From Moraxella sp. K1664 (GTDB taxonomy: Bacteria; Pseudomonadota; Gammaproteobacteria; Pseudomonadales; Moraxellaceae), in the NCBI RefSeq assembly GCF_039693965.1, contig NZ_CP155576.1:1736001-1800000 (forward strand): a stretch of 64,000 bases of DNA, written 5' to 3'. The notes under the pieces are model-generated. The model was not told where the DNA came from. It saw nothing but the letters and a program-made list of their open reading frames with translations, and ran no database searches. Shown here piece after piece: positions 1 to 64,000 of this stretch. The stretch's first letter is position 1. Each line of letters starts with the position of its first letter. The position numbers and the translations under genes are program-made.

Positions 1-2691
1 GGCGGTGTGCGGGGCATTGACGAGCGGGTTATCGTCTGCTGTCCAGCCGTCCGCTCCTGCCTTGACTTTTAGGGCTTCTTGCTTAATTTGTTTTAATGCT
101 GAGATAAAGCGGTCAAGCTCGTCAATACTTTCGGACTCGGTTGGCTCAATCATGAGCGTACCTGCCACAGGGAACGACATGGTCGGAGCGTGAAAGCCAT
201 AGTCCATCAAGCGTTTGGCAATGTCGGTCTCGCTAATGCCTGTCTCTTCTTTTAATGGGCGAATGTCCACGATACATTCGTGAGCAACAAAGCCATTTTT
301 GCCGGTGTACAAAATCGGATAGTCATTTTCTAGCGATTTGGCGACATAGTTGGCGTTCAATAAAGCACGCTTAGTCGCTGATAAGAGACCGTCCGCCCCC
401 ATCATCGTGATATACATCCACGAGATTGGCAAAATGCTTGCCGAACCATAAGCAGACGATGACACCGAGCCTTGACCGTCAGGGGCATTCATCACGCCTG
501 TTACGCTGTGGCTTGGCATGAATGGGGCAAGGTGCGATTTTAGACCGATTGGACCCATACCAGGGCCACCGCCACCGTGTGGGATACAGAAGGTTTTGTG
601 CAGGTTCATGTGTAGCACGTCCGCCCCCACGTCCGCAGGTTGCATGATAGCCACTTGGGCGTTCATGTTTGCCCCGTCCATGTACACCTGTCCACCATGC
701 TTGTGGATAAGCTCGCAAATATCACGAATGCCTTCTTCATACACGCCATGCGTGGACGGATAGGTAATCATCAAGGCACCCAAACGCTCGCTGTACTCTT
801 CACATTTGGCTTGTAAATCCGCCACGTCCACGTTGCCCTTGTCATCGGTTGCCACCACCACGACTTTCATGCCAAGCATTTGGGCGGTTGCAGGGTTGGT
901 GCCGTGTGCCGAGCGTGGGATTAGGCAGACATCACGTCCGCTCTCGCCACGGCTTTCATGATAACGGCGAATGAGTAGCAGACCTGCATACTCGCCAGAC
1001 GCACCAGAGTTGGCTTGCATACTAATCTCGTCAAAGCCTGTGATTGCTCGCAGTTGGGCTTGCAGGCTCTCAATCATCTCATGATAGCCTGCCACTTGCT
1101 CTTTTGGGGCAAATGGGTGAACATTGGCAAACTCATTCCAAGTAATCGGCAACATCTCGCTTGTGGCGTTGAGTTTCATTGTACAAGAACCGAGTGAAAT
1201 CATCGAGCGGTTCATCGCCAAATCCTTATCTTCTAAGGATTTTAGATAGCGGAGCATTTCGTGTTCGGTGTGATAGCTGTTAAAAGTTGGGTGCGTGAGA
1301 ATCTCATCTGTGCGAAGTAGCTCGCCCAAAATCACTTCTGCTTTATCAAGCTCGCCTGTCGCCCCAAAAATTTTGCACAATTCATCAAATTCATCTCGTT
1401 CGGTCAATTCATGAAATGACACAGAAATGCCGTGATTGTCGTGCTTCCATAGGTTGTAGCCTTTTTCACTGGCAAGGGCGTACACTTTATCGGCTTGTTC
1501 TTGATTGTCAAAATCCACAAGCACGGTATCAAAAAACACGTCATGACGTACTTTTAATCCTGCTGATTTCACCGCCTTAGCAAAGGCGACCGCTAGGGCG
1601 TGAATGCGTGTGGCAATGCGTTTTAGACCGCTTGCCCCGTGATACACGGCATACATACCTGCTAGGTTGGCAAGCAACACTTGGCTTGTGCAGATGTTTG
1701 AATTGGCTTTTTCACGGCGGATATGTTGCTCACGGGTTTGCAGTGCCATGCGTAGAGCGGTGTTGCCTTGTGCGTCTTTTGATACGCCGATGATACGACC
1801 GGGGGCAGAGCGTTTGTCTTTGTCTTTAAAGGCAAAATAGGCAGCGTGCGGCCCCCCAAAGCCCATTGGCACGCCAAAACGCTGAGTGCTACCTAGGGCA
1901 ATGTCCGCCCCCATGTCGGCAGGGGATTTAAGTAGTACAAGGCTCATGATGTCGCTTGCAACAATGGCGTACGCCCCTTTTTCTTTGACGTTTGCGATAA
2001 TGTCGGTCAAGTCCACCACATCGCCGTCCCTGCCGACATATTGGAAAAACGCCCCAAAAAACTCACCATTTTTGGCAACGTCAAAATCGCCCACCACCAC
2101 ATCAAAACCAAAATATTTGGCACGAGTGCGAATCACATCAAGGGTCTGCGGATAGGTACGCTTGTCCACAAAAAAGGCATTGGATTTTGATTTGCTCACA
2201 CGTTTTGCCATTGCCATGGCTTCGGCGGCAGCGGTTGCTTCATCAAGCAGACTTGCCCCAGCAAGCTCCATGCCTGTTAGGTCAATGCACACTTGTTGGA
2301 AATTTAGCAGGGCTTCTAGGCGACCTTGGGCAATCTCGGCTTGATAAGGGGTGTAGGCGGTGTACCAACCGGGGTTTTCTAGCACATTACGCTGTATCAC
2401 GGCAGGCAGGCGAGTGGGCGAGTAGCCTTGCCCGATATAGCTTTTGGCAACCGTGATTTTGTCCGCCATACCACGCAGTTTGGCAAGGGCTTCATGCTCG
2501 GTTGTGGCACTTGGCAAATCAAGCGGACGGTTTATGCGTACCGACTGGGGAACGACCGCATCAATAAAGGCATCAAGATTGTCAAAACCAACGGTTTTTA
2601 GAAGTTTGGTTTCATCGTCTTGTTTGTTGCCCAAATGACGCTCCACAAAGGCGTTTTGGTTAAACAAATCATTAAAGGTGTTTAAGGTCAT
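1..2691 (-). CDS. gcvP: Glycine dehydrogenase (decarboxylating), P-protein, 3' part cut by window edge
   Basis: P-protein of the glycine cleavage system. It is a PLP enzyme that decarboxylates glycine and passes the aminomethyl group to the lipoyl arm of GcvH. I translated the minus strand from ATG at 2691, and the frame stays open for 897 codons to the window edge. The family is about 950 residues, so roughly the last 55 are outside. The N-terminal half carries the family's [10 protein letters not shown] stretch. The PLP lysine is Lys699 in [16 protein letters not shown], the family's signature with a glycine-rich run. It lies downstream of gcvT and gcvH, but a DUF805 gene and a hairpin separate it from gcvH, so it may not be strictly co-transcribed. 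Identification is very secure; only the C-terminus is missing. Confidence 0.97.
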
Positions 2692-2720
2692 GATAAAATC
2701 CTTATAATCAAGGTTGGGAA

Positions 2721-2763
2721 TTTAATAAAAAATAGCACTTTTTCAATGACATTTTTTATTAAA
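2721..2763. repeat. AT-only inverted repeat between gcvP and the DUF805 gene
   Basis: Perfect 13-bp arms, TTTAATAAAAAAT (2721-2733) and ATTTTTTATTAAA (2751-2763), separated by 17 nt. It lies in the leader of gcvP on the minus strand. The stem is weak because it is only A/T, so it may be a repeat remnant rather than a terminator. Confidence 0.5.
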
Positions 2764-2780
2764 TTAAGTCAGAAGCAGGA

Positions 2781-2795
2781 TGCGTTATACACACC
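2781..2795. repeat. 15-bp direct repeat, copy flanking the DUF805 gene (gcvP side)
   Basis: TGCGTTATACACACC occurs here and again, in the same orientation, at 3278-3292. The two copies bracket the DUF805 gene. The unit is itself a near palindrome (GGTGCGTTATACACACC in the other copy). This looks like the footprint of an inserted or repeat-bounded segment. Confidence 0.6.
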
Positions 2796-2801
2796 TGTTT
2801 T

Positions 2802-3251
2802 TTATAATAAATAACCAAATTCATTTTCTCTTGGGTCTTGACCATATTTGTTATCGCCTTTCGTACCTGAAAAATACGTTAAAAAAAGCAAGGGTGGAAA
2901 GAATATACAACCTAATAATAACCAACTACTAAAATTTGCATCATGTAATCGGCGTACGGTAACTGAAAAATAAGCGATTAAGCAAACTATAACAATAAAA
3001 ATGTTAAAAGAAAAAATTAATACCGAATCGGTTTTTAAAGATGAAATTAAACGACCAATTACGATAGCACCCAATAAAGAGGCGTAGACAAACCAACCAC
3101 GTCTAGCGGTTCTCCCTTTAAAATCAAAAAGCCTAATTGTTAAGGCATAAAAGAAGTAATTTAATAAAATTTTAGCCATGTCCAAAAATGTTGTATTTTC
3201 AATTCTTGATAAAATAAAACATATGACAATTAGGGCGATAAAAAGGAGCAT
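2802..3251 (-). CDS. DUF805 family membrane protein
   Basis: Small inner-membrane protein of unknown function. The DUF805 pattern is visible in order: the FKGRTARRGWFVYA stretch, hydrophobic segments, RRLHDANFSSWLLL, and the C-terminal GTKGDNKYGQDP. The frame opens at 3251 (149 aa). Met25 at 3179 gives a 125-aa product that begins closer to the usual DUF805 start, and neither site has a good ribosome-binding site. The gene sits inside the gcv locus between gcvH and gcvP. It is flanked by the 15-bp direct repeats at 2781 and 3278 and is visibly more AT-rich than its neighbours, which suggests insertion into the operon. Nothing in the sequence links it to glycine metabolism. Confidence 0.8.
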   Translation of the reverse strand: MLLFIALIVICFILSRIENTTFLDMAKILLNYFFYALTIRLFDFKGRTARRGWFVYASLLGAIVIGRLISSLKTDSVLIFSFNIFIVIVCLIAYFSVTVRRLHDANFSSWLLLGCIFFPPLLFLTYFSGTKGDNKYGQDPRENEFGYLL

Positions 3252-3277
3252 ATAGTTAAATATAAATGTTTAATCGG

Positions 3278-3292
3278 TGCGTTATACACACC
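3278..3292. repeat. 15-bp direct repeat, copy flanking the DUF805 gene (gcvH side)
   Basis: TGCGTTATACACACC, identical to 2781-2795 and in the same orientation. With two extra bases (GGTGCGTTATACACACC) it is an imperfect palindrome. Confidence 0.6.
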
Positions 3293-3316
3293 CTACAATT
3301 AAATGAAATTATTACA

Positions 3317-3344
3317 AAGGGCAAAACGTTGCCATTTTGCCCTT
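3317..3344 (-). terminator. Hairpin 3' of gcvH (terminator or attenuator)
   Basis: Perfect 10-bp stem AAGGGCAAAA / TTTTGCCCTT around an 8-nt loop, starting six bases past the gcvH stop. The following T-tract is weak (TTTG), so partial termination before the DUF805 gene and gcvP is more likely than a full stop. Confidence 0.6.
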
Positions 3345-3350
3345 ACTAAA

Positions 3351-3731
3351 TTACAAAGAACCTTCGTATTCTTCGGCACTTAGTAGGCTGTCATAATCGC
3401 TAGGATTAGCAGGCTTGATTTTAAAGAACCACGCTTTACCATAAGGGTCTTCGTTGGCAAGCTCTGGGCTGTCTACTAGCTCATCGTTAATCTCAACGAT
3501 TTCGCCTGCGATTGGGGCGTAGACATCGCTCGCTGCTTTAACAGACTCTACAACGGCAATTTCTTCATCGGCAGAAACGGTGCGACCGACTTCTGGCAAT
3601 TCCACAAATACCACATCGCCAAGCAAATCTTGGGCGTGGTCTGTGATACCAACGGTGATGATACCGTCATCTTCTAGTTTTAGCCATTCGTGGCTGGCAA
3701 CGTATTTTAAATCGCTTGGGATATTACTCAT
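3351..3731 (-). CDS. gcvH: Glycine cleavage system H protein
   Basis: Lipoyl carrier protein that shuttles the aminomethyl group between GcvP, GcvT and the dihydrolipoamide dehydrogenase. The 126-residue length is typical. The single lipoyl domain fills the protein, with the acceptor Lys65 in [11 protein letters not shown]. The N-terminal [10 protein letters not shown] is also diagnostic. ATG at 3731 follows a GGAG-type site on the minus strand (CTAGGAGAAACCC). It lies 27 nt downstream of the small lipoprotein gene in the riboswitch-led operon. Identification is secure. Confidence 0.97.
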
Positions 3732-3758
3732 GGGTTTCTCCTAGTGAGTGGGTTAAAA

Positions 3759-3878
3759 TTACTTTTCGCATTGTTTGGTGGTTTCGTTATAAGAACCGCC
3801 ATTATCCAAACATTGGTCTTTGGCATCACAGCCACTTAGGGCAAATACACATACGATGATAAATGATAAATAACGCAT
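3759..3878 (-). CDS. 39-residue cysteine-containing lipoprotein
   Basis: Too short for a standard ORF list, but well supported. ATG at 3878 follows a purine-rich GTGAGAGAGAAA site, and a 14-residue hydrophobic leader is followed by the lipobox ALSGC (Cys17 as the lipidated residue). The mature part is only 23 residues and holds two more cysteines in a C..DNGGSYN....C pattern, possibly a disulfide loop. That pattern is seen in other small bacterial lipoproteins of unknown role. It sits between gcvT and gcvH in the same direction, so it is probably co-transcribed under the glycine riboswitch. I do not know its function. Confidence 0.75.
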   Translation of the reverse strand: MRYLSFIIVCVFALSGCDAKDQCLDNGGSYNETTKQCEK

Positions 3879-3918
3879 TTTCTCTCTCACTTGATAAGGG
3901 TGTATCTACACCCTTTTG

Positions 3919-5025
3919 TTACTCAAACTGCTTTTCGCCATTTCTCACAAACGGCAATTTTAATACACGCACGTCCACTTCCTTGCCACGCATGATGACT
4001 TTGGCACTCTCACCCTTAAAGTCGGCAGGCACACGAGCGATTGCGATAGATTGGTTGAGACTTGGGGAGAATACGCCACTGGTGGTAATGCCGTTGCCGT
4101 TTTCGGTAACGACTTCCATACCCGCACGCAGTACACCGCCTTTGGCAAGTAGTAGACCGACTTGGCGGACTTTGACACCGTCATTTTTTAGGGCGACAAG
4201 GGCGGATTTGCCGACAAAATCACGGTTTTCATCTTTTAAATCCACCGTCCACGCCATACCTGCTTCAAGGGGGCTGACATCATCGTCCATGTCGTTGCCG
4301 TATAGGTTCATGCCCGCTTCCATTCTTAGAGTATCTCTTGCCCCAAGTCCGCATGGGGCAACACCTGCCTTGACAAGCTCATCAAAAAATCCAACCGCTT
4401 CCCCTGCTGGCATGACCACTTCCACACCGTCTTCACCTGTGTAGCCTGTGCGAGCGACAAACCAATCACCGCCTAAGTCCACACCGACAAAGGGTTTTAG
4501 GGCGTTTACTTTTTCCGCCCATTCAGGCTTGACGGTAAGGAGCTTGGCAATGGCGTTTCGCCCTTGTACGGCAAGCATGGCGACATCATAGCGGGGGGCG
4601 AGCGTTACGCCAAATTCTTCACCAATTTTGGCAAAGTGGGCGGAGTCTTTTTCACGGGTTGCCCCGTTTGAGACGATACGATAAGCGGTCTCGGACTCGT
4701 TCATGCGATAGACGATTAGGTCATCGATGACACCGCCTTTGTCGTTGAGCATTCCAGAATATAAAGCCTTGCCGACAAAGGATAATTTGGCGACATCGTT
4801 GGCGAGCAGTTTTTGTAAAAAGGCTTTGGCGTTGTCGCCCGTTACGTCCGTAACCAGCATATGCGAGACATCAAACATCCCTGCGTCTGTCCGCACGGCG
4901 TTGTGTTCGTCAATTTGTGAGCCATAATTGACAGGCAATTCCCAACCACCAAAATCGACAAGTTTGCCATTATGGGCGGTGTGAGCGTCAAATAGGGGGG
5001 TGCGTTGTGGGGCGTGTGTGGTCAT
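3919..5025 (-). CDS. gcvT: Aminomethyltransferase, T protein of the glycine cleavage system
   Basis: Transfers the methylene group from aminomethyl-lipoyl GcvH to tetrahydrofolate, releasing ammonia. It is 368 residues, normal for the family. The N-terminus has RTPLFDAH and [17 protein letters not shown]. The folate-binding region includes [17 protein letters not shown], and [21 protein letters not shown] with its catalytic Asp. ATG at 5025 has an AAGGA site about 8 nt upstream. It is the first gene after the tandem glycine riboswitch, so expression should respond to glycine. Identification is secure. Confidence 0.97.
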
Positions 5026-5081
5026 GGGGTGTCCTTAGTTATTGTTAAAAAACAAAATATTGTTAAACAACAAAAATCCTA

Positions 5082-5097
5082 TTGGCAAAACTGCCAA
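5082..5097 (-). promoter_or_regulatory. Short hairpin after the glycine riboswitch (candidate expression platform)
   Basis: Six-bp stem TTGGCA / TGCCAA immediately 3' of aptamer 2 on the minus strand, followed by a T-rich stretch. It is the only compact hairpin between the aptamers and gcvT. It could be part of the expression platform, but I could not establish the switching pair. Confidence 0.35.
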
Positions 5098-5102
5098 AAA
5101 AA

Positions 5103-5368
5103 CACCCCATCTGTCCTGTTACCTGAGATTTTCGCTAAGTGATTTGTAAGTCGCCAAACCCAAAAACCAAATCACCTGCTTCTTCCCTTCGGTGGTGCAA
5201 GCACGCTCTCCAGAGTGGTTAATTTGTGGTGCTACCACAAATTAAGTCTTTCAGTCCTTGTTACCTGAGCGATTATAGGGGGTTTCAAATCCCAAAAAAT
5301 GGCTTGGGATTTACAACATTACGCCTTCGGTGATTGCTTTTTTGCAATGCTCTCCTGAAAAACACCCC
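5103..5368 (-). promoter_or_regulatory. Tandem glycine riboswitch upstream of gcvT
   Basis: Two glycine aptamers in series, read on the minus strand. Aptamer 1 (about 5358-5246) contains GGAGAGC, CACCGAAGGCG, and CTCAGGTAACAAGGACTGAAAG near its 3' end. Aptamer 2 (about 5216-5105) contains GGAGAGCG, CACCGAAGGG, and CTCAGGTAACAGGACAGA. These are the conserved core blocks of the family. A perfect hairpin lies in the linker between them, as described separately. In the family, glycine binding controls the downstream gcv genes, often by switching them on. gcvT is next, which fits. Confidence 0.95.
5219..5245 (-). repeat. Perfect 12-bp hairpin in the inter-aptamer linker
   Basis: TTAATTTGTGGT / ACCACAAATTAA with a 3-nt loop lies exactly between the two glycine aptamers. 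The linker of tandem glycine riboswitches is usually short and not a free-standing hairpin. Confidence 0.8.
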
Positions 5369-5369
5369 T

Positions 5370-5398
5370 ATTATGAAAAAAAATGCTACAATTTACAA
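5370..5398 (-). promoter_or_regulatory. Candidate promoter of the gcv operon
   Basis: On the minus strand, TTGTAA (-35, 5398-5393), a 17-nt spacer and CATAAT (-10, 5375-5370). Transcription would start just before aptamer 1, as expected for a riboswitch leader. The match to consensus is moderate. Confidence 0.5.
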
Positions 5399-5486
5399 GT
5401 AAAATTTGCAAATTTTATAAAATAATTTACGTTAATCCGAGCCTAAAATATCATAACTTATTGATTATTAAATGGTTGTTCTTTTT

Positions 5487-5570
5487 TTTGGTAGGGGCGA
5501 ATCATATTCGCCCTTGATAAATTAATCACTTATATAAAGTTGAAAATAAGGTATAATTTGTAAAGTTGAG
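5487..5570 (+). repeat. Intergenic repeat with GGGCGAAT hairpin
   Basis: GGGCGAAT-cAT-ATTCGCCC hairpin at 5495-5513, followed by CTTGATAAATTA and TTATATAAAGTTGA. Closely similar wording occurs around 56,885-56,995 (CCCTTGATAAATTAGGCATTTATA, TATAAAGTTGAGA, given here with gaps). It is probably a dispersed Moraxella-type intergenic repeat. Confidence 0.5.
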
Positions 5571-5597
5571 TTTTTTAATTGAGATTAAGGTATAAAA

Positions 5598-5918
5598 ATG
5601 CACTGCGATGTTTATAAATTCCCCAAAAGCCCCGACTGGTATGTCTATATCGCTCGCCCAAATTATCCTGACGACACCGATGAACTCTGTGATTGGCTAG
5701 GCGTGCTACCGTCTGACATACGAGCCAAATTGGGACTTGGTCAATTTGTCATGCACCTAGATTTGTCAGAACGCACCAAACTTGCCCAAGCGGACATTGA
5801 GACGGTCAAAGTCCGCCTTGCCGAGCAGGGCTATTATGTGCAAGCTCCGCCAGCAGACGTATTGGCACAGCAAGCCCTAGCCCGTGCCAAAGCCTTGCAG
5901 GATAAGAAGTACGATTAA
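5598..5918 (+). CDS. ycgL: YcgL domain-containing protein
   Basis: Small conserved gammaproteobacterial protein of the YcgL family (UPF0745), whose molecular role is not settled. The 106-aa product shows the family order: MHCDVYKFPKSPDWYVYIAR at the start, a central LGLGQFVMHLDL strand, then LAQADIETVKVRLAEQGYYVQAPP. The last stretch is nearly the same as in the E. coli protein. The ATG at 5598 follows GATTAAGGTATAAAA, a usable AAGG site. It stands alone between the repeat at 5487 and a membrane protein gene. Confidence 0.9.
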   Translation: MHCDVYKFPKSPDWYVYIARPNYPDDTDELCDWLGVLPSDIRAKLGLGQFVMHLDLSERTKLAQADIETVKVRLAEQGYYVQAPPADVLAQQALARAKALQDKKYD

Positions 5919-5979
5919 AATTATCAAGTTTTTAAAAAATATGCTAAAATAGGGCGATTATTTTTGTGATTAATGCATT

Positions 5980-6486
5980 ATGGATTGGTTAAAAGAACTC
6001 ATCAAAAGTCTGCCCTTAGATGTCATTAGTGAGTACATTGCCGAGCTGGTACTTTGGTGGTCAAATCTGGTCAAAGACGTGCCGGATAATGATTTGCCGT
6101 TTTTGGCGTATGTGGGTGCTTCCATTTTGGTACTACTTTTGCTTATCTTTGTCGTGCGTGTTATTCCACGCCCCATTGGCGGTATGTTGTGGGCATTGGC
6201 GGTGGCGGTGCTTTTGACCCCTGGGGATACATTGACGGGCACAGGGCAGATTGCCCCTGCGGTGGCAAATGTGGCTCACAGCATTTTGATGGGCGACACA
6301 GCAGGAGCCAAAAGTGCCTTTTTACCGATTTTGGTGGTGTTTATTGTTTTGCTACTTGTGGGGGCGATTTGGCAGATTTTGCGTGGTGTGATTGAAGTGA
6401 ACATCGCCAAAGCCAAAGAAAAAGCTCGCATCAAAGAAGAAAAACGCCTGCTCGAAGAAGCTGAGAAAAACGCCCAAAAATCTTAA
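5980..6486 (+). CDS. Conserved hypothetical membrane protein
   Basis: 168 residues, function not recognised. After an amphipathic N-terminus there are three hydrophobic segments, at about residues 42-64, 67-82 and 112-134. The cytoplasmic-looking tail is highly charged and helical (AKAKEKARIKEEKRLLEEAEKNAQ) and could form a coiled coil. ATG at 5980 lacks a strong ribosome-binding site. It sits upstream of rpsF in the same direction, but a promoter-like TATAAT at 6517 suggests separate transcription. Confidence 0.75.
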   Translation: MDWLKELIKSLPLDVISEYIAELVLWWSNLVKDVPDNDLPFLAYVGASILVLLLLIFVVRVIPRPIGGMLWALAVAVLLTPGDTLTGTGQIAPAVANVAHSILMGDTAGAKSAFLPILVVFIVLLLVGAIWQILRGVIEVNIAKAKEKARIKEEKRLLEEAEKNAQKS

Positions 6487-6493
6487 ATTTCTC

Positions 6494-6522
6494 TTTTCTT
6501 TATAAAAAATTTCGTGTATAAT
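6494..6522 (+). promoter_or_regulatory. Candidate promoter of rpsF operon
   Basis: TGTATAAT gives a consensus -10 (6517-6522) with TG directly upstream. The -35 is poor. It lies about 100 nt before rpsF, leaving a leader that could hold autoregulatory RNA. Confidence 0.5.
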
Positions 6523-6567
6523 AACGCACTTTGTTAAATGATTGGTTTGTATCAATCAATTTTCAAT

Positions 6568-6613
6568 CTCCTTGCTGTTATCTATGATAATGGCTGTTTT
6601 AATCCGTAGGGAG
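6568..6613 (+). promoter_or_regulatory. Possible S6:S18-binding leader structure
   Basis: CTCC (6568-6571) can pair with GGAG (6610-6613), the Shine-Dalgarno of rpsF. The enclosed segment has a TTATC-tat-GATAA hairpin and an unpaired CCG. The known S6:S18 leader motif of rpsF operons has a conserved CCG and sequesters the start region. The match is by shape only. Confidence 0.45.
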
Positions 6614-6618
6614 TCCTT

Positions 6619-7020
6619 ATGAGACATTATGAAGTGGTGCTGCTGGTACACCCAGACCAAAGCAACCAAGTTGCCGACATGGTAACCAAATACCGTTCTA
6701 TCGTCGAAGACAATGGCGGTAATAACCATCGTCTAGAAGATTGGGGTCGTCGCCAATTAGCCTACCCAATCAACAAAATCCACAAAGCACACTATGTTCT
6801 ATTGAACATCGAGTGTAACGATGAGACGTTGGCACAGCTAGAAGAGCTGTTCAAATACAATGACGCCATCATTCGTAGCCTAATCATCCGCCGTGATGAA
6901 GCCATCACTGAGCAATCTCCTTTGGCAAAAGAAGCCGAAGACAAACGCACTCGCAAAGCCAACCGCCGTAACGATGTTCGCACTCAGGAAACTGAGAGTG
7001 AAAACACCGCAAGCGAATAA
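6619..7020 (+). CDS. rpsF: 30S ribosomal protein S6
   Basis: Binds 16S rRNA in the platform of the 30S subunit together with S18. The 133-residue product begins [14 protein letters not shown] and has [20 protein letters not shown], the conserved S6 core. An acidic/basic tail follows ([24 protein letters not shown]). ATG at 6619 has a GGGAG site. It heads the operon with rpsR 15 nt and rplI 256 nt downstream of its stop. The priB gene often found between rpsF and rpsR in enterobacteria is absent. Confidence 0.97.
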
Positions 7021-7035
7021 TTAAGGAGATAACTC

Positions 7036-7263
7036 ATGGCACGTTTCTATCGTCGTCGTAAATTCTGCCGTTTCACCGCAGAAGGCATTACCCACATCGA
7101 TTATAAAGATGTAGAACTTCTAAAACAATACATCAGCGAAAATGGCAAAATCACCCCAAGCCGTATCACTGGTACTTCTACCAAGTATCAACGTCAGCTT
7201 GCGGTTGCCATCAAACAAGCTCGTTATTTGGCTCTATTGCCATATACCGACAACCACAAGTAA
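7036..7263 (+). CDS. rpsR: 30S ribosomal protein S18
   Basis: Partner of S6 on the 30S platform. It has 75 residues, the usual length, and the family's core ([19 protein letters not shown], then [20 protein letters not shown]). ATG at 7036 is preceded by AAGGAGATAACTC. It is co-transcribed with rpsF and rplI. Confidence 0.98.
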
Positions 7264-7276
7264 TTAGGAGACCATC

Positions 7277-7756
7277 ATGCAAGTTATTCTATTACAGCGT
7301 GTCGTTAATCTTGGTAAACTTGGCGAGACTGTTGATGTAAAAGCAGGTTACGGTCGTAACTTCCTAATCCCACAAGGCAAAGCACTACCTGCCAACGAAG
7401 CAAATATTGCTAAGTTTGAAGCACGCCGTGCCGAGCTAGAAGCACAAGAAGCCCAAGAGCTACAAGAAGCTCAAAAACGTGCTGATGCTCTATCAGACGT
7501 GAATGTCATCATGCGTGCCAAAGCAGGTGATGAAGGCAAGCTATTTGGCTCTATCGGTACTCGTGACATCGCTGACGCACTGACCGCTTCTGGCTTGCCA
7601 GTTGACCGTGCAGAAGTGAAGTTGCCAGAAGGCACTCTACGTCAAGTGGGCGAATACAAAGTTACCATTCAACTTCACCATGACATCACTGCTGACATTT
7701 TGGTTGCCATTTTGTCAGAAGACGGTGAGAGTAAAACTGATGAAGATGATGAATAA
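7277..7756 (+). CDS. rplI: 50S ribosomal protein L9
   Basis: Binds 23S rRNA at the base of the L1 stalk. The N-terminal domain [19 protein letters not shown] and [16 protein letters not shown] are diagnostic. A long charged helix (residues about 45-75) joins it to the C-terminal domain with [15 protein letters not shown]. The 159 aa include a short extra acidic tail ([10 protein letters not shown]). It starts 13 nt after rpsR with AGGAG. It is last in the operon and is followed by a GC-rich terminator. Confidence 0.98.
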
Positions 7757-7776
7757 TTAATCATCATTCAGAAGAT

Positions 7777-7811
7777 AACCCCCGAACTGTTTGGTTTGGG
7801 GGTTTTATTTT
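7777..7811 (+). terminator. Rho-independent terminator of rpsF-rpsR-rplI
   Basis: AACCCCC stem pairing with GGGGGTT around a 14-nt loop, followed by TTATTTT, 20 nt past the rplI stop. It lies between convergent rplI and dinB. Confidence 0.85.
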
Positions 7812-7823
7812 GGCTTGATAAAT

Positions 7824-8891
7824 TTACCCATCAAACAAATCAAGCTGTTCTACCATGTCGTCAAGACGAGTTAGGTTTGAGAACGTAACCCCAACCAAGC
7901 GAATGGGGAGTTCTCTGGGGATGTGATGAAATAAGTCGATCAGATAAGGTTTGACACTGTCGCTGTGCTTAAAAGGGGATTTGACAGAGACCGAGCGTGT
8001 AATTTGGCTAAAATCGCTGTATTTGATTTTTAAGGTGACGGTATGGGCGGTCAATTCTCGTTTGATAAGGTCGGCAAAGGCACTCTCATTTCCCCCAAAA
8101 ATCTGAGCTAGAATAAAATCATCATCATTAGAATTGTGCAAAAAAGTAATCTCTGTGCCGATTGATTTACGCACACGTTCGGGTTTGACCGCCCGCTCGT
8201 CCTTGCCGTGGGCGATGTCATGATAAAACTGCCCCCGCTTGTTGCCAAACAGTTGAACCAGCTCATCAAGGGGGAGTTTACGAAGCTCTCCCCCTGTACT
8301 GACTCCCATCTCATGCAGGCGTTTGGCACTTGCCTTGCCGATACCAAAAAAACGCTCAATGGGCAACTCTGACAAAAACTCATCCGCCATGTCAGGCGTG
8401 ATGACGGCAATGCCATTGGGCTTGTTGATGTCGCTTGCGATTTTGGCAAGCATTTTGTTAAAAGACACCCCTGCTGATGCCGTCAGTCCTGTTTCATCAA
8501 AAATCGCCTGACGGAGCCAGTTTGCCATGAGTGTGGCTGACCCACCACAATGGGGCTGACCCGTGACATCTAGATAGGCTTCATCGAGTGATAATGGCTC
8601 GACAAGGTCGCTCAGTCGCCCCATGATGTCTCGAATCTGAGTGCTGATATCACGATAGACATCAAAGCGGAGACGGACAAAAATGGCGTGGGGACAGCGT
8701 TTTTTGGCTTCATAACAGCTCATTGCCGAATGCACGCCAAAGGAGCGAATCTCATAACTTGCCGCCGCGACCACACCACGTCCATTGGGGTCACCACCCA
8801 CCACAAGGGGCTTGCCACGATAGGCAGGATTATCTCTTTGCTCAACGCTGGCAAAAAAAGCGTCCATGTCTAGGTGGATGATTTTTCGCAT
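7824..8891 (-). CDS. dinB: DNA polymerase IV (Y family)
   Basis: Error-prone translesion polymerase. It is 355 residues, typical of DinB. The catalytic acidic residues are visible in DMDAFFASVEQRDNP (near residue 6) and SLDEAYLDVT (near residue 103). The thumb and little-finger regions follow, and the C-terminus DDMVEQLDLFDG ends in a QLDLF clamp-binding motif for the beta sliding clamp. ATG at 8891. No LexA box was evident in the short upstream gap. It is convergent with rplI. Confidence 0.96.
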   Translation of the reverse strand: MRKIIHLDMDAFFASVEQRDNPAYRGKPLVVGGDPNGRGVVAAASYEIRSFGVHSAMSCYEAKKRCPHAIFVRLRFDVYRDISTQIRDIMGRLSDLVEPLSLDEAYLDVTGQPHCGGSATLMANWLRQAIFDETGLTASAGVSFNKMLAKIASDINKPNGIAVITPDMADEFLSELPIERFFGIGKASAKRLHEMGVSTGGELRKLPLDELVQLFGNKRGQFYHDIAHGKDERAVKPERVRKSIGTEITFLHNSNDDDFILAQIFGGNESAFADLIKRELTAHTVTLKIKYSDFSQITRSVSVKSPFKHSDSVKPYLIDLFHHIPRELPIRLVGVTFSNLTRLDDMVEQLDLFDG

Positions 8892-8922
8892 GATGAATTT
8901 GGTTTAAAAAGTTAATGATAAT

Positions 8923-9966
8923 TTAATCTTTTAAAATACAACCCGCTTTTCTTAAAAACGATTTGATGTCTTTGCAATGATAATCTTCAATATTAATATT
9001 CATAATTTTAAGCTGTTCTTCAATGTAATCTAAATCAGTATAACCATACTTATCTTTAACGGGAGCTTTATCAATCATGAGCATTATTTTATGCTTTAAA
9101 GGTTTTGTGATGTATTTGATTTGGGGTGTTGATTGTCTCATTGGTGTGATGTGGGGAGTTCTAGTTCGGATGCATAGAACTTCATCAACAGTTTTTATTT
9201 CAAAAAAATCCAATTGATTTAGCAATGAACGCCATTTGGCATAACCATAATCACTGGCTTTTATCGTTGGGTAATTTGCATTCAAGTATTGTGTAACTTT
9301 TTTAAATTCTGAATATCCGTTTATTTTGTTGATATTCTTATCAATACTATCTTTTATGGCATTGATAAGAAGTGTGCGTTTTTTTAATTGCTCGCTTGTT
9401 AATGGGTTGATTTTTGGTTTTGGTGGCTCTTGTATTTTATCATCGGGCTTTAAGTCGGCTTTTTTCTTGGTATTTGATTGAGTATTGGCTTGATTGATTT
9501 TGTCTTCTTTGATTGCTTTGGTAGTGATACCGTCATTAGTTTGTTCGCTTGGGATTTCAAAAAATTTATCACAAGCAATAGTGAATTCTTTGATGGTTTT
9601 ATTTTCGCCAAAACCAAATACTTGAATATTACCCTGTCTTAGGCGTAACGCTAAACCAATAAAATCGCTGTCTGATGAGATGATACAAAAGCCATCATGT
9701 CTGCCTGTATGCCATAAATCAATCGCATCAATGGCAAGAGCAAGGTCGCTAGAATTTTTGCCTGTGCTATAACTGGTCTGATGTTTTTTCTCAATGGCGT
9801 ATTTTAAAATGGCACTTTCCCAAGATGACAGATGTGGCTTAGTAAAATCACCGTAAATGCGTTTGGCGGTAATTGTGCCAAGTGTGCCAATTTTATTAAA
9901 AACCCAGTCAATCTTTTGATGGCTGACATTATCTGCATCAATAAGAATGGCGATATTTTTTAACAT
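8923..9966 (-). CDS. LabA/NYN-domain protein with C-terminal OST-HTH (LOTUS) region
   Basis: Probable RNA-processing or RNA-binding protein. The frame opens at 10047, but ATG at 9966 begins the domain directly (MLKNIAILIDADNV), giving 347 aa. The NYN/PIN-like domain (residues 1-140) shows acidic metal-binding positions in LIDADNV, SSDLALAIDAIDLW and IISSDSDFIGLALRLRQGN. A charged linker follows (about 150-200), then OST-HTH-like helical segments from about 205 to 347. The family is often called LabA-like or DUF88. No ribosome-binding site stands out, and a MITE-like element begins 23 nt upstream. The gene is AT-rich relative to metG. Its biological target is unknown. Confidence 0.85.
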   Translation of the reverse strand: MLKNIAILIDADNVSHQKIDWVFNKIGTLGTITAKRIYGDFTKPHLSSWESAILKYAIEKKHQTSYSTGKNSSDLALAIDAIDLWHTGRHDGFCIISSDSDFIGLALRLRQGNIQVFGFGENKTIKEFTIACDKFFEIPSEQTNDGITTKAIKEDKINQANTQSNTKKKADLKPDDKIQEPPKPKINPLTSEQLKKRTLLINAIKDSIDKNINKINGYSEFKKVTQYLNANYPTIKASDYGYAKWRSLLNQLDFFEIKTVDEVLCIRTRTPHITPMRQSTPQIKYITKPLKHKIMLMIDKAPVKDKYGYTDLDYIEEQLKIMNINIEDYHCKDIKSFLRKAGCILKD

Positions 9967-9988
9967 ATTGATTTCGCTTTTGTCGTTA

Positions 9989-10114
9989 GGGCGTGTTGAA
10001 TGTTGGTATTTGCAATGAAAAATAAGATTTAGCCATTTTTCATGCAAAAATCAATGAAAGTATTAAATTCTCATCATATTTTGTAAATAATGTTATCAAT
10101 GTTCGACACGCCCC
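9989..10114. mobile_element. MITE-like element, copy A (126 bp)
   Basis: The terminal inverted repeats are GGGCGTGTTGAATGTT at 9989 and GGGCGTGTCGAACATT read inward from 10114 (13 of 16 identical). The interior holds TTTTTGCATGAAAAATGGCTA and TTTTTCATTGCAAATAC (each on the minus strand; first given with its final base dropped gives a 20-mer). Both interior blocks recur in the element at 20510-20789. There is no coding capacity. The element sits just upstream of the LabA-like gene and may carry its promoter. Confidence 0.65.
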
Positions 10115-10144
10115 AAATTGCCACTACAAAAATAGTGGCAATTT
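10115..10144 (-). terminator. Hairpin terminator 3' of metG
   Basis: Perfect 12-bp stem AAATTGCCACTA / TAGTGGCAATTT with a 6-nt loop, 15 nt past the metG stop. It directly abuts the end of the MITE-like element. Confidence 0.75.
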
Positions 10145-10158
10145 TTAAATGCTTTAAT

Positions 10159-12228
10159 TTACGCCAAAGTCGCCCCCGCCACCATGCTATCAGGCAGTAG
10201 CACAACGGTCAATTGTCCGTCTTTTTCAGCCGATAAAATCATGCCTTCACTTACACCAAATTTCATCTTACGAGGGGCAAGGTTGGTAACACAAATCACC
10301 GTTTTACCTTGCAACTCTTCGGGCTTGTAAAACTTAGCAATACCGCTAAACACATTGCGAGTTTGTTTTTCGCCTTGTTCGTTCACATCGCCCACATCAA
10401 GGGTAAATTGCAATAGTTTATCCGCCCCTTCAACGTGATTACATTCAAGTACTTTGGCGACTTTCATTTCAACTTTGGCAAAATCATCAATGCCGATAAA
10501 GGCGTTTTGGTCGGTAGTTTCCACAGGCTTACTCTCTTTTTTGTTTGGTTTGGCTTTTTTGGTGTCGGTGGGTTGCAAGTTTTCTTTTGAGTCATCAACC
10601 ATGGCTTGCACTTTTTTGGGGTCAATGCGTTGTAAAAGTGGCTTAAACTCATTGATAGAATGCGTTAAGACATTAAAACGTTCATCAAAATTCATGCTAT
10701 CCACGTTCAAAAATTCTTTTGATTGCTCGGCAAGTGTCGGTAACACAGGCGATAAATAGACCATGATTTTGTGGAATAAGTTTAGCCCCACAGAGCAGAT
10801 GTCTTGGACGTCTTGGCTGTTTGGGTTTTCTTTGGCAACCGCCCACGGTTTTTTGTCGTCAATGTACTGATTGGCAAGGTCGGCAAGTGCCATAATCTCA
10901 CGAATGGCGGTGCTAAATTCACGGCTTTCGTAGTGCTTGATGATACTATCGCCAGCTTGGATAAATTTATTGACAAGTTCAGGCTCCGTGCAGGTAGCGG
11001 ACAATTTATTATCAAATTGGGTATTGATAAATTTAGCACAGCGACTGGCGATGTTCACGACTTTACCGACAAGGTCAGAGTTTACTTTGGCGATAAAATC
11101 ATCAAGATTTAAATCGCTGTCTTCTACTTTATCAGACAATTTGGACGCAAAATAATAACGCAAATATTCAGGGTTTAGGTGGTTCAAATACGTTTCGGCT
11201 TTGATGAATGTGCCACGAGATTTGCTCATTTTTTCGCCATTGACGGTCAAAAAGCCATTGACAAATAGGCTCGTGGGCGTGCGATAATTCGCCCCAGAGA
11301 GCATGGCGGGCCAAAATAAGGCGTGGAAATAGACAATGTCTTTGCCAATAAAATGATACACTTCGGCGGTACTGTCCGCTTTCCAATAATCATCAAATGA
11401 CAAATCAGGGCGGTGGGCGGTCAAGTAGTTTTCAAAACTTGCCATATAGCCGATTGGAGCGTCCACCCACACATAAAAATATTTGTCGTCCGTGTCAGGG
11501 ATTTTAAAGCCAAAATAGGGTGCATCTCGGCTGATGTCCCAGTCGGCAAGCCCTGCGTCAAACCATTCGTCCAGTTTGTTGGCGATAGAGACGGGCAGTC
11601 GTCCGTCATCTCGTGTCCATTTTTGCAAAAATTCGGTGAAGTTTGGCAATTTAAAAAAGTAATGGTCGGACGTTTTTTCCACAGGCGTTGCACCGCTTAG
11701 GGTGGAGCGTGGATTGATAAGTTCGGTGGCGTTGTAGGTCGTGCCACATTTTTCACAAGCGTCCCCATACTGGTCGTCCGCCTTGCATTTTGGGCAGGTG
11801 CCTTTGATAAAGCGGTCGGATAGGAACATCTCTTTTTCGGGGTCAAATAGCTGGGTTACGGGCTTGACAGCGATGTTGCCCGCCTTGTGGTTGGCAAGGT
11901 AAATGGCTTCGCTGTGCTTGCGGTTCGTTTCGCTGTGCGTGCTGTCATAATGGTCAAAGGACACGCCAAAACGGTCAAAATCTCGTTTATGTTCCACTTG
12001 CACGCTCTGGATTAGCTCTTCGGGCGTGATACCGTTTGCTTCGGCACGGAGCATAATCGCCGTCCCGTGAGCGTCATCGGCACAGACATAAATCACGTCA
12101 TGCCCCATAGACCGCATGGCACGCACCCAAATATCGGCTTGGATATAGCCCAAAAGGTGTCCCATGTGGATAGAGCCGTTGGCGTAGGGCAGGGCGTTGG
12201 TAACAAGAATTTGGCGTTTGGCTGTCAT
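10159..12228 (-). CDS. metG: Methionyl-tRNA synthetase
   Basis: Class I aminoacyl-tRNA synthetase that charges tRNA-Met. It is 689 residues. The HIGH-type motif is in [15 protein letters not shown] (residues 11-25). A zinc-knuckle insertion, [17 protein letters not shown], lies near residue 145. KMSKS is present in [12 protein letters not shown] near residue 335. A Lys/Pro-rich linker leads to the C-terminal tRNA-binding domain beginning [20 protein letters not shown], so this is the long, dimerising form. ATG at 12228. It is divergent from the membrane protein gene at 12336. Confidence 0.97.
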
Positions 12229-12305
12229 GATGTACCTGTTTTAAAAATGATAAAATGGCGATTATTATAGCGTAAAAGCCGTGATAAAACCATGACAAAA
12301 TGGGG

Positions 12306-12311
12306 TATAAT
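12306..12311 (+). promoter_or_regulatory. -10 box for the gene at 12336
   Basis: A perfect TATAAT within GGGGTATAATGGGG. It falls inside the longest reading frame that would start at 12300, so translation must begin downstream at 12336. The same GGGGTATAAT wording precedes the permease gene at 32802. Confidence 0.55.
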
Positions 12312-12335
12312 GGGGCAAATTTTTGGGGCAGTCCT

Positions 12336-13682
12336 ATGCAAAAGATGATTTTACTAAAACAAGAATTACTGGATATTATCGATAGTATCACGCCAATCAT
12401 GTTCTTTTGGTTAAATGCGGTGGTATGGTCGCTATTGCTGATTTGTGGGTATTTGCTATTGGGTTTTTGGCACATATTCGTGGTAATTATCATGGTGGTG
12501 TTGATTTTATCTTCGGTGTATCATTACAGAAACCCGCCCATTAGAAATAATCAATTTATCTTTACCACGCCTATTTTTGCTTTGGCGTATGGCTTTGTCA
12601 TTAATTCAGGCATATTATTCCAAGATGACTTTATCACGGACAAATCACAATTATCCAGCGTTACCGCCACTGTCCCTGCCGAATATGAATATGTGCGAAC
12701 AGGCAGTGGTAAATATTCTCGCACGCATTATTATTTTGTCATTGGCGATGTTAAATTACACTGTTCTGATGATAATTATGATGAATGTGAAAAAGCGTAT
12801 GCCTATAAAGACCAAACAGCAACGGTATTATATGCTGACGGACTGTTATATGATATGGAAGTGGACGGACAAAAGATATATGATTTTAATGAGCAACTTG
12901 CCAAACTTCAATATGACAGACAAAAGAAAATCTATGAATTTATCACATCATTGATATTGTTCGGTATTCCGTCTTTGGTGTTTTTCTTTTTAAATAAACG
13001 GGTCATTCGTGATATTGAAATCATAGAAGATGATAAAAAAGAAAAAGCCAAAAAGCCTTTAAATATTAAATTTAAAAATGCCAATAATACCGACAAATCA
13101 GCAGATGACACAAGGCAACACGATTTAAGCCATAATAGATTTAATAAAAAGAATGCCGATTATAAACAGCGATTACATGATAAATTATCCGCTCAAAGAT
13201 TAAAACAACAACAAATCAAGGCACGCATTGGCAAGGGCGGTATTGCTTGGTCAATGTTATGTATTTTATTGGCGGTGGTAACATTTTTCTTGGCTTTTGT
13301 GATGCTCGTCATGGGGTCTTATGTGGGCGTGGTTATTTATCTATTATTGGTGGTGGGTTTTGCTTATTTGATAAAATTACCCAGCAGACACGCCAAAGCA
13401 GAAGTGGGCGATTATTATGAAATGAGTGAATATGAAGAATTGGCGGATTTGGAAGAATATGATTTGACAGGTGTTTATCATTATATTAGTGTGATTGGCT
13501 GGTTTGGGCTATATGTATTTTCTCCGATTGCGTTATTTTTATTGGTCTTTGTATTTGAATATATCAAGGACGGTAATATTAATGTGGCGATTGTTGTGGG
13601 AGTTTTTGTGTTATTATTGGTGGGTGTGCTTTATGCGATTATTAAAAGGGCAAAAAATATGAGAGATTGGGCGTTGGAATAA
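12336..13682 (+). CDS. Hypothetical multi-pass membrane protein
   Basis: Not recognised. The start at 12336 (448 aa) is preferred over 12300 because a TATAAT box lies in between and a GGGGC stretch precedes the ATG. Hydrophobic segments cluster at about residues 17-55, 70-92 and 195-218, with two longer hydrophobic blocks at about 300-345 and 375-440. A soluble region at about 93-190 has TATVPAEYEYVRTGSGKYSR followed by a beta-rich stretch with two cysteines (LHCSDDNYDEC). It resembles DUF3592-type extracytoplasmic domains only loosely. A second loop (220-295) is very lysine-rich. The gene is AT-rich with short codon runs of TTA/ATT, suggesting a different history from metG. Confidence 0.75.
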   Translation: MQKMILLKQELLDIIDSITPIMFFWLNAVVWSLLLICGYLLLGFWHIFVVIIMVVLILSSVYHYRNPPIRNNQFIFTTPIFALAYGFVINSGILFQDDFITDKSQLSSVTATVPAEYEYVRTGSGKYSRTHYYFVIGDVKLHCSDDNYDECEKAYAYKDQTATVLYADGLLYDMEVDGQKIYDFNEQLAKLQYDRQKKIYEFITSLILFGIPSLVFFFLNKRVIRDIEIIEDDKKEKAKKPLNIKFKNANNTDKSADDTRQHDLSHNRFNKKNADYKQRLHDKLSAQRLKQQQIKARIGKGGIAWSMLCILLAVVTFFLAFVMLVMGSYVGVVIYLLLVVGFAYLIKLPSRHAKAEVGDYYEMSEYEELADLEEYDLTGVYHYISVIGWFGLYVFSPIALFLLVFVFEYIKDGNINVAIVVGVFVLLLVGVLYAIIKRAKNMRDWALE

Positions 13683-13694
13683 ATTGAATTAAAA

Positions 13695-13705
13695 TAAGGG
13701 CGGTA
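13695..13705 (+). terminator. Left half of a terminator palindrome split by IS copy 1
   Basis: AAAATAAGGGC lies here, and the matching GCCCTTATTTTT is on the far side of the IS at 15262-15272. Before insertion the two halves would have formed a bidirectional terminator between convergent genes (12336 gene and sspB). Confidence 0.65.
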
Positions 13706-13748
13706 GTTATATGAACCGACCCCCAAATCTTAGACATAAGATTAAAGG

Positions 13749-14630
13749 TTAGGTTGTTGCAAGTGGTTGTATTAACCCTAATTGGACTAAGTTTCTGTAC
13801 TTAACAGGACTTAGTCCTTTTAATTTGCTCTTTATTCTATCATGATTGTAGTAGTGTATGTACTCATCAATCACTTGTTTAAGTTCATCTGTTGATGTAA
13901 ATGTGGTTGTCTCATAAAATATCTCTTGTTTTAGCGTACCAAAGAAGCTCTCTATCACAGCATTATCCAAACAATTGCCTTTTCTTGACATGCTTTGGGT
14001 TAAGCCTTGTTCTTTTAGGGTTTGTTGATACTGGTGCATTTGATAGTGCCAGCCTTGGTCTGAATGAATGATGGGTTTGTCATCCATCTTTTCTTGGCTT
14101 AGCTTGGATAGGGCATCATTTAACATCTCTTTGACCAACTCATACGTTGGTCTGTCCTTCATCGTATAACTGACAATCTCACCATTAAACAAGTCGATGA
14201 TGGGCGATAGGTAGAGTTTTCTTTGAATGACACTGCCATCATTTGCCTTGTCTTGTACTTTAAACTCGGTGATGTCTGTTGCCCACTTTTGATTGGGTTT
14301 GTCTGCTTTAAAGTCTCTTTTGAGTATATTGTCCTGAATGGTATCTTTGCCCATTGTGCCTTTGTAAGTATTAAACTTACGTTGACGACGAACCAATGCT
14401 TTGAGTCCAAGTTTAGCCATCAGTCGTTGCACTCGTTTATGATTAATGACCATGCCTTTTTGGGCAAGCTGATTGTTAAGCTCTGATGTGATTCTACGAT
14501 AACCATACCTGCCCTTGTGTTGGTGGTAGATGTGGTTAATGTGTTCTTTTAAGTCAAGGTCTTTGTCAGGCTTTGTACTTTGACGAATGTGGTAATAAAA
14601 CACACTTCTTGGCAAGTTTGACACTGCCAA
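13749..14630 (-). CDS. IS150-type transposase OrfB, copy 1
   Basis: DDE integrase-core transposase (293 aa from a TTG). The catalytic triad is visible as WATDITEF (Asp), IHSDQGWHY (Asp) and NAVIESFFGTLKQE (Glu). The N-terminal HTH_21-like region has HKGRYGYRRI. The frame is open upstream through the slippery site at 14735-14729 (A AAA AAG on the minus strand). The active enzyme is therefore most likely an OrfAB fusion of about 486 residues rather than a separately initiated protein. Confidence 0.95.
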   Translation of the reverse strand: MAVSNLPRSVFYYHIRQSTKPDKDLDLKEHINHIYHQHKGRYGYRRITSELNNQLAQKGMVINHKRVQRLMAKLGLKALVRRQRKFNTYKGTMGKDTIQDNILKRDFKADKPNQKWATDITEFKVQDKANDGSVIQRKLYLSPIIDLFNGEIVSYTMKDRPTYELVKEMLNDALSKLSQEKMDDKPIIHSDQGWHYQMHQYQQTLKEQGLTQSMSRKGNCLDNAVIESFFGTLKQEIFYETTTFTSTDELKQVIDEYIHYYNHDRIKSKLKGLSPVKYRNLVQLGLIQPLATT

Positions 14631-14671
14631 TAAGTCAGCAAGTTTGTGCTTATGCCTTAATTCTTGGATGA

Positions 14672-15208
14672 TCAGGACTTGTTCTTTGTTTGTACTGATT
14701 GTTCCTTTTGACGAATTAAGGCATCTAGCTTTTTTAGATAGTCATTCTCTGCTCTAAGATAGGCAAGTTCATCAAGCAAATCATCCACACTTTTTTCGTG
14801 GTCTTGTTTGGTTTTCCAAGTTGATTTGGTTTTATTAGCGTTGTGTTTGTTTGACATTGCTTTTTTGCCTTTGGGTTTGGGTATTAGTCCCATTATACCA
14901 AAGGCTTGGTAGGACTTTAACCAAGTTGACAGTAAAGAAGGTTGTGGCAGATTAAGCTCTATGGCAAGTTGTGTAAGCGATTTGCCCTGTTGTATGGCTT
15001 GAACGGCATTAAGCTTAAAATCTGTGTCATAGACAGCCTTTGTGTGTCGTCTTTTTATGCCATCAATGCCATGTGCTTGATAGAGTTTAACCCATAGCTC
15101 TACGGTTGTGTGGTTTAGATTAAAGTGTTTGGCGGTTTGTTTGTAGCCATGATGATTAAGATAATACCCAATCACAGACAGTTTAAAGTCGGTTGTGTAT
15201 TTTGCCAT
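14672..15208 (-). CDS. IS150-type OrfA, copy 1
   Basis: 178-aa DNA-binding protein, starting at ATG 15208 (MAKYTTDFKLSVIGYYL). Two helix-turn-helix units are visible, around residues 10-50 and 60-110, followed by a lysine-rich linker and a leucine-zipper-like C-terminus (DLLDELAYLRAENDYLKKL). The reading frame contains A AAA AAG near its end, where ribosomes can slip -1 into the orfB frame. Confidence 0.93.
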   Translation of the reverse strand: MAKYTTDFKLSVIGYYLNHHGYKQTAKHFNLNHTTVELWVKLYQAHGIDGIKRRHTKAVYDTDFKLNAVQAIQQGKSLTQLAIELNLPQPSLLSTWLKSYQAFGIMGLIPKPKGKKAMSNKHNANKTKSTWKTKQDHEKSVDDLLDELAYLRAENDYLKKLDALIRQKEQSVQTKNKS

Positions 15209-15300
15209 AAAAAGCACCCCAAAGGTTAGTGTGTCTAACTTTTGGGGTGCGGTTCAATTTTGCCCTTATTTTTAAGTCGTCTTTAATTTGTTAAATGACT

Positions 15301-15720
15301 TTATACAAATTTTAAATGCCCGCCTTTTTTGGGTGGTTCGTCATCGCCGTCATCGTCAGTATCGTCTATGTCATCAGGGTCGTCAGGTGGGGTGTAGCCG
15401 TCATATTCGCTGGGGTCAAAGAAAAAGCCTTCGCTGGGATCTTCTTTGGCATAAATCCCTACCACTGCCTGCATGGGTATCCAGATGTCTTTTGAGACCC
15501 CGCCAAACCGCCCTTGAAATGATAAGCCGTCATTGTCAATCAAAAGATTATTGGTGGCTTGGTAAGATATGGCAAGCACCAATTTGCCGTCTTGGGCGTA
15601 TTCGGTGGGGGCGAGTAGCTCAGGGTGGGTGGCATCTGTCATGAGATAGGGGGTAAAGCCGTTGTCTGTTAGCCACTCATGCATGGCACGGACGAAGTAG
15701 GGGCGTTTTGGGGTAAGCAT
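15301..15720 (-). CDS. sspB: ClpXP protease specificity-enhancing factor SspB
   Basis: Adaptor that binds ssrA-tagged proteins and delivers them to ClpXP. It is 139 residues. The N-terminal domain MLTPKRPYFVRAMHEWLTDN, with FGGVSKDIWIPMQAVVGIYA, is the tag-binding fold. An acidic disordered tail (DDPDDIDDTDDDGDDE) ends in GGHLKFV, matching the short C-terminal ClpX-binding module. It lies 48 nt downstream of sspA in the conserved petABC-sspAB order. Its terminator region has been interrupted by IS copy 1. Confidence 0.95.
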   Translation of the reverse strand: MLTPKRPYFVRAMHEWLTDNGFTPYLMTDATHPELLAPTEYAQDGKLVLAISYQATNNLLIDNDGLSFQGRFGGVSKDIWIPMQAVVGIYAKEDPSEGFFFDPSEYDGYTPPDDPDDIDDTDDDGDDEPPKKGGHLKFV

Positions 15721-15768
15721 GATTATGTCCTTGTTATTGGTTAAAGTAAATTGATGAATGTTAAATTA

Positions 15769-16413
15769 TTAAAAATCATCATCGCTATAAACAGCAGGGG
15801 TGATGAGTGTCTTTTGAAAACTCGCTCTTGCCGATAGGCGTGCTTGATATGCCAGTAGTGGTTTGCACAGTTTGGCGGGTAAATGAATGCCTAGTATTGG
15901 TAAACGGTGCAAAAGTGGCAATAATAACACATCACACAGCCCAAATTCATCTTGCATAAAATAGTCATGACGAGCAAATAGGGGCGAGAGCGTGATGAGT
16001 GAATCGGTCAAGGTTTTTTTGGCATGAGTCGCTTCTGCTGGGTTAAAGCTATCGGGATGAGTCATCAAAATCCGCCCAAGCGAGAGCCAGTCTTGACGCA
16101 GTCGCCAAGCCAACTGACGCACCTTTGCCCGCTCTTTGGGGGTGGGTGGCAGTAGCTTATTGGCACCGTGCCGCTCTTCTAGGTATTCAAAAATCACCAT
16201 CAGCTCATACAATGCCAAATCCCGCCCCACAAGTATAGGCAAGGTGTTATAGGGATTTAGCTCGGCAAGATATTCGGGTCGCTCATCAGGCAGGTAGGCA
16301 AATTGATGATTCACGCCCTTTTCTTCTAGCAAAAACCGCACCACATGGCTGTCATAGCCATCGTCACCATAGAGTAGGAACTGGGTGGGTAAAAGATGAG
16401 AAAAATCTGCCAT
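15769..16413 (-). CDS. sspA: Stringent starvation protein A
   Basis: GST-fold protein that associates with RNA polymerase and affects stress and stationary-phase transcription in other Proteobacteria. The frame opens at a TTG at 16452, but ATG at 16413 is preferred (214 aa, MADFSHLLPTQFLLYGDDGY). The N-terminal thioredoxin-like domain has LLEEKGVNHQFAYLP and NPYNTLPILVGRDLALYEL, and the helical C-terminal domain follows. A terminator-like hairpin separates it from petC. Identification is good by context and sequence. Confidence 0.92.
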   Translation of the reverse strand: MADFSHLLPTQFLLYGDDGYDSHVVRFLLEEKGVNHQFAYLPDERPEYLAELNPYNTLPILVGRDLALYELMVIFEYLEERHGANKLLPPTPKERAKVRQLAWRLRQDWLSLGRILMTHPDSFNPAEATHAKKTLTDSLITLSPLFARHDYFMQDEFGLCDVLLLPLLHRLPILGIHLPAKLCKPLLAYQARLSARASFQKTLITPAVYSDDDF

Positions 16414-16485
16414 GATATGAATGAGTCTGTTTTTGGGTGTTAAGTGTAACAAAAATTTTGGTAAAAGTGTGTAAATTTTGTCAAT

Positions 16486-16514
16486 AAAAAAGACCGATGT
16501 GTATCGGTCTTTTT
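16486..16514 (-). terminator. Terminator between petC and sspA
   Basis: AAAAAGACCGAT / ATCGGTCTTTTT with a 5-nt loop, 14 nt past the petC stop. It has T-tracts on both strands. Confidence 0.85.
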
Positions 16515-16527
16515 GGTCGGTGCTGGC

Positions 16528-17247
16528 TTATTTAACGTCTTTCCAGAATTCTTTGTTAAGTAGGTATACTGGAATGAGTAGCACAAGCAAGAACAGTAGC
16601 ACGAATGCACCATAGATTTTACGCTGATGACGGACAGGCTCTGCCATCCATGCCATGAAGTTCACTAGGTCGCCCACACGAGCTTCATACTCTTCTTTGC
16701 CAAGCTCTTTTTGCATGTTGTGTAGCACATGGGGCATGGCAGCATTGGCAAGCACTAGGTTGTTAGCACCCCAAGGACGGCTTGGGTCTTCGTAGAATGA
16801 CAGTAGGTAGGTGTATACCCAGTCATCGCCACGCAGACGAGTCACTAATGACAAATCTGGTGGTGCAGCACCAAACCATAGAGCCTGAGTATCAAGGTCA
16901 ATTTCAGCGGTCACGTGGTCACCGATTTGGTCGGTGGTTACCATGAGATATTTTTCCATGAGCTCTGGTGGGATTTCTAGGTCTTGGGCGATGCGTGAAT
17001 GACGCACATACTGGGCTGAGTGACAGCCCACGCAGTAGTTCATGAACGTTTGGGCACCACGTTGTAGCGAGCCTTTATTGGTTAGGTCAATGGGGGCTTT
17101 GCTACATTCTAGGGTGACTTTGGTACCATCGGCTTCGGTGAACTCGCCACAACCATGACCGCCTGCTGCTAGGGCAGATGACGATGCCATCATGCCACTT
17201 GCCAGTAGGAGACCAGCACCAAGCGATTTTAGAGTAAATGCTTTCAT
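16528..17247 (-). CDS. petC: Cytochrome c1 of the bc1 complex
   Basis: Haem c subunit of ubiquinol-cytochrome c reductase. It passes electrons from the Rieske protein to a c-type cytochrome. Start at ATG 17247 (239 aa), which overlaps the petB stop by one base. A signal peptide ends near ALA-A28, and the haem site is CVGCH at residues 72-76. The C-terminal anchor is IYGAFVLLFLLVLLIPVYLL. The preceding reading frame to 17349 is antecedent petB sequence and not part of the gene. Confidence 0.96.
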   Translation of the reverse strand: MKAFTLKSLGAGLLLASGMMASSSALAAGGHGCGEFTEADGTKVTLECSKAPIDLTNKGSLQRGAQTFMNYCVGCHSAQYVRHSRIAQDLEIPPELMEKYLMVTTDQIGDHVTAEIDLDTQALWFGAAPPDLSLVTRLRGDDWVYTYLLSFYEDPSRPWGANNLVLANAAMPHVLHNMQKELGKEEYEARVGDLVNFMAWMAEPVRHQRKIYGAFVLLFLLVLLIPVYLLNKEFWKDVK

Positions 17248-18488
17248 TAGTGACCTCCTCCTGTGACACGTTCGGGTGGTTGCTTGCACGTCTCCATGGT
17301 GGTATAGAACGGCATGAGAATGAAGTACAAGAAGTATAAAATGGTACAAATACGAGCAACAAGCGTACCTGTTGGTGTAGAAGATACCCCACCAAGATAG
17401 CCTAAGATTAGAAAGCTCACCACAAAGATGGCCAATGCAATCTTAGACAAAATACCTTTGTAGCGGATGGATTTTACAGGTGAGCGGTCAAGCCACGGCA
17501 TGACAAACAAGATGGCAATCGCACCAAACATCACAATCACACCAGGTAGGGCAGAGCCGAACATGGATGGTGTGGCACGAAGCATGGCATAAAATGGCAT
17601 GTAGTACCAAACAGGAGCGATGTGAGCGGGTGTTTTTAGAGCGTTGGCAACTTCAAAGTTGGGTTTTTCTAGGAAATAACCACCACCTTCTGGGGCGAAG
17701 AATACCACCGCAAAGAAACACATAAAGAACACCACAATACCAACCATGTCGTGTACGGTGTAGTAAGGATGGAAAGGTACGCCATCTAGTGGTACGCCAT
17801 TTTTGTCTTTGAGTTTCTTAATTTCGATACCATCTGGGTTGTTAGAGCCGACATGGTGCAAGGCAACTAAGTGCATAAATACCAAGCCAACCAATACCAA
17901 AGGAATTGCCACAACATGCAGGGCAAAGAAACGGTTTAGGGTAATGCCTGAGATGATGTAGTCGCCTTTGACCCACTCAGCCAAACCGTCACCGATAAAA
18001 GGAATGGCGGCAGGTAGGTTTAGAATCACCTGAGCACCCCAAAATGACATGTTGCCCCAAGGCAGTAGATAGCCAAAGAAACCTTCTGCCATGAGACACA
18101 GATAAATCGCCATGCCGATAATCCACACCAATTCACGGGGCTTTTTATAGGAGCCATACATCAGACCACGGAACATGTGTAGATAGACGACCACGAAGAA
18201 AGCGGATGCCCCTGTGGAGTGCATGTAGCGAATGAGCCAACCGCCTTTGACATCACGCATGATGTATTCAAGTGAAGCAAATGCTCCTTCGGCACTGGGG
18301 TTAAACATCATGGTTAGCCAAATACCTGTCACCAATTGGTTAACAAGTACGACCATGGACAATACGCCAAAGAAATACCAAAAGTTAAAGTTCTTTGGTG
18401 CGTAGTATTTGGACATATGGTATTCATAAGTCTCTGTCGCAGGAAAGCGAGCATCAACCCAGCCCATAAATTTCTTAGCGATACTCAT
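17247..18488 (-). CDS. petB: Cytochrome b of the bc1 complex
   Basis: Membrane core subunit of complex III carrying haems bL and bH and the quinone sites. ATG at 18488 with a GGGAGG site is chosen over a TTG at 18503, giving 413 aa. Landmarks in order: HSTGASAFFVVVYLHMFRG, GYLLPWGNMSFWGAQVI, the haem-ligand helix FFALHVVAIPLVLVGLVFMH, and the quinol-site PEWY equivalent, here PVWYYMPFYAMLR. About eight or nine membrane helices are visible. It starts two bases downstream of the petA stop. Confidence 0.97.
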   Translation of the reverse strand: MSIAKKFMGWVDARFPATETYEYHMSKYYAPKNFNFWYFFGVLSMVVLVNQLVTGIWLTMMFNPSAEGAFASLEYIMRDVKGGWLIRYMHSTGASAFFVVVYLHMFRGLMYGSYKKPRELVWIIGMAIYLCLMAEGFFGYLLPWGNMSFWGAQVILNLPAAIPFIGDGLAEWVKGDYIISGITLNRFFALHVVAIPLVLVGLVFMHLVALHHVGSNNPDGIEIKKLKDKNGVPLDGVPFHPYYTVHDMVGIVVFFMCFFAVVFFAPEGGGYFLEKPNFEVANALKTPAHIAPVWYYMPFYAMLRATPSMFGSALPGVIVMFGAIAILFVMPWLDRSPVKSIRYKGILSKIALAIFVVSFLILGYLGGVSSTPTGTLVARICTILYFLYFILMPFYTTMETCKQPPERVTGGGH

Positions 18489-18489
18489 G

Positions 18490-19074
18490 TTATGCCTCCC
18501 CAACGGTCAAGATGGTGTCTTCAATCTTGTAGATAGGTACAGGTAGGTTCAAAGGTGCAGGCATGCTACTATAAACACGACCAGCTAAGTCGTACATAGA
18601 ACCATGACAGGGGCAAAAGAAACCGCCCATCCAGTCAGCACCACCTAAGTCCGCCGCACCAACTTCGGGTCGGAATATGGGGGCACAACCTAAATGCGTA
18701 CACACGCCCTCAACAACCAATATCTCAGGCTGAATAGAACGTGTTTCGTTTTTGCAGTTGTCAGGCTGTACAGACCCGTTAGACTCAGGGTCGGCAAGCT
18801 TCGGAGCTACCTTGCTTAGGTTGGCAAGCATATCTTCGGTACGTTTGACAACAAAGATAGGTTTGCCACGGTATTTTAACGTAATCATCTGCCCATTTTC
18901 GATGCTGGCGATGTCAGTGACGACAGCGGCACCTGCGGCTTCCGCTTTGGCACTTGGATACCAAGAACGCACAAATGGGGTGGCTATTGCACCGACACCA
19001 ACTGCACCAATGGCGGCGGTGGATGCAATCAGGACTCTACGGCGTTTAACATTCACGCCTTCGGCATGGCTCAT
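18490..19074 (-). CDS. petA: Rieske iron-sulfur protein of the bc1 complex
   Basis: [2Fe-2S] subunit of complex III. It is 194 residues. The N-terminus has KRRRVLIASTAAIGAVGVGA, a Tat-type signal anchor. Cluster ligands are CTHLGC (Cys125, His127; Cys130 in the disulfide pair) and CPCHG (Cys154, Cys156 disulfide, His157). It heads petABC on the minus strand. An AGGAAG site precedes ATG 19074. Confidence 0.97.
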   Translation of the reverse strand: MSHAEGVNVKRRRVLIASTAAIGAVGVGAIATPFVRSWYPSAKAEAAGAAVVTDIASIENGQMITLKYRGKPIFVVKRTEDMLANLSKVAPKLADPESNGSVQPDNCKNETRSIQPEILVVEGVCTHLGCAPIFRPEVGAADLGGADWMGGFFCPCHGSMYDLAGRVYSSMPAPLNLPVPIYKIEDTILTVGEA

Positions 19075-19479
19075 TAAAACTTCCTCCAGAAAATGAATGG
19101 GGGTTATCCCATACTGGGTGTGTGGTTATGATAAAACAGTTTTATCAAAAAAACCACATTTGCTGTGCCTATTTTTCTAAACATGACTATTTTAAGCTAT
19201 TTTTGTAATAAAATAAATCGTTCTTTTACAAAGTTGTGAAAAAAATCCATAAAAATTGTCATGAATTTACAAAAAAGTTTAAGATTGTATAAAAATTAGA
19301 CAAAGCCTACTAAAACACTCAGCTTTATTTGTAACTTTATGTAATTTTTTGTTACTATTGATTAAAATAAAGAATCTCTATCATACATCAATAACAAGAT
19401 TTTTTATCAATTGTGAATTTATCTAACAATGAAAAATCTATATCAAATCAAGTTATTTTAATCAAGAATAACACATATA
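19075..19479. other. AT-rich gap between petA and rpsI
   Basis: About 400 bases without a credible gene. It should hold the petABC promoter on the minus strand. I found no clean -35/-10 pair and no strong palindrome. The short plus-strand frame beginning at 19413 runs into antisense of rpsI and has no support. Confidence 0.6.
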
Positions 19480-19508
19480 AAAAAACTCTCGAAGTTCGAG
19501 AGTTTTTT
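19480..19508 (-). terminator. Terminator of rplM-rpsI
   Basis: Stem AAAAAACTCTCGAA / TTCGAGAGTTTTTT, 14 nt past the rpsI stop, with T-tracts in both directions. Confidence 0.88.
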
Positions 19509-19521
19509 GAAAACGCAAAAA

Positions 19522-19908
19522 TTAACGTTTCGAGAATTGTGGGCGTTTACGAGCTTTGCGTAGACCCAATTTCTTACGTTCAACTTCACGAGCGTCACGA
19601 GTCACAAAGCCAGCTGCTTTTAGAGCAGGTTTTAGCGTTTCGTCTGACTCAATCAAGGCACGAGTAATGCCGTGACGGATAGCACCTGCTTGACCGCTTG
19701 CACCACCACCAGTAACAGTGATGTATAGGTCATATTTGTCAGCAGATTCTAGAAGTTCTAGGGGCTGACGTACAACCATGCGAGAAGTCTCACGACCAAA
19801 GTATTCGTCTAGGCTCTTGCCGTTGATGACGATGTTACCAGTGCCTTTTGATAAGAAGACACGAGCGGTAGAAGTCTTACGACGACCTGTTCCGTAATTC
19901 TTTTCCAT
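19522..19908 (-). CDS. rpsI: 30S ribosomal protein S9
   Basis: Binds the 3' domain of 16S rRNA; its C-terminal tail reaches the P-site tRNA. The product is 128 residues. [15 protein letters not shown] at the start, [17 protein letters not shown] in the middle, and a terminal [12 protein letters not shown] with the conserved final SKR. It starts 10 nt after the rplM stop with AAGGAG. The rplM-rpsI-petABC-sspAB order is conserved in many Proteobacteria. Confidence 0.98.
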
Positions 19909-19918
19909 GTGTATCTCC

Positions 19919-20350
19919 TTAGATGTCTAGTACTTTTGGGGCTTGGGCGGCATGTGGGTGTTCAGTACCCGCATACAGTTTTAGCTTTTTAATCATCGCA
20001 TAGCCCAAAGGACCTTTTGGTAGCATGCCTTTAACAGCTTTGTGTAGCACGTCTTCTGGCTTGTGAGCAAGAAGTTTGGTGAAGTTGGTCTCTTTGATAC
20101 CGCCAGGATAGCCTGTGTGGCGATAGTATTTTTTGTCCTGAGCTTTTTTGCCAGTAACAGCGATTTTGTCAGCGTTGATGACGATGATGTAATCACCAGT
20201 ATCAACGTGGGGGGTGTACGATGGCTTGTGCTTGCCACGTAGACGAGAAGCAATCTCAGAAGCTAGGCGACCTAGTGTTTTGCCTTCTGCGTCCACGACA
20301 TACCAGTCATGTACAACCTCAGCGGGTTTGGCGCTAATAGTAGTAGTCAT
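19919..20350 (-). CDS. rplM: 50S ribosomal protein L13
   Basis: Early-assembly 23S rRNA-binding protein. It has 143 residues. The conserved core includes [19 protein letters not shown], the [23 protein letters not shown] region and [11 protein letters not shown], followed by the C-terminal [14 protein letters not shown] at 20350. First gene of the rplM-rpsI operon. Confidence 0.98.
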
Positions 20351-20586
20351 ATAAAACCTATTTAGTTACGTTTGAGAGTTGAACAAATAAAAAGCCCAAA
20401 GGCTTGATTTTACTTGCTTTGTGAGTTGGGAAACGAAGGGCTCTCAAAAAACAGCGGTCATTATAACCAATCAAACACAAAAAAGCAATGAAAATTTGAG
20501 ATGAATTTAGGGTGTGTCTGCCCTTTATAACACTATTTACAATATAGAAATATTTTAGAAATAAAGATATGTTTTTGCATGAAAAA

Positions 20587-20658
20587 TGGCTATCCGACCA
20601 CTTAATCAAGTAAATTTTTAAGATTTTAACTTAATTTTTTAAAATTAAGTGGTCGGAT
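20587..20658. repeat. Nested 15-bp inverted repeat inside MITE copy B
   Basis: ATCCGACCACTTAAT and ATTAAGTGGTCGGAT are perfect 15-bp arms about 41 bp apart. The second arm is followed by TGTTTTT. This pair is missing from copy A, so it arrived in copy B later or was lost from A. Confidence 0.65.
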
Positions 20659-20671
20659 TGTTTTTCATAAT

Positions 20672-20713
20672 AAAAACTTGTCTGATAGAACGACTATCAG
20701 CCTCAAGTTTTTT
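20672..20713 (+). terminator. Strong bidirectional terminator-like hairpin inside MITE copy B
   Basis: AAAAACTTG..CTGATAG-aacga-CTATCAG..CAAGTTTTTT. The inner 7-bp and outer 5-bp stems are capped by A- and T-tracts. No gene ends nearby (rplM starts at 20350 on the other strand; ppk1 starts at 20959), so it may end an unannotated small RNA or insulate ppk1. Confidence 0.6.
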
Positions 20714-20958
20714 CCTTGAAAAACGGGCGATTCCCCTGCTTTTTTAAATAGGCATTTTTCATTGCAAATACAAAAGGCAGGCACGCCCCACAAAATAAAC
20801 AATGATAAATACGCCGTGATAAAAGGTGTTTGAATTGACAAAATGGCAGAATGGGACTTTAAAATTTTATCAAATTTTCATAAAATGATGATAAGATAGA
20901 TGATGTATGTTTTGTGATTTTAAAGATTTTATTTTTAAAAAGTTTAAAAGGAAAAGCC

Positions 20959-23229
20959 ATGACCGCACCACACGCCCCAAAGACCGCCAAGCCAATCAGC
21001 AAGCCCAAAGCCAACTCTGATAATGTCACGCACCAAAATGCCGACACTGCTCCTAGTATTGAAAATCAAGCCATGCAAAGTATACTCGGGCAGACCCCTG
21101 CACCGACGGACTTGCACCACATTGAACAAATTATCGATGAATCAGGTAATTTTAGCCCTGACTGCTTTATCAATCGTGATTTGTCCACGCTACGGTTTCA
21201 GCTTCGGGTACTGGCTCAGGCGACCAATCCACGTCATCCACTGTTGGAGCGTATGTTCTTTTTGACCATTTTTTCATCAAATATGGATGAATTTTTTGAG
21301 ATTCGGGTGGCAGGGCTTATCCAAAAAATGAAAAATGGTGATAAGTCAAGCAGTTTGGACGGGCGAAAACCGTCCGAGCTATTGGCAGAGATTAGCCAAG
21401 TGGCACACCGTGCGGTCGAAGAGCAGTACCGTATCTTAAATGAAGACATCTTGCCCGAGCTTGCCAAATCGGACATTCGCTACCTTAAACGTCATGAGCT
21501 GACCGATGCCCAAAAGGCGTGGATGCGGGAGTACTTTTTTAATCAAGTGTTGCCTGTCTTGACCCCTATTAGCATTGACCCTGCTCACCCATTTCCCCGA
21601 GTGGTCAATAAGTCCTTGAATTTTATCGTCAGTCTAGAAGGTAAAGATGCCTTTGGGCGGGATTTGTCGCTTGCCATCGTGCCTGCCCCACGCTCACTGC
21701 CCCGTGTGATACGTCTGCCCGATGAGCTGACAGGGGGCAGGGACCATCATATCATGCTCTCAGCGGTGATTCATGAGCATGTGGGCGAGCTGTTTTTGGG
21801 TATGAAAGTCACCGGCTGTCATCAGTTTCGACTGACTCGTAATGCCGACCTTGACTTGTCCGATGATGTCGAAGACCTAGCCAAGGCACTAGAAGGTGAA
21901 CTTGATAACCGCCGTTTTGGGCATAAGGTGCGTTTGGAAGTAAGCACTAACTGCCCCAAAGAGCTGTATGAGTTACTGTTAAAAGAGTTTGAGCTTGATG
22001 AGTCGCAGCTTTATCGGGTCAATGGTCCTGTGAACCTGACTCGCATGCTGACAAGTTTTGATAAGCCTGAGCTAAAATTTACCCCGTTTACGCACGCCAT
22101 CCCCAAGCCATTTAAGGGCATGGAGACGGTCAAGGTCGCCAAAGACAACACGTCCATGTTTAATGTCATGAAAAACAAAGATGTGCTGGTACACCATCCC
22201 TTTGATGCGTTCACACCTGTGGTGAACCTGTTGTGGCAGGCGGCAAATGACCCTGATGTGCTTGCCATCAAACAGACCATTTATCGCTCGGGGACTAACT
22301 CAGAGATTGTTCAAGCCCTAGCCGCTGCCGCTCGCAACGGCAAAGAAGTGACTGCCGTCATCGAGCTTAGAGCCAGATTTGATGAAGCCAGTAACATCGC
22401 AGTCGCCAATATGCTCACCGATGCCGGAGCCATTGTGGTGTATGGGGTGGTCGGTTATAAGACACACGCCAAGCTCATGCTCATCGTGCGTCGAGAAGAC
22501 GGCAAAATCCGCCGTTATGCTCATCTAGGCACGGGCAACTATCACGCTGGCAACGCCAAAGCCTATACCGACTATGGGTTGTTTACCGCTCACGAAGAGA
22601 TTTGTGCCGATGTGGCAGGCGTGTTTGGGCAGCTGACAGGCATGGGCAGACCATTGCCGTCCCATCACATCATGCATGCCCCCTTTACCCTGCATGATGG
22701 GCTGATACGCTTGATTGATGATGAGATTAATCACGTCAAAAACGGCAAAAAAGGGCGTATCATCCTAAAATGCAATGCCATCACCGAGCGTGGTATCATC
22801 AACAAGCTTTATGAAGCAAGCCGTGCAGGGGTGGAGATTGACCTGATTATCCGTTCCATCTGCTGTCTGCGTCCACAGGTCAAGGACTTGTCGGAACACA
22901 TCCGTGTACGCTCTATCGTGGGGCGGTTCTTGGAGCATACCCGTGTCTATTATTTCCATAATGATGGCGATGAAAAGCTCTACTGTTCGAGTGCTGACCT
23001 TATGGATAGAAACCTGCTACACCGTGTGGAAGTGGCGTTTCCGATTTTGGATGAGAAGCTCTTTAAACGCATTTATGAAGACGGGCTGATAAACTACCTT
23101 GGCGATAACGTGCAGGCGTGGGAGCTAGACGGGCGTGGTGAGTGGAACCAAGTCCATCATGACAAAGATGGCACGGACATTCATGATGCTCAGCAGTGCC
23201 TATTAGAAAAAATCTGTGAGCGTGCCTGA
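20959..23229 (+). CDS. ppk1: Polyphosphate kinase 1
   Basis: Makes inorganic polyphosphate from ATP. ATG at 20959 with AAAAGGAAAAGCC is preferred over the frame opening at 20914, giving 756 aa. The N-terminal domain is preceded by about 60 low-complexity residues. The core shows [51 protein letters not shown] (the autophosphorylated-His region), [19 protein letters not shown] and [15 protein letters not shown]. ychJ overlaps its stop by one base. Identification is secure. Confidence 0.97.
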
Positions 23230-23684
23230 TGGATTGTTATTGTGGCTCGGGCAACCCTTATGCGTTGTGCTGCCAGCCTTATCATGACGGCACACCTGCC
23301 CCCACCGCCGAGCATCTTATGCGGTCAAGGTTTGGCTCTTTTTATCTAAAAAATGTGGACTATATCATCGCCACCACCGTGCCAAGCCAGCAAGATAGGC
23401 TTGACAAATCCGCCTTGCAAGCATGGGCGGACGGCATGAACTGGACACGCCTTGACGTGATAAGCCATAACAAAGTCGGCAAACGCCACGCCCAAGTGCA
23501 TTTTAAAGCCTATTTTGACAATGGGGACGGCGAACAGGTACATGATGAATTATCCGCTTTTGTCAAGATAGATGAGCGGTGGTATTTTCTTGACCCAACC
23601 GTGCCTGTTATGCTCACCAACAAACAGCCGTGCCTGTGTGGCAGTGGCGAGAAATTTAAGGCGTGTTGTGGGAAGTTTTTATAA
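23229..23684 (+). CDS. ychJ: YchJ family SEC-C motif protein
   Basis: Conserved protein (UPF0225) with zinc-binding cysteine motifs at both ends: [15 protein letters not shown] at the N-terminus and PCLCGSGEKFKACCGKFL (SEC-C) at the C-terminus. The middle (HLMRSRFGSFYLKNVDYI, then HDELSAFVKIDERWYFLD) is the NTF2-like domain of the family. It has 151 aa. The ATG overlaps the ppk1 stop, so the two genes are translationally coupled. The cellular role is not established. Confidence 0.93.
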   Translation: MDCYCGSGNPYALCCQPYHDGTPAPTAEHLMRSRFGSFYLKNVDYIIATTVPSQQDRLDKSALQAWADGMNWTRLDVISHNKVGKRHAQVHFKAYFDNGDGEQVHDELSAFVKIDERWYFLDPTVPVMLTNKQPCLCGSGEKFKACCGKFL

Positions 23685-23689
23685 ATATT

Positions 23690-23757
23690 AAAAAACCGTT
23701 CGTGGTGAGCCTGTCGAACCACAACGGTTTTCTTTGTACTCTTCGACAAGCTCAGAT
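23690..23757. repeat. REP-like palindromes and terminator 3' of ychJ
   Basis: AAAACCGTT ... AACGGTTTT encloses GTGGTGAGCCTGTCGAACCAC (near 23702-23722), and TTCGACAAGCTC follows at 23742-23753. The two TGTCGAA/TTCGACA units are in inverted orientation. This CTGAGCTTGTCGAA-type wording is a widespread extragenic palindrome. The first stem can serve as the ppk1-ychJ terminator. Confidence 0.65.
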
Positions 23758-23812
23758 ACCATGATACCCCACCTAAGTCAATGGTTTTTTAAGTATCTGG
23801 TATCTAGTATCT
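23754..23812. repeat. Imperfect inverted repeat at the 3' side of the IS110 transposase
   Basis: AGATACCATGATACC (23754-23768) and GGTATCTAGTATCT (23799-23812) are near-complementary. AGATACCAT recurs at 24849-24857 upstream of the transposase. This may mark the right end of the IS110 element. Confidence 0.45.
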
Positions 23813-23818
23813 TACAAA

Positions 23819-24802
23819 CTAACTTAAAGATACTTGTTGCTCAAAGGATGTTTGGGTTTTGATAACACCAAAACAGATATGTACCAATTTACGCATACAA
23901 GCACATAAGGCTTGCATTTTGGTTTTACCGTTTTGTTGTAATCGTTCATAAAATGCCTTAATGGTGCTATTATAACGAATGGCACTCATTGCAGACATAT
24001 ACAGCTTAGCACGCAAAGAGACTTGCCCTTGTTTGGACAGTTTGGTTGCTCCCTTAAAGACACCTGACTGTCTTTGTTTGGGTATTAAGCCTAAAAACGA
24101 AGCCATCTGTGAGGCTTTTTTAAATTGTTTGGTATGTATTAAGCATACCACTTCTTTGGCAATAACAGAACCAATGCCGTCAATGGTTTCAAGTAAGGTT
24201 TTGTCTTGCTTTAAACTTGGTTGTTTGTCAACAAAGTCATCAATGTCTTTGGTGAGTTTGGCAATTTCCTCTTGAAGGACATTGATGACTGTTTGCATGG
24301 ATGCTTTAACCAAATCGGGCAGATTGGGTGATAAGAGCAACTCTTGTCGGTTTTGCTCTCGTTGCAAATCTTCTTTGAGTGCTTCTAAGCGAGCCAATAG
24401 AGCTTTTAGCTGTTTGGCTTCAATGCTAGGTGCTACCCAAACCTCAGGCTTGTGGCTATAACCATACCTTGATAAAATAATGCTGTCTTTTTTATCAGTT
24501 TTATGGATTACCCCCAAACTGTCTGCAAATTTGCGGACATAGTTAGGATTGACAATGCTTTGCTTGATATTATTATCATCAAGAAACTCACTTAGGTGTT
24601 CATGATAAACCCCTGTTGCTTCTAGGATGATGTGTAGCTCATCAAGATGATTGCTGACATTGGTTTTTAACCAAGCAAGCAGTAAATCAAAGCCTGCTTT
24701 GTTGTTGTTAAAAACCTTGGTTTTTACTTTATTTGTGCTTGGGTTTATAAATGCAACATCAAACTTTGCTTTGCTGATGTCTATGCCAATATAGTGTATC
24801 AT
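23819..24802 (-). CDS. IS110-family transposase (DEDD type)
   Basis: Recombinase with a RuvC-like N-terminal domain and a C-terminal Transposase_20 domain with a catalytic serine region. ATG at 24802 is chosen (327 aa, MIHYIGIDISKAKFDVAFI); a GTG at 24847 would extend into the structured leader. Acidic positions are visible in YIGIDISK, ILEATGVYHE and VIHKTDKKDSIILSRYG. The C-terminal signature is TIDGIGSVIAKEV, FLGLIPKQRQSGVFKGATKL and SLRAKLYMSAMSA. The gene looks intact, so the element may be active. Confidence 0.93.
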   Translation of the reverse strand: MIHYIGIDISKAKFDVAFINPSTNKVKTKVFNNNKAGFDLLLAWLKTNVSNHLDELHIILEATGVYHEHLSEFLDDNNIKQSIVNPNYVRKFADSLGVIHKTDKKDSIILSRYGYSHKPEVWVAPSIEAKQLKALLARLEALKEDLQREQNRQELLLSPNLPDLVKASMQTVINVLQEEIAKLTKDIDDFVDKQPSLKQDKTLLETIDGIGSVIAKEVVCLIHTKQFKKASQMASFLGLIPKQRQSGVFKGATKLSKQGQVSLRAKLYMSAMSAIRYNSTIKAFYERLQQNGKTKMQALCACMRKLVHICFGVIKTQTSFEQQVSLS

Positions 24803-24869
24803 CTGTCTCTTGCCTTGTTTATGCAGTGTCTGTTTTAATAAACGCACTTAGATACCATTCAGAGTTAAG

Positions 24870-25000
24870 ATGACAAGCAAAGGACACCATCTGAGCACCA
24901 GTGTTAAGACACTAAGGGCGAACCCGTGTTCTCTTTGCTTGTATAACCCAACAACATTCTAGCAGATAATCTAGGTTTGGTGTTGGGTTGATACAAGGGT
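24870..25000 (-). ncRNA. Candidate IS110 bridge RNA
   Basis: On the minus strand two strong structures occur in series just upstream of the transposase. The first stem-loop, 24996-24939, pairs TTGTAT and AACCCAAC with GTTGGGTT and ATACAA around an internal loop. The second, 24938-24877, pairs GCAAAG with CTTTGC and ACAC with GTGT around an inner AGTGT-ctta-ACACT hairpin. Two internal-loop domains in the left-end non-coding region match the published IS110 bridge RNA design (target-binding and donor-binding loops). The guide bases were not assigned. Confidence 0.6.
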
Positions 25001-25035
25001 GAACGGAAAACTAGTTTTGCAGGAAGTTTATAACA

Positions 25036-25060
25036 AAAAGGTGTATAATACGCCTTTTTC
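25036..25060 (+). promoter_or_regulatory. Palindrome overlapping the thiI -10 region
   Basis: AAAAAGG.GTAT / ATAC.CCTTTTT palindrome that contains TATAAT (25044-25049), 27 nt before the thiI start. It can be read as a -10 box inside an operator-like palindrome or as a terminator hairpin for upstream transcription. Confidence 0.45.
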
Positions 25061-25075
25061 TTTTGCCTAATTTTT

Positions 25076-26515
25076 ATGAAATATATTGTTAAACTCCACC
25101 CCGAAATCATGATGAAAAGCGATACCGTGCGTAAACGCTTTGTTAAGATTTTGGCAGGAAATTTGCGTAATGTCCTAAAACCCCTTGATGAGACGGTGGC
25201 GGTCGTCCAGCATTGGGATTATATTGAAGTGCGTCATCGCAATGAGTCGGCACGCCCCATACTGCTTGACAAATTGCAATGCACGTCAGGCATTCATCAT
25301 ATCCTAGAAGTCGAAGAGTCGCCTTTTGCCGATTTGCATGATATTTTTGAGCAAACCTTGCCCAAGGTCAAAGACACCCTTGAAAACAAAACCTTTTGCG
25401 TGCGAGTCAAAAGACGTGGCACGCACCCATTTACGTCCATGGACATTGCCAAATATGTGGGCGGTGGGCTAAATCAAGCGATAGCCAGTGCCAAGGTACA
25501 ACTTAAAAACCCCGATATTACCGTCAAGATTGAGATTGAACACGACAAAATGCTCTTTATCAAGGCACGCCATGACGGCATGGGCGGATTTCCCATGAGT
25601 ACCCAAGAAGATGTGTTGTCGCTTATCTCGGGCGGATTTGATTCGGGCGTGGCAAGCTATGAATTTATCCGCCGTGGCAGTCGGGTGCATTATTTGTTTT
25701 TTAATATGGGCGGTCGTACGCATGAAATTGGCACCAAGCAAATGGCGTACGAGCTTTGGGAGCGGTACAGTTCATCGCACAAGGTACGCTTTACCACGGT
25801 GGATTTTGAGCCTGTGGTGGGCGAAATTTTGACTAAGATTGATGACGGTCAAATGGGCGTGGTCTTAAAGCGAATGATGATGCGTGTGGCAAGCCAAACT
25901 GCCCAAAAAAACCGCATTGAAGCGGTGGTAACAGGCGAAGCCTTAGGACAAGTAGCAAGCCAAACGCTCACCAATCTTGCCATGATAGACAAGGCAAGTG
26001 ATGTGTTGGTGTTACGTCCACTCATCACCAAAGATAAGGCAGACATCATCGCCACCGCCGAAAAAATCGGCACGGCAGACATCGCCAAATCTATGCCCGA
26101 GTTTTGTGGGGTCATCTCAAAAAGCCCCACGGTCAAGGCGGTGGAGCATAAACTCATCGCCACCGAAAGCGAGTTTGATTTTGGCGTATTACAACACGCC
26201 ATTGACACCGCCATGACCATTGACATTCGCACGATAAAAGACCAAGCGAGCGACACCCACGCCATTGATACGGTAAGCGCCATTGGCAAAGATGATATAG
26301 TGATTGACATTCGCACGACCGATGAGACGGACGATGACCCTCTTGACATACCGCACATTTGCATTCCGTTTTATAAACTTGCCACAGAGTTTGACAAATT
26401 GGATAAAGCCAAAACTTATCTGCTGTATTGCAAAAAAGGCGTGATGAGTGGTTTGCAAGCGGTGTATTTAAAGGATAAGGGTTGTGATAATGTTAAGGTG
26501 TTAAAATTGTCATAG
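25076..26515 (+). CDS. thiI: tRNA 4-thiouridine synthetase / thiamine sulfurtransferase
   Basis: Makes 4-thiouridine at tRNA position 8 and supplies sulfur for the thiamine thiazole. It is 479 aa. There is an N-terminal ferredoxin-like/THUMP region (about 1-165), a PP-loop ATPase SGGFDSG at 185-191, and a C-terminal rhodanese-like domain. The two functional cysteines are kept: Cys344 in [11 protein letters not shown] and Cys452 in [11 protein letters not shown]. This is therefore the full-length form with its own rhodanese domain. It is a stand-alone gene downstream of the IS110 element. Confidence 0.95.
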
Positions 26516-26566
26516 CATTTGATGTTATTGTAAAAAACGGTAAATATCATGTTTGCCGTTTTTATT

Positions 26567-26575
26567 TTATCCACA
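26567..26575 (+). promoter_or_regulatory. DnaA box 1
   Basis: Perfect TTATCCACA on the plus strand, 52 nt past the thiI stop. Confidence 0.6.
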
Positions 26576-26751
26576 GGGCGGTCATCATGTCATGAGCGTG
26601 AAACATGATTGTCATATTGGGAGATTTGGCAAAAATTTATGATATAAGTGATTGATTTTAAATAGGAAAAATTTGATAAAAAACTGTATAAATTTTATCC
26701 AATCAACTGCCATTGCTGATTAATCATGGCGTAACGCCCCAAATTTTAAAG

Positions 26752-26772
26752 TTATCCACAGGCTTATCCACA
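26752..26772 (+). promoter_or_regulatory. DnaA boxes 2 and 3 in tandem
   Basis: Two perfect TTATCCACA boxes at 26752-26760 and 26764-26772, three bases apart and in the same orientation as box 1. Confidence 0.65.
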
Positions 26773-27053
26773 GATTTTGGGGAAAAGTGGGGAAAAGGTG
26801 GAGAGATGGCAGGGGATTTTTAAAAATATGATAAAAATCAGAAGTTTGGGATGATATTTTAGGATGTAAAACAACTGTTTTAATATCAAATGAGATTTAT
26901 TCTTGGCGATGTTTCACGGCTATGTGATGGCTTAAAGTGATGATGGGCGAAAAGTGGCGAACAAATCACAACAAAACAAACAACGACCAAAAAGCAGGAG
27001 TGTGCTACAATAATTTGATAAACATCATCTACTAAACCATTAAAGGAAAAATC

Positions 27054-27629
27054 ATGTTGCCCACCAAACCTGCCAAATCCTTGCTGATTGGTATTATTGC
27101 TTTGTCCGCTCTAAGTGCTTGCACCATTACACCCACGCCCACAAACGGCACAGCACCGACAACCGTCAGCCAAATTCGCCTTGATGACTATCTGGGCAGA
27201 TGGTATGAAATCGGACGCTTGCCCATGTCATTTCAGGACAAATGCACCCACAACGTAACCGCCACATACAGCTTAAAAGACAACGGCAAAATCAACGTCC
27301 TAAACGCCTGTGCCACCAAAGACGGCATGGCATCGGTCAATGGCGAGGCGTACGCCACCGATGAGACCAATGCCAAGCTGCGAGTGAGCTTTTTACCCAG
27401 TTTTCTAAAAAAATTACCCATCGGCAAAGCCAATTATTGGGTACTGGCAAGCGACCAAGACACAAGCGGACGCTACACATCCGCCCTAGTTGGCACGCCC
27501 AACCACAAATATCTGTGGGTGCTGTCTCGCACGCCCACGCTGGATGATGCCACTTATGAGCGGTATTTGGGCATTGCCAAGCAAAACGGTTATGAACTGA
27601 GCAAATTTACCAAAACGCCACAGAAATAA
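27054..27629 (+). CDS. blc: Lipocalin family outer-membrane lipoprotein (Blc-like)
   Basis: Bacterial lipocalin, an eight-stranded beta barrel that binds lipids or other hydrophobic ligands. It is 191 aa. The signal ends in the lipobox LSAC (Cys23). The first lipocalin signature is clear in LDDYLGRWYEIGRLP (GRWYEI). NYWVLASD and KYLWVLSRTP correspond to the second and third conserved regions. ATG 27054 has AAAGGAAAAATC upstream. It is monocistronic, following the DnaA-box region. The ligand is unknown. Confidence 0.93.
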   Translation: MLPTKPAKSLLIGIIALSALSACTITPTPTNGTAPTTVSQIRLDDYLGRWYEIGRLPMSFQDKCTHNVTATYSLKDNGKINVLNACATKDGMASVNGEAYATDETNAKLRVSFLPSFLKKLPIGKANYWVLASDQDTSGRYTSALVGTPNHKYLWVLSRTPTLDDATYERYLGIAKQNGYELSKFTKTPQK

Positions 27630-27663
27630 GATGGTTAAAAAAGATGGTTTTGTTGGTTTTTAA

Positions 27664-27780
27664 TATACCCAAGAAACTTTAAAATTACTACAAACGCAAT
27701 GATGTTTGGATGTAGGGGCGTGCTGTGCACGCCTATAAAACTGATGGTATTAAAGGACGTGCAGAGCCAGTCTCTACAAA
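27664..27780. repeat. 117-bp dispersed intergenic repeat, copy 1
   Basis: Shares long blocks with 56732-56848: ACTTTAAAATTAC.ACAAAC, CAATGATGT.TGGA.GTA, and a closing CTACAAA. This copy has a perfect hairpin GGCGTGC-tgt-GCACGCC at 27717-27733. Non-coding. Confidence 0.65.
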
Positions 27781-27859
27781 CATGTGGTAAATATCAAGTT
27801 TGTTAGATGTATTCTTTCAACGTCTTTTTAAACATCTTTATCAAGCATTAAGGAATCTC

Positions 27860-28840
27860 ATGCACCACGTTTTTGGACATACGTCCCCTGATACGGATGC
27901 TCTTGTCTCGGCATTTGCGTTTGCCCATTGGCTAAATGCCCAAGGCACATCAGCACAAGCATACCGTTTGGGCGAGCCGAACCTTGAAACGGCATTTGTG
28001 CTTGCCCGTTGGTTTGAGCGTTATCCTAATGATGAGTTGCCCGCCAAGCTCCTGCCGTATCTAGACCCAGATCGCCCGACCGACATTGTGGGGCAGGGCG
28101 ATAAAGTGGCACTGACCGACCATAACGAACCTGCCCAGTCTATCAAGGCTTTGGCGGAGTTTGACATTCGCTATGTCATCGACCATCACAAGCTTGGGCT
28201 GACCACGCCCACCCCTGCTTATGTGCGTATCCATCCTGTGGGCTGTACTTGCACCATTTTGTATGAGATGTTTACCCAAAAGGGCGTGGACATCACCGCA
28301 AGCATGGCATGGCTCATGCTCTGTGCCATCATCTCGGACACGCTAAATCTTAGCAGTCCCACGACGACCGATGATGACCGTCTTGTGGTGCAAAAGCTCT
28401 GTGAACTGTGTCAGATGAGCATGGCGGATAAAGATAAACTGGCAGATGAGATGTTCTCTGCCAAAAGTGATGTCAGTCATCTGTCTGCCCGTGATATTTT
28501 GCTGATGGACTATAAGAGCTATGAGTTTGGGGCGACGACATGGGGCATTGCAGGGATTGAGACGGTCGCTCCCAATCAGATATTTGCCAGAATTGATGAG
28601 CTAACAGCCACCGCCAAACTCATTCAGGCGGAAAAAGGCGTGGATTATCTCATGATTGCGGTGGTGGATATCAAGGAGCAAATGGGCTATGCACTCGCCC
28701 ATGACCCTGCCCAAAATGTGATTATCTCCAAGGCATTCGGGGTGGATTGTGACGATAAGGTCTTTGCCTTGGCAGGCGTGGTCAGCCGTAAAAAGCAAAT
28801 CGTCCCTGCTTTGGAGCGGTATTATCAGTTGCAGGTTTAG
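27860..28840 (+). CDS. ppaC: Manganese-dependent inorganic pyrophosphatase (DHH family II)
   Basis: Hydrolyses pyrophosphate to phosphate. ATG at 27860, with AAGGAATCTC upstream, is chosen over a TTG at 27800 (326 aa). The metal motifs are in order: FGHTSPDTDA (residues 5-14), LTDHNEP, VIDHHKLG (DHH), and AIISDTLNLSSPTTTDDD. The C-terminal DHHA2 domain ends with the substrate-binding VVSRKKQIVP. Family II enzymes replace or accompany the Mg-dependent Ppa. Identification is good. Confidence 0.94.
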   Translation: MHHVFGHTSPDTDALVSAFAFAHWLNAQGTSAQAYRLGEPNLETAFVLARWFERYPNDELPAKLLPYLDPDRPTDIVGQGDKVALTDHNEPAQSIKALAEFDIRYVIDHHKLGLTTPTPAYVRIHPVGCTCTILYEMFTQKGVDITASMAWLMLCAIISDTLNLSSPTTTDDDRLVVQKLCELCQMSMADKDKLADEMFSAKSDVSHLSARDILLMDYKSYEFGATTWGIAGIETVAPNQIFARIDELTATAKLIQAEKGVDYLMIAVVDIKEQMGYALAHDPAQNVIISKAFGVDCDDKVFALAGVVSRKKQIVPALERYYQLQV

Positions 28841-28901
28841 TCGTGTTTGTTGCTATCTGTCATGGATTGATGTCTGATTTATATGCCTGATAAATAGCCA
28901 T

Positions 28902-28936
28902 AAAAAAGACCTGATGGTGATTCAGGTCTTTTTTTA
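28902..28936. terminator. Bidirectional terminator between ppaC and the His-rich lipoprotein gene
   Basis: AAAAAAGACCTGA / TTCAGGTCTTTTTTT with a short loop. It lies between convergent genes, with T-tracts both ways. Confidence 0.9.
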
Positions 28937-28951
28937 AACGCCTTAACGGTT

Positions 28952-29479
28952 TTAGCTCGCTTTGGTGCATTCTGCAATGACGGTATCATCTAGCGTGGTG
29001 ATTTTGGCTTTATCGCCGTCAATGGTTAATGCCATGCCCTTGTCGTCGCCAGCAATGCTGTCATCAGTGGTAAAACGCCCTTCGCTCTGTACGTCTTGGT
29101 TTAGGTCATAAGTGATGTCATCAGCGGTTAGGTGAGCTTCGATTTCGCCTTCGTGGTTGTGAACGGCGATGTGGATGGTTTTATCGCCACATTGGTATTT
29201 GTCGCCATCGGCATGATGATGGTGATGATGTCCATGCTCGCCATGAGCATGGTCGTGGCTGTGGTCGTGAGCGTGTTCACCGTGTTCGTGGTCATGGTCG
29301 TGTTCTGCATGGTCATCGTGGTCATGGTCATGACTGTGTTCGCCATGAGCATGGTCATGCGTGGCGGTTTGTTCGGTAGTAGTGGTTTCTACCTGTGGTT
29401 CGGCAGGGGTTTCTTCGGCTTTTTGGCAAGCGGTCAGACCCAAAGTGATTGCCAAAGCGGGGATAAGAATTTTTTTCAT
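28952..29479 (-). CDS. Histidine-rich lipoprotein with a MliC-like C-terminal domain
   Basis: ATG 29479 is preferred because AAAGGT is well spaced (175 aa). A signal peptide ends at LTAC (Cys18). Residues about 40-95 are a low-complexity His/Asp/Glu/Gly run (repeats of HDHDH, HGEH, a HHHHHH stretch) that should bind Zn, Ni or Cu. The remaining 80 residues look like a small beta barrel: YQCGD at its start, a second cysteine in IAEC near the end, and an internal DDKGMALTIDGDKAKI. That layout resembles MliC/PliC lysozyme inhibitors, though this is inference from pattern. It could act in metal storage at the outer membrane or as a lysozyme inhibitor. It is not in an operon with a visible metal transporter. 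Confidence 0.85.
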   Translation of the reverse strand: MKKILIPALAITLGLTACQKAEETPAEPQVETTTTEQTATHDHAHGEHSHDHDHDDHAEHDHDHEHGEHAHDHSHDHAHGEHGHHHHHHADGDKYQCGDKTIHIAVHNHEGEIEAHLTADDITYDLNQDVQSEGRFTTDDSIAGDDKGMALTIDGDKAKITTLDDTVIAECTKAS

Positions 29480-29605
29480 GAGCATACCTTTATAAAATTA
29501 ACTGTTTGAAATGGGAAAAACTGATACATTATATCATATTTTAGCACGTGGTAAAGGGGTGTTTGAATTTTGCTCTATTCGCCCCTTTGTCCAAAACTTA
29601 TCAAA

Positions 29606-30916
29606 CTACTGGCGTGGTGTATAAAAATACCCCTTATCATCAACCCGATAAATCACTTCATTTGGCTCATTGCCGTTATTATCCACGACCTTAATCTGCT
29701 CTTTTTGTAAAATGGCAGTGATGTCAAAATCAAACTCCCTGATACCATAAGTGCTAATAAGCAGGCTGTCTATGATGTGGTGATTTTTATCTATATTGAT
29801 AAGATAAGTTTGTAATAAATCCCGATTTTGTTTCATGCTAACCACATAACTTTTAATGTCTTTTTGATAATGGTATAAACCTAGCACATAAATCTCTTGG
29901 GCGTTGGGATATAACCCTGCAAAGAATTTGGCTTGCTCTTTATTTAAATAGCCATTTTTAGGAATGATGTCTTGATAATTATCAAAATTGACATCGATGT
30001 TAATATTTGTATTGTCTGATAAAGATTGGGTCTTGATGTCAATATCAGACTTTTTAAAAGTAGGGTCATCTTTTAACGTGATTTCATAAACTCTAATATG
30101 CTCTTGGTTATTGTCATCGGTGCGTTGCTTGACAATATAAGCATGGCTTTCATTTAAAAATACACTGCCATTATAATAATAAAGACCAAAGGATGAATGT
30201 TCATCAGGCGGTATCAATGCATTAAAAATATCATTAAATTCAATGATTTTTACCCATTCGCCGTTAATGCGTTTTTGGATAAAATAAGATGAGCATTCTT
30301 GACCGCCAAAATGACCAATCAAGCGGTATTGCTTATTGGGCGATGAGATAGACGCTTGGTTGGGATTGCCCACGTGTTCGGTGCTTTTGCCGGTATTTAG
30401 ATTGTAGCTGATATCGCTTGAATGACCGCCTTCTAATACCAAAATATTTTTATTGTCATCATCATAAGCATAATAAGCAACAAATCTCCCTTCGGGGTTG
30501 TCTATCACACCGCCATTTTTAAAATGAATGCGTTTGATACTGCCGTCCGAATTAAAATCCACAATGCCTTTTAATAGTTTTTTAACGCTTTTTAAATCAT
30601 CAAGGGGCATAAAGCTAATGCTAAAATTGGGATTGCCATGAGTTAATTTTTCAAAATCTGTGGGAGAGATTTCACGAATGCTAATGGGATAATCATCTTT
30701 GTCAAAGCCATGTTTAAATAATGGCGATGTCTGTTGGAGTGGGGTGTTTTGTTTATCAATGGACGTCTTTTTAATTTGAGATAAAGGCGGTGGGTTGGAT
30801 ATTGGCGGGCTAGATATCTCGGTCAAAGGCGTGATGTTGTTATTGGACGTTGTTGGATTATCAAAACAGCCGAACAACATAAAGGCGAAAATGAAAATTG
30901 ATAATTGTCGTTTCAT
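29606..30916 (-). CDS. Hypothetical lipoprotein, 436 aa
   Basis: Not recognised. The signal peptide ends in a clean lipobox LFGC (Cys17), followed by a Thr/Ser/Pro-rich linker to about residue 65. The rest is soluble and beta-rich with many Asp, Asn and Tyr residues. It has no repeats or obvious catalytic motif. It is visibly AT-rich, with Ile/Asn/Lys-heavy codon use, unlike the flanking ychF and lipocalin. It lies 15 nt downstream of the DUF441 gene on the same strand, so the two may be co-transcribed. Confidence 0.75.
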   Translation of the reverse strand: MKRQLSIFIFAFMLFGCFDNPTTSNNNITPLTEISSPPISNPPPLSQIKKTSIDKQNTPLQQTSPLFKHGFDKDDYPISIREISPTDFEKLTHGNPNFSISFMPLDDLKSVKKLLKGIVDFNSDGSIKRIHFKNGGVIDNPEGRFVAYYAYDDDNKNILVLEGGHSSDISYNLNTGKSTEHVGNPNQASISSPNKQYRLIGHFGGQECSSYFIQKRINGEWVKIIEFNDIFNALIPPDEHSSFGLYYYNGSVFLNESHAYIVKQRTDDNNQEHIRVYEITLKDDPTFKKSDIDIKTQSLSDNTNINIDVNFDNYQDIIPKNGYLNKEQAKFFAGLYPNAQEIYVLGLYHYQKDIKSYVVSMKQNRDLLQTYLINIDKNHHIIDSLLISTYGIREFDFDITAILQKEQIKVVDNNGNEPNEVIYRVDDKGYFYTPRQ

Positions 30917-30931
30917 AAAATCATCCTAAAC

Positions 30932-31405
30932 TTATTTCCAATAAAACAGCGACAAAATCCCCGCTGCAATGAGTGGTCCAACAGGCACGCCCCGAAGTAG
31001 TGCCACGCCTGCCACTGTGCCGATAAGTAGCCCTGCGATGACACTTGGCTCATCTGTCATGAGCTTAACCCCACGACCGCCCAAATACGCCACCAGTACA
31101 CCAACAGCAATGGCAAGCAAGGATTTGACACTGACAAACGATTTTAAAATCACCTCCCCGCTAATTTTGCCACTGGCAATCGGAGCAAGTACGCCAATGG
31201 TTAAAATCAAAATACCCAAACTTAGCCCGTATTTTTCAACCACGGGCATGAGTTGGGCATTTAGTGGGCTGACCTTGACGACAATCAGTAGGGCGGTCGC
31301 TATGATAATGGTGTTATTTTGGCTAAACACGCCCAAACCCAATAGGATAAATAGGATGATTAGGCTGACATCAAGCGTGCTTAGTAGGTGGGTAAAGTTT
31401 GGCAT
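30932..31405 (-). CDS. yeaL: DUF441 (UPF0756) membrane protein, YeaL-like
   Basis: Small integral membrane protein of unknown function. It has 157 aa, almost entirely hydrophobic, with four to five membrane segments. The family pattern is visible: [20 protein letters not shown], then [20 protein letters not shown], and [37 protein letters not shown] 31405. Confidence 0.88.
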
Positions 31406-31511
31406 GATTGTTTTTGTATTGAAATTTTGCGGTTAATTTTATCAATGCTAAAAAAATGATAAAAAGATGGGGTGTGCCACACACCGCTTAAATCTAAAAA
31501 ATGAGATAAAT

Positions 31512-31541
31512 AAAAAGCCAAAACTTATGCTTTGGCTTTTG
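31512..31541 (-). terminator. Terminator of ychF
   Basis: AAAAGCCAAAA / TTTGGCTTTT hairpin starting just past the ychF stop on the minus strand, with an A/T tract on each side. Confidence 0.8.
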
Positions 31542-31546
31542 GTGCT

Positions 31547-32638
31547 TTACACATTAAATCTAAAATGCATCACATCGCCGTCTTGGACGATATAGGTTTT
31601 GCCTTCTAGGCGGGATTTACCTGCCGAGCTTGCCCCTTTTTCTCCGCCATATTCAATAAAATCATCATAACTAATGACTTCGGCACGGATAAAGCCACGC
31701 TCAAAATCGGTATGAATAACCCCAGCGGCTTCGGGGGCGGTCGCACCCACAGGCACCGTCCACGCACGCACTTCTTTAACCCCTGCGGTGAAGTAGGTTT
31801 GTAGGTTTAGTAGGTCATATCCTGCACGAATCACACGGTCAAGCCCTGCTTCACTCATGCCCATGCCTTCTAAGAACTCTGCCTTTTCTTCTTCGTCAAG
31901 TTGGGCGATTTCGGCTTCAATTTGGTTGCATAGTGCCACGACAATGGCGTTTTCGCTTTGGGCAAATTCACGCACCGCATCTAGGTGGGGGTTGTTCTCA
32001 AAGCCGTCTTCTGCCACGTTGGCGATGTACATGACAGGTTTTAGGGTGATAAGCCCATAGGATTTGATGAGTTTTTTCTCGTCATTATCCAGATTTGCCA
32101 TGCGTGCAGGTTTGCCGTCCGCCAAAAATGGCTCAATCTTTTGAAACACCGCCAAAATCGCCTGAGCGTCCTTGTCTCCGCCTTTTGCCTTTTTGGTGGC
32201 GTTAGTTATCGCTCGTCCCACCGCTTCAAGGTCGGCAAGGGCAAGCTCGGTGTTAATGGTCTCAATGTCGGATAGGGGGTTTACTCGTCCGTCCACATGA
32301 ATGACGTTGTCGTCATCAAAACAGCGTACCACATGGGCAATGGCGTCCGTCTCACGGATATTGGCAAGGAACTGGTTGCCCATACCCTCGCCCTTGCTCG
32401 CCCCTGCCACAAGCCCTGCGATGTCCACAAATTCCATGCTGGTCGGTAGCACACGCTCGGGCTTGACGATTTCTGCCAACGCCTTTAAGCGTGGGTCTGG
32501 CACAGGCACAATGCCCGTGTTTGGGTCTTTGGTACAAAAGGGGAAGTTCTCGGCGGCAATGCCTGCCTTGGTGAGTGCGTTAAATAGGGTGGATTTGCCA
32601 ACGTTTGGCAAGCCTACGATACCACAGTTAAAGCCCAT
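31547..32638 (-). CDS. ychF: Redox-regulated ATPase YchF (Obg-related)
   Basis: P-loop ATPase of the Obg/OLA1 group, linked to ribosomes and stress responses. ATG at 32638 gives 363 aa, the normal length (the frame to 32713 adds an unsupported 25 residues). Domains in order: [20 protein letters not shown] (P-loop), [18 protein letters not shown], a coiled-coil insert, and a C-terminal TGS domain ([20 protein letters not shown]). NxxE instead of NKxD in the base-recognition position fits ATP preference (NVAED). Identification is secure. Confidence 0.95.
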
Positions 32639-32740
32639 GAGTTGTCTCGCTGTTAAATTTAAACCCTTTATTATAGCAAAAATTTTATGATAAATTAAGC
32701 CCATTTTCTGCATTCAAAACCATACCAAAACGTTTTTATC

Positions 32741-32770
32741 TTGTGTATTTTTGTAAAAATGGGGTATAAT
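32741..32770 (+). promoter_or_regulatory. Candidate promoter of the permease gene
   Basis: TTGTGT (32741-32746), 18-nt spacer, TATAAT (32765-32770), 31 nt upstream of the start codon. Confidence 0.6.
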
Positions 32771-32801
32771 CGGACTTTTGATTAACGATAAAAGGTATAA
32801 A

Positions 32802-34148
32802 ATGAACGCTGTACTGTTGGCGGTCATCATCATGGTGGGGCTGTCGCTTGCTCGTGTCCATGTGGTGCTAAGTTTGATTGTGGGGGCGGTCGTGGGCGGT
32901 TTGCTGGCAGGACTACCCTTGACGGATGTAGAAAACGGGGCGACAGGCGTGCTGACGCATTTTCAAAACGGCATTAAAGGCGGGGCGGGCATTGCTTTGT
33001 CGTATGCCATGCTTGGGGCGTTTGCCATGGCGATTGCTCATTCGGGCGTGCCAAAGGCGTTGGCGGATAAGGTCATCTTGGCGGTCAAAAATGCCAAACA
33101 TGACGGTATCAAATGGGCGGTGTTTGGTGTGATTGTGCTGTTTGCCTGCCTAAGTCAAAACCTTATCCCCATTCATATCGCTTTTATCCTACTACTTATT
33201 CCGCCACTTTTGACGGTGTTTAATGAGTTAAAATTAGACAGACGGCTCATCACTTGCTTGATTACTTTTGGGCTTGTCAATACTTATATGTTTATCCCGT
33301 ATGGTTTTGGCGACATATTTTTAAATGAAATCATCATGGCAAACCTTGCCAAAGCAGGGCTTGATACGTCTGGCATTTCGGTGATGAAAGCGATGAGCAT
33401 TCCTGCACTTGGTATGCTGACAGGGTTACTTGTGGCGATGTTTGTGAGTTATCGTAAACCCAGAGTGTATGACAACGCCAAAACCCTAGCGGTAAAAGGC
33501 GATGATATGCCTGTGGTCAATGATACCAAAATGGGCTTTAAAATCATCGTAACGCTCATCGCCATTATCGTGGCGTTTGTCATTCAATTAAAGACCAATT
33601 CGCTGATTTTGGGGTCGCTGTCGGGCTTTGCCATTTTTATGGCGACAGGCGTGGTCGGCTGGAACAAGGCGGACGATGTCTTTAATGACGGCATTAAGAT
33701 GATGGCGATGATTGGCTTTATCATGATTGCCGCCCAAGGCTTTGCCGAAGTGATGACCGCCACAGGGCATATCGAGCCACTGGTGCAATCGGCGGTGGAC
33801 GTGTTTGGGGCGAATAAGGCTCTGGCAAGTCTTGCCATGCTTATTGTGGGGCTTGTCGTTACCATGGGGATTGGTTCGTCATTTTCTACCGTGCCGATTA
33901 TTGCGACCATTTATGTACCGCTTTGTATGGCGATGGGGTTTAGTCCGATGGCGACTTTGGCACTTGTGGCGACCGCAGGCGTGCTTGGGGACGCAGGTTC
34001 GCCTGCTTCTGACTCAACGCTTGGCCCTACCATGGGGCTAAACGTGGACGGGCAACACGACCATATCAAGGACAGCGTGATACCGACCTTTATTCATTAT
34101 AACATTCCGCTTATTGTATTTGGGTGGGCAGCATCGATGGTTTTGTAA
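32802..34148 (+). CDS. YuiF/NhaC-type permease (Na+/H+ antiporter family)
   Basis: Inner-membrane secondary transporter of about 11-12 helices (448 aa from ATG 32802, AAAAGG site; a TTG at 32778 is rejected). It belongs to the family annotated as Na+/H+ antiporter-like. B. subtilis YuiF, a histidine permease, is a studied relative. Conserved stretches: GGLLAGLPL, the SQNLIPIHIAFILLLIPPLL helix, and the C-terminal GDAGSPASDSTLGPTMGLN loop. The substrate is not determined here; an amino acid such as histidine is plausible. Confidence 0.85.
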   Translation: MNAVLLAVIIMVGLSLARVHVVLSLIVGAVVGGLLAGLPLTDVENGATGVLTHFQNGIKGGAGIALSYAMLGAFAMAIAHSGVPKALADKVILAVKNAKHDGIKWAVFGVIVLFACLSQNLIPIHIAFILLLIPPLLTVFNELKLDRRLITCLITFGLVNTYMFIPYGFGDIFLNEIIMANLAKAGLDTSGISVMKAMSIPALGMLTGLLVAMFVSYRKPRVYDNAKTLAVKGDDMPVVNDTKMGFKIIVTLIAIIVAFVIQLKTNSLILGSLSGFAIFMATGVVGWNKADDVFNDGIKMMAMIGFIMIAAQGFAEVMTATGHIEPLVQSAVDVFGANKALASLAMLIVGLVVTMGIGSSFSTVPIIATIYVPLCMAMGFSPMATLALVATAGVLGDAGSPASDSTLGPTMGLNVDGQHDHIKDSVIPTFIHYNIPLIVFGWAASMVL

Positions 34149-34185
34149 TAAATGACATTCATCTAAAAATCAATGCCTTGTCATC

Positions 34186-34205
34186 GGGCAAATTGCAATT
34201 TGCCC
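34186..34205. repeat. Perfect 20-bp intergenic palindrome
   Basis: GGGCAAATTGCAATTTGCCC, perfect, followed by CCTACAAATA. A degenerate copy with two mismatched pairs lies at 46661-46680. Similar GGGC-type hairpins occur at 5495 and 27717, each next to a TAC motif. Confidence 0.7.
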
Positions 34206-34234
34206 CTACAAATAGGTTTAATTAACATTGTCAA

Positions 34235-34264
34235 AAATCGCTCCGTCATCGGGGCGGTTTTTTT
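34235..34264 (+). terminator. Terminator 3' of the permease gene
   Basis: CGCTCCG-tcat-CGGGGCG stem (one G-T pair) followed by GTTTTTTT. It lies between convergent genes. Confidence 0.85.
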
Positions 34265-34826
34265 AAAACCTTAAAACCCCTTTATTTGTTATCACCATAT
34301 CCACCCCCTTATCCCATTCATTAACCATTAAATTTTCAACCACTTGAAAATGATAACACCAGCCCACCTTGACCCCATGAAAACTGGCAAAAGTGCGGTC
34401 ATAAAATCCGCCCCCCATGCCAAGCCGATTGCCACATTTATCCACCGCCACAAGTGGGCAAATAATCATGTCTAATTTATCGGCACTTATGCCATGTTTA
34501 GCAAAGGGTTCTTTCATGCCAAGTTTATGGCGTTTTAGGGGTGTTTTGGCTAATGGCAAAAAAACAGGAGCAAAGCGTAAAGGCTTGCCCTGAATGGTAA
34601 TCGGCAAAAACGGCGTAAAGCCATGCTTTTGACAAAATGCCAAAATCGGTGCGGTGGGCAACTCGCCAAAATCGTCCAGATATAGCCCAATCTTGGCATT
34701 TTTGGGCAGGTGGGGCAAAAGTTTGGGTAAGTGCAAACTTGCCATAAATGCAAACTTGGCACGCTCTTTATTGGTGAGAGCTTTACGCTCTTTGCGAATG
34801 TGTTTGCGAAGTAGGGCGTTTGGCAT
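34263..34826 (-). CDS. ygfA: 5-formyltetrahydrofolate cyclo-ligase
   Basis: Converts 5-formyl-THF to 5,10-methenyl-THF using ATP, returning folate to the one-carbon pool fed by glycine cleavage. ATG 34826 is preferred over a TTG at 34838 (187 aa). The family motifs are clear: LLRKHIRKERKALT at the start, IGLYLDDFGELPT, and CPLVAVDKCGNRLGMGGGFYDRT, the nucleotide-binding signature. It is divergent from fumC. E. coli has the homologue next to the 6S RNA gene; none was seen here. Confidence 0.93.
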   Translation of the reverse strand: MPNALLRKHIRKERKALTNKERAKFAFMASLHLPKLLPHLPKNAKIGLYLDDFGELPTAPILAFCQKHGFTPFLPITIQGKPLRFAPVFLPLAKTPLKRHKLGMKEPFAKHGISADKLDMIICPLVAVDKCGNRLGMGGGFYDRTFASFHGVKVGWCYHFQVVENLMVNEWDKGVDMVITNKGVLRF

Positions 34827-34946
34827 GAGTTTTTCCAATGGGTATTATTAAAAATGATAATGATTTATGATTGAAAATTGATTTTAATAATGGTATAGTA
34901 ACTTTATCATTGTAGCAAATTTTATCCACCAAACAAGGAAAAATTT

Positions 34947-36338
34947 ATGACCGACTTTCGTATTGAAAAAGACACCATGGGCGAAGTACAAGTCCCTGCC
35001 GACGCCTACTTTGGAGCTCAAACCCAGCGTAGCCGTGATAATTTTAAAATCGGGGGCGAGACCTTGCCACGCCCCTTGATTGTCGCCATGGCAACCGTCA
35101 AAAAAAGTGCGTCTATCGTCAATGCCGAGCTTGGGCGGATTGAGAATAGCCAGCGTGATTTGATAGTGCAGGCGTGTGATGAAGTGATTGCAGGTGGGCT
35201 TACCGACCAATTTCCGCTTGTCGTATGGCAAACGGGTTCTGGCACACAGTCCAACATGAACATGAATGAAGTCATCGCCAACCGAGCCAATGAAATTGCA
35301 GGCAGTCCAAAAGGCACTTACAAACCCGTCCACCCCAACGACCATGTCAACCATGCCCAATCCACCAACGACAGCTTTCCGACCGCCATTCGTGTGGCAA
35401 GTGCGGTTGAGATTAACCGCTCACTTATCCCTGCTATCAAGGCGTTGCGTGATACGCTTGCCAAAAAATCTGCCGACTTTGCCGACATCGTCAAAATCGG
35501 ACGCACCCATTTGCAAGATGCCACACCGCTCACGCTTGGGCAAGAATTTGGCGGTTATGTGGCACAGCTTGATTTGGCACTTGTGCGGATTGATAACGCC
35601 TTGCAAGGCTTGTATCAGTTGCCACTTGGCGGAACTGCCGTGGGTACAGGGCTAAATAGCCACCCTGACTATGCGGTCAAATCCGCCCAAAAAATCAGCG
35701 AGCTGACAGGATTGCCCTTTGTAACCGCCCCCAACAAATTTGAAGCTTTGGCAAGCCGTGATGCTGAAGTGTTTGCCTCAGGGGCATTAAAAACCTTGGC
35801 AGGCAGTCTAAACAAAATCGCCAATGACATTCGCTGGCTATCTAGTGGCCCCCGTTGTGGTCTGGGCGAGATTACCATTCCCGAGAACGAACCAGGGTCA
35901 TCTATCATGCCAGGTAAGGTAAACCCCACGCAGTCGGAGGCGATGACCATGGTGGTCGCTCAGGTCATGGGCAATGATGTAACTATCAATATGGCAGGGG
36001 CGAGCGGTAATTTTGAATTGAACGTCTTTATGCCTGTCATCGGTTATAATCTTTTGCAATCCATTCGCCTACTTGCGGACGCTTGCAACAGCTTTAATGA
36101 TAATTGTGCGGTGGGTATTGAACCTGTGCGTGAAAAGATTGATTACTTTTTGCACAATTCGCTCATGTTGGTAACTGCCCTAAACCGTCATGTGGGCTAT
36201 GAAAATGCCGCCAAAATTGCCAAAACTGCTTATAAAGAAAACAAAACCTTAAAACAAGTGGCGGTGGAGCTTGGGCTATTGACCGAACAAGAATTTGATG
36301 AATGGGTAAGACCAGAACAAATGGTTGCACCGAAGTAA
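34947..36338 (+). CDS. fumC: Class II fumarate hydratase
   Basis: Iron-independent fumarase of the TCA cycle. It is 463 aa. The family signature [13 protein letters not shown] lies near residue 318-330, with the catalytic serine in this loop. Substrate-site residues are seen in [18 protein letters not shown] and [15 protein letters not shown], and the catalytic His lies in [19 protein letters not shown] 34947 follows AAGGAAAAATTT. Its terminator is split by IS copy 2. Confidence 0.97.
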
Positions 36339-36411
36339 TTAAAAGTCAAAGGCATGGTAAATAAGGGTAAGAGATGAACCGACCCCCAAATCTTAGACAT
36401 AAGATTAAAGG

Positions 36412-37293
36412 TTAGGTTGTTGCAAGTGGTTGTATTAACCCTAATTGGACTAAGTTTCTGTACTTAACAGGACTTAGTCCTTTTAATTTGCTCTTTATTC
36501 TATCATGATTGTAGTAGTGTATGTACTCATCAATCACTTGTTTAAGTTCATCTGTTGATGTAAATGTGGTTGTCTCATAAAATATCTCTTGTTTTAGCGT
36601 ACCAAAGAAGCTCTCTATCACAGCATTATCCAAACAATTGCCTTTTCTTGACATGCTTTGGGTTAAGCCTTGTTCTTTTAGGGTTTGTTGATACTGGTGC
36701 ATTTGATAGTGCCAGCCTTGGTCTGAATGAATGATGGGTTTGTCATCCATCTTTTCTTGGCTTAGCTTGGATAGGGCATCATTTAACATCTCTTTGACCA
36801 ACTCATACGTTGGTCTGTCCTTCATCGTATAACTGACAATCTCACCATTAAACAAGTCGATGATGGGCGATAGGTAGAGTTTTCTTTGAATGACACTGCC
36901 ATCATTTGCCTTGTCTTGTACTTTAAACTCGGTGATGTCTGTTGCCCACTTTTGATTGGGTTTGTCTGCTTTAAAGTCTCTTTTGAGTATATTGTCCTGA
37001 ATGGTATCTTTGCCCATTGTGCCTTTGTAAGTATTAAACTTACGTTGACGACGAACCAATGCTTTGAGTCCAAGTTTAGCCATCAGTCGTTGCACTCGTT
37101 TATGATTAATGACCATGCCTTTTTGGGCAAGCTGATTGTTAAGCTCTGATGTGATTCTACGATAACCATACCTGCCCTTGTGTTGGTGGTAGATGTGGTT
37201 AATGTGTTCTTTTAAGTCAAGGTCTTTGTCAGGCTTTGTACTTTGACGAATGTGGTAATAAAACACACTTCTTGGCAAGTTTGACACTGCCAA
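36412..37293 (-). CDS. IS150-type transposase OrfB, copy 2
   Basis: Protein identical to OrfB of copy 1 (293 aa, same DDE residues), with the slippery heptamer at 37398-37392. Intact. Confidence 0.95.
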   Translation of the reverse strand: MAVSNLPRSVFYYHIRQSTKPDKDLDLKEHINHIYHQHKGRYGYRRITSELNNQLAQKGMVINHKRVQRLMAKLGLKALVRRQRKFNTYKGTMGKDTIQDNILKRDFKADKPNQKWATDITEFKVQDKANDGSVIQRKLYLSPIIDLFNGEIVSYTMKDRPTYELVKEMLNDALSKLSQEKMDDKPIIHSDQGWHYQMHQYQQTLKEQGLTQSMSRKGNCLDNAVIESFFGTLKQEIFYETTTFTSTDELKQVIDEYIHYYNHDRIKSKLKGLSPVKYRNLVQLGLIQPLATT

Positions 37294-37334
37294 TAAGTCA
37301 GCAAGTTTGTGCTTATGCCTTAATTCTTGGATGA

Positions 37335-37871
37335 TCAGGACTTGTTCTTTGTTTGTACTGATTGTTCCTTTTGACGAATTAAGGCATCTAGCTTTTTTAG
37401 ATAGTCATTCTCTGCTCTAAGATAGGCAAGTTCATCAAGCAAATCATCCACACTTTTTTCGTGGTCTTGTTTGGTTTTCCAAGTTGATTTGGTTTTATTA
37501 GCGTTGTGTTTGTTTGACATTGCTTTTTTGCCTTTGGGTTTGGGTATTAGTCCCATTATACCAAAGGCTTGGTAGGACTTTAACCAAGTTGACAGTAAAG
37601 AAGGTTGTGGCAGATTAAGCTCTATGGCAAGTTGTGTAAGCGATTTGCCCTGTTGTATGGCTTGAACGGCATTAAGCTTAAAATCTGTGTCATAGACAGC
37701 CTTTGTGTGTCGTCTTTTTATGCCATCAATGCCATGTGCTTGATAGAGTTTAACCCATAGCTCTACGGTTGTGTGGTTTAGATTAAAGTGTTTGGCGGTT
37801 TGTTTGTAGCCATGATGATTAAGATAATACCCAATCACAGACAGTTTAAAGTCGGTTGTGTATTTTGCCAT
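37335..37871 (-). CDS. IS150-type OrfA, copy 2
   Basis: Protein identical to OrfA of copy 1 (178 aa from ATG 37871). Intact. Confidence 0.93.
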   Translation of the reverse strand: MAKYTTDFKLSVIGYYLNHHGYKQTAKHFNLNHTTVELWVKLYQAHGIDGIKRRHTKAVYDTDFKLNAVQAIQQGKSLTQLAIELNLPQPSLLSTWLKSYQAFGIMGLIPKPKGKKAMSNKHNANKTKSTWKTKQDHEKSVDDLLDELAYLRAENDYLKKLDALIRQKEQSVQTKNKS

Positions 37872-37941
37872 AAAAAGCACCCCAAAGGTTAGTGTGTCTA
37901 ACTTTTGGGGTGCGGTTCAGATTTGCCCTTATTTTTATTAT

Positions 37942-37970
37942 TTGACAAAAGTAAATTTATGTCTTAATAT
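37942..37970 (+). promoter_or_regulatory. Promoter of the toxin-antitoxin pair
   Basis: Consensus TTGACA (37942-37947), a 17-nt spacer and TAATAT (37965-37970), 24 nt before the toxin start. It is the best sigma-70 match I saw in the window. It lies just beyond the end of IS copy 2. Confidence 0.8.
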
Positions 37971-37993
37971 AGCCTAAACACGATATTGGATTC

Positions 37994-38368
37994 ATGATGT
38001 ATATTGTAGAAACGACTGATGAATTTGAATGCTGGTTTGATGAACAGCCCTTGCAGGTTCAAATGCGATTATTGGAAGCCTTTAAGTTATTAGAGCAATA
38101 CGGACACCGATTGGCTCGCCCTTATGCCGATACCTTATATGGCTCAAAATTTAGCAATATGAAAGAATTGCGTATCCAAATTGGGGGCGACCCTTATCGT
38201 GCCTTTTATGCGTTTGACCCCTTACGTCAAGCAATTGTGCTATGTGCAGGTAACAAAGTGGGTAATGAAAAGCAATTTTATAAACAAATGATACCGCTTG
38301 CTGATGAGCTTTACCAACAGCATTTGGATAAATTAACAAAACAGGAGAGTCCAAATGGCAACGCTTGA
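37994..38368 (+). CDS. HigB/RelE-type toxin of a type II toxin-antitoxin system
   Basis: 124 aa. Probable ribosome-dependent mRNA endonuclease of the RelE/HigB superfamily (phage Gp49-like). Motifs: WFDEQPLQVQMRLLEAFKLL, GHRLARPYADTLYGSKFSNMKELRIQ-type core, and DPYRAFYAFDPLRQAIVLCAGNK with the conserved Arg and strand pattern. ATG at 37994; a second ATG follows directly. The downstream antitoxin overlaps its last 14 bases. Toxin-first order matches HigBA. It lies between inverted IS copies, a likely mobile cargo. Confidence 0.88.
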   Translation: MMYIVETTDEFECWFDEQPLQVQMRLLEAFKLLEQYGHRLARPYADTLYGSKFSNMKELRIQIGGDPYRAFYAFDPLRQAIVLCAGNKVGNEKQFYKQMIPLADELYQQHLDKLTKQESPNGNA

Positions 38369-38654
38369 ACAATTATTAAATAAATTATCGCCAGAACAAC
38401 GAGCTGAAGTGGAGCGTAACGCCGAAGCGATGATTTTGGATTATCAACTTCATCAGTTGCGTGAAGAGTTGGAGCTGTCGCAAAAACAGCTTGCCGAAGC
38501 CATGGGCATTACCCAACCGACTTTATCCGCCATTGAAAATCGTGGGGCAGAGATTAAGCTGTCCACGCTAAAACGCTATGTGGAGACCATGGGCGGAAAA
38601 TTACGCATTGACGTAGAATTACCAACAGGTAAGCACGTTGGGTTTAATATTTGA
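38355..38654 (+). CDS. XRE-family (HigA-like) antitoxin
   Basis: 99 aa. The helix-turn-helix of the Cro/C1 type is in LREELELSQKQLAEAMGITQ-PTLSAIENRG (residues about 37-65). The following region (STLKRYVETMGGKLRIDVEL) is typical of antitoxins paired with Gp49-type toxins. AGGAG precedes ATG 38355, which is inside the toxin gene, so the two are translationally coupled. It probably neutralises the toxin and represses the promoter at 37942. Confidence 0.9.
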   Translation: MATLEQLLNKLSPEQRAEVERNAEAMILDYQLHQLREELELSQKQLAEAMGITQPTLSAIENRGAEIKLSTLKRYVETMGGKLRIDVELPTGKHVGFNI

Positions 38655-38737
38655 TAGCATTTAATCATAAAATAAGGGTAAGAGAGAGATGAACCGCACC
38701 CCAAAAGTTAGACACACTAACCTTTGGGGTGCTTTTT

Positions 38738-39274
38738 ATGGCAAAATACACAACCGACTTTAAACTGTCTGTGATTGGGTATTATCTTAATCATCATGGC
38801 TACAAACAAACCGCCAAACACTTTAATCTAAACCACACAACCGTAGAGCTATGGGTTAAACTCTATCAAGCACATGGCATTGATGGCATAAAAAGACGAC
38901 ACACAAAGGCTGTCTATGACACAGATTTTAAGCTTAATGCCGTTCAAGCCATACAACAGGGCAAATCGCTTACACAACTTGCCATAGAGCTTAATCTGCC
39001 ACAACCTTCTTTACTGTCAACTTGGTTAAAGTCCTACCAAGCCTTTGGTATAATGGGACTAATACCCAAACCCAAAGGCAAAAAAGCAATGTCAAACAAA
39101 CACAACGCTAATAAAACCAAATCAACTTGGAAAACCAAACAAGACCACGAAAAAAGTGTGGATGATTTGCTTGATGAACTTGCCTATCTTAGAGCAGAGA
39201 ATGACTATCTAAAAAAGCTAGATGCCTTAATTCGTCAAAAGGAACAATCAGTACAAACAAAGAACAAGTCCTGA
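38738..39274 (+). CDS. IS150-type OrfA, copy 3
   Basis: 178 aa from ATG 38738, identical in protein to the other copies. The slippery heptamer A AAA AAG is at 39211-39217. Confidence 0.93.
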   Translation: MAKYTTDFKLSVIGYYLNHHGYKQTAKHFNLNHTTVELWVKLYQAHGIDGIKRRHTKAVYDTDFKLNAVQAIQQGKSLTQLAIELNLPQPSLLSTWLKSYQAFGIMGLIPKPKGKKAMSNKHNANKTKSTWKTKQDHEKSVDDLLDELAYLRAENDYLKKLDALIRQKEQSVQTKNKS

Positions 39275-39315
39275 TCATCCAAGAATTAAGGCATAAGCAC
39301 AAACTTGCTGACTTA

Positions 39316-40197
39316 TTGGCAGTGTCAAACTTGCCAAGAAGTGTGTTTTATTACCACATTCGTCAAAGTACAAAGCCTGACAAAGACCTTGACTTAAAAG
39401 AACACATTAACCACATCTACCACCAACACAAGGGCAGGTATGGTTATCGTAGAATCACATCAGAGCTTAACAATCAGCTTGCCCAAAAAGGCATGGTCAT
39501 TAATCATAAACGAGTGCAACGACTGATGGCTAAACTTGGACTCAAAGCATTGGTTCGTCGTCAACGTAAGTTTAATACTTACAAAGGCACAATGGGCAAA
39601 GATACCATTCAGGACAATATACTCAAAAGAGACTTTAAAGCAGACAAACCCAATCAAAAGTGGGCAACAGACATCACAGAGTTTAAAGTACAAGACAAGG
39701 CAAATGATGGCAGTGTCATTCAAAGAAAACTCTACCTATCGCCCATCATCGACTTGTTTAATGGTGAGATTGTCAGTTATACGATGAAGGACAGACCAAC
39801 GTATGAGTTGGTCAAAGAGATGTTAAATGATGCCCTATCCAAGCTAAGCCAAGAAAAGATGGATGACAAACCCATCATTCATTCAGACCAAGGCTGGCAC
39901 TATCAAATGCACCAGTATCAACAAACCCTAAAAGAACAAGGCTTAACCCAAAGCATGTCAAGAAAAGGCAATTGTTTGGATAATGCTGTGATAGAGAGCT
40001 TCTTTGGTACGCTAAAACAAGAGATATTTTATGAGACAACCACATTTACATCAACAGATGAACTTAAACAAGTGATTGATGAGTACATACACTACTACAA
40101 TCATGATAGAATAAAGAGCAAATTAAAAGGACTAAGTCCTGTTAAGTACAGAAACTTAGTCCAATTAGGGTTAATACAACCACTTGCAACAACCTAA
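39316..40197 (+). CDS. IS150-type transposase OrfB, copy 3
   Basis: 293 aa, identical in protein to the other copies. The only base change noticed (39678) is silent (Thr). Confidence 0.95.
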   Translation: MAVSNLPRSVFYYHIRQSTKPDKDLDLKEHINHIYHQHKGRYGYRRITSELNNQLAQKGMVINHKRVQRLMAKLGLKALVRRQRKFNTYKGTMGKDTIQDNILKRDFKADKPNQKWATDITEFKVQDKANDGSVIQRKLYLSPIIDLFNGEIVSYTMKDRPTYELVKEMLNDALSKLSQEKMDDKPIIHSDQGWHYQMHQYQQTLKEQGLTQSMSRKGNCLDNAVIESFFGTLKQEIFYETTTFTSTDELKQVIDEYIHYYNHDRIKSKLKGLSPVKYRNLVQLGLIQPLATT

Positions 40198-40249
40198 CCT
40201 TTAATCTTATGTCTAAGATTTGGGGGTCGGTTCAAGATTGCCCTTATTT

Positions 40250-41239
40250 TTACTCCACCCGCTCCCCACAATACGGACAAAAGCATTTTTTATTTAAAGA
40301 CTTTTCTTTTTCATCAAGCTCTTTTTCTTTTGCCAATAGGCGTTTTTCTCGCAAAACTTGGGTTAGGATTTCTTGGCGGTTTTTGCGGTCTATTTTTAAT
40401 TCATCAGATAGGTTATTTATTTTATCATTGTCATGCAATTCAGTTGATGACAACGCCATAAATTCATCATAAAGCCGATATAGACTTGCCTGTTTTTGGC
40501 TTTCTAATTCACGGGTCAGTCCCGTTGCCAAAATACCTGCTGGCAAGGCGGCAAGCCCCACACCCAATATCGTGATAAACGCCCCCAAAAGTTTACCCAA
40601 AGGCGTAATGGGCGTAATATCGCCATAACCCACCGTTGTCAAGGTTACCACCGCCCACCACATCGCATGAGGGATTGAATTAAACTCATCAGGCTGGGTT
40701 TCATACTCCACCAAATAAATGCCACTTGCTGACAATATGATAAGAAGCATTAAAATAAATATCACCGCCCCAAATGAGCCACGCTCTTTTTGTAATACGG
40801 TGAGCAGTATCCGCAAAGAATCAAAATAACGGGTAAGTTTAAATAGCCTTAATAACCTAAATACCCGTAAAAAACGTAAATCAATGCCACTAATGCTTTG
40901 CAAAAATATCGGCACTATGGCAAGTAGGTCAATAATTGCCCCAAAACTTGTCGTCCATTTAAAACGGGTATGCCAAACTCTATCAATGTTCTTTTCGGCA
41001 ATGACCCAAAAACGAGCGATATATTCTATTCCAAATATAATCACAGAAAACCACTCAAACGCCCTAAAATAATCCTGATAAGGGTAATAAATGTTATCCA
41101 CAGATTCTAATATCACCGCTAGGGTATTTAATAAAATGAGCGTAATTAAAAATAAATCCAATATCTTGGCAGGCGATGCCAAAGGCGATGAATCATCGTG
41201 ATTTTCTAATAAAATGTATAATTTTTGGCGGATTGACAT
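40250..41239 (-). CDS. Voltage-gated potassium channel family protein
   Basis: Six-helix K+ channel of the inner membrane, 329 aa from ATG 41239. The S4 voltage-sensor helix is visible in LRFLRVFRLLRLFKLTRY (regularly spaced Arg/Lys). The pore carries the selectivity filter TLTTVGYGD. S5 and S6 flank it. The C-terminus is a charged coiled coil (about 250-315, KIDRKNRQEILTQVLREKR) ending in CFCPYCGERVE, a half zinc ribbon that is unusual for the family. It has no RCK domain, unlike E. coli Kch. It is convergent with the antitoxin gene across IS copy 3. Confidence 0.9.
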   Translation of the reverse strand: MSIRQKLYILLENHDDSSPLASPAKILDLFLITLILLNTLAVILESVDNIYYPYQDYFRAFEWFSVIIFGIEYIARFWVIAEKNIDRVWHTRFKWTTSFGAIIDLLAIVPIFLQSISGIDLRFLRVFRLLRLFKLTRYFDSLRILLTVLQKERGSFGAVIFILMLLIILSASGIYLVEYETQPDEFNSIPHAMWWAVVTLTTVGYGDITPITPLGKLLGAFITILGVGLAALPAGILATGLTRELESQKQASLYRLYDEFMALSSTELHDNDKINNLSDELKIDRKNRQEILTQVLREKRLLAKEKELDEKEKSLNKKCFCPYCGERVE

Positions 41240-41367
41240 GAGATAAAGCAAAAATAAGCAAGTGGCGATATTGTAACACAAAGGGCGATGTTGGGAGTTA
41301 TCTTTACCTTGAAATTATCCCCAAATTTAGCGATAATGTAACGCTAAATTTTGACAATAACAACACC

Positions 41368-43200
41368 ATGACCGAGCCAATCACCCCAACCGTATCGCCC
41401 AAACATCCGCCCCATGTAGAGCAATCGACATCGCCAAAATCCAAACGCAAAAAACCCAGACGCTCCCAAGAAGACATCATGGCAAATGCCTTTTTAAGGG
41501 CGACTTTTAAGCCGGTCAAAAAAGCCATGATGATGGCGTATTTGCTGGACATCGCGAGCGTGCTGGTGTTGGTGGGGCAGGCGTGTGTACTGGTGTGGCT
41601 CTTTGATGGGTGGCTGACGAGCTTTGTGCAGGGCGTGCCATTGCCTGATAGGGTGGTGGGCAGTGGCTTACTCTTTAATTTGGGACTGCTGTTTGCGTGT
41701 TTGGCGGTACGCATTGCCATTGGTTATGGACGTGATGTTTTGCTGAGTCAAGCAGGGCTGACCGTTGCCAAATCGGTGAGACAACGCTTATTTGTCAAGT
41801 TAGGCGAGCTGGGGCAGGCAAGGCGTGATTTTGGGGCGGACGGGGCATTGGCAAGTAAAATCATCGATGAGCCTGACCAACTGGTCGGTTATGCTCGCTT
41901 TCATGTCCAAAAGATGACTGCCGTTACCACGCCTTTGATTTTGGCGGGGTGTGTGGCGTTTTATAGTGTTACGTCAGCATTGGTGCTGCTACTTACCGCA
42001 CCGCTTGTGCCGATTTTTATGGCAATCATCGGTATCGCAACCGCTCGTAAAAGCCGTGAGCAGATGGACGCATTGGCACAGCTTGGGGGGCGGTTTTTGG
42101 ATTGGATTCGTGGGGTCAATACCTTATCACGACTGGGGGCGGTGGACATTGCCGTATCAGACATTGCAAATAGCTCCGAGCATTATCGCAAACGCACGAT
42201 GGACGTGTTAAAAATCGCCTTTTTAAACAGTGCGGTGTTAGAGTTTTTATCCGCCTTATCCATTGCCTTGGTGGCGGTATATTTGGGTTTTGGCTTGATG
42301 GGGATTTTGCCGTGGGGTAAGGGGCAGGTGCTGACAGGCTATGGCACGGCACTATTTATCCTACTGCTTGTGCCAGAGTTTTACGCACCACTTCGCCGTC
42401 TAGGAGCAGAGTATCATGTCAAAGGGCAAGCGGTGGCGTGTGCCAAAGCAATCGCCCCCATGCTAAATTTTAAAGACAAAACAGGGGGCGATGTGGCGGT
42501 CAATCTTACCAGTCCGCCTGCTTTTCATCTTAATAACATCACGGCATTTGGCGATGATGGGCGAGTGCGATTATCGCCCATTAGCCTAACCTTTGACGCA
42601 GGCAAACGCACCGCCTTGATGGGAGCAAGTGGCGTGGGTAAATCCACGATATTACAAATCCTGCTTGGTTTTGGCGACTTTGCCGGCGATGTGGTCATTC
42701 ACGCTGATGGCAGGGCGGTGCGGTATGATGAGCTTGATGTGAATATACTAAGAACACAGCTTGGCTATCTGTCGCAGACCACGCCATTATTACCAATCTC
42801 TATTAGCGATAACTTACGCCTTGCCAAACCGTCTGCCACTAATGATGAACTGGTGCAGGTGCTAAACGATGTTGCCCTGTGGGACATCATCAGTCAGTTG
42901 CCAGATGGCATGAATACCGTGCTTGCCGAGCGTGGCGGTGGACTGTCAGGCGGTCAAGGGCAGCGGCTTGCCATTGCTCAGTTATTATTACAAAATGCCA
43001 AAGTGTGGCTACTTGATGAGCCAACCGAGCATTTGGACAGTGAGACGGCAGAGAAAATTAAGGCGTTATTGTCTCGTGTGAGTGTCGGCAAGACCGTGAT
43101 TTGGGTTACGCACGATGGGGTAGGGGTGGACTTTGATGTCGTCCATGACTTGACGGCATTGTATGAGCAAAAACAACAAAAGGCGGTGCAACATGGCTAA
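41368..43200 (+). CDS. cydD: ABC transporter subunit CydD (thiol exporter, cytochrome bd assembly)
   Basis: Half-transporter that with CydC exports cysteine/glutathione and supports cytochrome bd assembly. It has 610 aa: an ABC membrane domain (about 50-360) and an ATPase with Walker A GASGVGKSTI, signature LSGGQGQRLAIAQ and Walker B VWLLDEPTEHLD. The first 40 residues are a Pro/Lys-rich extension. ATG 41479 (MANAFLRATF), with AAGAAG upstream, is an alternative start. The adjacent cydC overlaps its stop by eight bases. cydAB are not in the window. Confidence 0.9.
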   Translation: MTEPITPTVSPKHPPHVEQSTSPKSKRKKPRRSQEDIMANAFLRATFKPVKKAMMMAYLLDIASVLVLVGQACVLVWLFDGWLTSFVQGVPLPDRVVGSGLLFNLGLLFACLAVRIAIGYGRDVLLSQAGLTVAKSVRQRLFVKLGELGQARRDFGADGALASKIIDEPDQLVGYARFHVQKMTAVTTPLILAGCVAFYSVTSALVLLLTAPLVPIFMAIIGIATARKSREQMDALAQLGGRFLDWIRGVNTLSRLGAVDIAVSDIANSSEHYRKRTMDVLKIAFLNSAVLEFLSALSIALVAVYLGFGLMGILPWGKGQVLTGYGTALFILLLVPEFYAPLRRLGAEYHVKGQAVACAKAIAPMLNFKDKTGGDVAVNLTSPPAFHLNNITAFGDDGRVRLSPISLTFDAGKRTALMGASGVGKSTILQILLGFGDFAGDVVIHADGRAVRYDELDVNILRTQLGYLSQTTPLLPISISDNLRLAKPSATNDELVQVLNDVALWDIISQLPDGMNTVLAERGGGLSGGQGQRLAIAQLLLQNAKVWLLDEPTEHLDSETAEKIKALLSRVSVGKTVIWVTHDGVGVDFDVVHDLTALYEQKQQKAVQHG

Positions 43201-44896
43201 TCAACCCAACAGACGTCCATTTCGCCTAAGAGAGTTATTACTTAGCCAAAAGCTTCTGTGGCTCATCGCATGGCTGTTAGGCATAGCGACAGTATTGTCG
43301 GTGCTGGGGCTGGTCATGCTCTCGGGGTGGTTTATCACGATGGCAGGCGTGGCAGGCGTGCTGGCGGTGGGGTCGCACGCCTTTAATTATCTTATGCCGT
43401 CCGCCATTATTCGTGGTTTTGCTATCGTGCGAACCTTTGCCCGTTATGGCGATTTGATGGTGTCGCACCATGCGGTGTTTGGGCTACTTCGTGATTTGCG
43501 AGTGAAGTTTTTTTCGCATTGGGCGAGATTGCCGTTATCGGTGCGACTGCAAAAGGGCGGTAGTAGCGAGACCATGCAAAGGCTGGTCAAGGACATTGAT
43601 ACGCTAGATGAGTTCCCATTGCGAGTGGTGTCGCCCTTTGTGGTGGCGGTCGTGGCGGTGGCGGTGCTGTCGCTCATGGTGTCTGTGATGATACCGACAG
43701 CGTGGATTATCGTGCTACACATGGGGCTGGCACTCATCATTGCGGTCATGACCCTATATAAAGGCGTGCAACTGGCACGGCGTGAGAGTGAGCTTTTGGT
43801 GCTACGCAAGAGCAAACTCATCAACACCTTGCCTGCCCTAACCGCTCTCATCACGTGGGGCAGATGGCAGGACAGCGTGCGGGAGCTTGGCGAGTATGAT
43901 GAGCGACATCATCAGCTGACGATGGCGACACTGCGAGTCAGACGTAACGCCCAAGCACTCATTCAGCTTATCATTGCGTTGGCGGTGGTGCTACTGCTAC
44001 TGATGGCAGGGCGGATATTTGAGCAGGGTATTTCCCCTTTTACGGTGGCAACGCTAAACGGTCATACTGCCCTAAATCCTGCCATGGTGCTTGCCTTGAC
44101 ACTTGGGGTGTTTGGGCTGATGGAGATAGTCTCGGCACTGGTGGGCGAGCCGTTGGCGTATGGTAGAAGTGTCAATGCCAAAGCACGCATTAATGAGCTG
44201 ATGAGTGCAGACAGCACGCCCCAAAAACAGCCGATAGATGACAATCCAACCCTTATCCTAAAAGACTTATCCATAAAAATGCCGTCTGCTATCATGAGCG
44301 TGGACGGTATCTGTGCCATGCTTACCCCAACTACGCCCACGCTCATCATGGGGGCGTCAGGGGCGGGCAAATCCACACTGCTTGCCACGCTGGCAGGGGA
44401 AGTGCCACGCATGAGTGGACAGATGGTGGTGCGGACTTCGGCTCTTCGTGATGTGGACATGGATAATGTGGATTTTGATAAGTCATTTGGCTTTTTGGGG
44501 CAAAACGTAGACATCTTTGACCAAAGCCTTGCCGATAACCTGCGACTGGGTAAGCCGTCAGCGAGTGATGATGAGCTGTGGGCGGTGCTTGATAAAGTGG
44601 GCTTGTCCGACTGGGCAAAGCACCAGCCCAAAGGACTAGATACGCCACTTGGCGAGTATGGCATGGCGATATCAGGCGGTCAAGGTCGGCGTGTGGCACT
44701 GGCTCGCTTGCTTCTATCACCCAAAAAGGTGCTGTTATTAGATGAGCCATTTGCAGGGCTAGATAGCACCACTCGCCATAAGGTGTGGCAGAGCCTAACC
44801 GATATGCAACAGGCAGGCGAGATTGGCGTGCTTGCCATTGCCACGCACCAAATATGGGACGAGATGGGCGATGTGAATGTGGTGCGTGTGGGATGA
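43193..44896 (+). CDS. cydC: ABC transporter subunit CydC
   Basis: Partner of CydD, 567 aa from ATG 43193 (AAAGGCGG site; the frame opens at 43163). Membrane domain (about 20-310), then ATPase with Walker A GASGAGKSTL, signature ISGGQGRRVALAR and Walker B VLLLDEPFAGLD. NHxHxL-like FARYGDLMVSHHAVF is typical of CydC. It overlaps cydD, so translation is coupled. Its terminator is split by IS copy 4. Confidence 0.92.
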   Translation: MANQPNRRPFRLRELLLSQKLLWLIAWLLGIATVLSVLGLVMLSGWFITMAGVAGVLAVGSHAFNYLMPSAIIRGFAIVRTFARYGDLMVSHHAVFGLLRDLRVKFFSHWARLPLSVRLQKGGSSETMQRLVKDIDTLDEFPLRVVSPFVVAVVAVAVLSLMVSVMIPTAWIIVLHMGLALIIAVMTLYKGVQLARRESELLVLRKSKLINTLPALTALITWGRWQDSVRELGEYDERHHQLTMATLRVRRNAQALIQLIIALAVVLLLLMAGRIFEQGISPFTVATLNGHTALNPAMVLALTLGVFGLMEIVSALVGEPLAYGRSVNAKARINELMSADSTPQKQPIDDNPTLILKDLSIKMPSAIMSVDGICAMLTPTTPTLIMGASGAGKSTLLATLAGEVPRMSGQMVVRTSALRDVDMDNVDFDKSFGFLGQNVDIFDQSLADNLRLGKPSASDDELWAVLDKVGLSDWAKHQPKGLDTPLGEYGMAISGGQGRRVALARLLLSPKKVLLLDEPFAGLDSTTRHKVWQSLTDMQQAGEIGVLAIATHQIWDEMGDVNVVRVG

Positions 44897-44996
44897 TTAA
44901 ACAGGGTGGTTTTAAATGGGATTTAACCATCAAAAAAGGGCAAGTCATTGAACCGCACCCCAAAAGTTAGACACACTAACCTTTGGGGTGCTTTTT

Positions 44997-45533
44997 ATGG
45001 CAAAATACACAACCGACTTTAAACTGTCTGTGATTGGGTATTATCTTAATCATCATGGCTACAAACAAACCGCCAAACACTTTAATCTAAACCACACAAC
45101 CGTAGAGCTATGGGTTAAACTCTATCAAGCACATGGCATTGATGGCATAAAAAGACGACACACAAAGGCTGTCTATGACACAGATTTTAAGCTTAATGCC
45201 GTTCAAGCCATACAACAGGGCAAATCGCTTACACAACTTGCCATAGAGCTTAATCTGCCACAACCTTCTTTACTGTCAACTTGGTTAAAGTCCTACCAAG
45301 CCTTTGGTATAATGGGACTAATACCCAAACCCAAAGGCAAAAAAGCAATGTCAAACAAACACAACGCTAATAAAACCAAATCAACTTGGAAAACCAAACA
45401 AGACCACGAAAAAAGTGTGGATGATTTGCTTGATGAACTTGCCTATCTTAGAGCAGAGAATGACTATCTAAAAAAGCTAGATGCCTTAATTCGTCAAAAG
45501 GAACAATCAGTACAAACAAAGAACAAGTCCTGA
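44997..45533 (+). CDS. IS150-type OrfA, copy 4
   Basis: 178 aa from ATG 44997, identical in protein to the other copies; slippery heptamer at 45470-45476. Confidence 0.93.
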   Translation: MAKYTTDFKLSVIGYYLNHHGYKQTAKHFNLNHTTVELWVKLYQAHGIDGIKRRHTKAVYDTDFKLNAVQAIQQGKSLTQLAIELNLPQPSLLSTWLKSYQAFGIMGLIPKPKGKKAMSNKHNANKTKSTWKTKQDHEKSVDDLLDELAYLRAENDYLKKLDALIRQKEQSVQTKNKS

Positions 45534-45574
45534 TCATCCAAGAATTAAGGCATAAGCACAAACTTGCTGACTTA

Positions 45575-46456
45575 TTGGCAGTGTCAAACTTGCCAAGAAG
45601 TGTGTTTTATTACCACATTCGTCAAAGTACAAAGCCTGACAAAGACCTTGACTTAAAAGAACACATTAACCACATCTACCACCAACACAAGGGCAGGTAT
45701 GGTTATCGTAGAATCACATCAGAGCTTAACAATCAGCTTGCCCAAAAAGGCATGGTCATTAATCATAAACGAGTGCAACGACTGATGGCTAAACTTGGAC
45801 TCAAAGCATTGGTTCGTCGTCAACGTAAGTTTAATACTTACAAAGGCACAATGGGCAAAGATACCATTCAGGACAATATACTCAAAAGAGACTTTAAAGC
45901 AGACAAACCCAATCAAAAGTGGGCAACAGACATCACCGAGTTTAAAGTACAAGACAAGGCAAATGATGGCAGTGTCATTCAAAGAAAACTCTACCTATCG
46001 CCCATCATCGACTTGTTTAATGGTGAGATTGTCAGTTATACGATGAAGGACAGACCAACGTATGAGTTGGTCAAAGAGATGTTAAATGATGCCCTATCCA
46101 AGCTAAGCCAAGAAAAGATGGATGACAAACCCATCATTCATTCAGACCAAGGCTGGCACTATCAAATGCACCAGTATCAACAAACCCTAAAAGAACAAGG
46201 CTTAACCCAAAGCATGTCAAGAAAAGGCAATTGTTTGGATAATGCTGTGATAGAGAGCTTCTTTGGTACGCTAAAACAAGAGATATTTTATGAGACAACC
46301 ACATTTACATCAACAGATGAACTTAAACAAGTGATTGATGAGTACATACACTACTACAATCATGATAGAATAAAGAGCAAATTAAAAGGACTAAGTCCTG
46401 TTAAGTACAGAAACTTAGTCCAATTAGGGTTAATACAACCACTTGCAACAACCTAA
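45575..46456 (+). CDS. IS150-type transposase OrfB, copy 4
   Basis: 293 aa, identical in protein to the other copies. Confidence 0.95.
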   Translation: MAVSNLPRSVFYYHIRQSTKPDKDLDLKEHINHIYHQHKGRYGYRRITSELNNQLAQKGMVINHKRVQRLMAKLGLKALVRRQRKFNTYKGTMGKDTIQDNILKRDFKADKPNQKWATDITEFKVQDKANDGSVIQRKLYLSPIIDLFNGEIVSYTMKDRPTYELVKEMLNDALSKLSQEKMDDKPIIHSDQGWHYQMHQYQQTLKEQGLTQSMSRKGNCLDNAVIESFFGTLKQEIFYETTTFTSTDELKQVIDEYIHYYNHDRIKSKLKGLSPVKYRNLVQLGLIQPLATT

Positions 46457-46493
46457 CCTTTAATCTTATGTCTAAGATTTGGGGGTCGGTTCA

Positions 46494-46861
46494 TATCTGC
46501 CCTTTTTGATTGTTTGATATAATCTTTAACGTCAAAATACACCAGTTGGTAGTAAAGTGCGTATTACGAACCAATCAGATTTTTCATTTAAAAGGTGGTG
46601 GCATGCACTTTGCCATATAAAAAATTACCCTGTTCTAACTTTGTGCGATTGATTTGCGAAGGGAAAATTGCAATCTGCCCTATAACCCAAAAATAATCAT
46701 TGAAAATCAATAAGTTGTAACTCTAAGTTGAGATTGAAGTAAGTCATTAAAAATACAAATTGATGTGATTGCGGTTAATTCACGATATAAACATTGTCCC
46801 CATTGTAACAACAAAAACAAAACCCTGTCATCAGACAGAGTTTTGTTTTGTGAGATTGTTT
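46494..46861. other. Gap between IS copy 4 and ccoG
   Basis: No credible gene. It holds the right half of the split palindrome, a degenerate GGGCAAATTG-type palindrome (46661-46680), and the ccoG terminator. The remainder is featureless AT-rich DNA. Confidence 0.6.
46812..46850 (-). terminator. Terminator of ccoG
   Basis: CAAAACCCTGTC / GACAGAGTTTTG hairpin with A- and T-tracts, 12 nt past the ccoG stop on the minus strand. Confidence 0.85.
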
Positions 46862-48388
46862 TTAGGGCTTATAGACAAACACGTCTTGTCTGCTGGCACT
46901 GTACTTGCCATCTTCGGTGTAGACGGTGATGGTGACAGGCATGGTACCACTGATTTTGGCAGGGTCGCCAAAGATGCTCACAGGCAAGTCATACGGCTCA
47001 TTGGCTTTGAGTGGTAGCTCCTTAAAGCGAGATTTTAAGGTCAAGCCATCGACAGGTTCTAGTTTGACTTTATAGACTTGTCGCTCATTGGTCTTATTGA
47101 CGATTTTTAGGACATAACTGTTCTCTATCATGCCATCACGTCCGATACTACTGATTTGCTGACGGTTGTGGCGAATCTCTAGCTCTAAGGGGTCACGCCC
47201 TGTGGCTACCATCGCTGCGACCACCACCAACACGCTAAGGATAAAGATGTAGGCAAAGATACGAAAACTGATGATTTTGGTTTTCTCTTTGTGGACAAGC
47301 TGACGCTCGGTGGTGTAGCGAATCAGACCACGGGGATAGCCGACTTTATCCATAATCTCGTTACACGCATCGATGCACGCTGCACACTGAATGCACTCTA
47401 CCTGCAAGCCGTCTCGAATGTCAATACCAGTAGGACACACCTGCACGCACATGGTGCAGTCCACACAGTCGCCGTAGCCTTCGGGTCGAGATCCTTTTTT
47501 GCGAGCCCCACGGGGTTCGCCACGGTCATAGTCGTAGGAGACAAGCAAGGTGTCTTTGTCAAACATGACCGACTGGAAACGACCATAAGGGCAAAAATGG
47601 ACACACATATGTTCACGCATATAGCCTGCATTTATGTGTGTGACAAAAGTGATGATACCAAAGAATATCCATGTCATCTTGCTCCAACCCATAAAGAACG
47701 GTGTTGCCCCATTAAAGAATAGGTACTCCGTCCCGACCACAAGTGACATGAATGTCATGGCGGTAATCATGCTCATCACGCCCCAGATGGCATGGATAAG
47801 CATGAGTTTGGCGATTTTTGAGATGCTGTTCGGTTCTTTGTCAAATTTTATGCGTTTGTTACGCTCGCCCAGCACCCATTTTTCTACGTGCTGATACAGA
47901 TGTACATAGATGGTCTGTGGGCAGGCATAGCCACAGAACACACGCCCTGCATAGACCGTCACCATGAACAGCGTAAAGGCGGCAATCATAAAGACAAAGG
48001 CAAAAAAATAAAAGTCCTGTGGCATAAACGTCGCCCCAAAGATATAAAACTTTGGTTCGGCGACATCAAACTGTATCGCCTGACGACCACCCCATTTTAT
48101 CCACGGTAACACCAAAAACATGACCAAAATGGCATACATACTGACCAAGCGAATGTTCTGATATTTGCCTAAGACAAAGCGTGGGTGCACCCGTTTTTTG
48201 GTGGCGTCCATGTCCTTAGAATGCGGTATCAGCTTCTCTGGTGGGGGTTTTGGTTTTTTGGGTTTTTTTGGGGGGGTGGCGACGGTGTTAGTGGCAGGCG
48301 TGGTGTCGCTTGCTTTGGGGTCAAAAACTTTGGGTGTGGCACCGTTGTCTTCTGTGTTTTTTACAGAATTATCTGGTTGTTCTGACAT
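46862..48388 (-). CDS. ccoG: Cytochrome c oxidase accessory protein CcoG (FixG/RdxA)
   Basis: Membrane iron-sulfur protein that reduces copper for assembly of cbb3 oxidase. It has 508 aa. The N-terminal 75 residues are Pro/Lys/Thr-rich and likely disordered. Four to five membrane helices follow, with GRVFCGYACPQTIYVHLYQH. Two [4Fe-4S] motifs are CVDCTMCVQVCPTGIDIR and CIQCAACIDACNEI. The C-terminal region is the periplasmic FixG domain. ATG 48388 has AAGGTT upstream. The ccoNOQP operon lies about 5 kb away, beyond the adhesin pair. Confidence 0.95.
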   Translation of the reverse strand: MSEQPDNSVKNTEDNGATPKVFDPKASDTTPATNTVATPPKKPKKPKPPPEKLIPHSKDMDATKKRVHPRFVLGKYQNIRLVSMYAILVMFLVLPWIKWGGRQAIQFDVAEPKFYIFGATFMPQDFYFFAFVFMIAAFTLFMVTVYAGRVFCGYACPQTIYVHLYQHVEKWVLGERNKRIKFDKEPNSISKIAKLMLIHAIWGVMSMITAMTFMSLVVGTEYLFFNGATPFFMGWSKMTWIFFGIITFVTHINAGYMREHMCVHFCPYGRFQSVMFDKDTLLVSYDYDRGEPRGARKKGSRPEGYGDCVDCTMCVQVCPTGIDIRDGLQVECIQCAACIDACNEIMDKVGYPRGLIRYTTERQLVHKEKTKIISFRIFAYIFILSVLVVVAAMVATGRDPLELEIRHNRQQISSIGRDGMIENSYVLKIVNKTNERQVYKVKLEPVDGLTLKSRFKELPLKANEPYDLPVSIFGDPAKISGTMPVTITVYTEDGKYSASRQDVFVYKP

Positions 48389-48911
48389 GATATAACCTTA
48401 GCTGTTGGGGCGAGTACTCGCTCTTGGCTGGGCATGATTGATACTGATTTTTAATTTGGAATGAATATATTCTACACCTTTTCCATAATTTTTTAAAGGG
48501 ATTAATTGTCTTACGGTAAAGTGTTTTTATCGGTGTAGTTTATAATTTTATTGCTGTTTGTTTTCTTGGTTGTATATATTTATGAGTGAACTTATAAAAG
48601 GCACTTTATGTTATGTTGGAATATTCTAATATTTATCTGGCATGATTTTTGCATGATTATTGATTATTAAGTGATTGAATCAAAATAAGTTACCAAAGTG
48701 GGTAATCATACTCACGGTGCCTTATTTTATAATTGATGGCTGTGATGATCTGTGCGTTTTATGGTCATGCTCTGGCATGACCAACTGACAAACTTTTATC
48801 ACAACTTGCCAAAACTGACAAAATTTGTCAGTTTTGACATGACGTCAATGATCTAAGTCAATTTTAGCATGAGCCTTTGCTTATTGTGTCAACCTTAACC
48901 AAGGAAAAATT
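48389..48911. other. 523-bp divergent regulatory region between ccoG and the trimeric adhesin gene
   Basis: No gene. It contains AAAATAAG / CTTATTTT (48682-48728), a 9-bp hairpin TGGTCATGC-tctg-GCATGACCA (48762-48783) and the ACTGACAAA palindrome at 48811. These suggest tight control of the adhesin. Confidence 0.6.
48811..48839 (+). promoter_or_regulatory. Operator-like palindrome upstream of the trimeric autotransporter gene
   Basis: AAAACTGACAAA-A-TTTGTCAGTTTT, a perfect 25-nt palindrome (48811-48835) that overlaps a TTGACA (48834-48839). A further direct half-site AACTGACAAA lies at 48783-48792. The arrangement fits a repressor operator over a promoter. Confidence 0.6.
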
Positions 48912-51113
48912 ATGAATAATGTTTATCGTGTCATTTGGAACAAGTCCACCCAGACTCTCCAAGCGGTCTGTGAATTTGCCAAAGCACAAGGTAAATCATC
49001 GGCAAAAATGGTCGGTTCAAACAACCTGCCAAAATCCGCCACCAAGGCATTTGCCTTAACCGCATTGGCAGCAGGAATGATGTTATCATCATCGGCATGG
49101 GCACAGGTTTTAGAAAATAAAGCAACAGACAACCAGTCCTTAGCTATAAGTAAAGACACCAATTCTGGTATGAAAGCATCTGTGGAGGGCAGTGGAGGCA
49201 TTGCCATCGGCGATAATGCTTTGGCGAAAGCTCAGCAAGGTAATAATAACGGCAAACCCGCCCAAAACGTCGCTATCGGCGTAAATTCAGAGACGGTCTA
49301 TGGCGGGGTGGCGATTGGCTATAAGGCGAGCACCTTTGCCAAGCCTAACAACTCTCCAGGTCAAGATTTTAGTCACGGAGAACCAGATGACCATGGGCAA
49401 TCAGTAGCCATCGGTTATGAAGCCACTGCTTCAGGAGACCAATCAGTCGCTTTGGGTGCTCAGGCGAGAGCAGAAGGTCACTCATCGATTGCCATCGGTG
49501 GTGATGATCTGGATAAGGCTGCTTCAAGAACAAAACCGAGTGATATTAAAGAAAATATTACTAAAGAAGAAGCCGAATCTTATAATGACACCGATATTGC
49601 CAAGAAATACAAAGAACTCACTGGCGATATTTTGGTGCATTTTGAAAATAACAAGAATACCGTTACAGAGGGGAAGCCTAAACGCTATGCCACAACCACG
49701 GCAGGGAAAGCTGCGGTAGCGATTGGTGTTCAGTCTCAGGCTGGCGACTTGGCAACGGCGTTCGGTACTCGTACGAAAGCTTCTGGCGACACGTCAGTCG
49801 CCTTGGGTGTAGGTGCGAGCGCAACAGCAGATGGCTCTTTTGCAGCGGCGGCCGGTGCACAATCAACGGGCAAGTCATCTATTGCTTTAGGTGTTGCAGC
49901 CAAAGCCAATCAAGAAGGGGCGGTCGCTGTTGGTAAAAATGCAAAAGCCGAGCACGCAAACTCTGTCGCACTCGGCTCAAACTCAGTAACCGCCGTAGCC
50001 ACCCCCCAGACACAAGGGACGGTTAAAGGTGTTACCTATGGCAACTTTGCCGGTGTTGGCTCTACCGACAACGGTTCGGTATCGGTGGGGGCTGCTGGCA
50101 AAGAACGCCAAATTAAGAATGTGGCAGCAGGGGAGATTTCTGATAAGTCAACCGATGCCATCAACGGTAGCCAGCTGTATCTAACTCAAGATAGGCTTGG
50201 CAGCCTTGCCAATAGCGTTGTCAAGAACTTTGGCGGTAATGCTAAATTAAACGACGATTCTGACAAGCAAGGCGATATTATCTTTACCAATATCGGTAAT
50301 ACCAGTAAAGATAATATTCATGATGCGATTCAGGCAGCCAATACAATCGTAAAAGCCGGTACAAATATCACAAATGTCGTTAAAGGCGAAGAGAAGGGTC
50401 AAACAACATATACCGTGAATGCCAAAGGAACGACAGTATCAGGTGCCGGTATGGCAAAAGTTACTCCCGGTACGCCCGACAACAACAATGTAACCAATTA
50501 CACTGTTGATTTGACAGATGAAGCCAAAGCACAAATTGCCAAAGAAGAAAGTGTTGTCGCTGGTGATAACGTGACAGTTATTGAAGATGGCACCAACGAC
50601 ACAGGTGGCAAAAAGTATAAAGTCGCATTGAAAAACAACCTAAACTTAGGCGACACTGGTTCTGTAACCATAGGCGACACCACTCTGAACAACAATGGCG
50701 TTACCATCAATAATGGTCCATCGTTTACCAAAGATAAAGTTGATGTTGCGGGTAATAAAATCACGGGTGTTGCAGATGGTGATATCTCAGCCACCAGTAA
50801 AGATGCGATAAATGGCAGTCAGCTGCATGCAGTCGCTAGAAAAGTTGACAATCTAAATGCTCGCATTGATGGCGTGGCAGATGATGCCAATGCTGGTGTG
50901 TCATCAGCGATGGCAATGGCGGCTCTGCCCCAGGCCTATCTACCGGGCAAATCCATGCTGACAGGTGGTATGGCAAGCTATAATGGCGAAGGTGCGGTGG
51001 CTGTCGGTTTCTCCAAGCTCTCTGATAACGGTCGCTGGGTGCTCAAAATGTCAGGCTCTGCCGATACCCAAGGTAACGCAGGGGTGGCAGTGGGTGCAGG
51101 CTTCCACTTCTGA
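48912..51113 (+). CDS. Trimeric autotransporter adhesin (YadA/Hag type) with ESPR signal
   Basis: Type Vc surface adhesin, 733 aa. An extended signal peptide (ESPR, MNNVYRVIWNKSTQTLQAVC) runs to cleavage after AWA (residue 64). The head has YadA-type repeats such as SVALGAQA, SSIAIG, AVAIGVQSQ, SVALGVGAS and SVALGSNS. Neck motifs NVAAGEISDKSTDAINGSQL and GVADGDISATSKDAINGSQL flank a stalk. The last 70 residues form the membrane anchor, ending GVAVGAGFHF. A TpgA-like gene follows at once. Related Moraxella adhesins (Hag/MID, UspA) are known; I cannot say which one this is. Confidence 0.93.
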   Translation: MNNVYRVIWNKSTQTLQAVCEFAKAQGKSSAKMVGSNNLPKSATKAFALTALAAGMMLSSSAWAQVLENKATDNQSLAISKDTNSGMKASVEGSGGIAIGDNALAKAQQGNNNGKPAQNVAIGVNSETVYGGVAIGYKASTFAKPNNSPGQDFSHGEPDDHGQSVAIGYEATASGDQSVALGAQARAEGHSSIAIGGDDLDKAASRTKPSDIKENITKEEAESYNDTDIAKKYKELTGDILVHFENNKNTVTEGKPKRYATTTAGKAAVAIGVQSQAGDLATAFGTRTKASGDTSVALGVGASATADGSFAAAAGAQSTGKSSIALGVAAKANQEGAVAVGKNAKAEHANSVALGSNSVTAVATPQTQGTVKGVTYGNFAGVGSTDNGSVSVGAAGKERQIKNVAAGEISDKSTDAINGSQLYLTQDRLGSLANSVVKNFGGNAKLNDDSDKQGDIIFTNIGNTSKDNIHDAIQAANTIVKAGTNITNVVKGEEKGQTTYTVNAKGTTVSGAGMAKVTPGTPDNNNVTNYTVDLTDEAKAQIAKEESVVAGDNVTVIEDGTNDTGGKKYKVALKNNLNLGDTGSVTIGDTTLNNNGVTINNGPSFTKDKVDVAGNKITGVADGDISATSKDAINGSQLHAVARKVDNLNARIDGVADDANAGVSSAMAMAALPQAYLPGKSMLTGGMASYNGEGAVAVGFSKLSDNGRWVLKMSGSADTQGNAGVAVGAGFHF

Positions 51114-51206
51114 TTGGGCTTATTCTTGCATCCACTAAGTGTGGGTGCAAGATTTCATCACAAGATTTTATGATAAGATTTTATCAAAGTTAAACCAAGG
51201 AATACC

Positions 51207-52139
51207 ATGAAAGCATTAACTCTAAGTGCAACCATTCTAGCCACACTTTTTGTGACGGGCTGTATGGGTACAAAACAGCTAAGCTCAAACATCTCAGAGC
51301 GTGGCACCATTGACAACAAAGACGACATTGTTTTTCCAGAGCTTGACAAAGCATGGCAAAAAGATGGGCAGTTCCCTAACAGAGAGAATCTCTCCAAGAT
51401 TCGTCCGGGGGTTGCCAAAGATGAGCTGTATCAGCTTATTGGTCGTCCACATTTTAATGAAGCGAACCGTGCCCGTGAGTGGGATTACATCATGAAGTTC
51501 TACCAAGCGGACAATTCGGTCAAAATTTGCCAATACAAGGTGATTTTTGATGACAAATTCAAGGGTCAAGAGTTTTATTGGTTGCCTGCTGACTGTGCTG
51601 CCTATGCTAAGCCCATGCCCGCAAGCTCTGTTGCAACGCCTGTCATGCCAGTTATTGTCCAAGCACCGATAGCCAGAGAGAAAATCATGCTTGAAGCGGA
51701 TGCACTCTTTAAATTCGATAAGTGGAAGTTAGAAGACATGCTCCCAGAAGGGCGTGCTAAGCTAGACGAACTTGCCACCAAGCTCATCGCATGGGAAGCC
51801 CGTGGCGACAGCCGTGTGAACCTAACAGGCCATACCGACCGTTATGGCGATGACATGTATAACATGAACCTATCCATGCTCCGTGCCCAAACCGTTCGCC
51901 AATACTTGATTAGTAAAGGCGTAACATCAAGCACACTGACAGCATCAGGAGCGGGCAGAACTCAGCCACTGCCACACGTCATCTGTGATACCAACGCCCC
52001 CAGAGCTGAGCAAATCCGATGCTTACAGCCCAACCGCCGTGTGGAAGTTGATGTTACCGTGTATGCCTTTGCTGATGATGGCACACGCCACAATATCCGC
52101 CAAGGCGACACTTACCAAAATTTCAATGATGGCAAATAA
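51207..52139 (+). CDS. tpgA: TpgA-like OmpA-family lipoprotein (BamE-like + OmpA domains)
   Basis: 310 aa. Lipobox VTGC (Cys19). The N-terminal domain is BamE/SmpA-like: NLSKIRPGVAKDELYQLIGR and REWDYIMKFY. The C-terminal OmpA domain (about 165-300) binds peptidoglycan: LFKFDKWKLEDMLPEG, LTGHTDRYGDDMYN, LSMLRAQTVRQYL and PNRRVEVDV. In Acinetobacter the same domain pair, encoded next to a trimeric adhesin, is TpgA, which anchors the adhesin to peptidoglycan. The order and spacing (93 nt) here match. Function is inferred from that system. ATG 51207 follows CAAGGAATACC. Confidence 0.85.
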   Translation: MKALTLSATILATLFVTGCMGTKQLSSNISERGTIDNKDDIVFPELDKAWQKDGQFPNRENLSKIRPGVAKDELYQLIGRPHFNEANRAREWDYIMKFYQADNSVKICQYKVIFDDKFKGQEFYWLPADCAAYAKPMPASSVATPVMPVIVQAPIAREKIMLEADALFKFDKWKLEDMLPEGRAKLDELATKLIAWEARGDSRVNLTGHTDRYGDDMYNMNLSMLRAQTVRQYLISKGVTSSTLTASGAGRTQPLPHVICDTNAPRAEQIRCLQPNRRVEVDVTVYAFADDGTRHNIRQGDTYQNFNDGK

Positions 52140-52166
52140 CTGGGGTATATTAAATATCTCCCCAAA

Positions 52167-52201
52167 AAAACAAAACCCTGTTTATGGCAGGGTTTTGTTT
52201 T
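52167..52201 (+). terminator. Terminator of the adhesin-tpgA operon
   Basis: AAAACAAAACCCTG / CAGGGTTTTGTTTT with a 7-nt loop; 14-bp perfect stem. Confidence 0.9.
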
Positions 52202-52248
52202 GGGTGTTATGTGGTTTTAAGCCATTTTAAGCCATGTGGTTTTAAAAA

Positions 52249-52632
52249 CTAAAACTCCGTCACGCCCAAAATCTCTTTGTACAGTGCTTTTTGTTCAGGG
52301 CTTGGTTTGGCAGATTGTAATGCCATGACCGCTGACATGTCGCCATCAATGCGGATTTTACCCATCATAAAGGCTTCTAGGGCGACATTGACGTCTTTGC
52401 CCGAGATGATTTGGGCGAGTGTGTCGCTGTCGATGTTGATGGTGCTGATGGCATTATTGACATGGTACTGACCCAATTTGCCAGCATTTAGATGTAGCTC
52501 TTTGGGGTCGTCGCCTGTGATGCTGACATTGACAACAAGGTCGGCAAGACTCGGTGGTAAGTTTAGCTCGCCTGCTTTGGCGTTTAGGGTTTGGACTTCA
52601 TCAAACCATGCTTGACTTAAAAATTTTGCCAT
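52249..52632 (-). CDS. SCP2 sterol-binding domain protein
   Basis: 127 aa consisting of a single SCP2-like lipid-binding domain. Recognisable stretches: LADLVVNVSITGD, QYHVNNAISTINIDSDTLAQIISGKDVNVALEAFMMGKIRIDGD (given in family-typical order) and the C-terminal MALQSAKPSP. In bacteria these domains bind lipids such as acyl chains or quinone precursors; the ligand here is unknown. ATG 52632. It stands alone. Confidence 0.88.
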   Translation of the reverse strand: MAKFLSQAWFDEVQTLNAKAGELNLPPSLADLVVNVSITGDDPKELHLNAGKLGQYHVNNAISTINIDSDTLAQIISGKDVNVALEAFMMGKIRIDGDMSAVMALQSAKPSPEQKALYKEILGVTEF

Positions 52633-52979
52633 AAAAATAACTCGATGATAAATAAAGATGACTCATTATAAAGCAAAAATTATTCAAAAAGCAGACTTTT
52701 TATAAAAATACCACAAAATTCATCAGATTTTCATCAATTTTATTTTTAAAAATTAAATTAATAAGTAAAAAATGATTAATTTTTCATTTAATAAAAACCA
52801 AATGGGTTTGGTGAAAGTTTTTAAACTTAACAAAAAGTGGTCTTTTTTGATTAAAAAAATTGATTAAAATCGTCAAAAATTGGCAAAAGTTACAAAAAAT
52901 TTTAAAAAAATGTGAAAATTTTCATTTATTTTTTACAAAACATGCCCGAAAACTTACAATTGTGTTGTATAATACACGG

Positions 52980-53090
52980 TGAAAAACCCGCCGCAATACC
53001 CTATTGTGAGTGTGGATTTAACGCAAGCCAAACTCATCGTGAGTAAGCCAGTCATAGGAAAGATTGTGGTCATTGTTTGATTGTTATTTT
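52980..53090 (+). ncRNA. Possible structured leader or small RNA upstream of ccoN
   Basis: A GC-richer island with nested pairings: CAATA-ccc-TATTG, ACTCA-tcg-TGAGT, and CCTAT (near 53001) with ATAGG (near 53056). It begins just after a TATAAT and ends before a T-run. It matches no RNA family I know. Confidence 0.3.
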
Positions 53091-53192
53091 TTCCTTAATT
53101 TTTTTAAGGTTTTTTTCCTAAAAACTGATTTGAAATGATGATATTTGGCAAATTTTGCGTTACAATAGACAAATATAGTTAAAAAACGTAAA

Positions 53193-53214
53193 TTTGATGA
53201 TTAATCTCATCAAA
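53193..53214 (+). promoter_or_regulatory. Palindrome upstream of ccoN
   Basis: TTTGATGA-ttaatc-TCATCAAA, perfect 8-bp arms. It contains TTGAT and ATCAA half-sites like those of FNR, but ten bases apart rather than four. Confidence 0.45.
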
Positions 53215-53251
53215 CAACGAAACAAATCGGGCTGCACAGGAAACCTATCCC

Positions 53252-54742
53252 ATGAGTCTATCTAAAACAGCAGTAGCCCCATCAGTTGACCATGAATACG
53301 AAATTACGATTGTTCGTCTTTTCACGCTCATGGCAGTATTTTGGGGTATTATTGGCATGACGGTTGGTGTATTCATTGCATCACAGCTTGCATGGCCAGC
53401 ACTTAACTTTGATACATCTTGGCTGTCCTTTGGGCGTTTAAGACCGCTACATACCAATGCGGTGATTTTTGCGTTTGGGGGTTCGGCACTTTTTGCAACA
53501 TCTTATTATATTGTTCAGCGTACTTGTAAGACAAGACTGTTTGCACCTTATCTTGCTTGGTTTACCTTTTGGGGATGGCAAGCAGTCATTGTGGGGGCGG
53601 TCATTACCTTGCCATTGGGTATCACTACCGCCAAAGAATATGCCGAGCTAGAATGGCCGATTTCTATCGGTATCGCCCTTGTGTGGGTGGCGTATGCCAT
53701 CGTGTTCTTTGGCACGCTCATCAAGCGTCAGACATCACACATCTATGTCGCCAACTGGTTCTTTGCAGCGTTCATCATTACCATCGCTTTGCTTCACATC
53801 GTCAATAACCTTGCCATTCCTGTGAGTATGTGGAAATCTTACTCGCTCTATGGCGGTGCAACTGATGCCATGATTCAGTGGTGGTATGGACACAACGCGG
53901 TAGGTTTTTACTTGACGGCGGCGTTCTTGGGTATGATGTATTACTTCATTCCTGTACAGGTCGGTCGCCCTGTGTATTCTTATCGTCTGTCTATCGTTCA
54001 CTTTTGGGCTTTGATTGCATCATATATGTGGGCAGGCGGTCATCACTTGCATTATTCAGCACTGCCTGACTGGACTCAGTCTTTGGGTATGGTATTCTCG
54101 CTCATTCTATTCGCTCCTTCTTGGGGTGGTATGATTAACGGTGTGCTAACCTTGTCTGGTAGTTGGGATAAACTGCGTACTGACCCCATCATTCGCTTCC
54201 TTATCGTGGCATTGTCATTCTATGCGATGAGCACCTTTGAAGGTCCAATGCTTTCCATCAAAGAAGTGAATGCCATCAGCCATAATACCGACTGGACGGT
54301 CGGACACGTACACTCTGGTGCGTTGGGCTGGGTTGGTATGGTAACCATTGGTTCTATCTACGTGCTGTTGCCACGCATCTACAACAAAGCAAAAATGTAC
54401 TCAACCAACCTTATCACAGTACACTTTTGGCTTGCGACCACAGGTACGGTCTTGTATATCGTCGCCCTATGGATTTCGGGTATTACCCAAGGCATGATGT
54501 GGCGTGCGACCAACGATGATGGCACACTCTCTTATGACTTTATCCAAACGGTTGTGGTGTCACACTGGCCTTATGTGGTGCGTGCATTGGGTGGTCTATT
54601 GTATGTTGGTGGTATGCTTGTGATGGCTTATAACTGTTATAAGACCATTAAGATGCCTAGCATTCCTGAGCGTCTTGCCGAGCCTGAAGAGGTTAATACA
54701 GGTCGTGATGAAGTCTTTGATAATGATGCTGTCAAAGCATAA
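53252..54742 (+). CDS. ccoN: cbb3-type cytochrome c oxidase subunit I
   Basis: Catalytic subunit of the high-affinity terminal oxidase, carrying haem b and the haem b3-CuB centre. It is 496 aa with about 12 helices. Haem and copper ligands are visible in [38 protein letters not shown] and [13 protein letters not shown]. The C-terminal helices include [17 protein letters not shown] 53252 has AGGAAA upstream. It is the first gene of ccoNOQP. Confidence 0.97.
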
Positions 54743-54753
54743 GGGGGGCAGCC

Positions 54754-55392
54754 ATGTCTAACATTACACATGAAATTGTTGAAAAAAATACCGGCTTACT
54801 CGTTGTTTTTATTGTGATTGCGATTAGCTTTGCAACTTTGGTTGAGATTTATCCATTGCTTTTTGACCAAAATACACCAGAGCAAGGCGGTGTGAATAAG
54901 CCACTTCCCAACATGCGTCCATGGACAGCATTAGAATTAGAAGGTCGTGACATTTATATCCGTGAAGGTTGTCACGTCTGCCATACTCAGATGATTCGTC
55001 CTCTTCGTGCCGAAGTTGAGCGTTATGGACCTTATAGCCGTGCCGCAGAGTCTACATGGGATCACCCATTCTTATGGGGTTCTAAGCGTACTGGTCCTGA
55101 TCTTGCTCGTGTTGGCGGTCGTTATTCTGACCAATGGCACATTGACCATTTGATTGACCCACGTGCGGTAGTGCCTGCATCAGTCATGCCCGCCTATCCT
55201 TGGCTTGCCAAGAATGAGGTGGATGGTAAGAAGATTCAAGCAAAAATGCGTATCTTTAAAGACCGTTTTGGCTTGCCTTATACCGAATCTGATATTGAAG
55301 CGGCGCCCGACCAAGTACAGGGGGCAACCGAGCTTGATGCATTGGTCGCTTACCTGCAACAGCTTGGTATCGCCATGCAGGGTCAACGCTAA
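54754..55392 (+). CDS. ccoO: cbb3-type cytochrome c oxidase subunit II
   Basis: Membrane-anchored monohaem cytochrome c. It has 212 aa. An N-terminal anchor helix (residues 14-36) is followed by [19 protein letters not shown], the haem c site CHVCH, and the typical [17 protein letters not shown]. It starts 11 nt after ccoN. The last base of its stop is the first base of ccoQ. Confidence 0.97.
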
Positions 55393-55571
55393 TGAATTGG
55401 GGCGTTTTACATAGTATCGCAACGGTGGGGGCATTTATTGCTTTCATCGGTGTGGCGTGGTGGGCATACTCACCAAAAAACAAAAAACGCTTTGAAGAAG
55501 ACGCACAACTTGCGTTAGATGATCACCAATTAGAAGAGTCGTCATCACAACGCACTAAGGATATACAATGA
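55392..55571 (+). CDS. ccoQ: cbb3-type oxidase subunit CcoQ
   Basis: 59-residue single-helix subunit that is below usual ORF cut-offs. ATG at 55392 overlaps the ccoO stop, and the TGA overlaps the ccoP start (ATGA). The helix TVGAFIAFIGVAWWAYS is followed by the family's charged tail (PKNKKRFEEDAQLALDD). Position and sequence both fit CcoQ, which stabilises the oxidase. Confidence 0.92.
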   Translation: MNWGVLHSIATVGAFIAFIGVAWWAYSPKNKKRFEEDAQLALDDHQLEESSSQRTKDIQ

Positions 55572-56650
55572 GCTTTTTTTGGAGTTCTTGGATTACCATC
55601 TTTTCGCTGGCTTGTTGGGCTTTCATTTTTGGGGTGCTTGTTTGGACTCTAAAAACCAAGCCAGTGCTAGAAGAAGATGAGACGACAGGACATTCATACG
55701 ACGGCATTCGTGAATATGATAAGCCCTTGCCAAAATGGTGGCTTGTGGTGTTCTTTGGGACTTTGGCTTGGGGTCTAGGATATTTTGTATTATACCCTTC
55801 AATCCAGCCAAATAGTTGGAAAGGCATCACAACCGTAGAAGTTGATGGTCAACAAGTGCCTTGGACATCAGAGAACGAGCTAAATAGCCAACTACAAGCC
55901 AACAATAAAGTTTTTACTGAAAACTTTGAACAAAACATCTTGGCGGCGGCTGGTGCAACTGATGCTGTACCTGTACTGGCAAAGTTGTCTGAGCTACAAG
56001 CTGAGCAACGCAAAAATGCTGAGCCTGATTCAGACTTGCAAGCCAAAATCGATGAGCAGGTTAAACTGCTTGCTCCTTATGTAGATAAGCTATCAAGTGA
56101 CCCAGAAGCCCAAAAAGTGGGTAACCGTCTGTTCTTACAAAACTGTGCTCTGTGTCATGGTCTCAACGCCAAAGGTGCAACAGGTTATCCTGATCTAACG
56201 GACGATGACTGGCTCCATGGTGGTAATGCAGATGAAATATTGCTAACCATTCATAATGGTCGTGTCGGTGCAATGGCGGCGTGGCAGAAACAACTGGGCG
56301 AGTCTGGTGTTCGTGCTGCTGCTGAATACGTACTGTCTATCGCTAGCGGACATGGCTCTGGGGTAGATAATGGTGAGCTTAATCAATCATTGGTGGCACA
56401 AGGTAAGCCCATCTTTGAGGCCAACTGTGTGCTATGCCATGGTGCTGACGCTAAAGGTCTAACTGCATTTGGTGCACCTAACTTGACTGATGATATTTGG
56501 CTATTTGGCGGTGATCGTGAATCGGTACAAACAACCATTCGTCATGGTCGTGCTGGCGTGATGCCCGAGTGGCAAACCAAGCTAGGTAACGAGCGTATCA
56601 TGTTACTTGCAGCTTATGTACGTTCACTGTCACAAAACCCTGTCGAATGA
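55568..56650 (+). CDS. ccoP: cbb3-type cytochrome c oxidase subunit III (dihaem)
   Basis: Dihaem cytochrome c that feeds electrons into the oxidase. It has 360 aa. N-terminal helices flank YDGIREYDKPLPKWW, a family hallmark. Two haem sites are CALCHGLNAKG (about residue 197) and CVLCHGADAKG (about residue 292), each followed by its Met-ligand domain (MAAWQ, MPEWQ). It overlaps ccoQ. ccoG is about 7 kb away on the other strand. Confidence 0.97.
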   Translation: MSFFWSSWITIFSLACWAFIFGVLVWTLKTKPVLEEDETTGHSYDGIREYDKPLPKWWLVVFFGTLAWGLGYFVLYPSIQPNSWKGITTVEVDGQQVPWTSENELNSQLQANNKVFTENFEQNILAAAGATDAVPVLAKLSELQAEQRKNAEPDSDLQAKIDEQVKLLAPYVDKLSSDPEAQKVGNRLFLQNCALCHGLNAKGATGYPDLTDDDWLHGGNADEILLTIHNGRVGAMAAWQKQLGESGVRAAAEYVLSIASGHGSGVDNGELNQSLVAQGKPIFEANCVLCHGADAKGLTAFGAPNLTDDIWLFGGDRESVQTTIRHGRAGVMPEWQTKLGNERIMLLAAYVRSLSQNPVE

Positions 56651-56663
56651 TAAATCATTGACT

Positions 56664-56697
56664 CAACAAAAAGACCTTCATGTAAGGTCTTTTTTAT
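56664..56697 (+). terminator. Terminator of ccoNOQP
   Basis: AAAAAGACCTT / AAGGTCTTTTTT with a 5-nt loop, starting about 20 nt past ccoP. Confidence 0.88.
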
Positions 56698-56731
56698 GCG
56701 TGTTAATAAAATAAAAGCATGATGGATTATT

Positions 56732-56848
56732 TACACCCAAGCAACTTTAAAATTACCACAAACTCAATGATGTGTGGACGTAAGAGCTTATCTCTGTACG
56801 TCTTATAAATAGCACCAATAAAGGGCGTATACAGTCAGCCCCTACAAA
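56732..56848. repeat. 117-bp dispersed intergenic repeat, copy 2
   Basis: Counterpart of 27664-27780, more diverged in its central hairpin. It is followed (to about 56995) by text like that at 5510-5570. The gap 56651-57047 otherwise holds only terminators. Confidence 0.6.
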
Positions 56849-57008
56849 AAATTTTCAAAATGTAGAATTGGTGCAAATTGGGGGTAATTTACCATAATTT
56901 ACCCTTGATAAATTAGGCATTTATACACTCTACAAAATGAAAAATTGCTACGGTTTCCGTGGTAAAATTCAAATTTGTTAGCTGTATAAAGTTGAGAATG
57001 GGGCATAA

Positions 57009-57037
57009 AAAAGCTGTCATTGTGACAGCTTTTTGTG
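57009..57037 (-). terminator. Terminator of the classical autotransporter gene
   Basis: AAAAAGCTGTC / GACAGCTTTTT hairpin, 10 nt past the stop on the minus strand. Confidence 0.88.
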
Positions 57038-57047
57038 TTTGTGTTGA

Positions 57048-60000
57048 TCAAAACTTCATCTCAAAGCCTAGTGCAGCCCCTTGATTGTCATAGTTCTTAC
57101 GCCATTGACCTTGATAGCCAAGCGACAAGGTGGTGTTGGTTGTGGGCTTGTAGGTCATGCCAAGACCGACATTACCCGCCGTGCGTCCAAGCTCCTGACC
57201 GTTTAAGGTGAAGGCACTGTCATCGGCATTGACAAAACTTGCTGTAATGGGCGTACGTTCGCCACCATAAACCGACCCTGACAGTTCGCCTGTAATGGTT
57301 GTACGTGGGCTGATTGCTTGTTGTAAGCGAATACCGAAGTTTTGGCTAATTTCATTGAAACTTGCCTTTTGTACTGCCAGATTGTACACGCCTGCTCCTG
57401 TTTCGGTGTAGCCGTCTGATGAGACATGTGTGTATTTCATGCCAATAAATGGCGTGATGCGGCGTGTGTCTGTACCAAAGCGATGACGAATCTCAAAACC
57501 TGCTTGGGCGGTGTCTGCGGTGTAGTCAGCAGTGGCAGTGGCGGTGTTGCCTGCGGTGAGCGTGCTGATGTGGCGTTTGCCGTCAATGTCCGCTCGCCCC
57601 ACGCCCACGGTGGCATGAACAGAAACTCTGTCATTGATGTCGTAGTCACCATAGCCTAGTACTTGGGTGGATTTGACGGTGGCGTCATGACGAGCATTGC
57701 CACGGCTGTCCACGTCACTATGAATGTAAGACAGTGCTAAGCCGATATTGCCACGACCCACCGCTGTGTCTGCTCCCACAATCGCTCCGATGTCTGTGGT
57801 GTCATAGTCCAAAAGCTCATTTTCTTGTAATTTGCCCTGCGTGCCAATCGCTTTTGCCCATACAGAACGTGAACGGTCTAGGTGGCGAGCATGTATCGCT
57901 CCAAAAGCGTAGTCTTGGGCATTGGCGATAACATGAGCGGTAGAGCCATGCATGAGCGGAGCAAGCTCAGATGCTCCTTGGGTGAGCTTGGCATTATCAA
58001 GACCGCTTGCACCCAGTGTCAATGCCAGTCCCAGTGGGTTGGTATTGGTGTCTTTATGCGTGTCCAATACCTGTGCCAAATTTAATAAAGAATTTTTATT
58101 TTGGCTATTGACAGCATTTTCAAAAGTGCCGACAATGTTTGGCGTTGGCGTTGGCGTTGGCGTTGGCGTTGGCGTTGGCGTTGGCGTTGGCGTTGGCGTT
58201 GGCGTTGGCGTTGGCGTTGGCGTTGGCGGTACTACGGGCGTGGTGTTTTCAGGTTGGATTTTTAGATGTACTTTATTGGCATCGGAATAATCCGCTCCCA
58301 GTCTGGTGTCAATCTTATCACCATTCACGTCAAATATCTGCACGTCTTTAAATTTGCCTTTTAATGTACCCGCTGTTAGCACATCTTTATATTCGGCAGT
58401 GGGGTTATTGCCTGTGATGAGTGGTTTGATAAGGTCTTGGGCATAGACGTTTAGGTTGCCATTGCTAATATCAGCAGTGCCTGTCACCACAACTTTGCCA
58501 TGTTCGTTATCATCAATGACATTATTGTCATCGGTATCCAAGATACCGATGATGAGATTTTCACCATTCATGGTGTAGTTGCCGTTGATTTTGAGTGTGC
58601 CAGCAAATGAGCCAATGTCCCCTGTAAATTTTTTGGAGCTTTCAGCAATCTCAAGCGTGCCAGTACCAAAATGTATAAAACCGCCCAATATATCATCTTC
58701 ATTTGCACGATAACCGAAATGACCTACATCACCTGTTATTACAGCATTTGGGTTGATGATGACATCTGTGGGTTGTGACTGACTGCTCAAATAGGATTCT
58801 GTATTGATGTGAACACCACGATTACCGATTTCAATTTTGTCATTTTTGGTAAAATTGGCAAATAAGTTAGGCTGATTTTCGGTGATGCTAAGTTCTGCAC
58901 CATTGATAAAGACGTCAGATTGTGTGGCATTGGTACCCCGACTGATTTGATTGGTATAAAGACCTGACCAGTGGTTACCGACATCTTTTGATTCCACCTG
59001 AAGAATACCTTTGCCGACATTTCCAACAACAATCTCATCTGCGCGCAATGTACTGTCTATCAAAATAAGAGAGCCCGTACCATTAATGGTGTTTAGGGTT
59101 GGGTCGAGGTTTTCAAAACCGCCCAAATATACTTTGCCTTTTACATAGGTGTGACCGACACCATGTGAATATGGGGAGTTTTTATTTAGGGTTACTGTCC
59201 CTTTACTGCCCGCCCCAATAATCATGTCACCATTGACTTGAAAAGTTGTTTTGTTGTTGGCGGTAATCATACTGTCGCTATTGGCAGATGTGCCGACAAT
59301 AACTATATCAGCGGTGACAACAATGTTTTTAGAGTCACTTCCATTGACGATAAGCTCTCCTTTGCTCTCACCTCCGACTTGCAAGATGTTGCTGACGGTT
59401 AATTTTGCGTCGTCGTTTAGGGTGATTTTGCCCGCACCTTTACTAAGCCCAATTGCGATACCTTTGCTTGAAATTGATGATTTATTGTTGAGGGTAACAT
59501 CACCTGCACCATCCCAACCAACAATAATTTCATCAGTAGCATTCATGGTGCTATTGTCCAAAACAACTGTTCCTGATGAATTTTCTTCTAGCCCAACTCT
59601 TAGCCATTTATTTGAAGCGATTTTGCTGTCTTTGGCGTTCAGTGTAGCAACGCCTTTTTGACCAACATTGAGCTCATTACCCCCTGACAGGCTACTGTTT
59701 GTGACATTAATGGTTGCCCGCCCATTTTCTCGGCGACCAAAATGCATGTGCTCGCTGGTGTTAATACTACTACCATTTGTCAGTGTAACAATTGCCACTC
59801 CGTCATCACCAATGGCAATGTCTCTGGTGTCTATCTGACTGTCGTCCAAGGTTAATGTGCCAATGTGATTGGTTTGAATACCTACTAAGACTTCGCCTGC
59901 GGTAATTTTGGCTTTGTCTTTTAGGTTTAACTCCCCCGTTGCACGTTCGCCGATATTAATATTGTTATTGGTTGCATCAATTTCACTGCCAGTTAAGTCC

Positions 60001-60518
60001 ATTTTACCTTCGGCTTCATAACCAATTGAAGTTACGCCCGTTGTGGTGATTTTGGTGTTATTACTAATATTGGCAATCCCCGACTTCTGTACGCCAATGG
60101 CAGAAGCACCTGTCAGGTTTAGCTTGCTATTATCAATATTGACTGTTGCCTGCTGAGTATTGGCAATGACGATACCGCCTGAATTAAGCGTGCTGTTGCT
60201 GATGTTTGCTGTGGTTGGTTTGTCTTCACCGGCAGTATTGGGCGAGCCAAATTGGATTTGTTTGTTGTTATTGACAGTGATTGTGGTGTCATTACCGATT
60301 AATACATCGCCATTTAAAGCAATGGCTTGGTCAAATGTGTGTGTCTTTGCATCATTAAATTCAATATCTGCCGCCAATGCCTGTCCGCCCATCAATAGAC
60401 CGACTGCCACACTTAGCGACTTAACCGACTTGGTTTTGCCATGGGCTTTGGCAAATTCTGACACGCATTGATAAACGCCTGTGGCGTGGTTAAAAACAAC
60501 TCGATAAATGTGATTCAT
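57048..60518 (-). CDS. Classical (type Va) autotransporter with ESPR signal and Pro-Thr linker
   Basis: 1156 aa surface protein. The ESPR signal MNHIYRVVFNHATGVYQCVS leads to cleavage near ALA (residue 49). The passenger (50-760) is built of degenerate beta-helix repeats of the form NISNS, TVNIDNSKLN, VTLTNGSSI, VTLNNKSSIS. A Pro-Thr repeat (about 765-795) links it to an alpha-helical junction and a 12-stranded beta barrel (about 880-1156; SVWAKAIGTQGK ... GFEMKF, ending in Phe). No protease triad was seen, so it is more likely an adhesin or haemagglutinin-like protein. AAGGATATTCT precedes ATG 60518. Confidence 0.92.
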   Translation of the reverse strand: MNHIYRVVFNHATGVYQCVSEFAKAHGKTKSVKSLSVAVGLLMGGQALAADIEFNDAKTHTFDQAIALNGDVLIGNDTTITVNNNKQIQFGSPNTAGEDKPTTANISNSTLNSGGIVIANTQQATVNIDNSKLNLTGASAIGVQKSGIANISNNTKITTTGVTSIGYEAEGKMDLTGSEIDATNNNINIGERATGELNLKDKAKITAGEVLVGIQTNHIGTLTLDDSQIDTRDIAIGDDGVAIVTLTNGSSINTSEHMHFGRRENGRATINVTNSSLSGGNELNVGQKGVATLNAKDSKIASNKWLRVGLEENSSGTVVLDNSTMNATDEIIVGWDGAGDVTLNNKSSISSKGIAIGLSKGAGKITLNDDAKLTVSNILQVGGESKGELIVNGSDSKNIVVTADIVIVGTSANSDSMITANNKTTFQVNGDMIIGAGSKGTVTLNKNSPYSHGVGHTYVKGKVYLGGFENLDPTLNTINGTGSLILIDSTLRADEIVVGNVGKGILQVESKDVGNHWSGLYTNQISRGTNATQSDVFINGAELSITENQPNLFANFTKNDKIEIGNRGVHINTESYLSSQSQPTDVIINPNAVITGDVGHFGYRANEDDILGGFIHFGTGTLEIAESSKKFTGDIGSFAGTLKINGNYTMNGENLIIGILDTDDNNVIDDNEHGKVVVTGTADISNGNLNVYAQDLIKPLITGNNPTAEYKDVLTAGTLKGKFKDVQIFDVNGDKIDTRLGADYSDANKVHLKIQPENTTPVVPPTPTPTPTPTPTPTPTPTPTPTPTPTPTPNIVGTFENAVNSQNKNSLLNLAQVLDTHKDTNTNPLGLALTLGASGLDNAKLTQGASELAPLMHGSTAHVIANAQDYAFGAIHARHLDRSRSVWAKAIGTQGKLQENELLDYDTTDIGAIVGADTAVGRGNIGLALSYIHSDVDSRGNARHDATVKSTQVLGYGDYDINDRVSVHATVGVGRADIDGKRHISTLTAGNTATATADYTADTAQAGFEIRHRFGTDTRRITPFIGMKYTHVSSDGYTETGAGVYNLAVQKASFNEISQNFGIRLQQAISPRTTITGELSGSVYGGERTPITASFVNADDSAFTLNGQELGRTAGNVGLGMTYKPTTNTTLSLGYQGQWRKNYDNQGAALGFEMKF
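58141..58224. repeat. (GGCGTT)x14 hexanucleotide repeat
   Basis: Fourteen perfect tandem GGCGTT units, encoding Pro-Thr on the minus strand. Slippage would change linker length in steps of two residues without breaking the frame. Confidence 0.97.
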
Positions 60519-60727
60519 AGAATATCCTTAAGTTCCAAGAGATGGGTTATTGGTTGATAAAATCAATGGTTTGAATTAATAAAAATTAACACAGAATTAT
60601 ACTAAAAATTTTACAATAGGAGTAGTTTTATGAAAAATTATTGATAAACGGTGTTGTTTTTGTGATTGATGGGTAGTTTTTGGTGGGAATCGAGTTGTTT
60701 GGAAAAGCAGAATGCTAAAAGCGGATG

Positions 60728-60757
60728 ATAAAAAAGACGACCATTAAGCCGTCTTTT
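60728..60757 (-). terminator. Terminator of surA
   Basis: AAAAAAGACG / CGTCTTTTG hairpin 14 nt past the surA stop on the minus strand. Confidence 0.75.
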
Positions 60758-60770
60758 GATATTTGTAAAA

Positions 60771-61760
60771 TTATTCAAAAATCTTAATATAAGCCCCAGC
60801 TTTTAGTTCATCCACCCAGTCTTCTTCGGCTTGGGGAGCTTGACGGCTAAATAGTATCTCACGAGCCTTGTCTTTGCGTACTTCATTACTCATGTCTCGT
60901 TGGCGAGTGTTCTCCACTTTTAGGATGTGCCAGCCAAACTGCGTGCGAAATGGGGTGGAAAAATCACCAGCGACGGTATTTTTCATCATCGCTTCAAACT
61001 CTGCCACCATTTGCCCGTCAGTGACCCAGCCTAAGCGACCGTTTTGGGTGGCAGAGCCTGTGTCATCAGAATAAGTGGCTGCCATCGCCCCAAAGTCCGC
61101 CCCTTTTTGTAGCTCGCTGTATAGGGCGTTGATTTTTTGTTGTGCCATGGCATCACTTTGGGTGCCATCAACTTTAACCAAAATATGACTGGTCTGCCAC
61201 TCGGGGATAAGCACCTGTTCGGCAGGAATTTGTTGTCCTTCGGGAGAGTTTAAAAAGGCATTAACTTCCTGCTCGCTGATGTTAATGCGTGGACGGACTT
61301 GGGCTTGCCATAATGCCACAAGGCTGGCATCTTCGATGACTTGACGACGAAGTTCGGCATAACTGCCTGCTTGCTTGCCATCAAGCGAGCGTTGAAAATC
61401 TGCTAGGTTGTCAAACCCTTCTTTGTTGGCGATGGCGAGCAGTTCACGATTGACCGCATTTTCATTGGGGCTAAACCCTGCACGATTCACCAGTCCAAGC
61501 TGTAATTTGCGTGTGATAAGGGCGTCCATGGCAAGGTTTTGGGTTTCGGCATTAGATAGAGCGATGCCCCTGTCACGGTATTCACGAGCCATGGCTTGAC
61601 TGGCGGTGATGAACTCGCTTTTTAGGATGATTTCATCATTGACCTGTGCCAAAATACCATCGGCACTGCTTGTCACGCTAGGGGTATTGGCGGTGGCGAC
61701 CGTTGCCATGCCTAGGCTTAGACTGATGGTAAGTAGGGATTGAATAAGGGGGTGTTTCAT
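60771..61760 (-). CDS. surA: Periplasmic chaperone/peptidyl-prolyl isomerase SurA (single parvulin domain)
   Basis: Outer-membrane protein chaperone. It has 329 aa, about 100 less than E. coli SurA. The signal ends near ATA-N26. The N-terminal SurA domain begins ILAQVNDEIILKSEFI. One parvulin domain (about 180-275) has TSHILVKVDGTQSDAMAQQK, GADFGAMAATYSDD and TQFGWHILKVENTRQRD. Only one PPIase domain is present where E. coli has two. It lies downstream of lptD on the same strand, a conserved pairing. AGGAACAACA precedes ATG 61760. Confidence 0.93.
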   Translation of the reverse strand: MKHPLIQSLLTISLSLGMATVATANTPSVTSSADGILAQVNDEIILKSEFITASQAMAREYRDRGIALSNAETQNLAMDALITRKLQLGLVNRAGFSPNENAVNRELLAIANKEGFDNLADFQRSLDGKQAGSYAELRRQVIEDASLVALWQAQVRPRINISEQEVNAFLNSPEGQQIPAEQVLIPEWQTSHILVKVDGTQSDAMAQQKINALYSELQKGADFGAMAATYSDDTGSATQNGRLGWVTDGQMVAEFEAMMKNTVAGDFSTPFRTQFGWHILKVENTRQRDMSNEVRKDKAREILFSRQAPQAEEDWVDELKAGAYIKIFE

Positions 61761-61842
61761 TGTTGTTCCTATAAAATTGTAAATAAACCAAATCAGTTTA
61801 GCATTTCATCATCATCTCGTCAAATGCTATGATTTAAATAAA

Positions 61843-64000
61843 TTAATAATCTTGTTGCCATGCTCGATTGACAGTGTCATAACCCAAGACTTTATCAGAC
61901 ATCAGACGGTTTAGCTTACCGCCACTGGTAATGCCATTTAGGCGAATCTCTGCCATGACAGCATTGTCCGCACCTGCTTCGGGGTTTAGGTCGTTACGAT
62001 AACGGCGAGCATAGACTGACAACCCATAACAGCAGTCTTCGTAATTGACCCCAACCAAGGCATCGAGCAGGCGGTCGTTTTTGTGGTCGTATTGGGCTTG
62101 GGTCATGACACGCCAGCGGTTGTTGATGGGAAAGACAGCGGATGCGGTATAAGCCGATAGGGCAAGCTGACCGGTGGCAGGGTTATCTTTACGTTCGATG
62201 ATGCCAAAGTTATACAGTTGGTTGTCACTGGGTTGATAACGTAGCTGAGCGACGATGGCACTTAGGTCGTAGCTGGGGGTAAATGCCCCGCCAGCTTCTA
62301 CCCAAAAGTTATCCGTCGGCTGAGCAGAAGCTCGCCATGCCAGCCCTGATGTACTACCTGTAAAGGTTTGACTGTCATCCACGCCCACACGAATGTCATC
62401 CAAATAAATCTGCTCGGCAATGCCCCCGTCAAAGCGAGTCAGACCTGACCCATCCACATAGCGATAATGCAGGGCGGGGGTGATGGCGTGCAAGTCGCCA
62501 ATGCGGTCATAGCCTAAGAGCCACGAATCAGACAGCAGGCGGTCGTAACTAACCTGCCCGATGGCGGTCTCGAAGTTGGGGATGTTGCTTTGGTCTTTGT
62601 AGGGGGTGTAGGTGTATTTTAGGCGTGGCATGATGACTTGATGACCGCCCAAGCTGTCGTCATATAGCCCAAAGGGGGAGCCCGCCTTTTCAAAAAACAG
62701 CCCCGTATCTAACCCAATCCTAGGGGCGAACACCGAATAAGTGCCTTCGTCTTCGGTGAGATTTTGTCCGATAAGGCTGTCTTCATCATAAGATGTATAC
62801 AGATGTGTCAAGGCAAGCGATGGCGTGGCATAGCCCCATGAGCGAGTCATCGGATAGCTTGCTGAGAGCTGGTTGTACATGCGAACGCCTGATTTTTCCG
62901 TATCGGAGTTGTCTTTGATGGATTTTTTAAAATAGGCAGAGTTGTGAATCCCTTCTACTTTTAGGCGGTTTAGCACGTCAAATTCATTGACAAGTTTTGG
63001 CAAGCGATAATGCACTGACAACTGGGGCAGGCGTGAGTAGGGCTTGTCTTTGTCTAAGATGGTCGTGCCGTCGTTATTTTTACCATGCAATGTCTGAAAG
63101 GTCTCAGCTCGCAAATCGGCACTGATATAGTCATTATAATAGCTTGCTCCGATGTTGCGTGGTAGGTTAAGTGGGTTGCCTTCGATGCCAAGCGTGTCAA
63201 AGTCATTAAGATAACTGCTGTCCGAGACGTAGCGATAATGAGCGTAGGCGGACAGATGGGGGTGGCGTTTGGACTGCCAATAGTGGTCATAAAACAGGCT
63301 TTTGCGGTCTTCGCCATTATATTTGCGGTCATCGGGCAAAAAAGAGCCACGCAATACGCCCGCCCCGACGTACTGTGTCAGATAGCGAAACTCGCCCGTG
63401 AGCATGGGATTTTTGTTACTAAACACCGTGGGCGTGATGGTGGCATCATAGTTGGGGGCAAGGTTTAGGTAATAGGGTGTGCTAATCTCAAAACTGTCCG
63501 AACCAAACCCTGCCGTCGGCAACAAAAAGCCACTGGCACGTCTGTCATCAATGGGAAAGTTAAAATATGGCAAATAAAAGACAGGCACGTTACCGATTCT
63601 TAGCGTGCTGTTTTTTGCCACGCCACGCCCTGTGTCATTATCGATGTCAATGCTACTGGCATCCAAATGCCATTTGCGTTCGGTTGGCGGGCAGGTGGAG
63701 AACATGACGTCCTGCATGTGGTATTGGTTGTCGCCGACTTTATTTAGGGTGTGGGCATGCCCGTGGGCGTTCATGGTGGTGCTGGCAAAAGCGACATCAT
63801 GAGCGGTGGCGGTTCTGCCATCATCGGCATAGTATAAGTTATCGGCAATCCCGATAATCCCTGCACCGCTTACCTTGCTACCGCCAGTGCTGGGCGGTCG
63901 GTCATCACTAAACAGCACTTGCCCTGTGGCACGCATTTGCCCTGTGCTGGGCTGATAGATGAGCTTGTCAGCGACGATTTGCTGACCGTTTTGTTCGATG
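61843..64000 (-). CDS. lptD: LPS-assembly protein LptD, 5' part cut by window edge
   Basis: Outer-membrane beta barrel that inserts lipooligosaccharide into the outer leaflet. The frame remains open past the internal ATG at 63936 up to the window edge (VADKLIYQPSTGQMRATG), so the N-terminus is outside. About 719 residues are visible. The LptA-like (OstA) periplasmic part runs to about residue 150 of the visible portion, with MFSTCPPTERKWHL. Disulfide-forming cysteines are kept: TCPP and the adjacent pair in DCCYGLSVYARR. The C-terminus is the barrel. surA follows downstream. Confidence 0.95.
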   Translation of the reverse strand, partial: IEQNGQQIVADKLIYQPSTGQMRATGQVLFSDDRPPSTGGSKVSGAGIIGIADNLYYADDGRTATAHDVAFASTTMNAHGHAHTLNKVGDNQYHMQDVMFSTCPPTERKWHLDASSIDIDNDTGRGVAKNSTLRIGNVPVFYLPYFNFPIDDRRASGFLLPTAGFGSDSFEISTPYYLNLAPNYDATITPTVFSNKNPMLTGEFRYLTQYVGAGVLRGSFLPDDRKYNGEDRKSLFYDHYWQSKRHPHLSAYAHYRYVSDSSYLNDFDTLGIEGNPLNLPRNIGASYYNDYISADLRAETFQTLHGKNNDGTTILDKDKPYSRLPQLSVHYRLPKLVNEFDVLNRLKVEGIHNSAYFKKSIKDNSDTEKSGVRMYNQLSASYPMTRSWGYATPSLALTHLYTSYDEDSLIGQNLTEDEGTYSVFAPRIGLDTGLFFEKAGSPFGLYDDSLGGHQVIMPRLKYTYTPYKDQSNIPNFETAIGQVSYDRLLSDSWLLGYDRIGDLHAITPALHYRYVDGSGLTRFDGGIAEQIYLDDIRVGVDDSQTFTGSTSGLAWRASAQPTDNFWVEAGGAFTPSYDLSAIVAQLRYQPSDNQLYNFGIIERKDNPATGQLALSAYTASAVFPINNRWRVMTQAQYDHKNDRLLDALVGVNYEDCCYGLSVYARRYRNDLNPEAGADNAVMAEIRLNGITSGGKLNRLMSDKVLGYDTVNRAWQQDY

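Follow-up and report, generated by a model that had tools for sequence, protein, structure and literature searches.

The window analysed here, a 64,000-nucleotide stretch of Moraxella sp. K1664 (contig NZ_CP155576.1, positions 1,736,001 to 1,800,000), carries four copies of an insertion sequence, located by sequence mapping and each 1545 bp long. Copy 1 (13712..15256, minus strand, with its transposase on that strand) lies between the arms AAAATAAGGGC (13691..13701) and GCCCTTATTTT (15262..15272), the halves of a split predicted terminator. Copy 2 (36375..37919, minus strand) is flanked by AAATAAGGG (36359..36367) and CCCTTATTT (37926..37934), copy 3 (38690..40234, plus strand) by AAAATAAGGG (38669..38678) and CCCTTATTTT (40241..40250), and copy 4 (44949..46493, plus strand) by AAAAAGGGCA (44933..44942) and TGCCCTTTTT (46498..46507), all arms being given on the plus strand. 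Only one of the four, the copy at 38690, keeps a target duplication of at least 3 bp (AGA, at 38687-38689 and 40235-40237). The arms are complementary at all four sites, in agreement with a preliminary description of this DNA in which every copy had been placed between the halves of an inverted repeat. The same description had located the sites 3' of genes, three of them between convergent genes, and indeed every copy was found at 15-52 nt on the 3' side of an ORF, with convergent ORFs flanking three of them, gene context being defined here and below by our own ORF calls and not by annotation.

Copy 1 contains orfA (14672..15217, minus strand, 181 aa), with a helix-turn-helix (Pfam HTH_28, 8.1e-23, and HTH_Tnp_1), and orfB (13749..14630, minus strand, 293 aa), encoding a DDE transposase with an integrase core (rve, 6.8e-25, rve_2 and HTH_21), a domain content typical of the IS3 family. 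The terminal inverted repeats are of the TG...CA type and read TGAACCG at the ends, as in the IS3/IS150 group. The IS150 group is characterised by an A6G slippage heptamer where orfA gives way to orfB, and AAAAAAG is present in this region as a candidate frameshift site; A6G is likewise described for ISSau2 in the available part of PMC5771124. The orfB product is 49-51% identical to plasmid-borne transposases designated 'IS150 family', which are nested within the tree of the element's relatives. Each of the four membership features examined was found and, judged from its sequence, the element is a member of the IS150 group of the IS3 family. At its left inverted repeat, immediately before orfA, it has a terminator-like hairpin of its own (15209..15250, minus strand), with a 16-pair stem (15214-15250) followed by TTTTT reading inward. 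The genome contains 43 full copies as well as remnants; the target duplications of the full copies measure 3 bp in 17 cases, 4 bp in nine, 6 bp in one and less than 3 bp in 16, and recombination, decay or adjacent deletion can each suffice to explain these last 16.

Mapping of every copy, which the preliminary description had suggested, showed that most do not lie in non-palindromic DNA, as in 29 of the 43 full copies the insertion is no more than 3-4 nt away from the apex of the best hairpin nearby. Of the 27 copies whose duplication measures at least 3 bp, 21 have the best hairpin (within 65 nt on either side) centred no more than 3 nt from the insertion, compared to 11 of 300 random points. 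Stem scores of at least 11 were obtained for 27 of the 43 copies and for 1.8% of 40,000 random points. The two arms of a site formed a stem of at least 10 in 30 of the 43 copies, whereas arms taken from different sites did so in 34% of pairs because AAAAAGGGC is common to many stems, so that stems within this genome are weaker evidence than they seem; this weakness does not extend to the apex test, to the empty sites or to the wide set of relatives described below. The palindromes had been called GGGC-type, a label that did not hold: only 17 of the 43 copies have GGGC to the left and GCCC to the right, and this pair is absent from 15 of the apex hairpins. A GGGC-specific target was thus rejected, the stem sequence being free and variable between sites.

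In the remaining 14 of the 43 copies, the insertion is more than 4 nt away from the apex of the best hairpin nearby; six of the 27 copies with duplications are among them, one of the six being 566909. Of the other five, 128317 lies inside a LysE-type exporter gene and 375510 resembles it in having facing A/T tracts with little stem, 224203 is inside a diverged IS, 369177 is near the 3' end of a gene read as a metallo-hydrolase, and 483167, in an open frame without a Pfam match, has its duplication inside a short tract-less palindrome, a stronger hairpin being found 52 nt away. Genes are interrupted by a few copies. Of the nine copies scored as inside ORFs, six are in short ones (71-119 aa) that may not in every case be genes; at two of these six (249461 and 1125430) there is nonetheless an ORF 3' end no more than 42 nt away. 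Among repeats of at least 600 bp in the DNA examined, the only other dispersed IS is of the IS110 type and provides no neutral control for random insertion because it is itself often found within inverted repeats.

To place the element among its relatives in other bacteria, a wide set was drawn from the best 80 of 348 loci; 6 of these offered too little sequence to hold the left end and another 18 did not satisfy the end criteria, leaving 56. Two loci that failed the end criteria, L175 and L179, resemble terminator loops by eye. Among the 47 non-Pseudomonas elements with defined ends from these best 80, 27 are at a hairpin apex, in several phyla, these 27 not being all independent since they come from only 22 records; the other 20 are not, including L134 and L136, the two confident loci from Moraxella. 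None of the nine Pseudomonas loci among the best 80 is at a hairpin apex. In the wide set, again from the best 80 of 348, stems of at least 12 were formed by 29 of the 56 own pairs and by 3.7% of mismatched pairs. ISEcB1 of E. coli B/BL21 (L215), which falls in the same lineage as the Moraxella element in the tree, lies in the loop of the nuoN terminator with a CATG duplication, and this hairpin is uninterrupted in K-12 and WCHEC020031. Another ISEcB1 copy is behind fumB; ISEcB1 occupies one to three places per genome, and hairpin loops were found at only two of the four distinct sites read.

If the arms came with the IS or were made by it, they should not precede it. At the window sites 13712 and 44949, uninterrupted hairpins are present in two close species, G005 and G002 (at 44949 with a left arm one base shorter in G005), and the site of copy 972822 has one in G005. 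The arms moreover vary from site to site, and we found no evidence in support of an origin from the IS; this explanation is refuted by the uninterrupted hairpins of the related species and of E. coli, leaving it practically no chance, and the earlier view that the arms are target DNA stands. One pair of copies, 179444 and 195064, points to an exchange: when their flanks are swapped, a CTCT duplication and a 12-bp stem reappear, and the converse pair restores ATAT. It was the single clear reciprocal case when swaps were tested among all copies, and the remaining, non-reciprocal swaps may be due to chance because many stems are alike. Selection could also act alone, on insertions made anywhere, with the copies behind genes surviving and the others being lost. 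The facing ORF 3' end is no more than 110 nt away at 34 of the 43 sites (11-55 nt at 33 of these 34), the safest spot in a dense genome. Such selection, however, explains neither why the insertions are centred so precisely (no more than 3 nt from the dyad) nor why the A-tracts keep a fixed distance, insertion into a terminator could itself do harm, and the copies look young, 26 of the 40 copies of 1545 bp being identical to the consensus, although gene conversion could give the same result. We therefore regard selection alone as highly improbable.

The tracts themselves suggest a third reading, a sequence-like pattern of two facing A-tracts about 30 nt apart, of which the stem would be a mere correlate in terminators. 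Beyond each IS end an A-tract is found at a distance of about 13-17 nt, positions -17 to -13 being A in 63-86% of flanks whichever end is considered, and an A-run is present in 52 of 65 flanks in other species of the genus (background in G000, 16.6%). Sites with A/T tracts and no strong stem number 9 versus 1.2 expected, some of them being recombinants, and facing tracts with little stem are seen at copies 128317 and 375510. By contrast, among sites with the A/T geometry, complementarity of the inner arms of at least 8 is seen at 75% of the 28 occupied sites, compared to 9.5% of the 4016 positions serving as background (or 13.6% of the 903 clusters that these form), and the duplication of copy 483167 lies in a palindrome devoid of tracts, though with the stronger hairpin nearby; a pattern of tracts only is in our opinion unlikely. 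Sites combining A-tract, T-tract and stem were observed 24 times against 0.14 expected (about 170-fold), and tract-less hairpins once against 1.3, i.e. with no enrichment. Capture could instead be coupled to transcription, the complex recognising a paused RNA polymerase, an open bubble or the hairpin of the nascent RNA, as the T-tract is on the gene-acting side in 28 of 29 occupied hairpins (stem of at least 10, beside a gene 3' end) compared to 98 of 182 unoccupied ones. Yet tracts are found on both sides in 23 of the 29, the insertion straddles the dyad, and no orientation preference was detected, the transposase facing the direction of the genes in 5 of 14 tandem sites; we give this coupling a low probability, similar to that of the tract pattern. 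The ratio of A-and-T to T-only hairpins beside gene 3' ends is 23:5 for occupied and 67:31 for unoccupied hairpins (p = 0.23). A strict requirement for tracts on both sides was accordingly dropped, and of the proposal that bidirectional terminators are chosen, the choice of terminators is retained, while bidirectionality as such finds no significant support in these counts.

Taken together, these results make it probable that the integration step of this IS3-family, IS150-group element picks the apex of intrinsic-terminator palindromes, the terminators being predicted ones. Insertions lie at the dyad and duplicate 3-4 bp in or beside the loop; the A/T tracts keep a fixed distance on both sides, and the stem sequence is free; empty sites carry uninterrupted hairpins, and relatives across phyla show the same pattern. 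The terminator choice proposed earlier is supported by the 43 mapped copies, the apex precision, the uninterrupted sites in two close species and the relatives. The target would be a palindrome with a short loop, preceded by an A-tract and followed by a T-tract, that the transposase, or a complex with the circular intermediate, may capture through DNA shape. The likeliest form would be a hairpin or cruciform that supercoiled DNA extrudes with the help of AT-rich flanks; alternatively, the symmetric A-tracts could bend the DNA into a recognisable shape. Strands would be joined across the loop, and both arms would therefore be kept. Because terminators are frequent and lie next to genes without being part of them, they may serve as a safe haven; the inward terminator-like hairpin at the left end of the element may partly substitute for the split one. 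Targeting had been described as a habit of this IS; the targeting is upheld, with a scope that extends to a broad IS150-group lineage. More tentatively, and with somewhat less than even confidence, this lineage could be pan-bacterial and use terminators as a universal address, read as DNA hairpins or bent palindromes and not as sequence, with insertion at the apex and the host terminator traded for one in the left inverted repeat; the Pseudomonas members would then target REPs through the same palindrome sensing, as a specialisation that is either derived or sister to the rest.

Target choice by DDE transposases is poorly understood, and dozens of natural insertions at base-pair precision constitute a data set on it, while the laboratory E. 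coli relative (ISEcB1 in BL21 and REL606) makes the question testable, although PMC7881107 lists the REL606 copy as incomplete. The results suggest a route to harmlessness for mobile elements: terminators are abundant and outside genes, and may allow spread without breaking genes. The element would also shape terminators and, through them, the extent to which transcription runs from one convergent gene into the other, and past chromosome inversions are recorded by the split hairpin arms.

Our literature search returned no report of terminator targeting for this IS150-group lineage. Class C group II introns insert after terminator stems and use terminators as safe havens, as is proposed here for the Moraxella element, but they are RNA-based retroelements inserting beside the stem and not in the loop. 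IS1397 and ISKpn1, which we take to belong to the IS150 group, are precedents. As described in the available part of PMC1525189, they share with the Moraxella element the IS3 family and insertion into extragenic palindromes, in their case REP palindromic units. On the same partial source, they use one repeated host palindrome family, whereas the Moraxella element uses predicted intrinsic terminators with free stems; its stems vary within and between genomes and do not form a single repeated family. IS1272 and TnSha1 target hairpins, several of them confirmed terminators, with no sequence rule for the stem in the available parts of PMC4923244 and PMC5678879. They belong, however, to another family, IS1182, and in these same parts the target hairpin is described as wholly or partly deleted or replaced, with no target duplication. 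Unlike IS1272, the Moraxella element leaves both arms in place at most sites and duplicates 3-4 bp, a duplication of at least 3 bp being kept in 27 of the 43 copies.

The window contains four 1545-bp copies of the IS150-group element (IS), starting at 13712, 36375, 38690 and 44949, and each of them splits a palindrome with A's beyond the left arm and T's beyond the right arm, as checked from the arm positions. On re-reading these copies, the coordinates, arm sequences and gene 3' ends reported in the preliminary description, and its statement that three of the four sites lie between convergent genes, were correct. Searching the entire 2.78-Mb genome, a single contig, by DNA similarity and with two patterns for the ends yielded 43 complete copies and, in addition, a partial one (519 bp, 90% alike); the surrounding DNA was examined for all 43. 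Forty copies are 1545 bp long, 26 of which are identical to the consensus while the others differ by at most 2 bases; one is 1544 bp long and two are 1660 bp long. In the 1660-bp copies (genome positions 645944 and 2263150), positions 363-611 take the place of 134 bp found in the normal element. A lone right end lies at 1222568-1222587, and the region 1401753-1401800 holds two weaker matches to the ends, none of them accompanied by the remainder of the element; these are perhaps remnants, short non-autonomous relatives or chance matches. Two repeats lie around or near other copies: an exact 872-bp inverted repeat (2040276-2041147 and 2043003-2043874) brackets copy 2041413, and a 558-bp unit is found in tandem at 757364-759637, near copy 755385.

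The position of the insertions relative to hairpins was compared with random points. A stem score of at least 11 was reached by 27 of the 43 copies, compared to 1.8% of 40,000 random points. For 21 of the 27 copies whose duplication measures 3 bp or more, the insertion lies no more than 3 nt from the centre of the best hairpin within ±65 nt, compared to 11 of 300 random points. Together with 8 of the 16 copies without duplication (within 4 nt), apex placement reaches 29 of the 43 copies. Where a stem could be measured (22 sites), the centre of the target duplication lies -0.45 ± 1.5 nt from the dyad, with a median loop of 6.5 nt; the script used for these offsets sees dyads only within about 5 nt, so that the ±65 nt comparison is the fairer test. 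The stem test calls for caution: AAAAAGGGC recurs in many of this genome's stems, so that mismatched arm pairs of the 43 copies reach a stem of at least 10 in 34% of cases, compared to 30/43 for their own pairs.

The arms had been proposed to be target DNA and not part of the element. In agreement with this, the hairpins at the loci of copies 1 and 4 of the window are uninterrupted in the genomes of two close species, G005 and G002, whose orthologous loci are about 92-95% alike to those of the window's genome; at the empty site of copy 4 in G005, the left arm is shorter by one G. At the site of copy 972822, the hairpin is uninterrupted in G005, and G002 carries the end of a relative's IS in the same place. 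This related end (contig C44 of the M. caprae-like genome G002) lies in the terminator shared with copy 972822, which was probably hit twice. The right flank of copy 4 shows small changes away from what a CAT duplication would leave, so that decay may explain some of the absent duplications. In PMC11708052, absent duplications are treated as traces left by recombination or by adjacent deletion, and insertions tied to rearrangements are also described.

Fourteen of the 43 copies are not at the apex of the best local hairpin: 128317, 179444, 195064, 224203, 369177, 375510, 483167, 566909, 569224, 645944, 897133, 1022778, 2016850 and 2241770. At copies 645944, 897133, 2016850 and 2241770, the arms at the site are complementary (scores 15, 9, 10 and 9, respectively) and a stronger hairpin lies nearby. 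Copies 128317, 369177, 483167 and 1022778 appear to interrupt genes, whose identities, apart from LysE, are our own interpretation, and copy 224203 sits within a diverged IS. Copies 179444 and 195064, in opposite orientation, have flanks that are mismatched within each copy. When the left flank of one is joined to the right flank of its partner, a CTCT duplication and a stem of 12 bp (AAAAACACGGCT) appear, and the converse pair yields ATAT together with GGGCG/CGCCC between tracts of A and T. Because swapped flanks match what an inversion between two copies leaves, these sequences point to a probable inversion of about 15 kb, of which the two copies form the pair.

Copies 566909 and 569224 are the ends of a composite. 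In the window, an inverted IS pair at 36375-40234 encloses a 770-bp segment carrying a Gp49-like (HigB-type) gene and an HTH_3 antitoxin-like gene; this 3860-bp unit (two IS copies and the segment) is present a second time at genome positions 566909-570768, the two occurrences differing at 2 places, as though the unit had transposed as a composite. In the outer flanks of the latter unit, two dissimilar frames start beside the composite and read outward, with SALF near both starts; no Pfam family was found for these two frames. An IS110-type element (Pfam DEDD_Tnp_IS110) is present at window positions 23696-25006 and in six other places, making seven copies in the DNA examined, several of which also lie, by eye, within inverted repeats, some with A and T tracts. 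For the IS110 family, target choice has been reported to be RNA-guided (PMC11208160, PMC11187229).

Sites combining an A-tract, a T-tract and a stem of at least 10 carry 24 copies, 171-fold above the expected 0.14. Where tracts are absent, hairpins carry one copy (1.3 expected), although about 1,869 clusters of such hairpins exist in the 581-kb sample of IS-free DNA. Among positions with facing A and T tracts, occupied sites show much higher inner-arm complementarity. The base profile from both IS ends displays A's at -17 to -13 and G/C at about -10 to -6, and, beside gene ends, the T-tract is on the proper side of 28 of 29 occupied hairpins versus 98 of 182 unoccupied ones. These results suggest that the entire intrinsic terminator serves as the target. 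The GGGC-type palindrome put forward earlier as the rule did not hold, the stem sequence being free (for example AAAAAACAGCACAA, AAAAATAAGGCAT, AAAAACAAGCAC and AAAAAACAGGATAG).

DNA of the IS was matched (E 0.001 or better) in 17 of 21 other genomes searched within the genus, some matches being short pieces only. Related ends in genomes other than the window's provide 65 distinct flanks, of which 52 have an A-run at the expected position, compared to 16.6% of background positions in the window's genome, and the stems of genus relatives are often C-rich (ACCGC, ACCCC), unlike GGGC. Scanning species genomes with OrfB, the DDE transposase, gave 348 confirmed stretches, the best 80 of which form a wide set with ends assigned in 74 and confidently in 56. 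Within these best 80 of 348, own arm pairs form a stem of at least 12 in 29/56 cases, compared to 3.7% of mismatched pairs, and the arms thus co-vary site by site. The non-Pseudomonas elements of this set are at a hairpin apex in 27 of 47 cases (from 22 records), with both tracts in 22 of these 27. None of the 9 Pseudomonas loci is at an apex, and most adjoin GGGAGCGGGCTTGCC-like palindromes, which we take to be REPs. In a quick tree whose inner support is partly weak, terminator users are scattered over Pseudomonadota, Bacillota, Bacteroidota and Treponema. Nested among these users are the IS150/ISKpn8 plasmid sequences, whose flanks, at two distinct sites next to hok-type genes or remnants of such genes, do not resemble terminators by eye.

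ISEcB1, covering at least 80% of the query, was found in 91 of 5,426 complete E. coli genomes, including BL21 and REL606, and lies between yfbM and nuoN in all ten records examined, taken from the top of the match lists. Two of three loci read there (L214, L215 and L218) have aaccgccgagcatg to the left of the IS and catgtcggcggctttc to its right, and the left flank of L214 differs next to the IS. The hairpin of this site is uninterrupted in K-12 and WCHEC020031. The copy behind fumB is within a palindrome with a CCGA duplication, and neither a plasmid copy nor the BL21(RP) copy near ybcW sits in a hairpin. In Kluyvera genomosp. 3, copies about 92% alike to ISEcB1 are all at a terminator apex (4/4).

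The left inverted repeat of the element itself folds into a 16-pair hairpin followed inward by TTTTT, directly before the start of orfA, which encodes the helix-turn-helix protein. Among the relatives in the best 80 of 348, a hairpin with a nearby T-run is present at the left end in 27/56 and at the right end in 2/56. Such a hairpin would stop transcription entering from that side, thereby protecting the gene for the transposase, and could stand in for one half of the terminator that the insertion splits; the orientation of the copies in the window's genome gave no sign of selection for this role.

AT-rich flanks ease cruciform extrusion. The integration complex could capture an extruded hairpin or a sharply bent palindrome at the terminator, a reading that fits because insertions are centred on the apex, the A and T tracts are symmetric with fixed spacing, and the stems are free in sequence but complementary. 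We rate this recognition of DNA shape by the transposase ahead of recognition of the facing A and T tracts themselves and of capture linked to transcription at terminators, from which it is not firmly separated. IS3-family elements form a circular intermediate that is then integrated by the DDE transposase (PMC3219604); the new part of the route is target capture.

No case of an IS3/IS150-group element, or of ISEcB1, choosing terminators as targets appeared in the open-access sources searched, which also included PMC9330008, PMC6382973, PMC7881107, PMC6211511, PMC5771124 and PMC9208149; the habit may already be known from subscription papers or ISfinder notes. Among known systems, hairpin and terminator targeting is described for IS1272 (PMC4923244, PMC5678879) and REP targeting for IS1397, ISKpn1 and others (PMC1525189).
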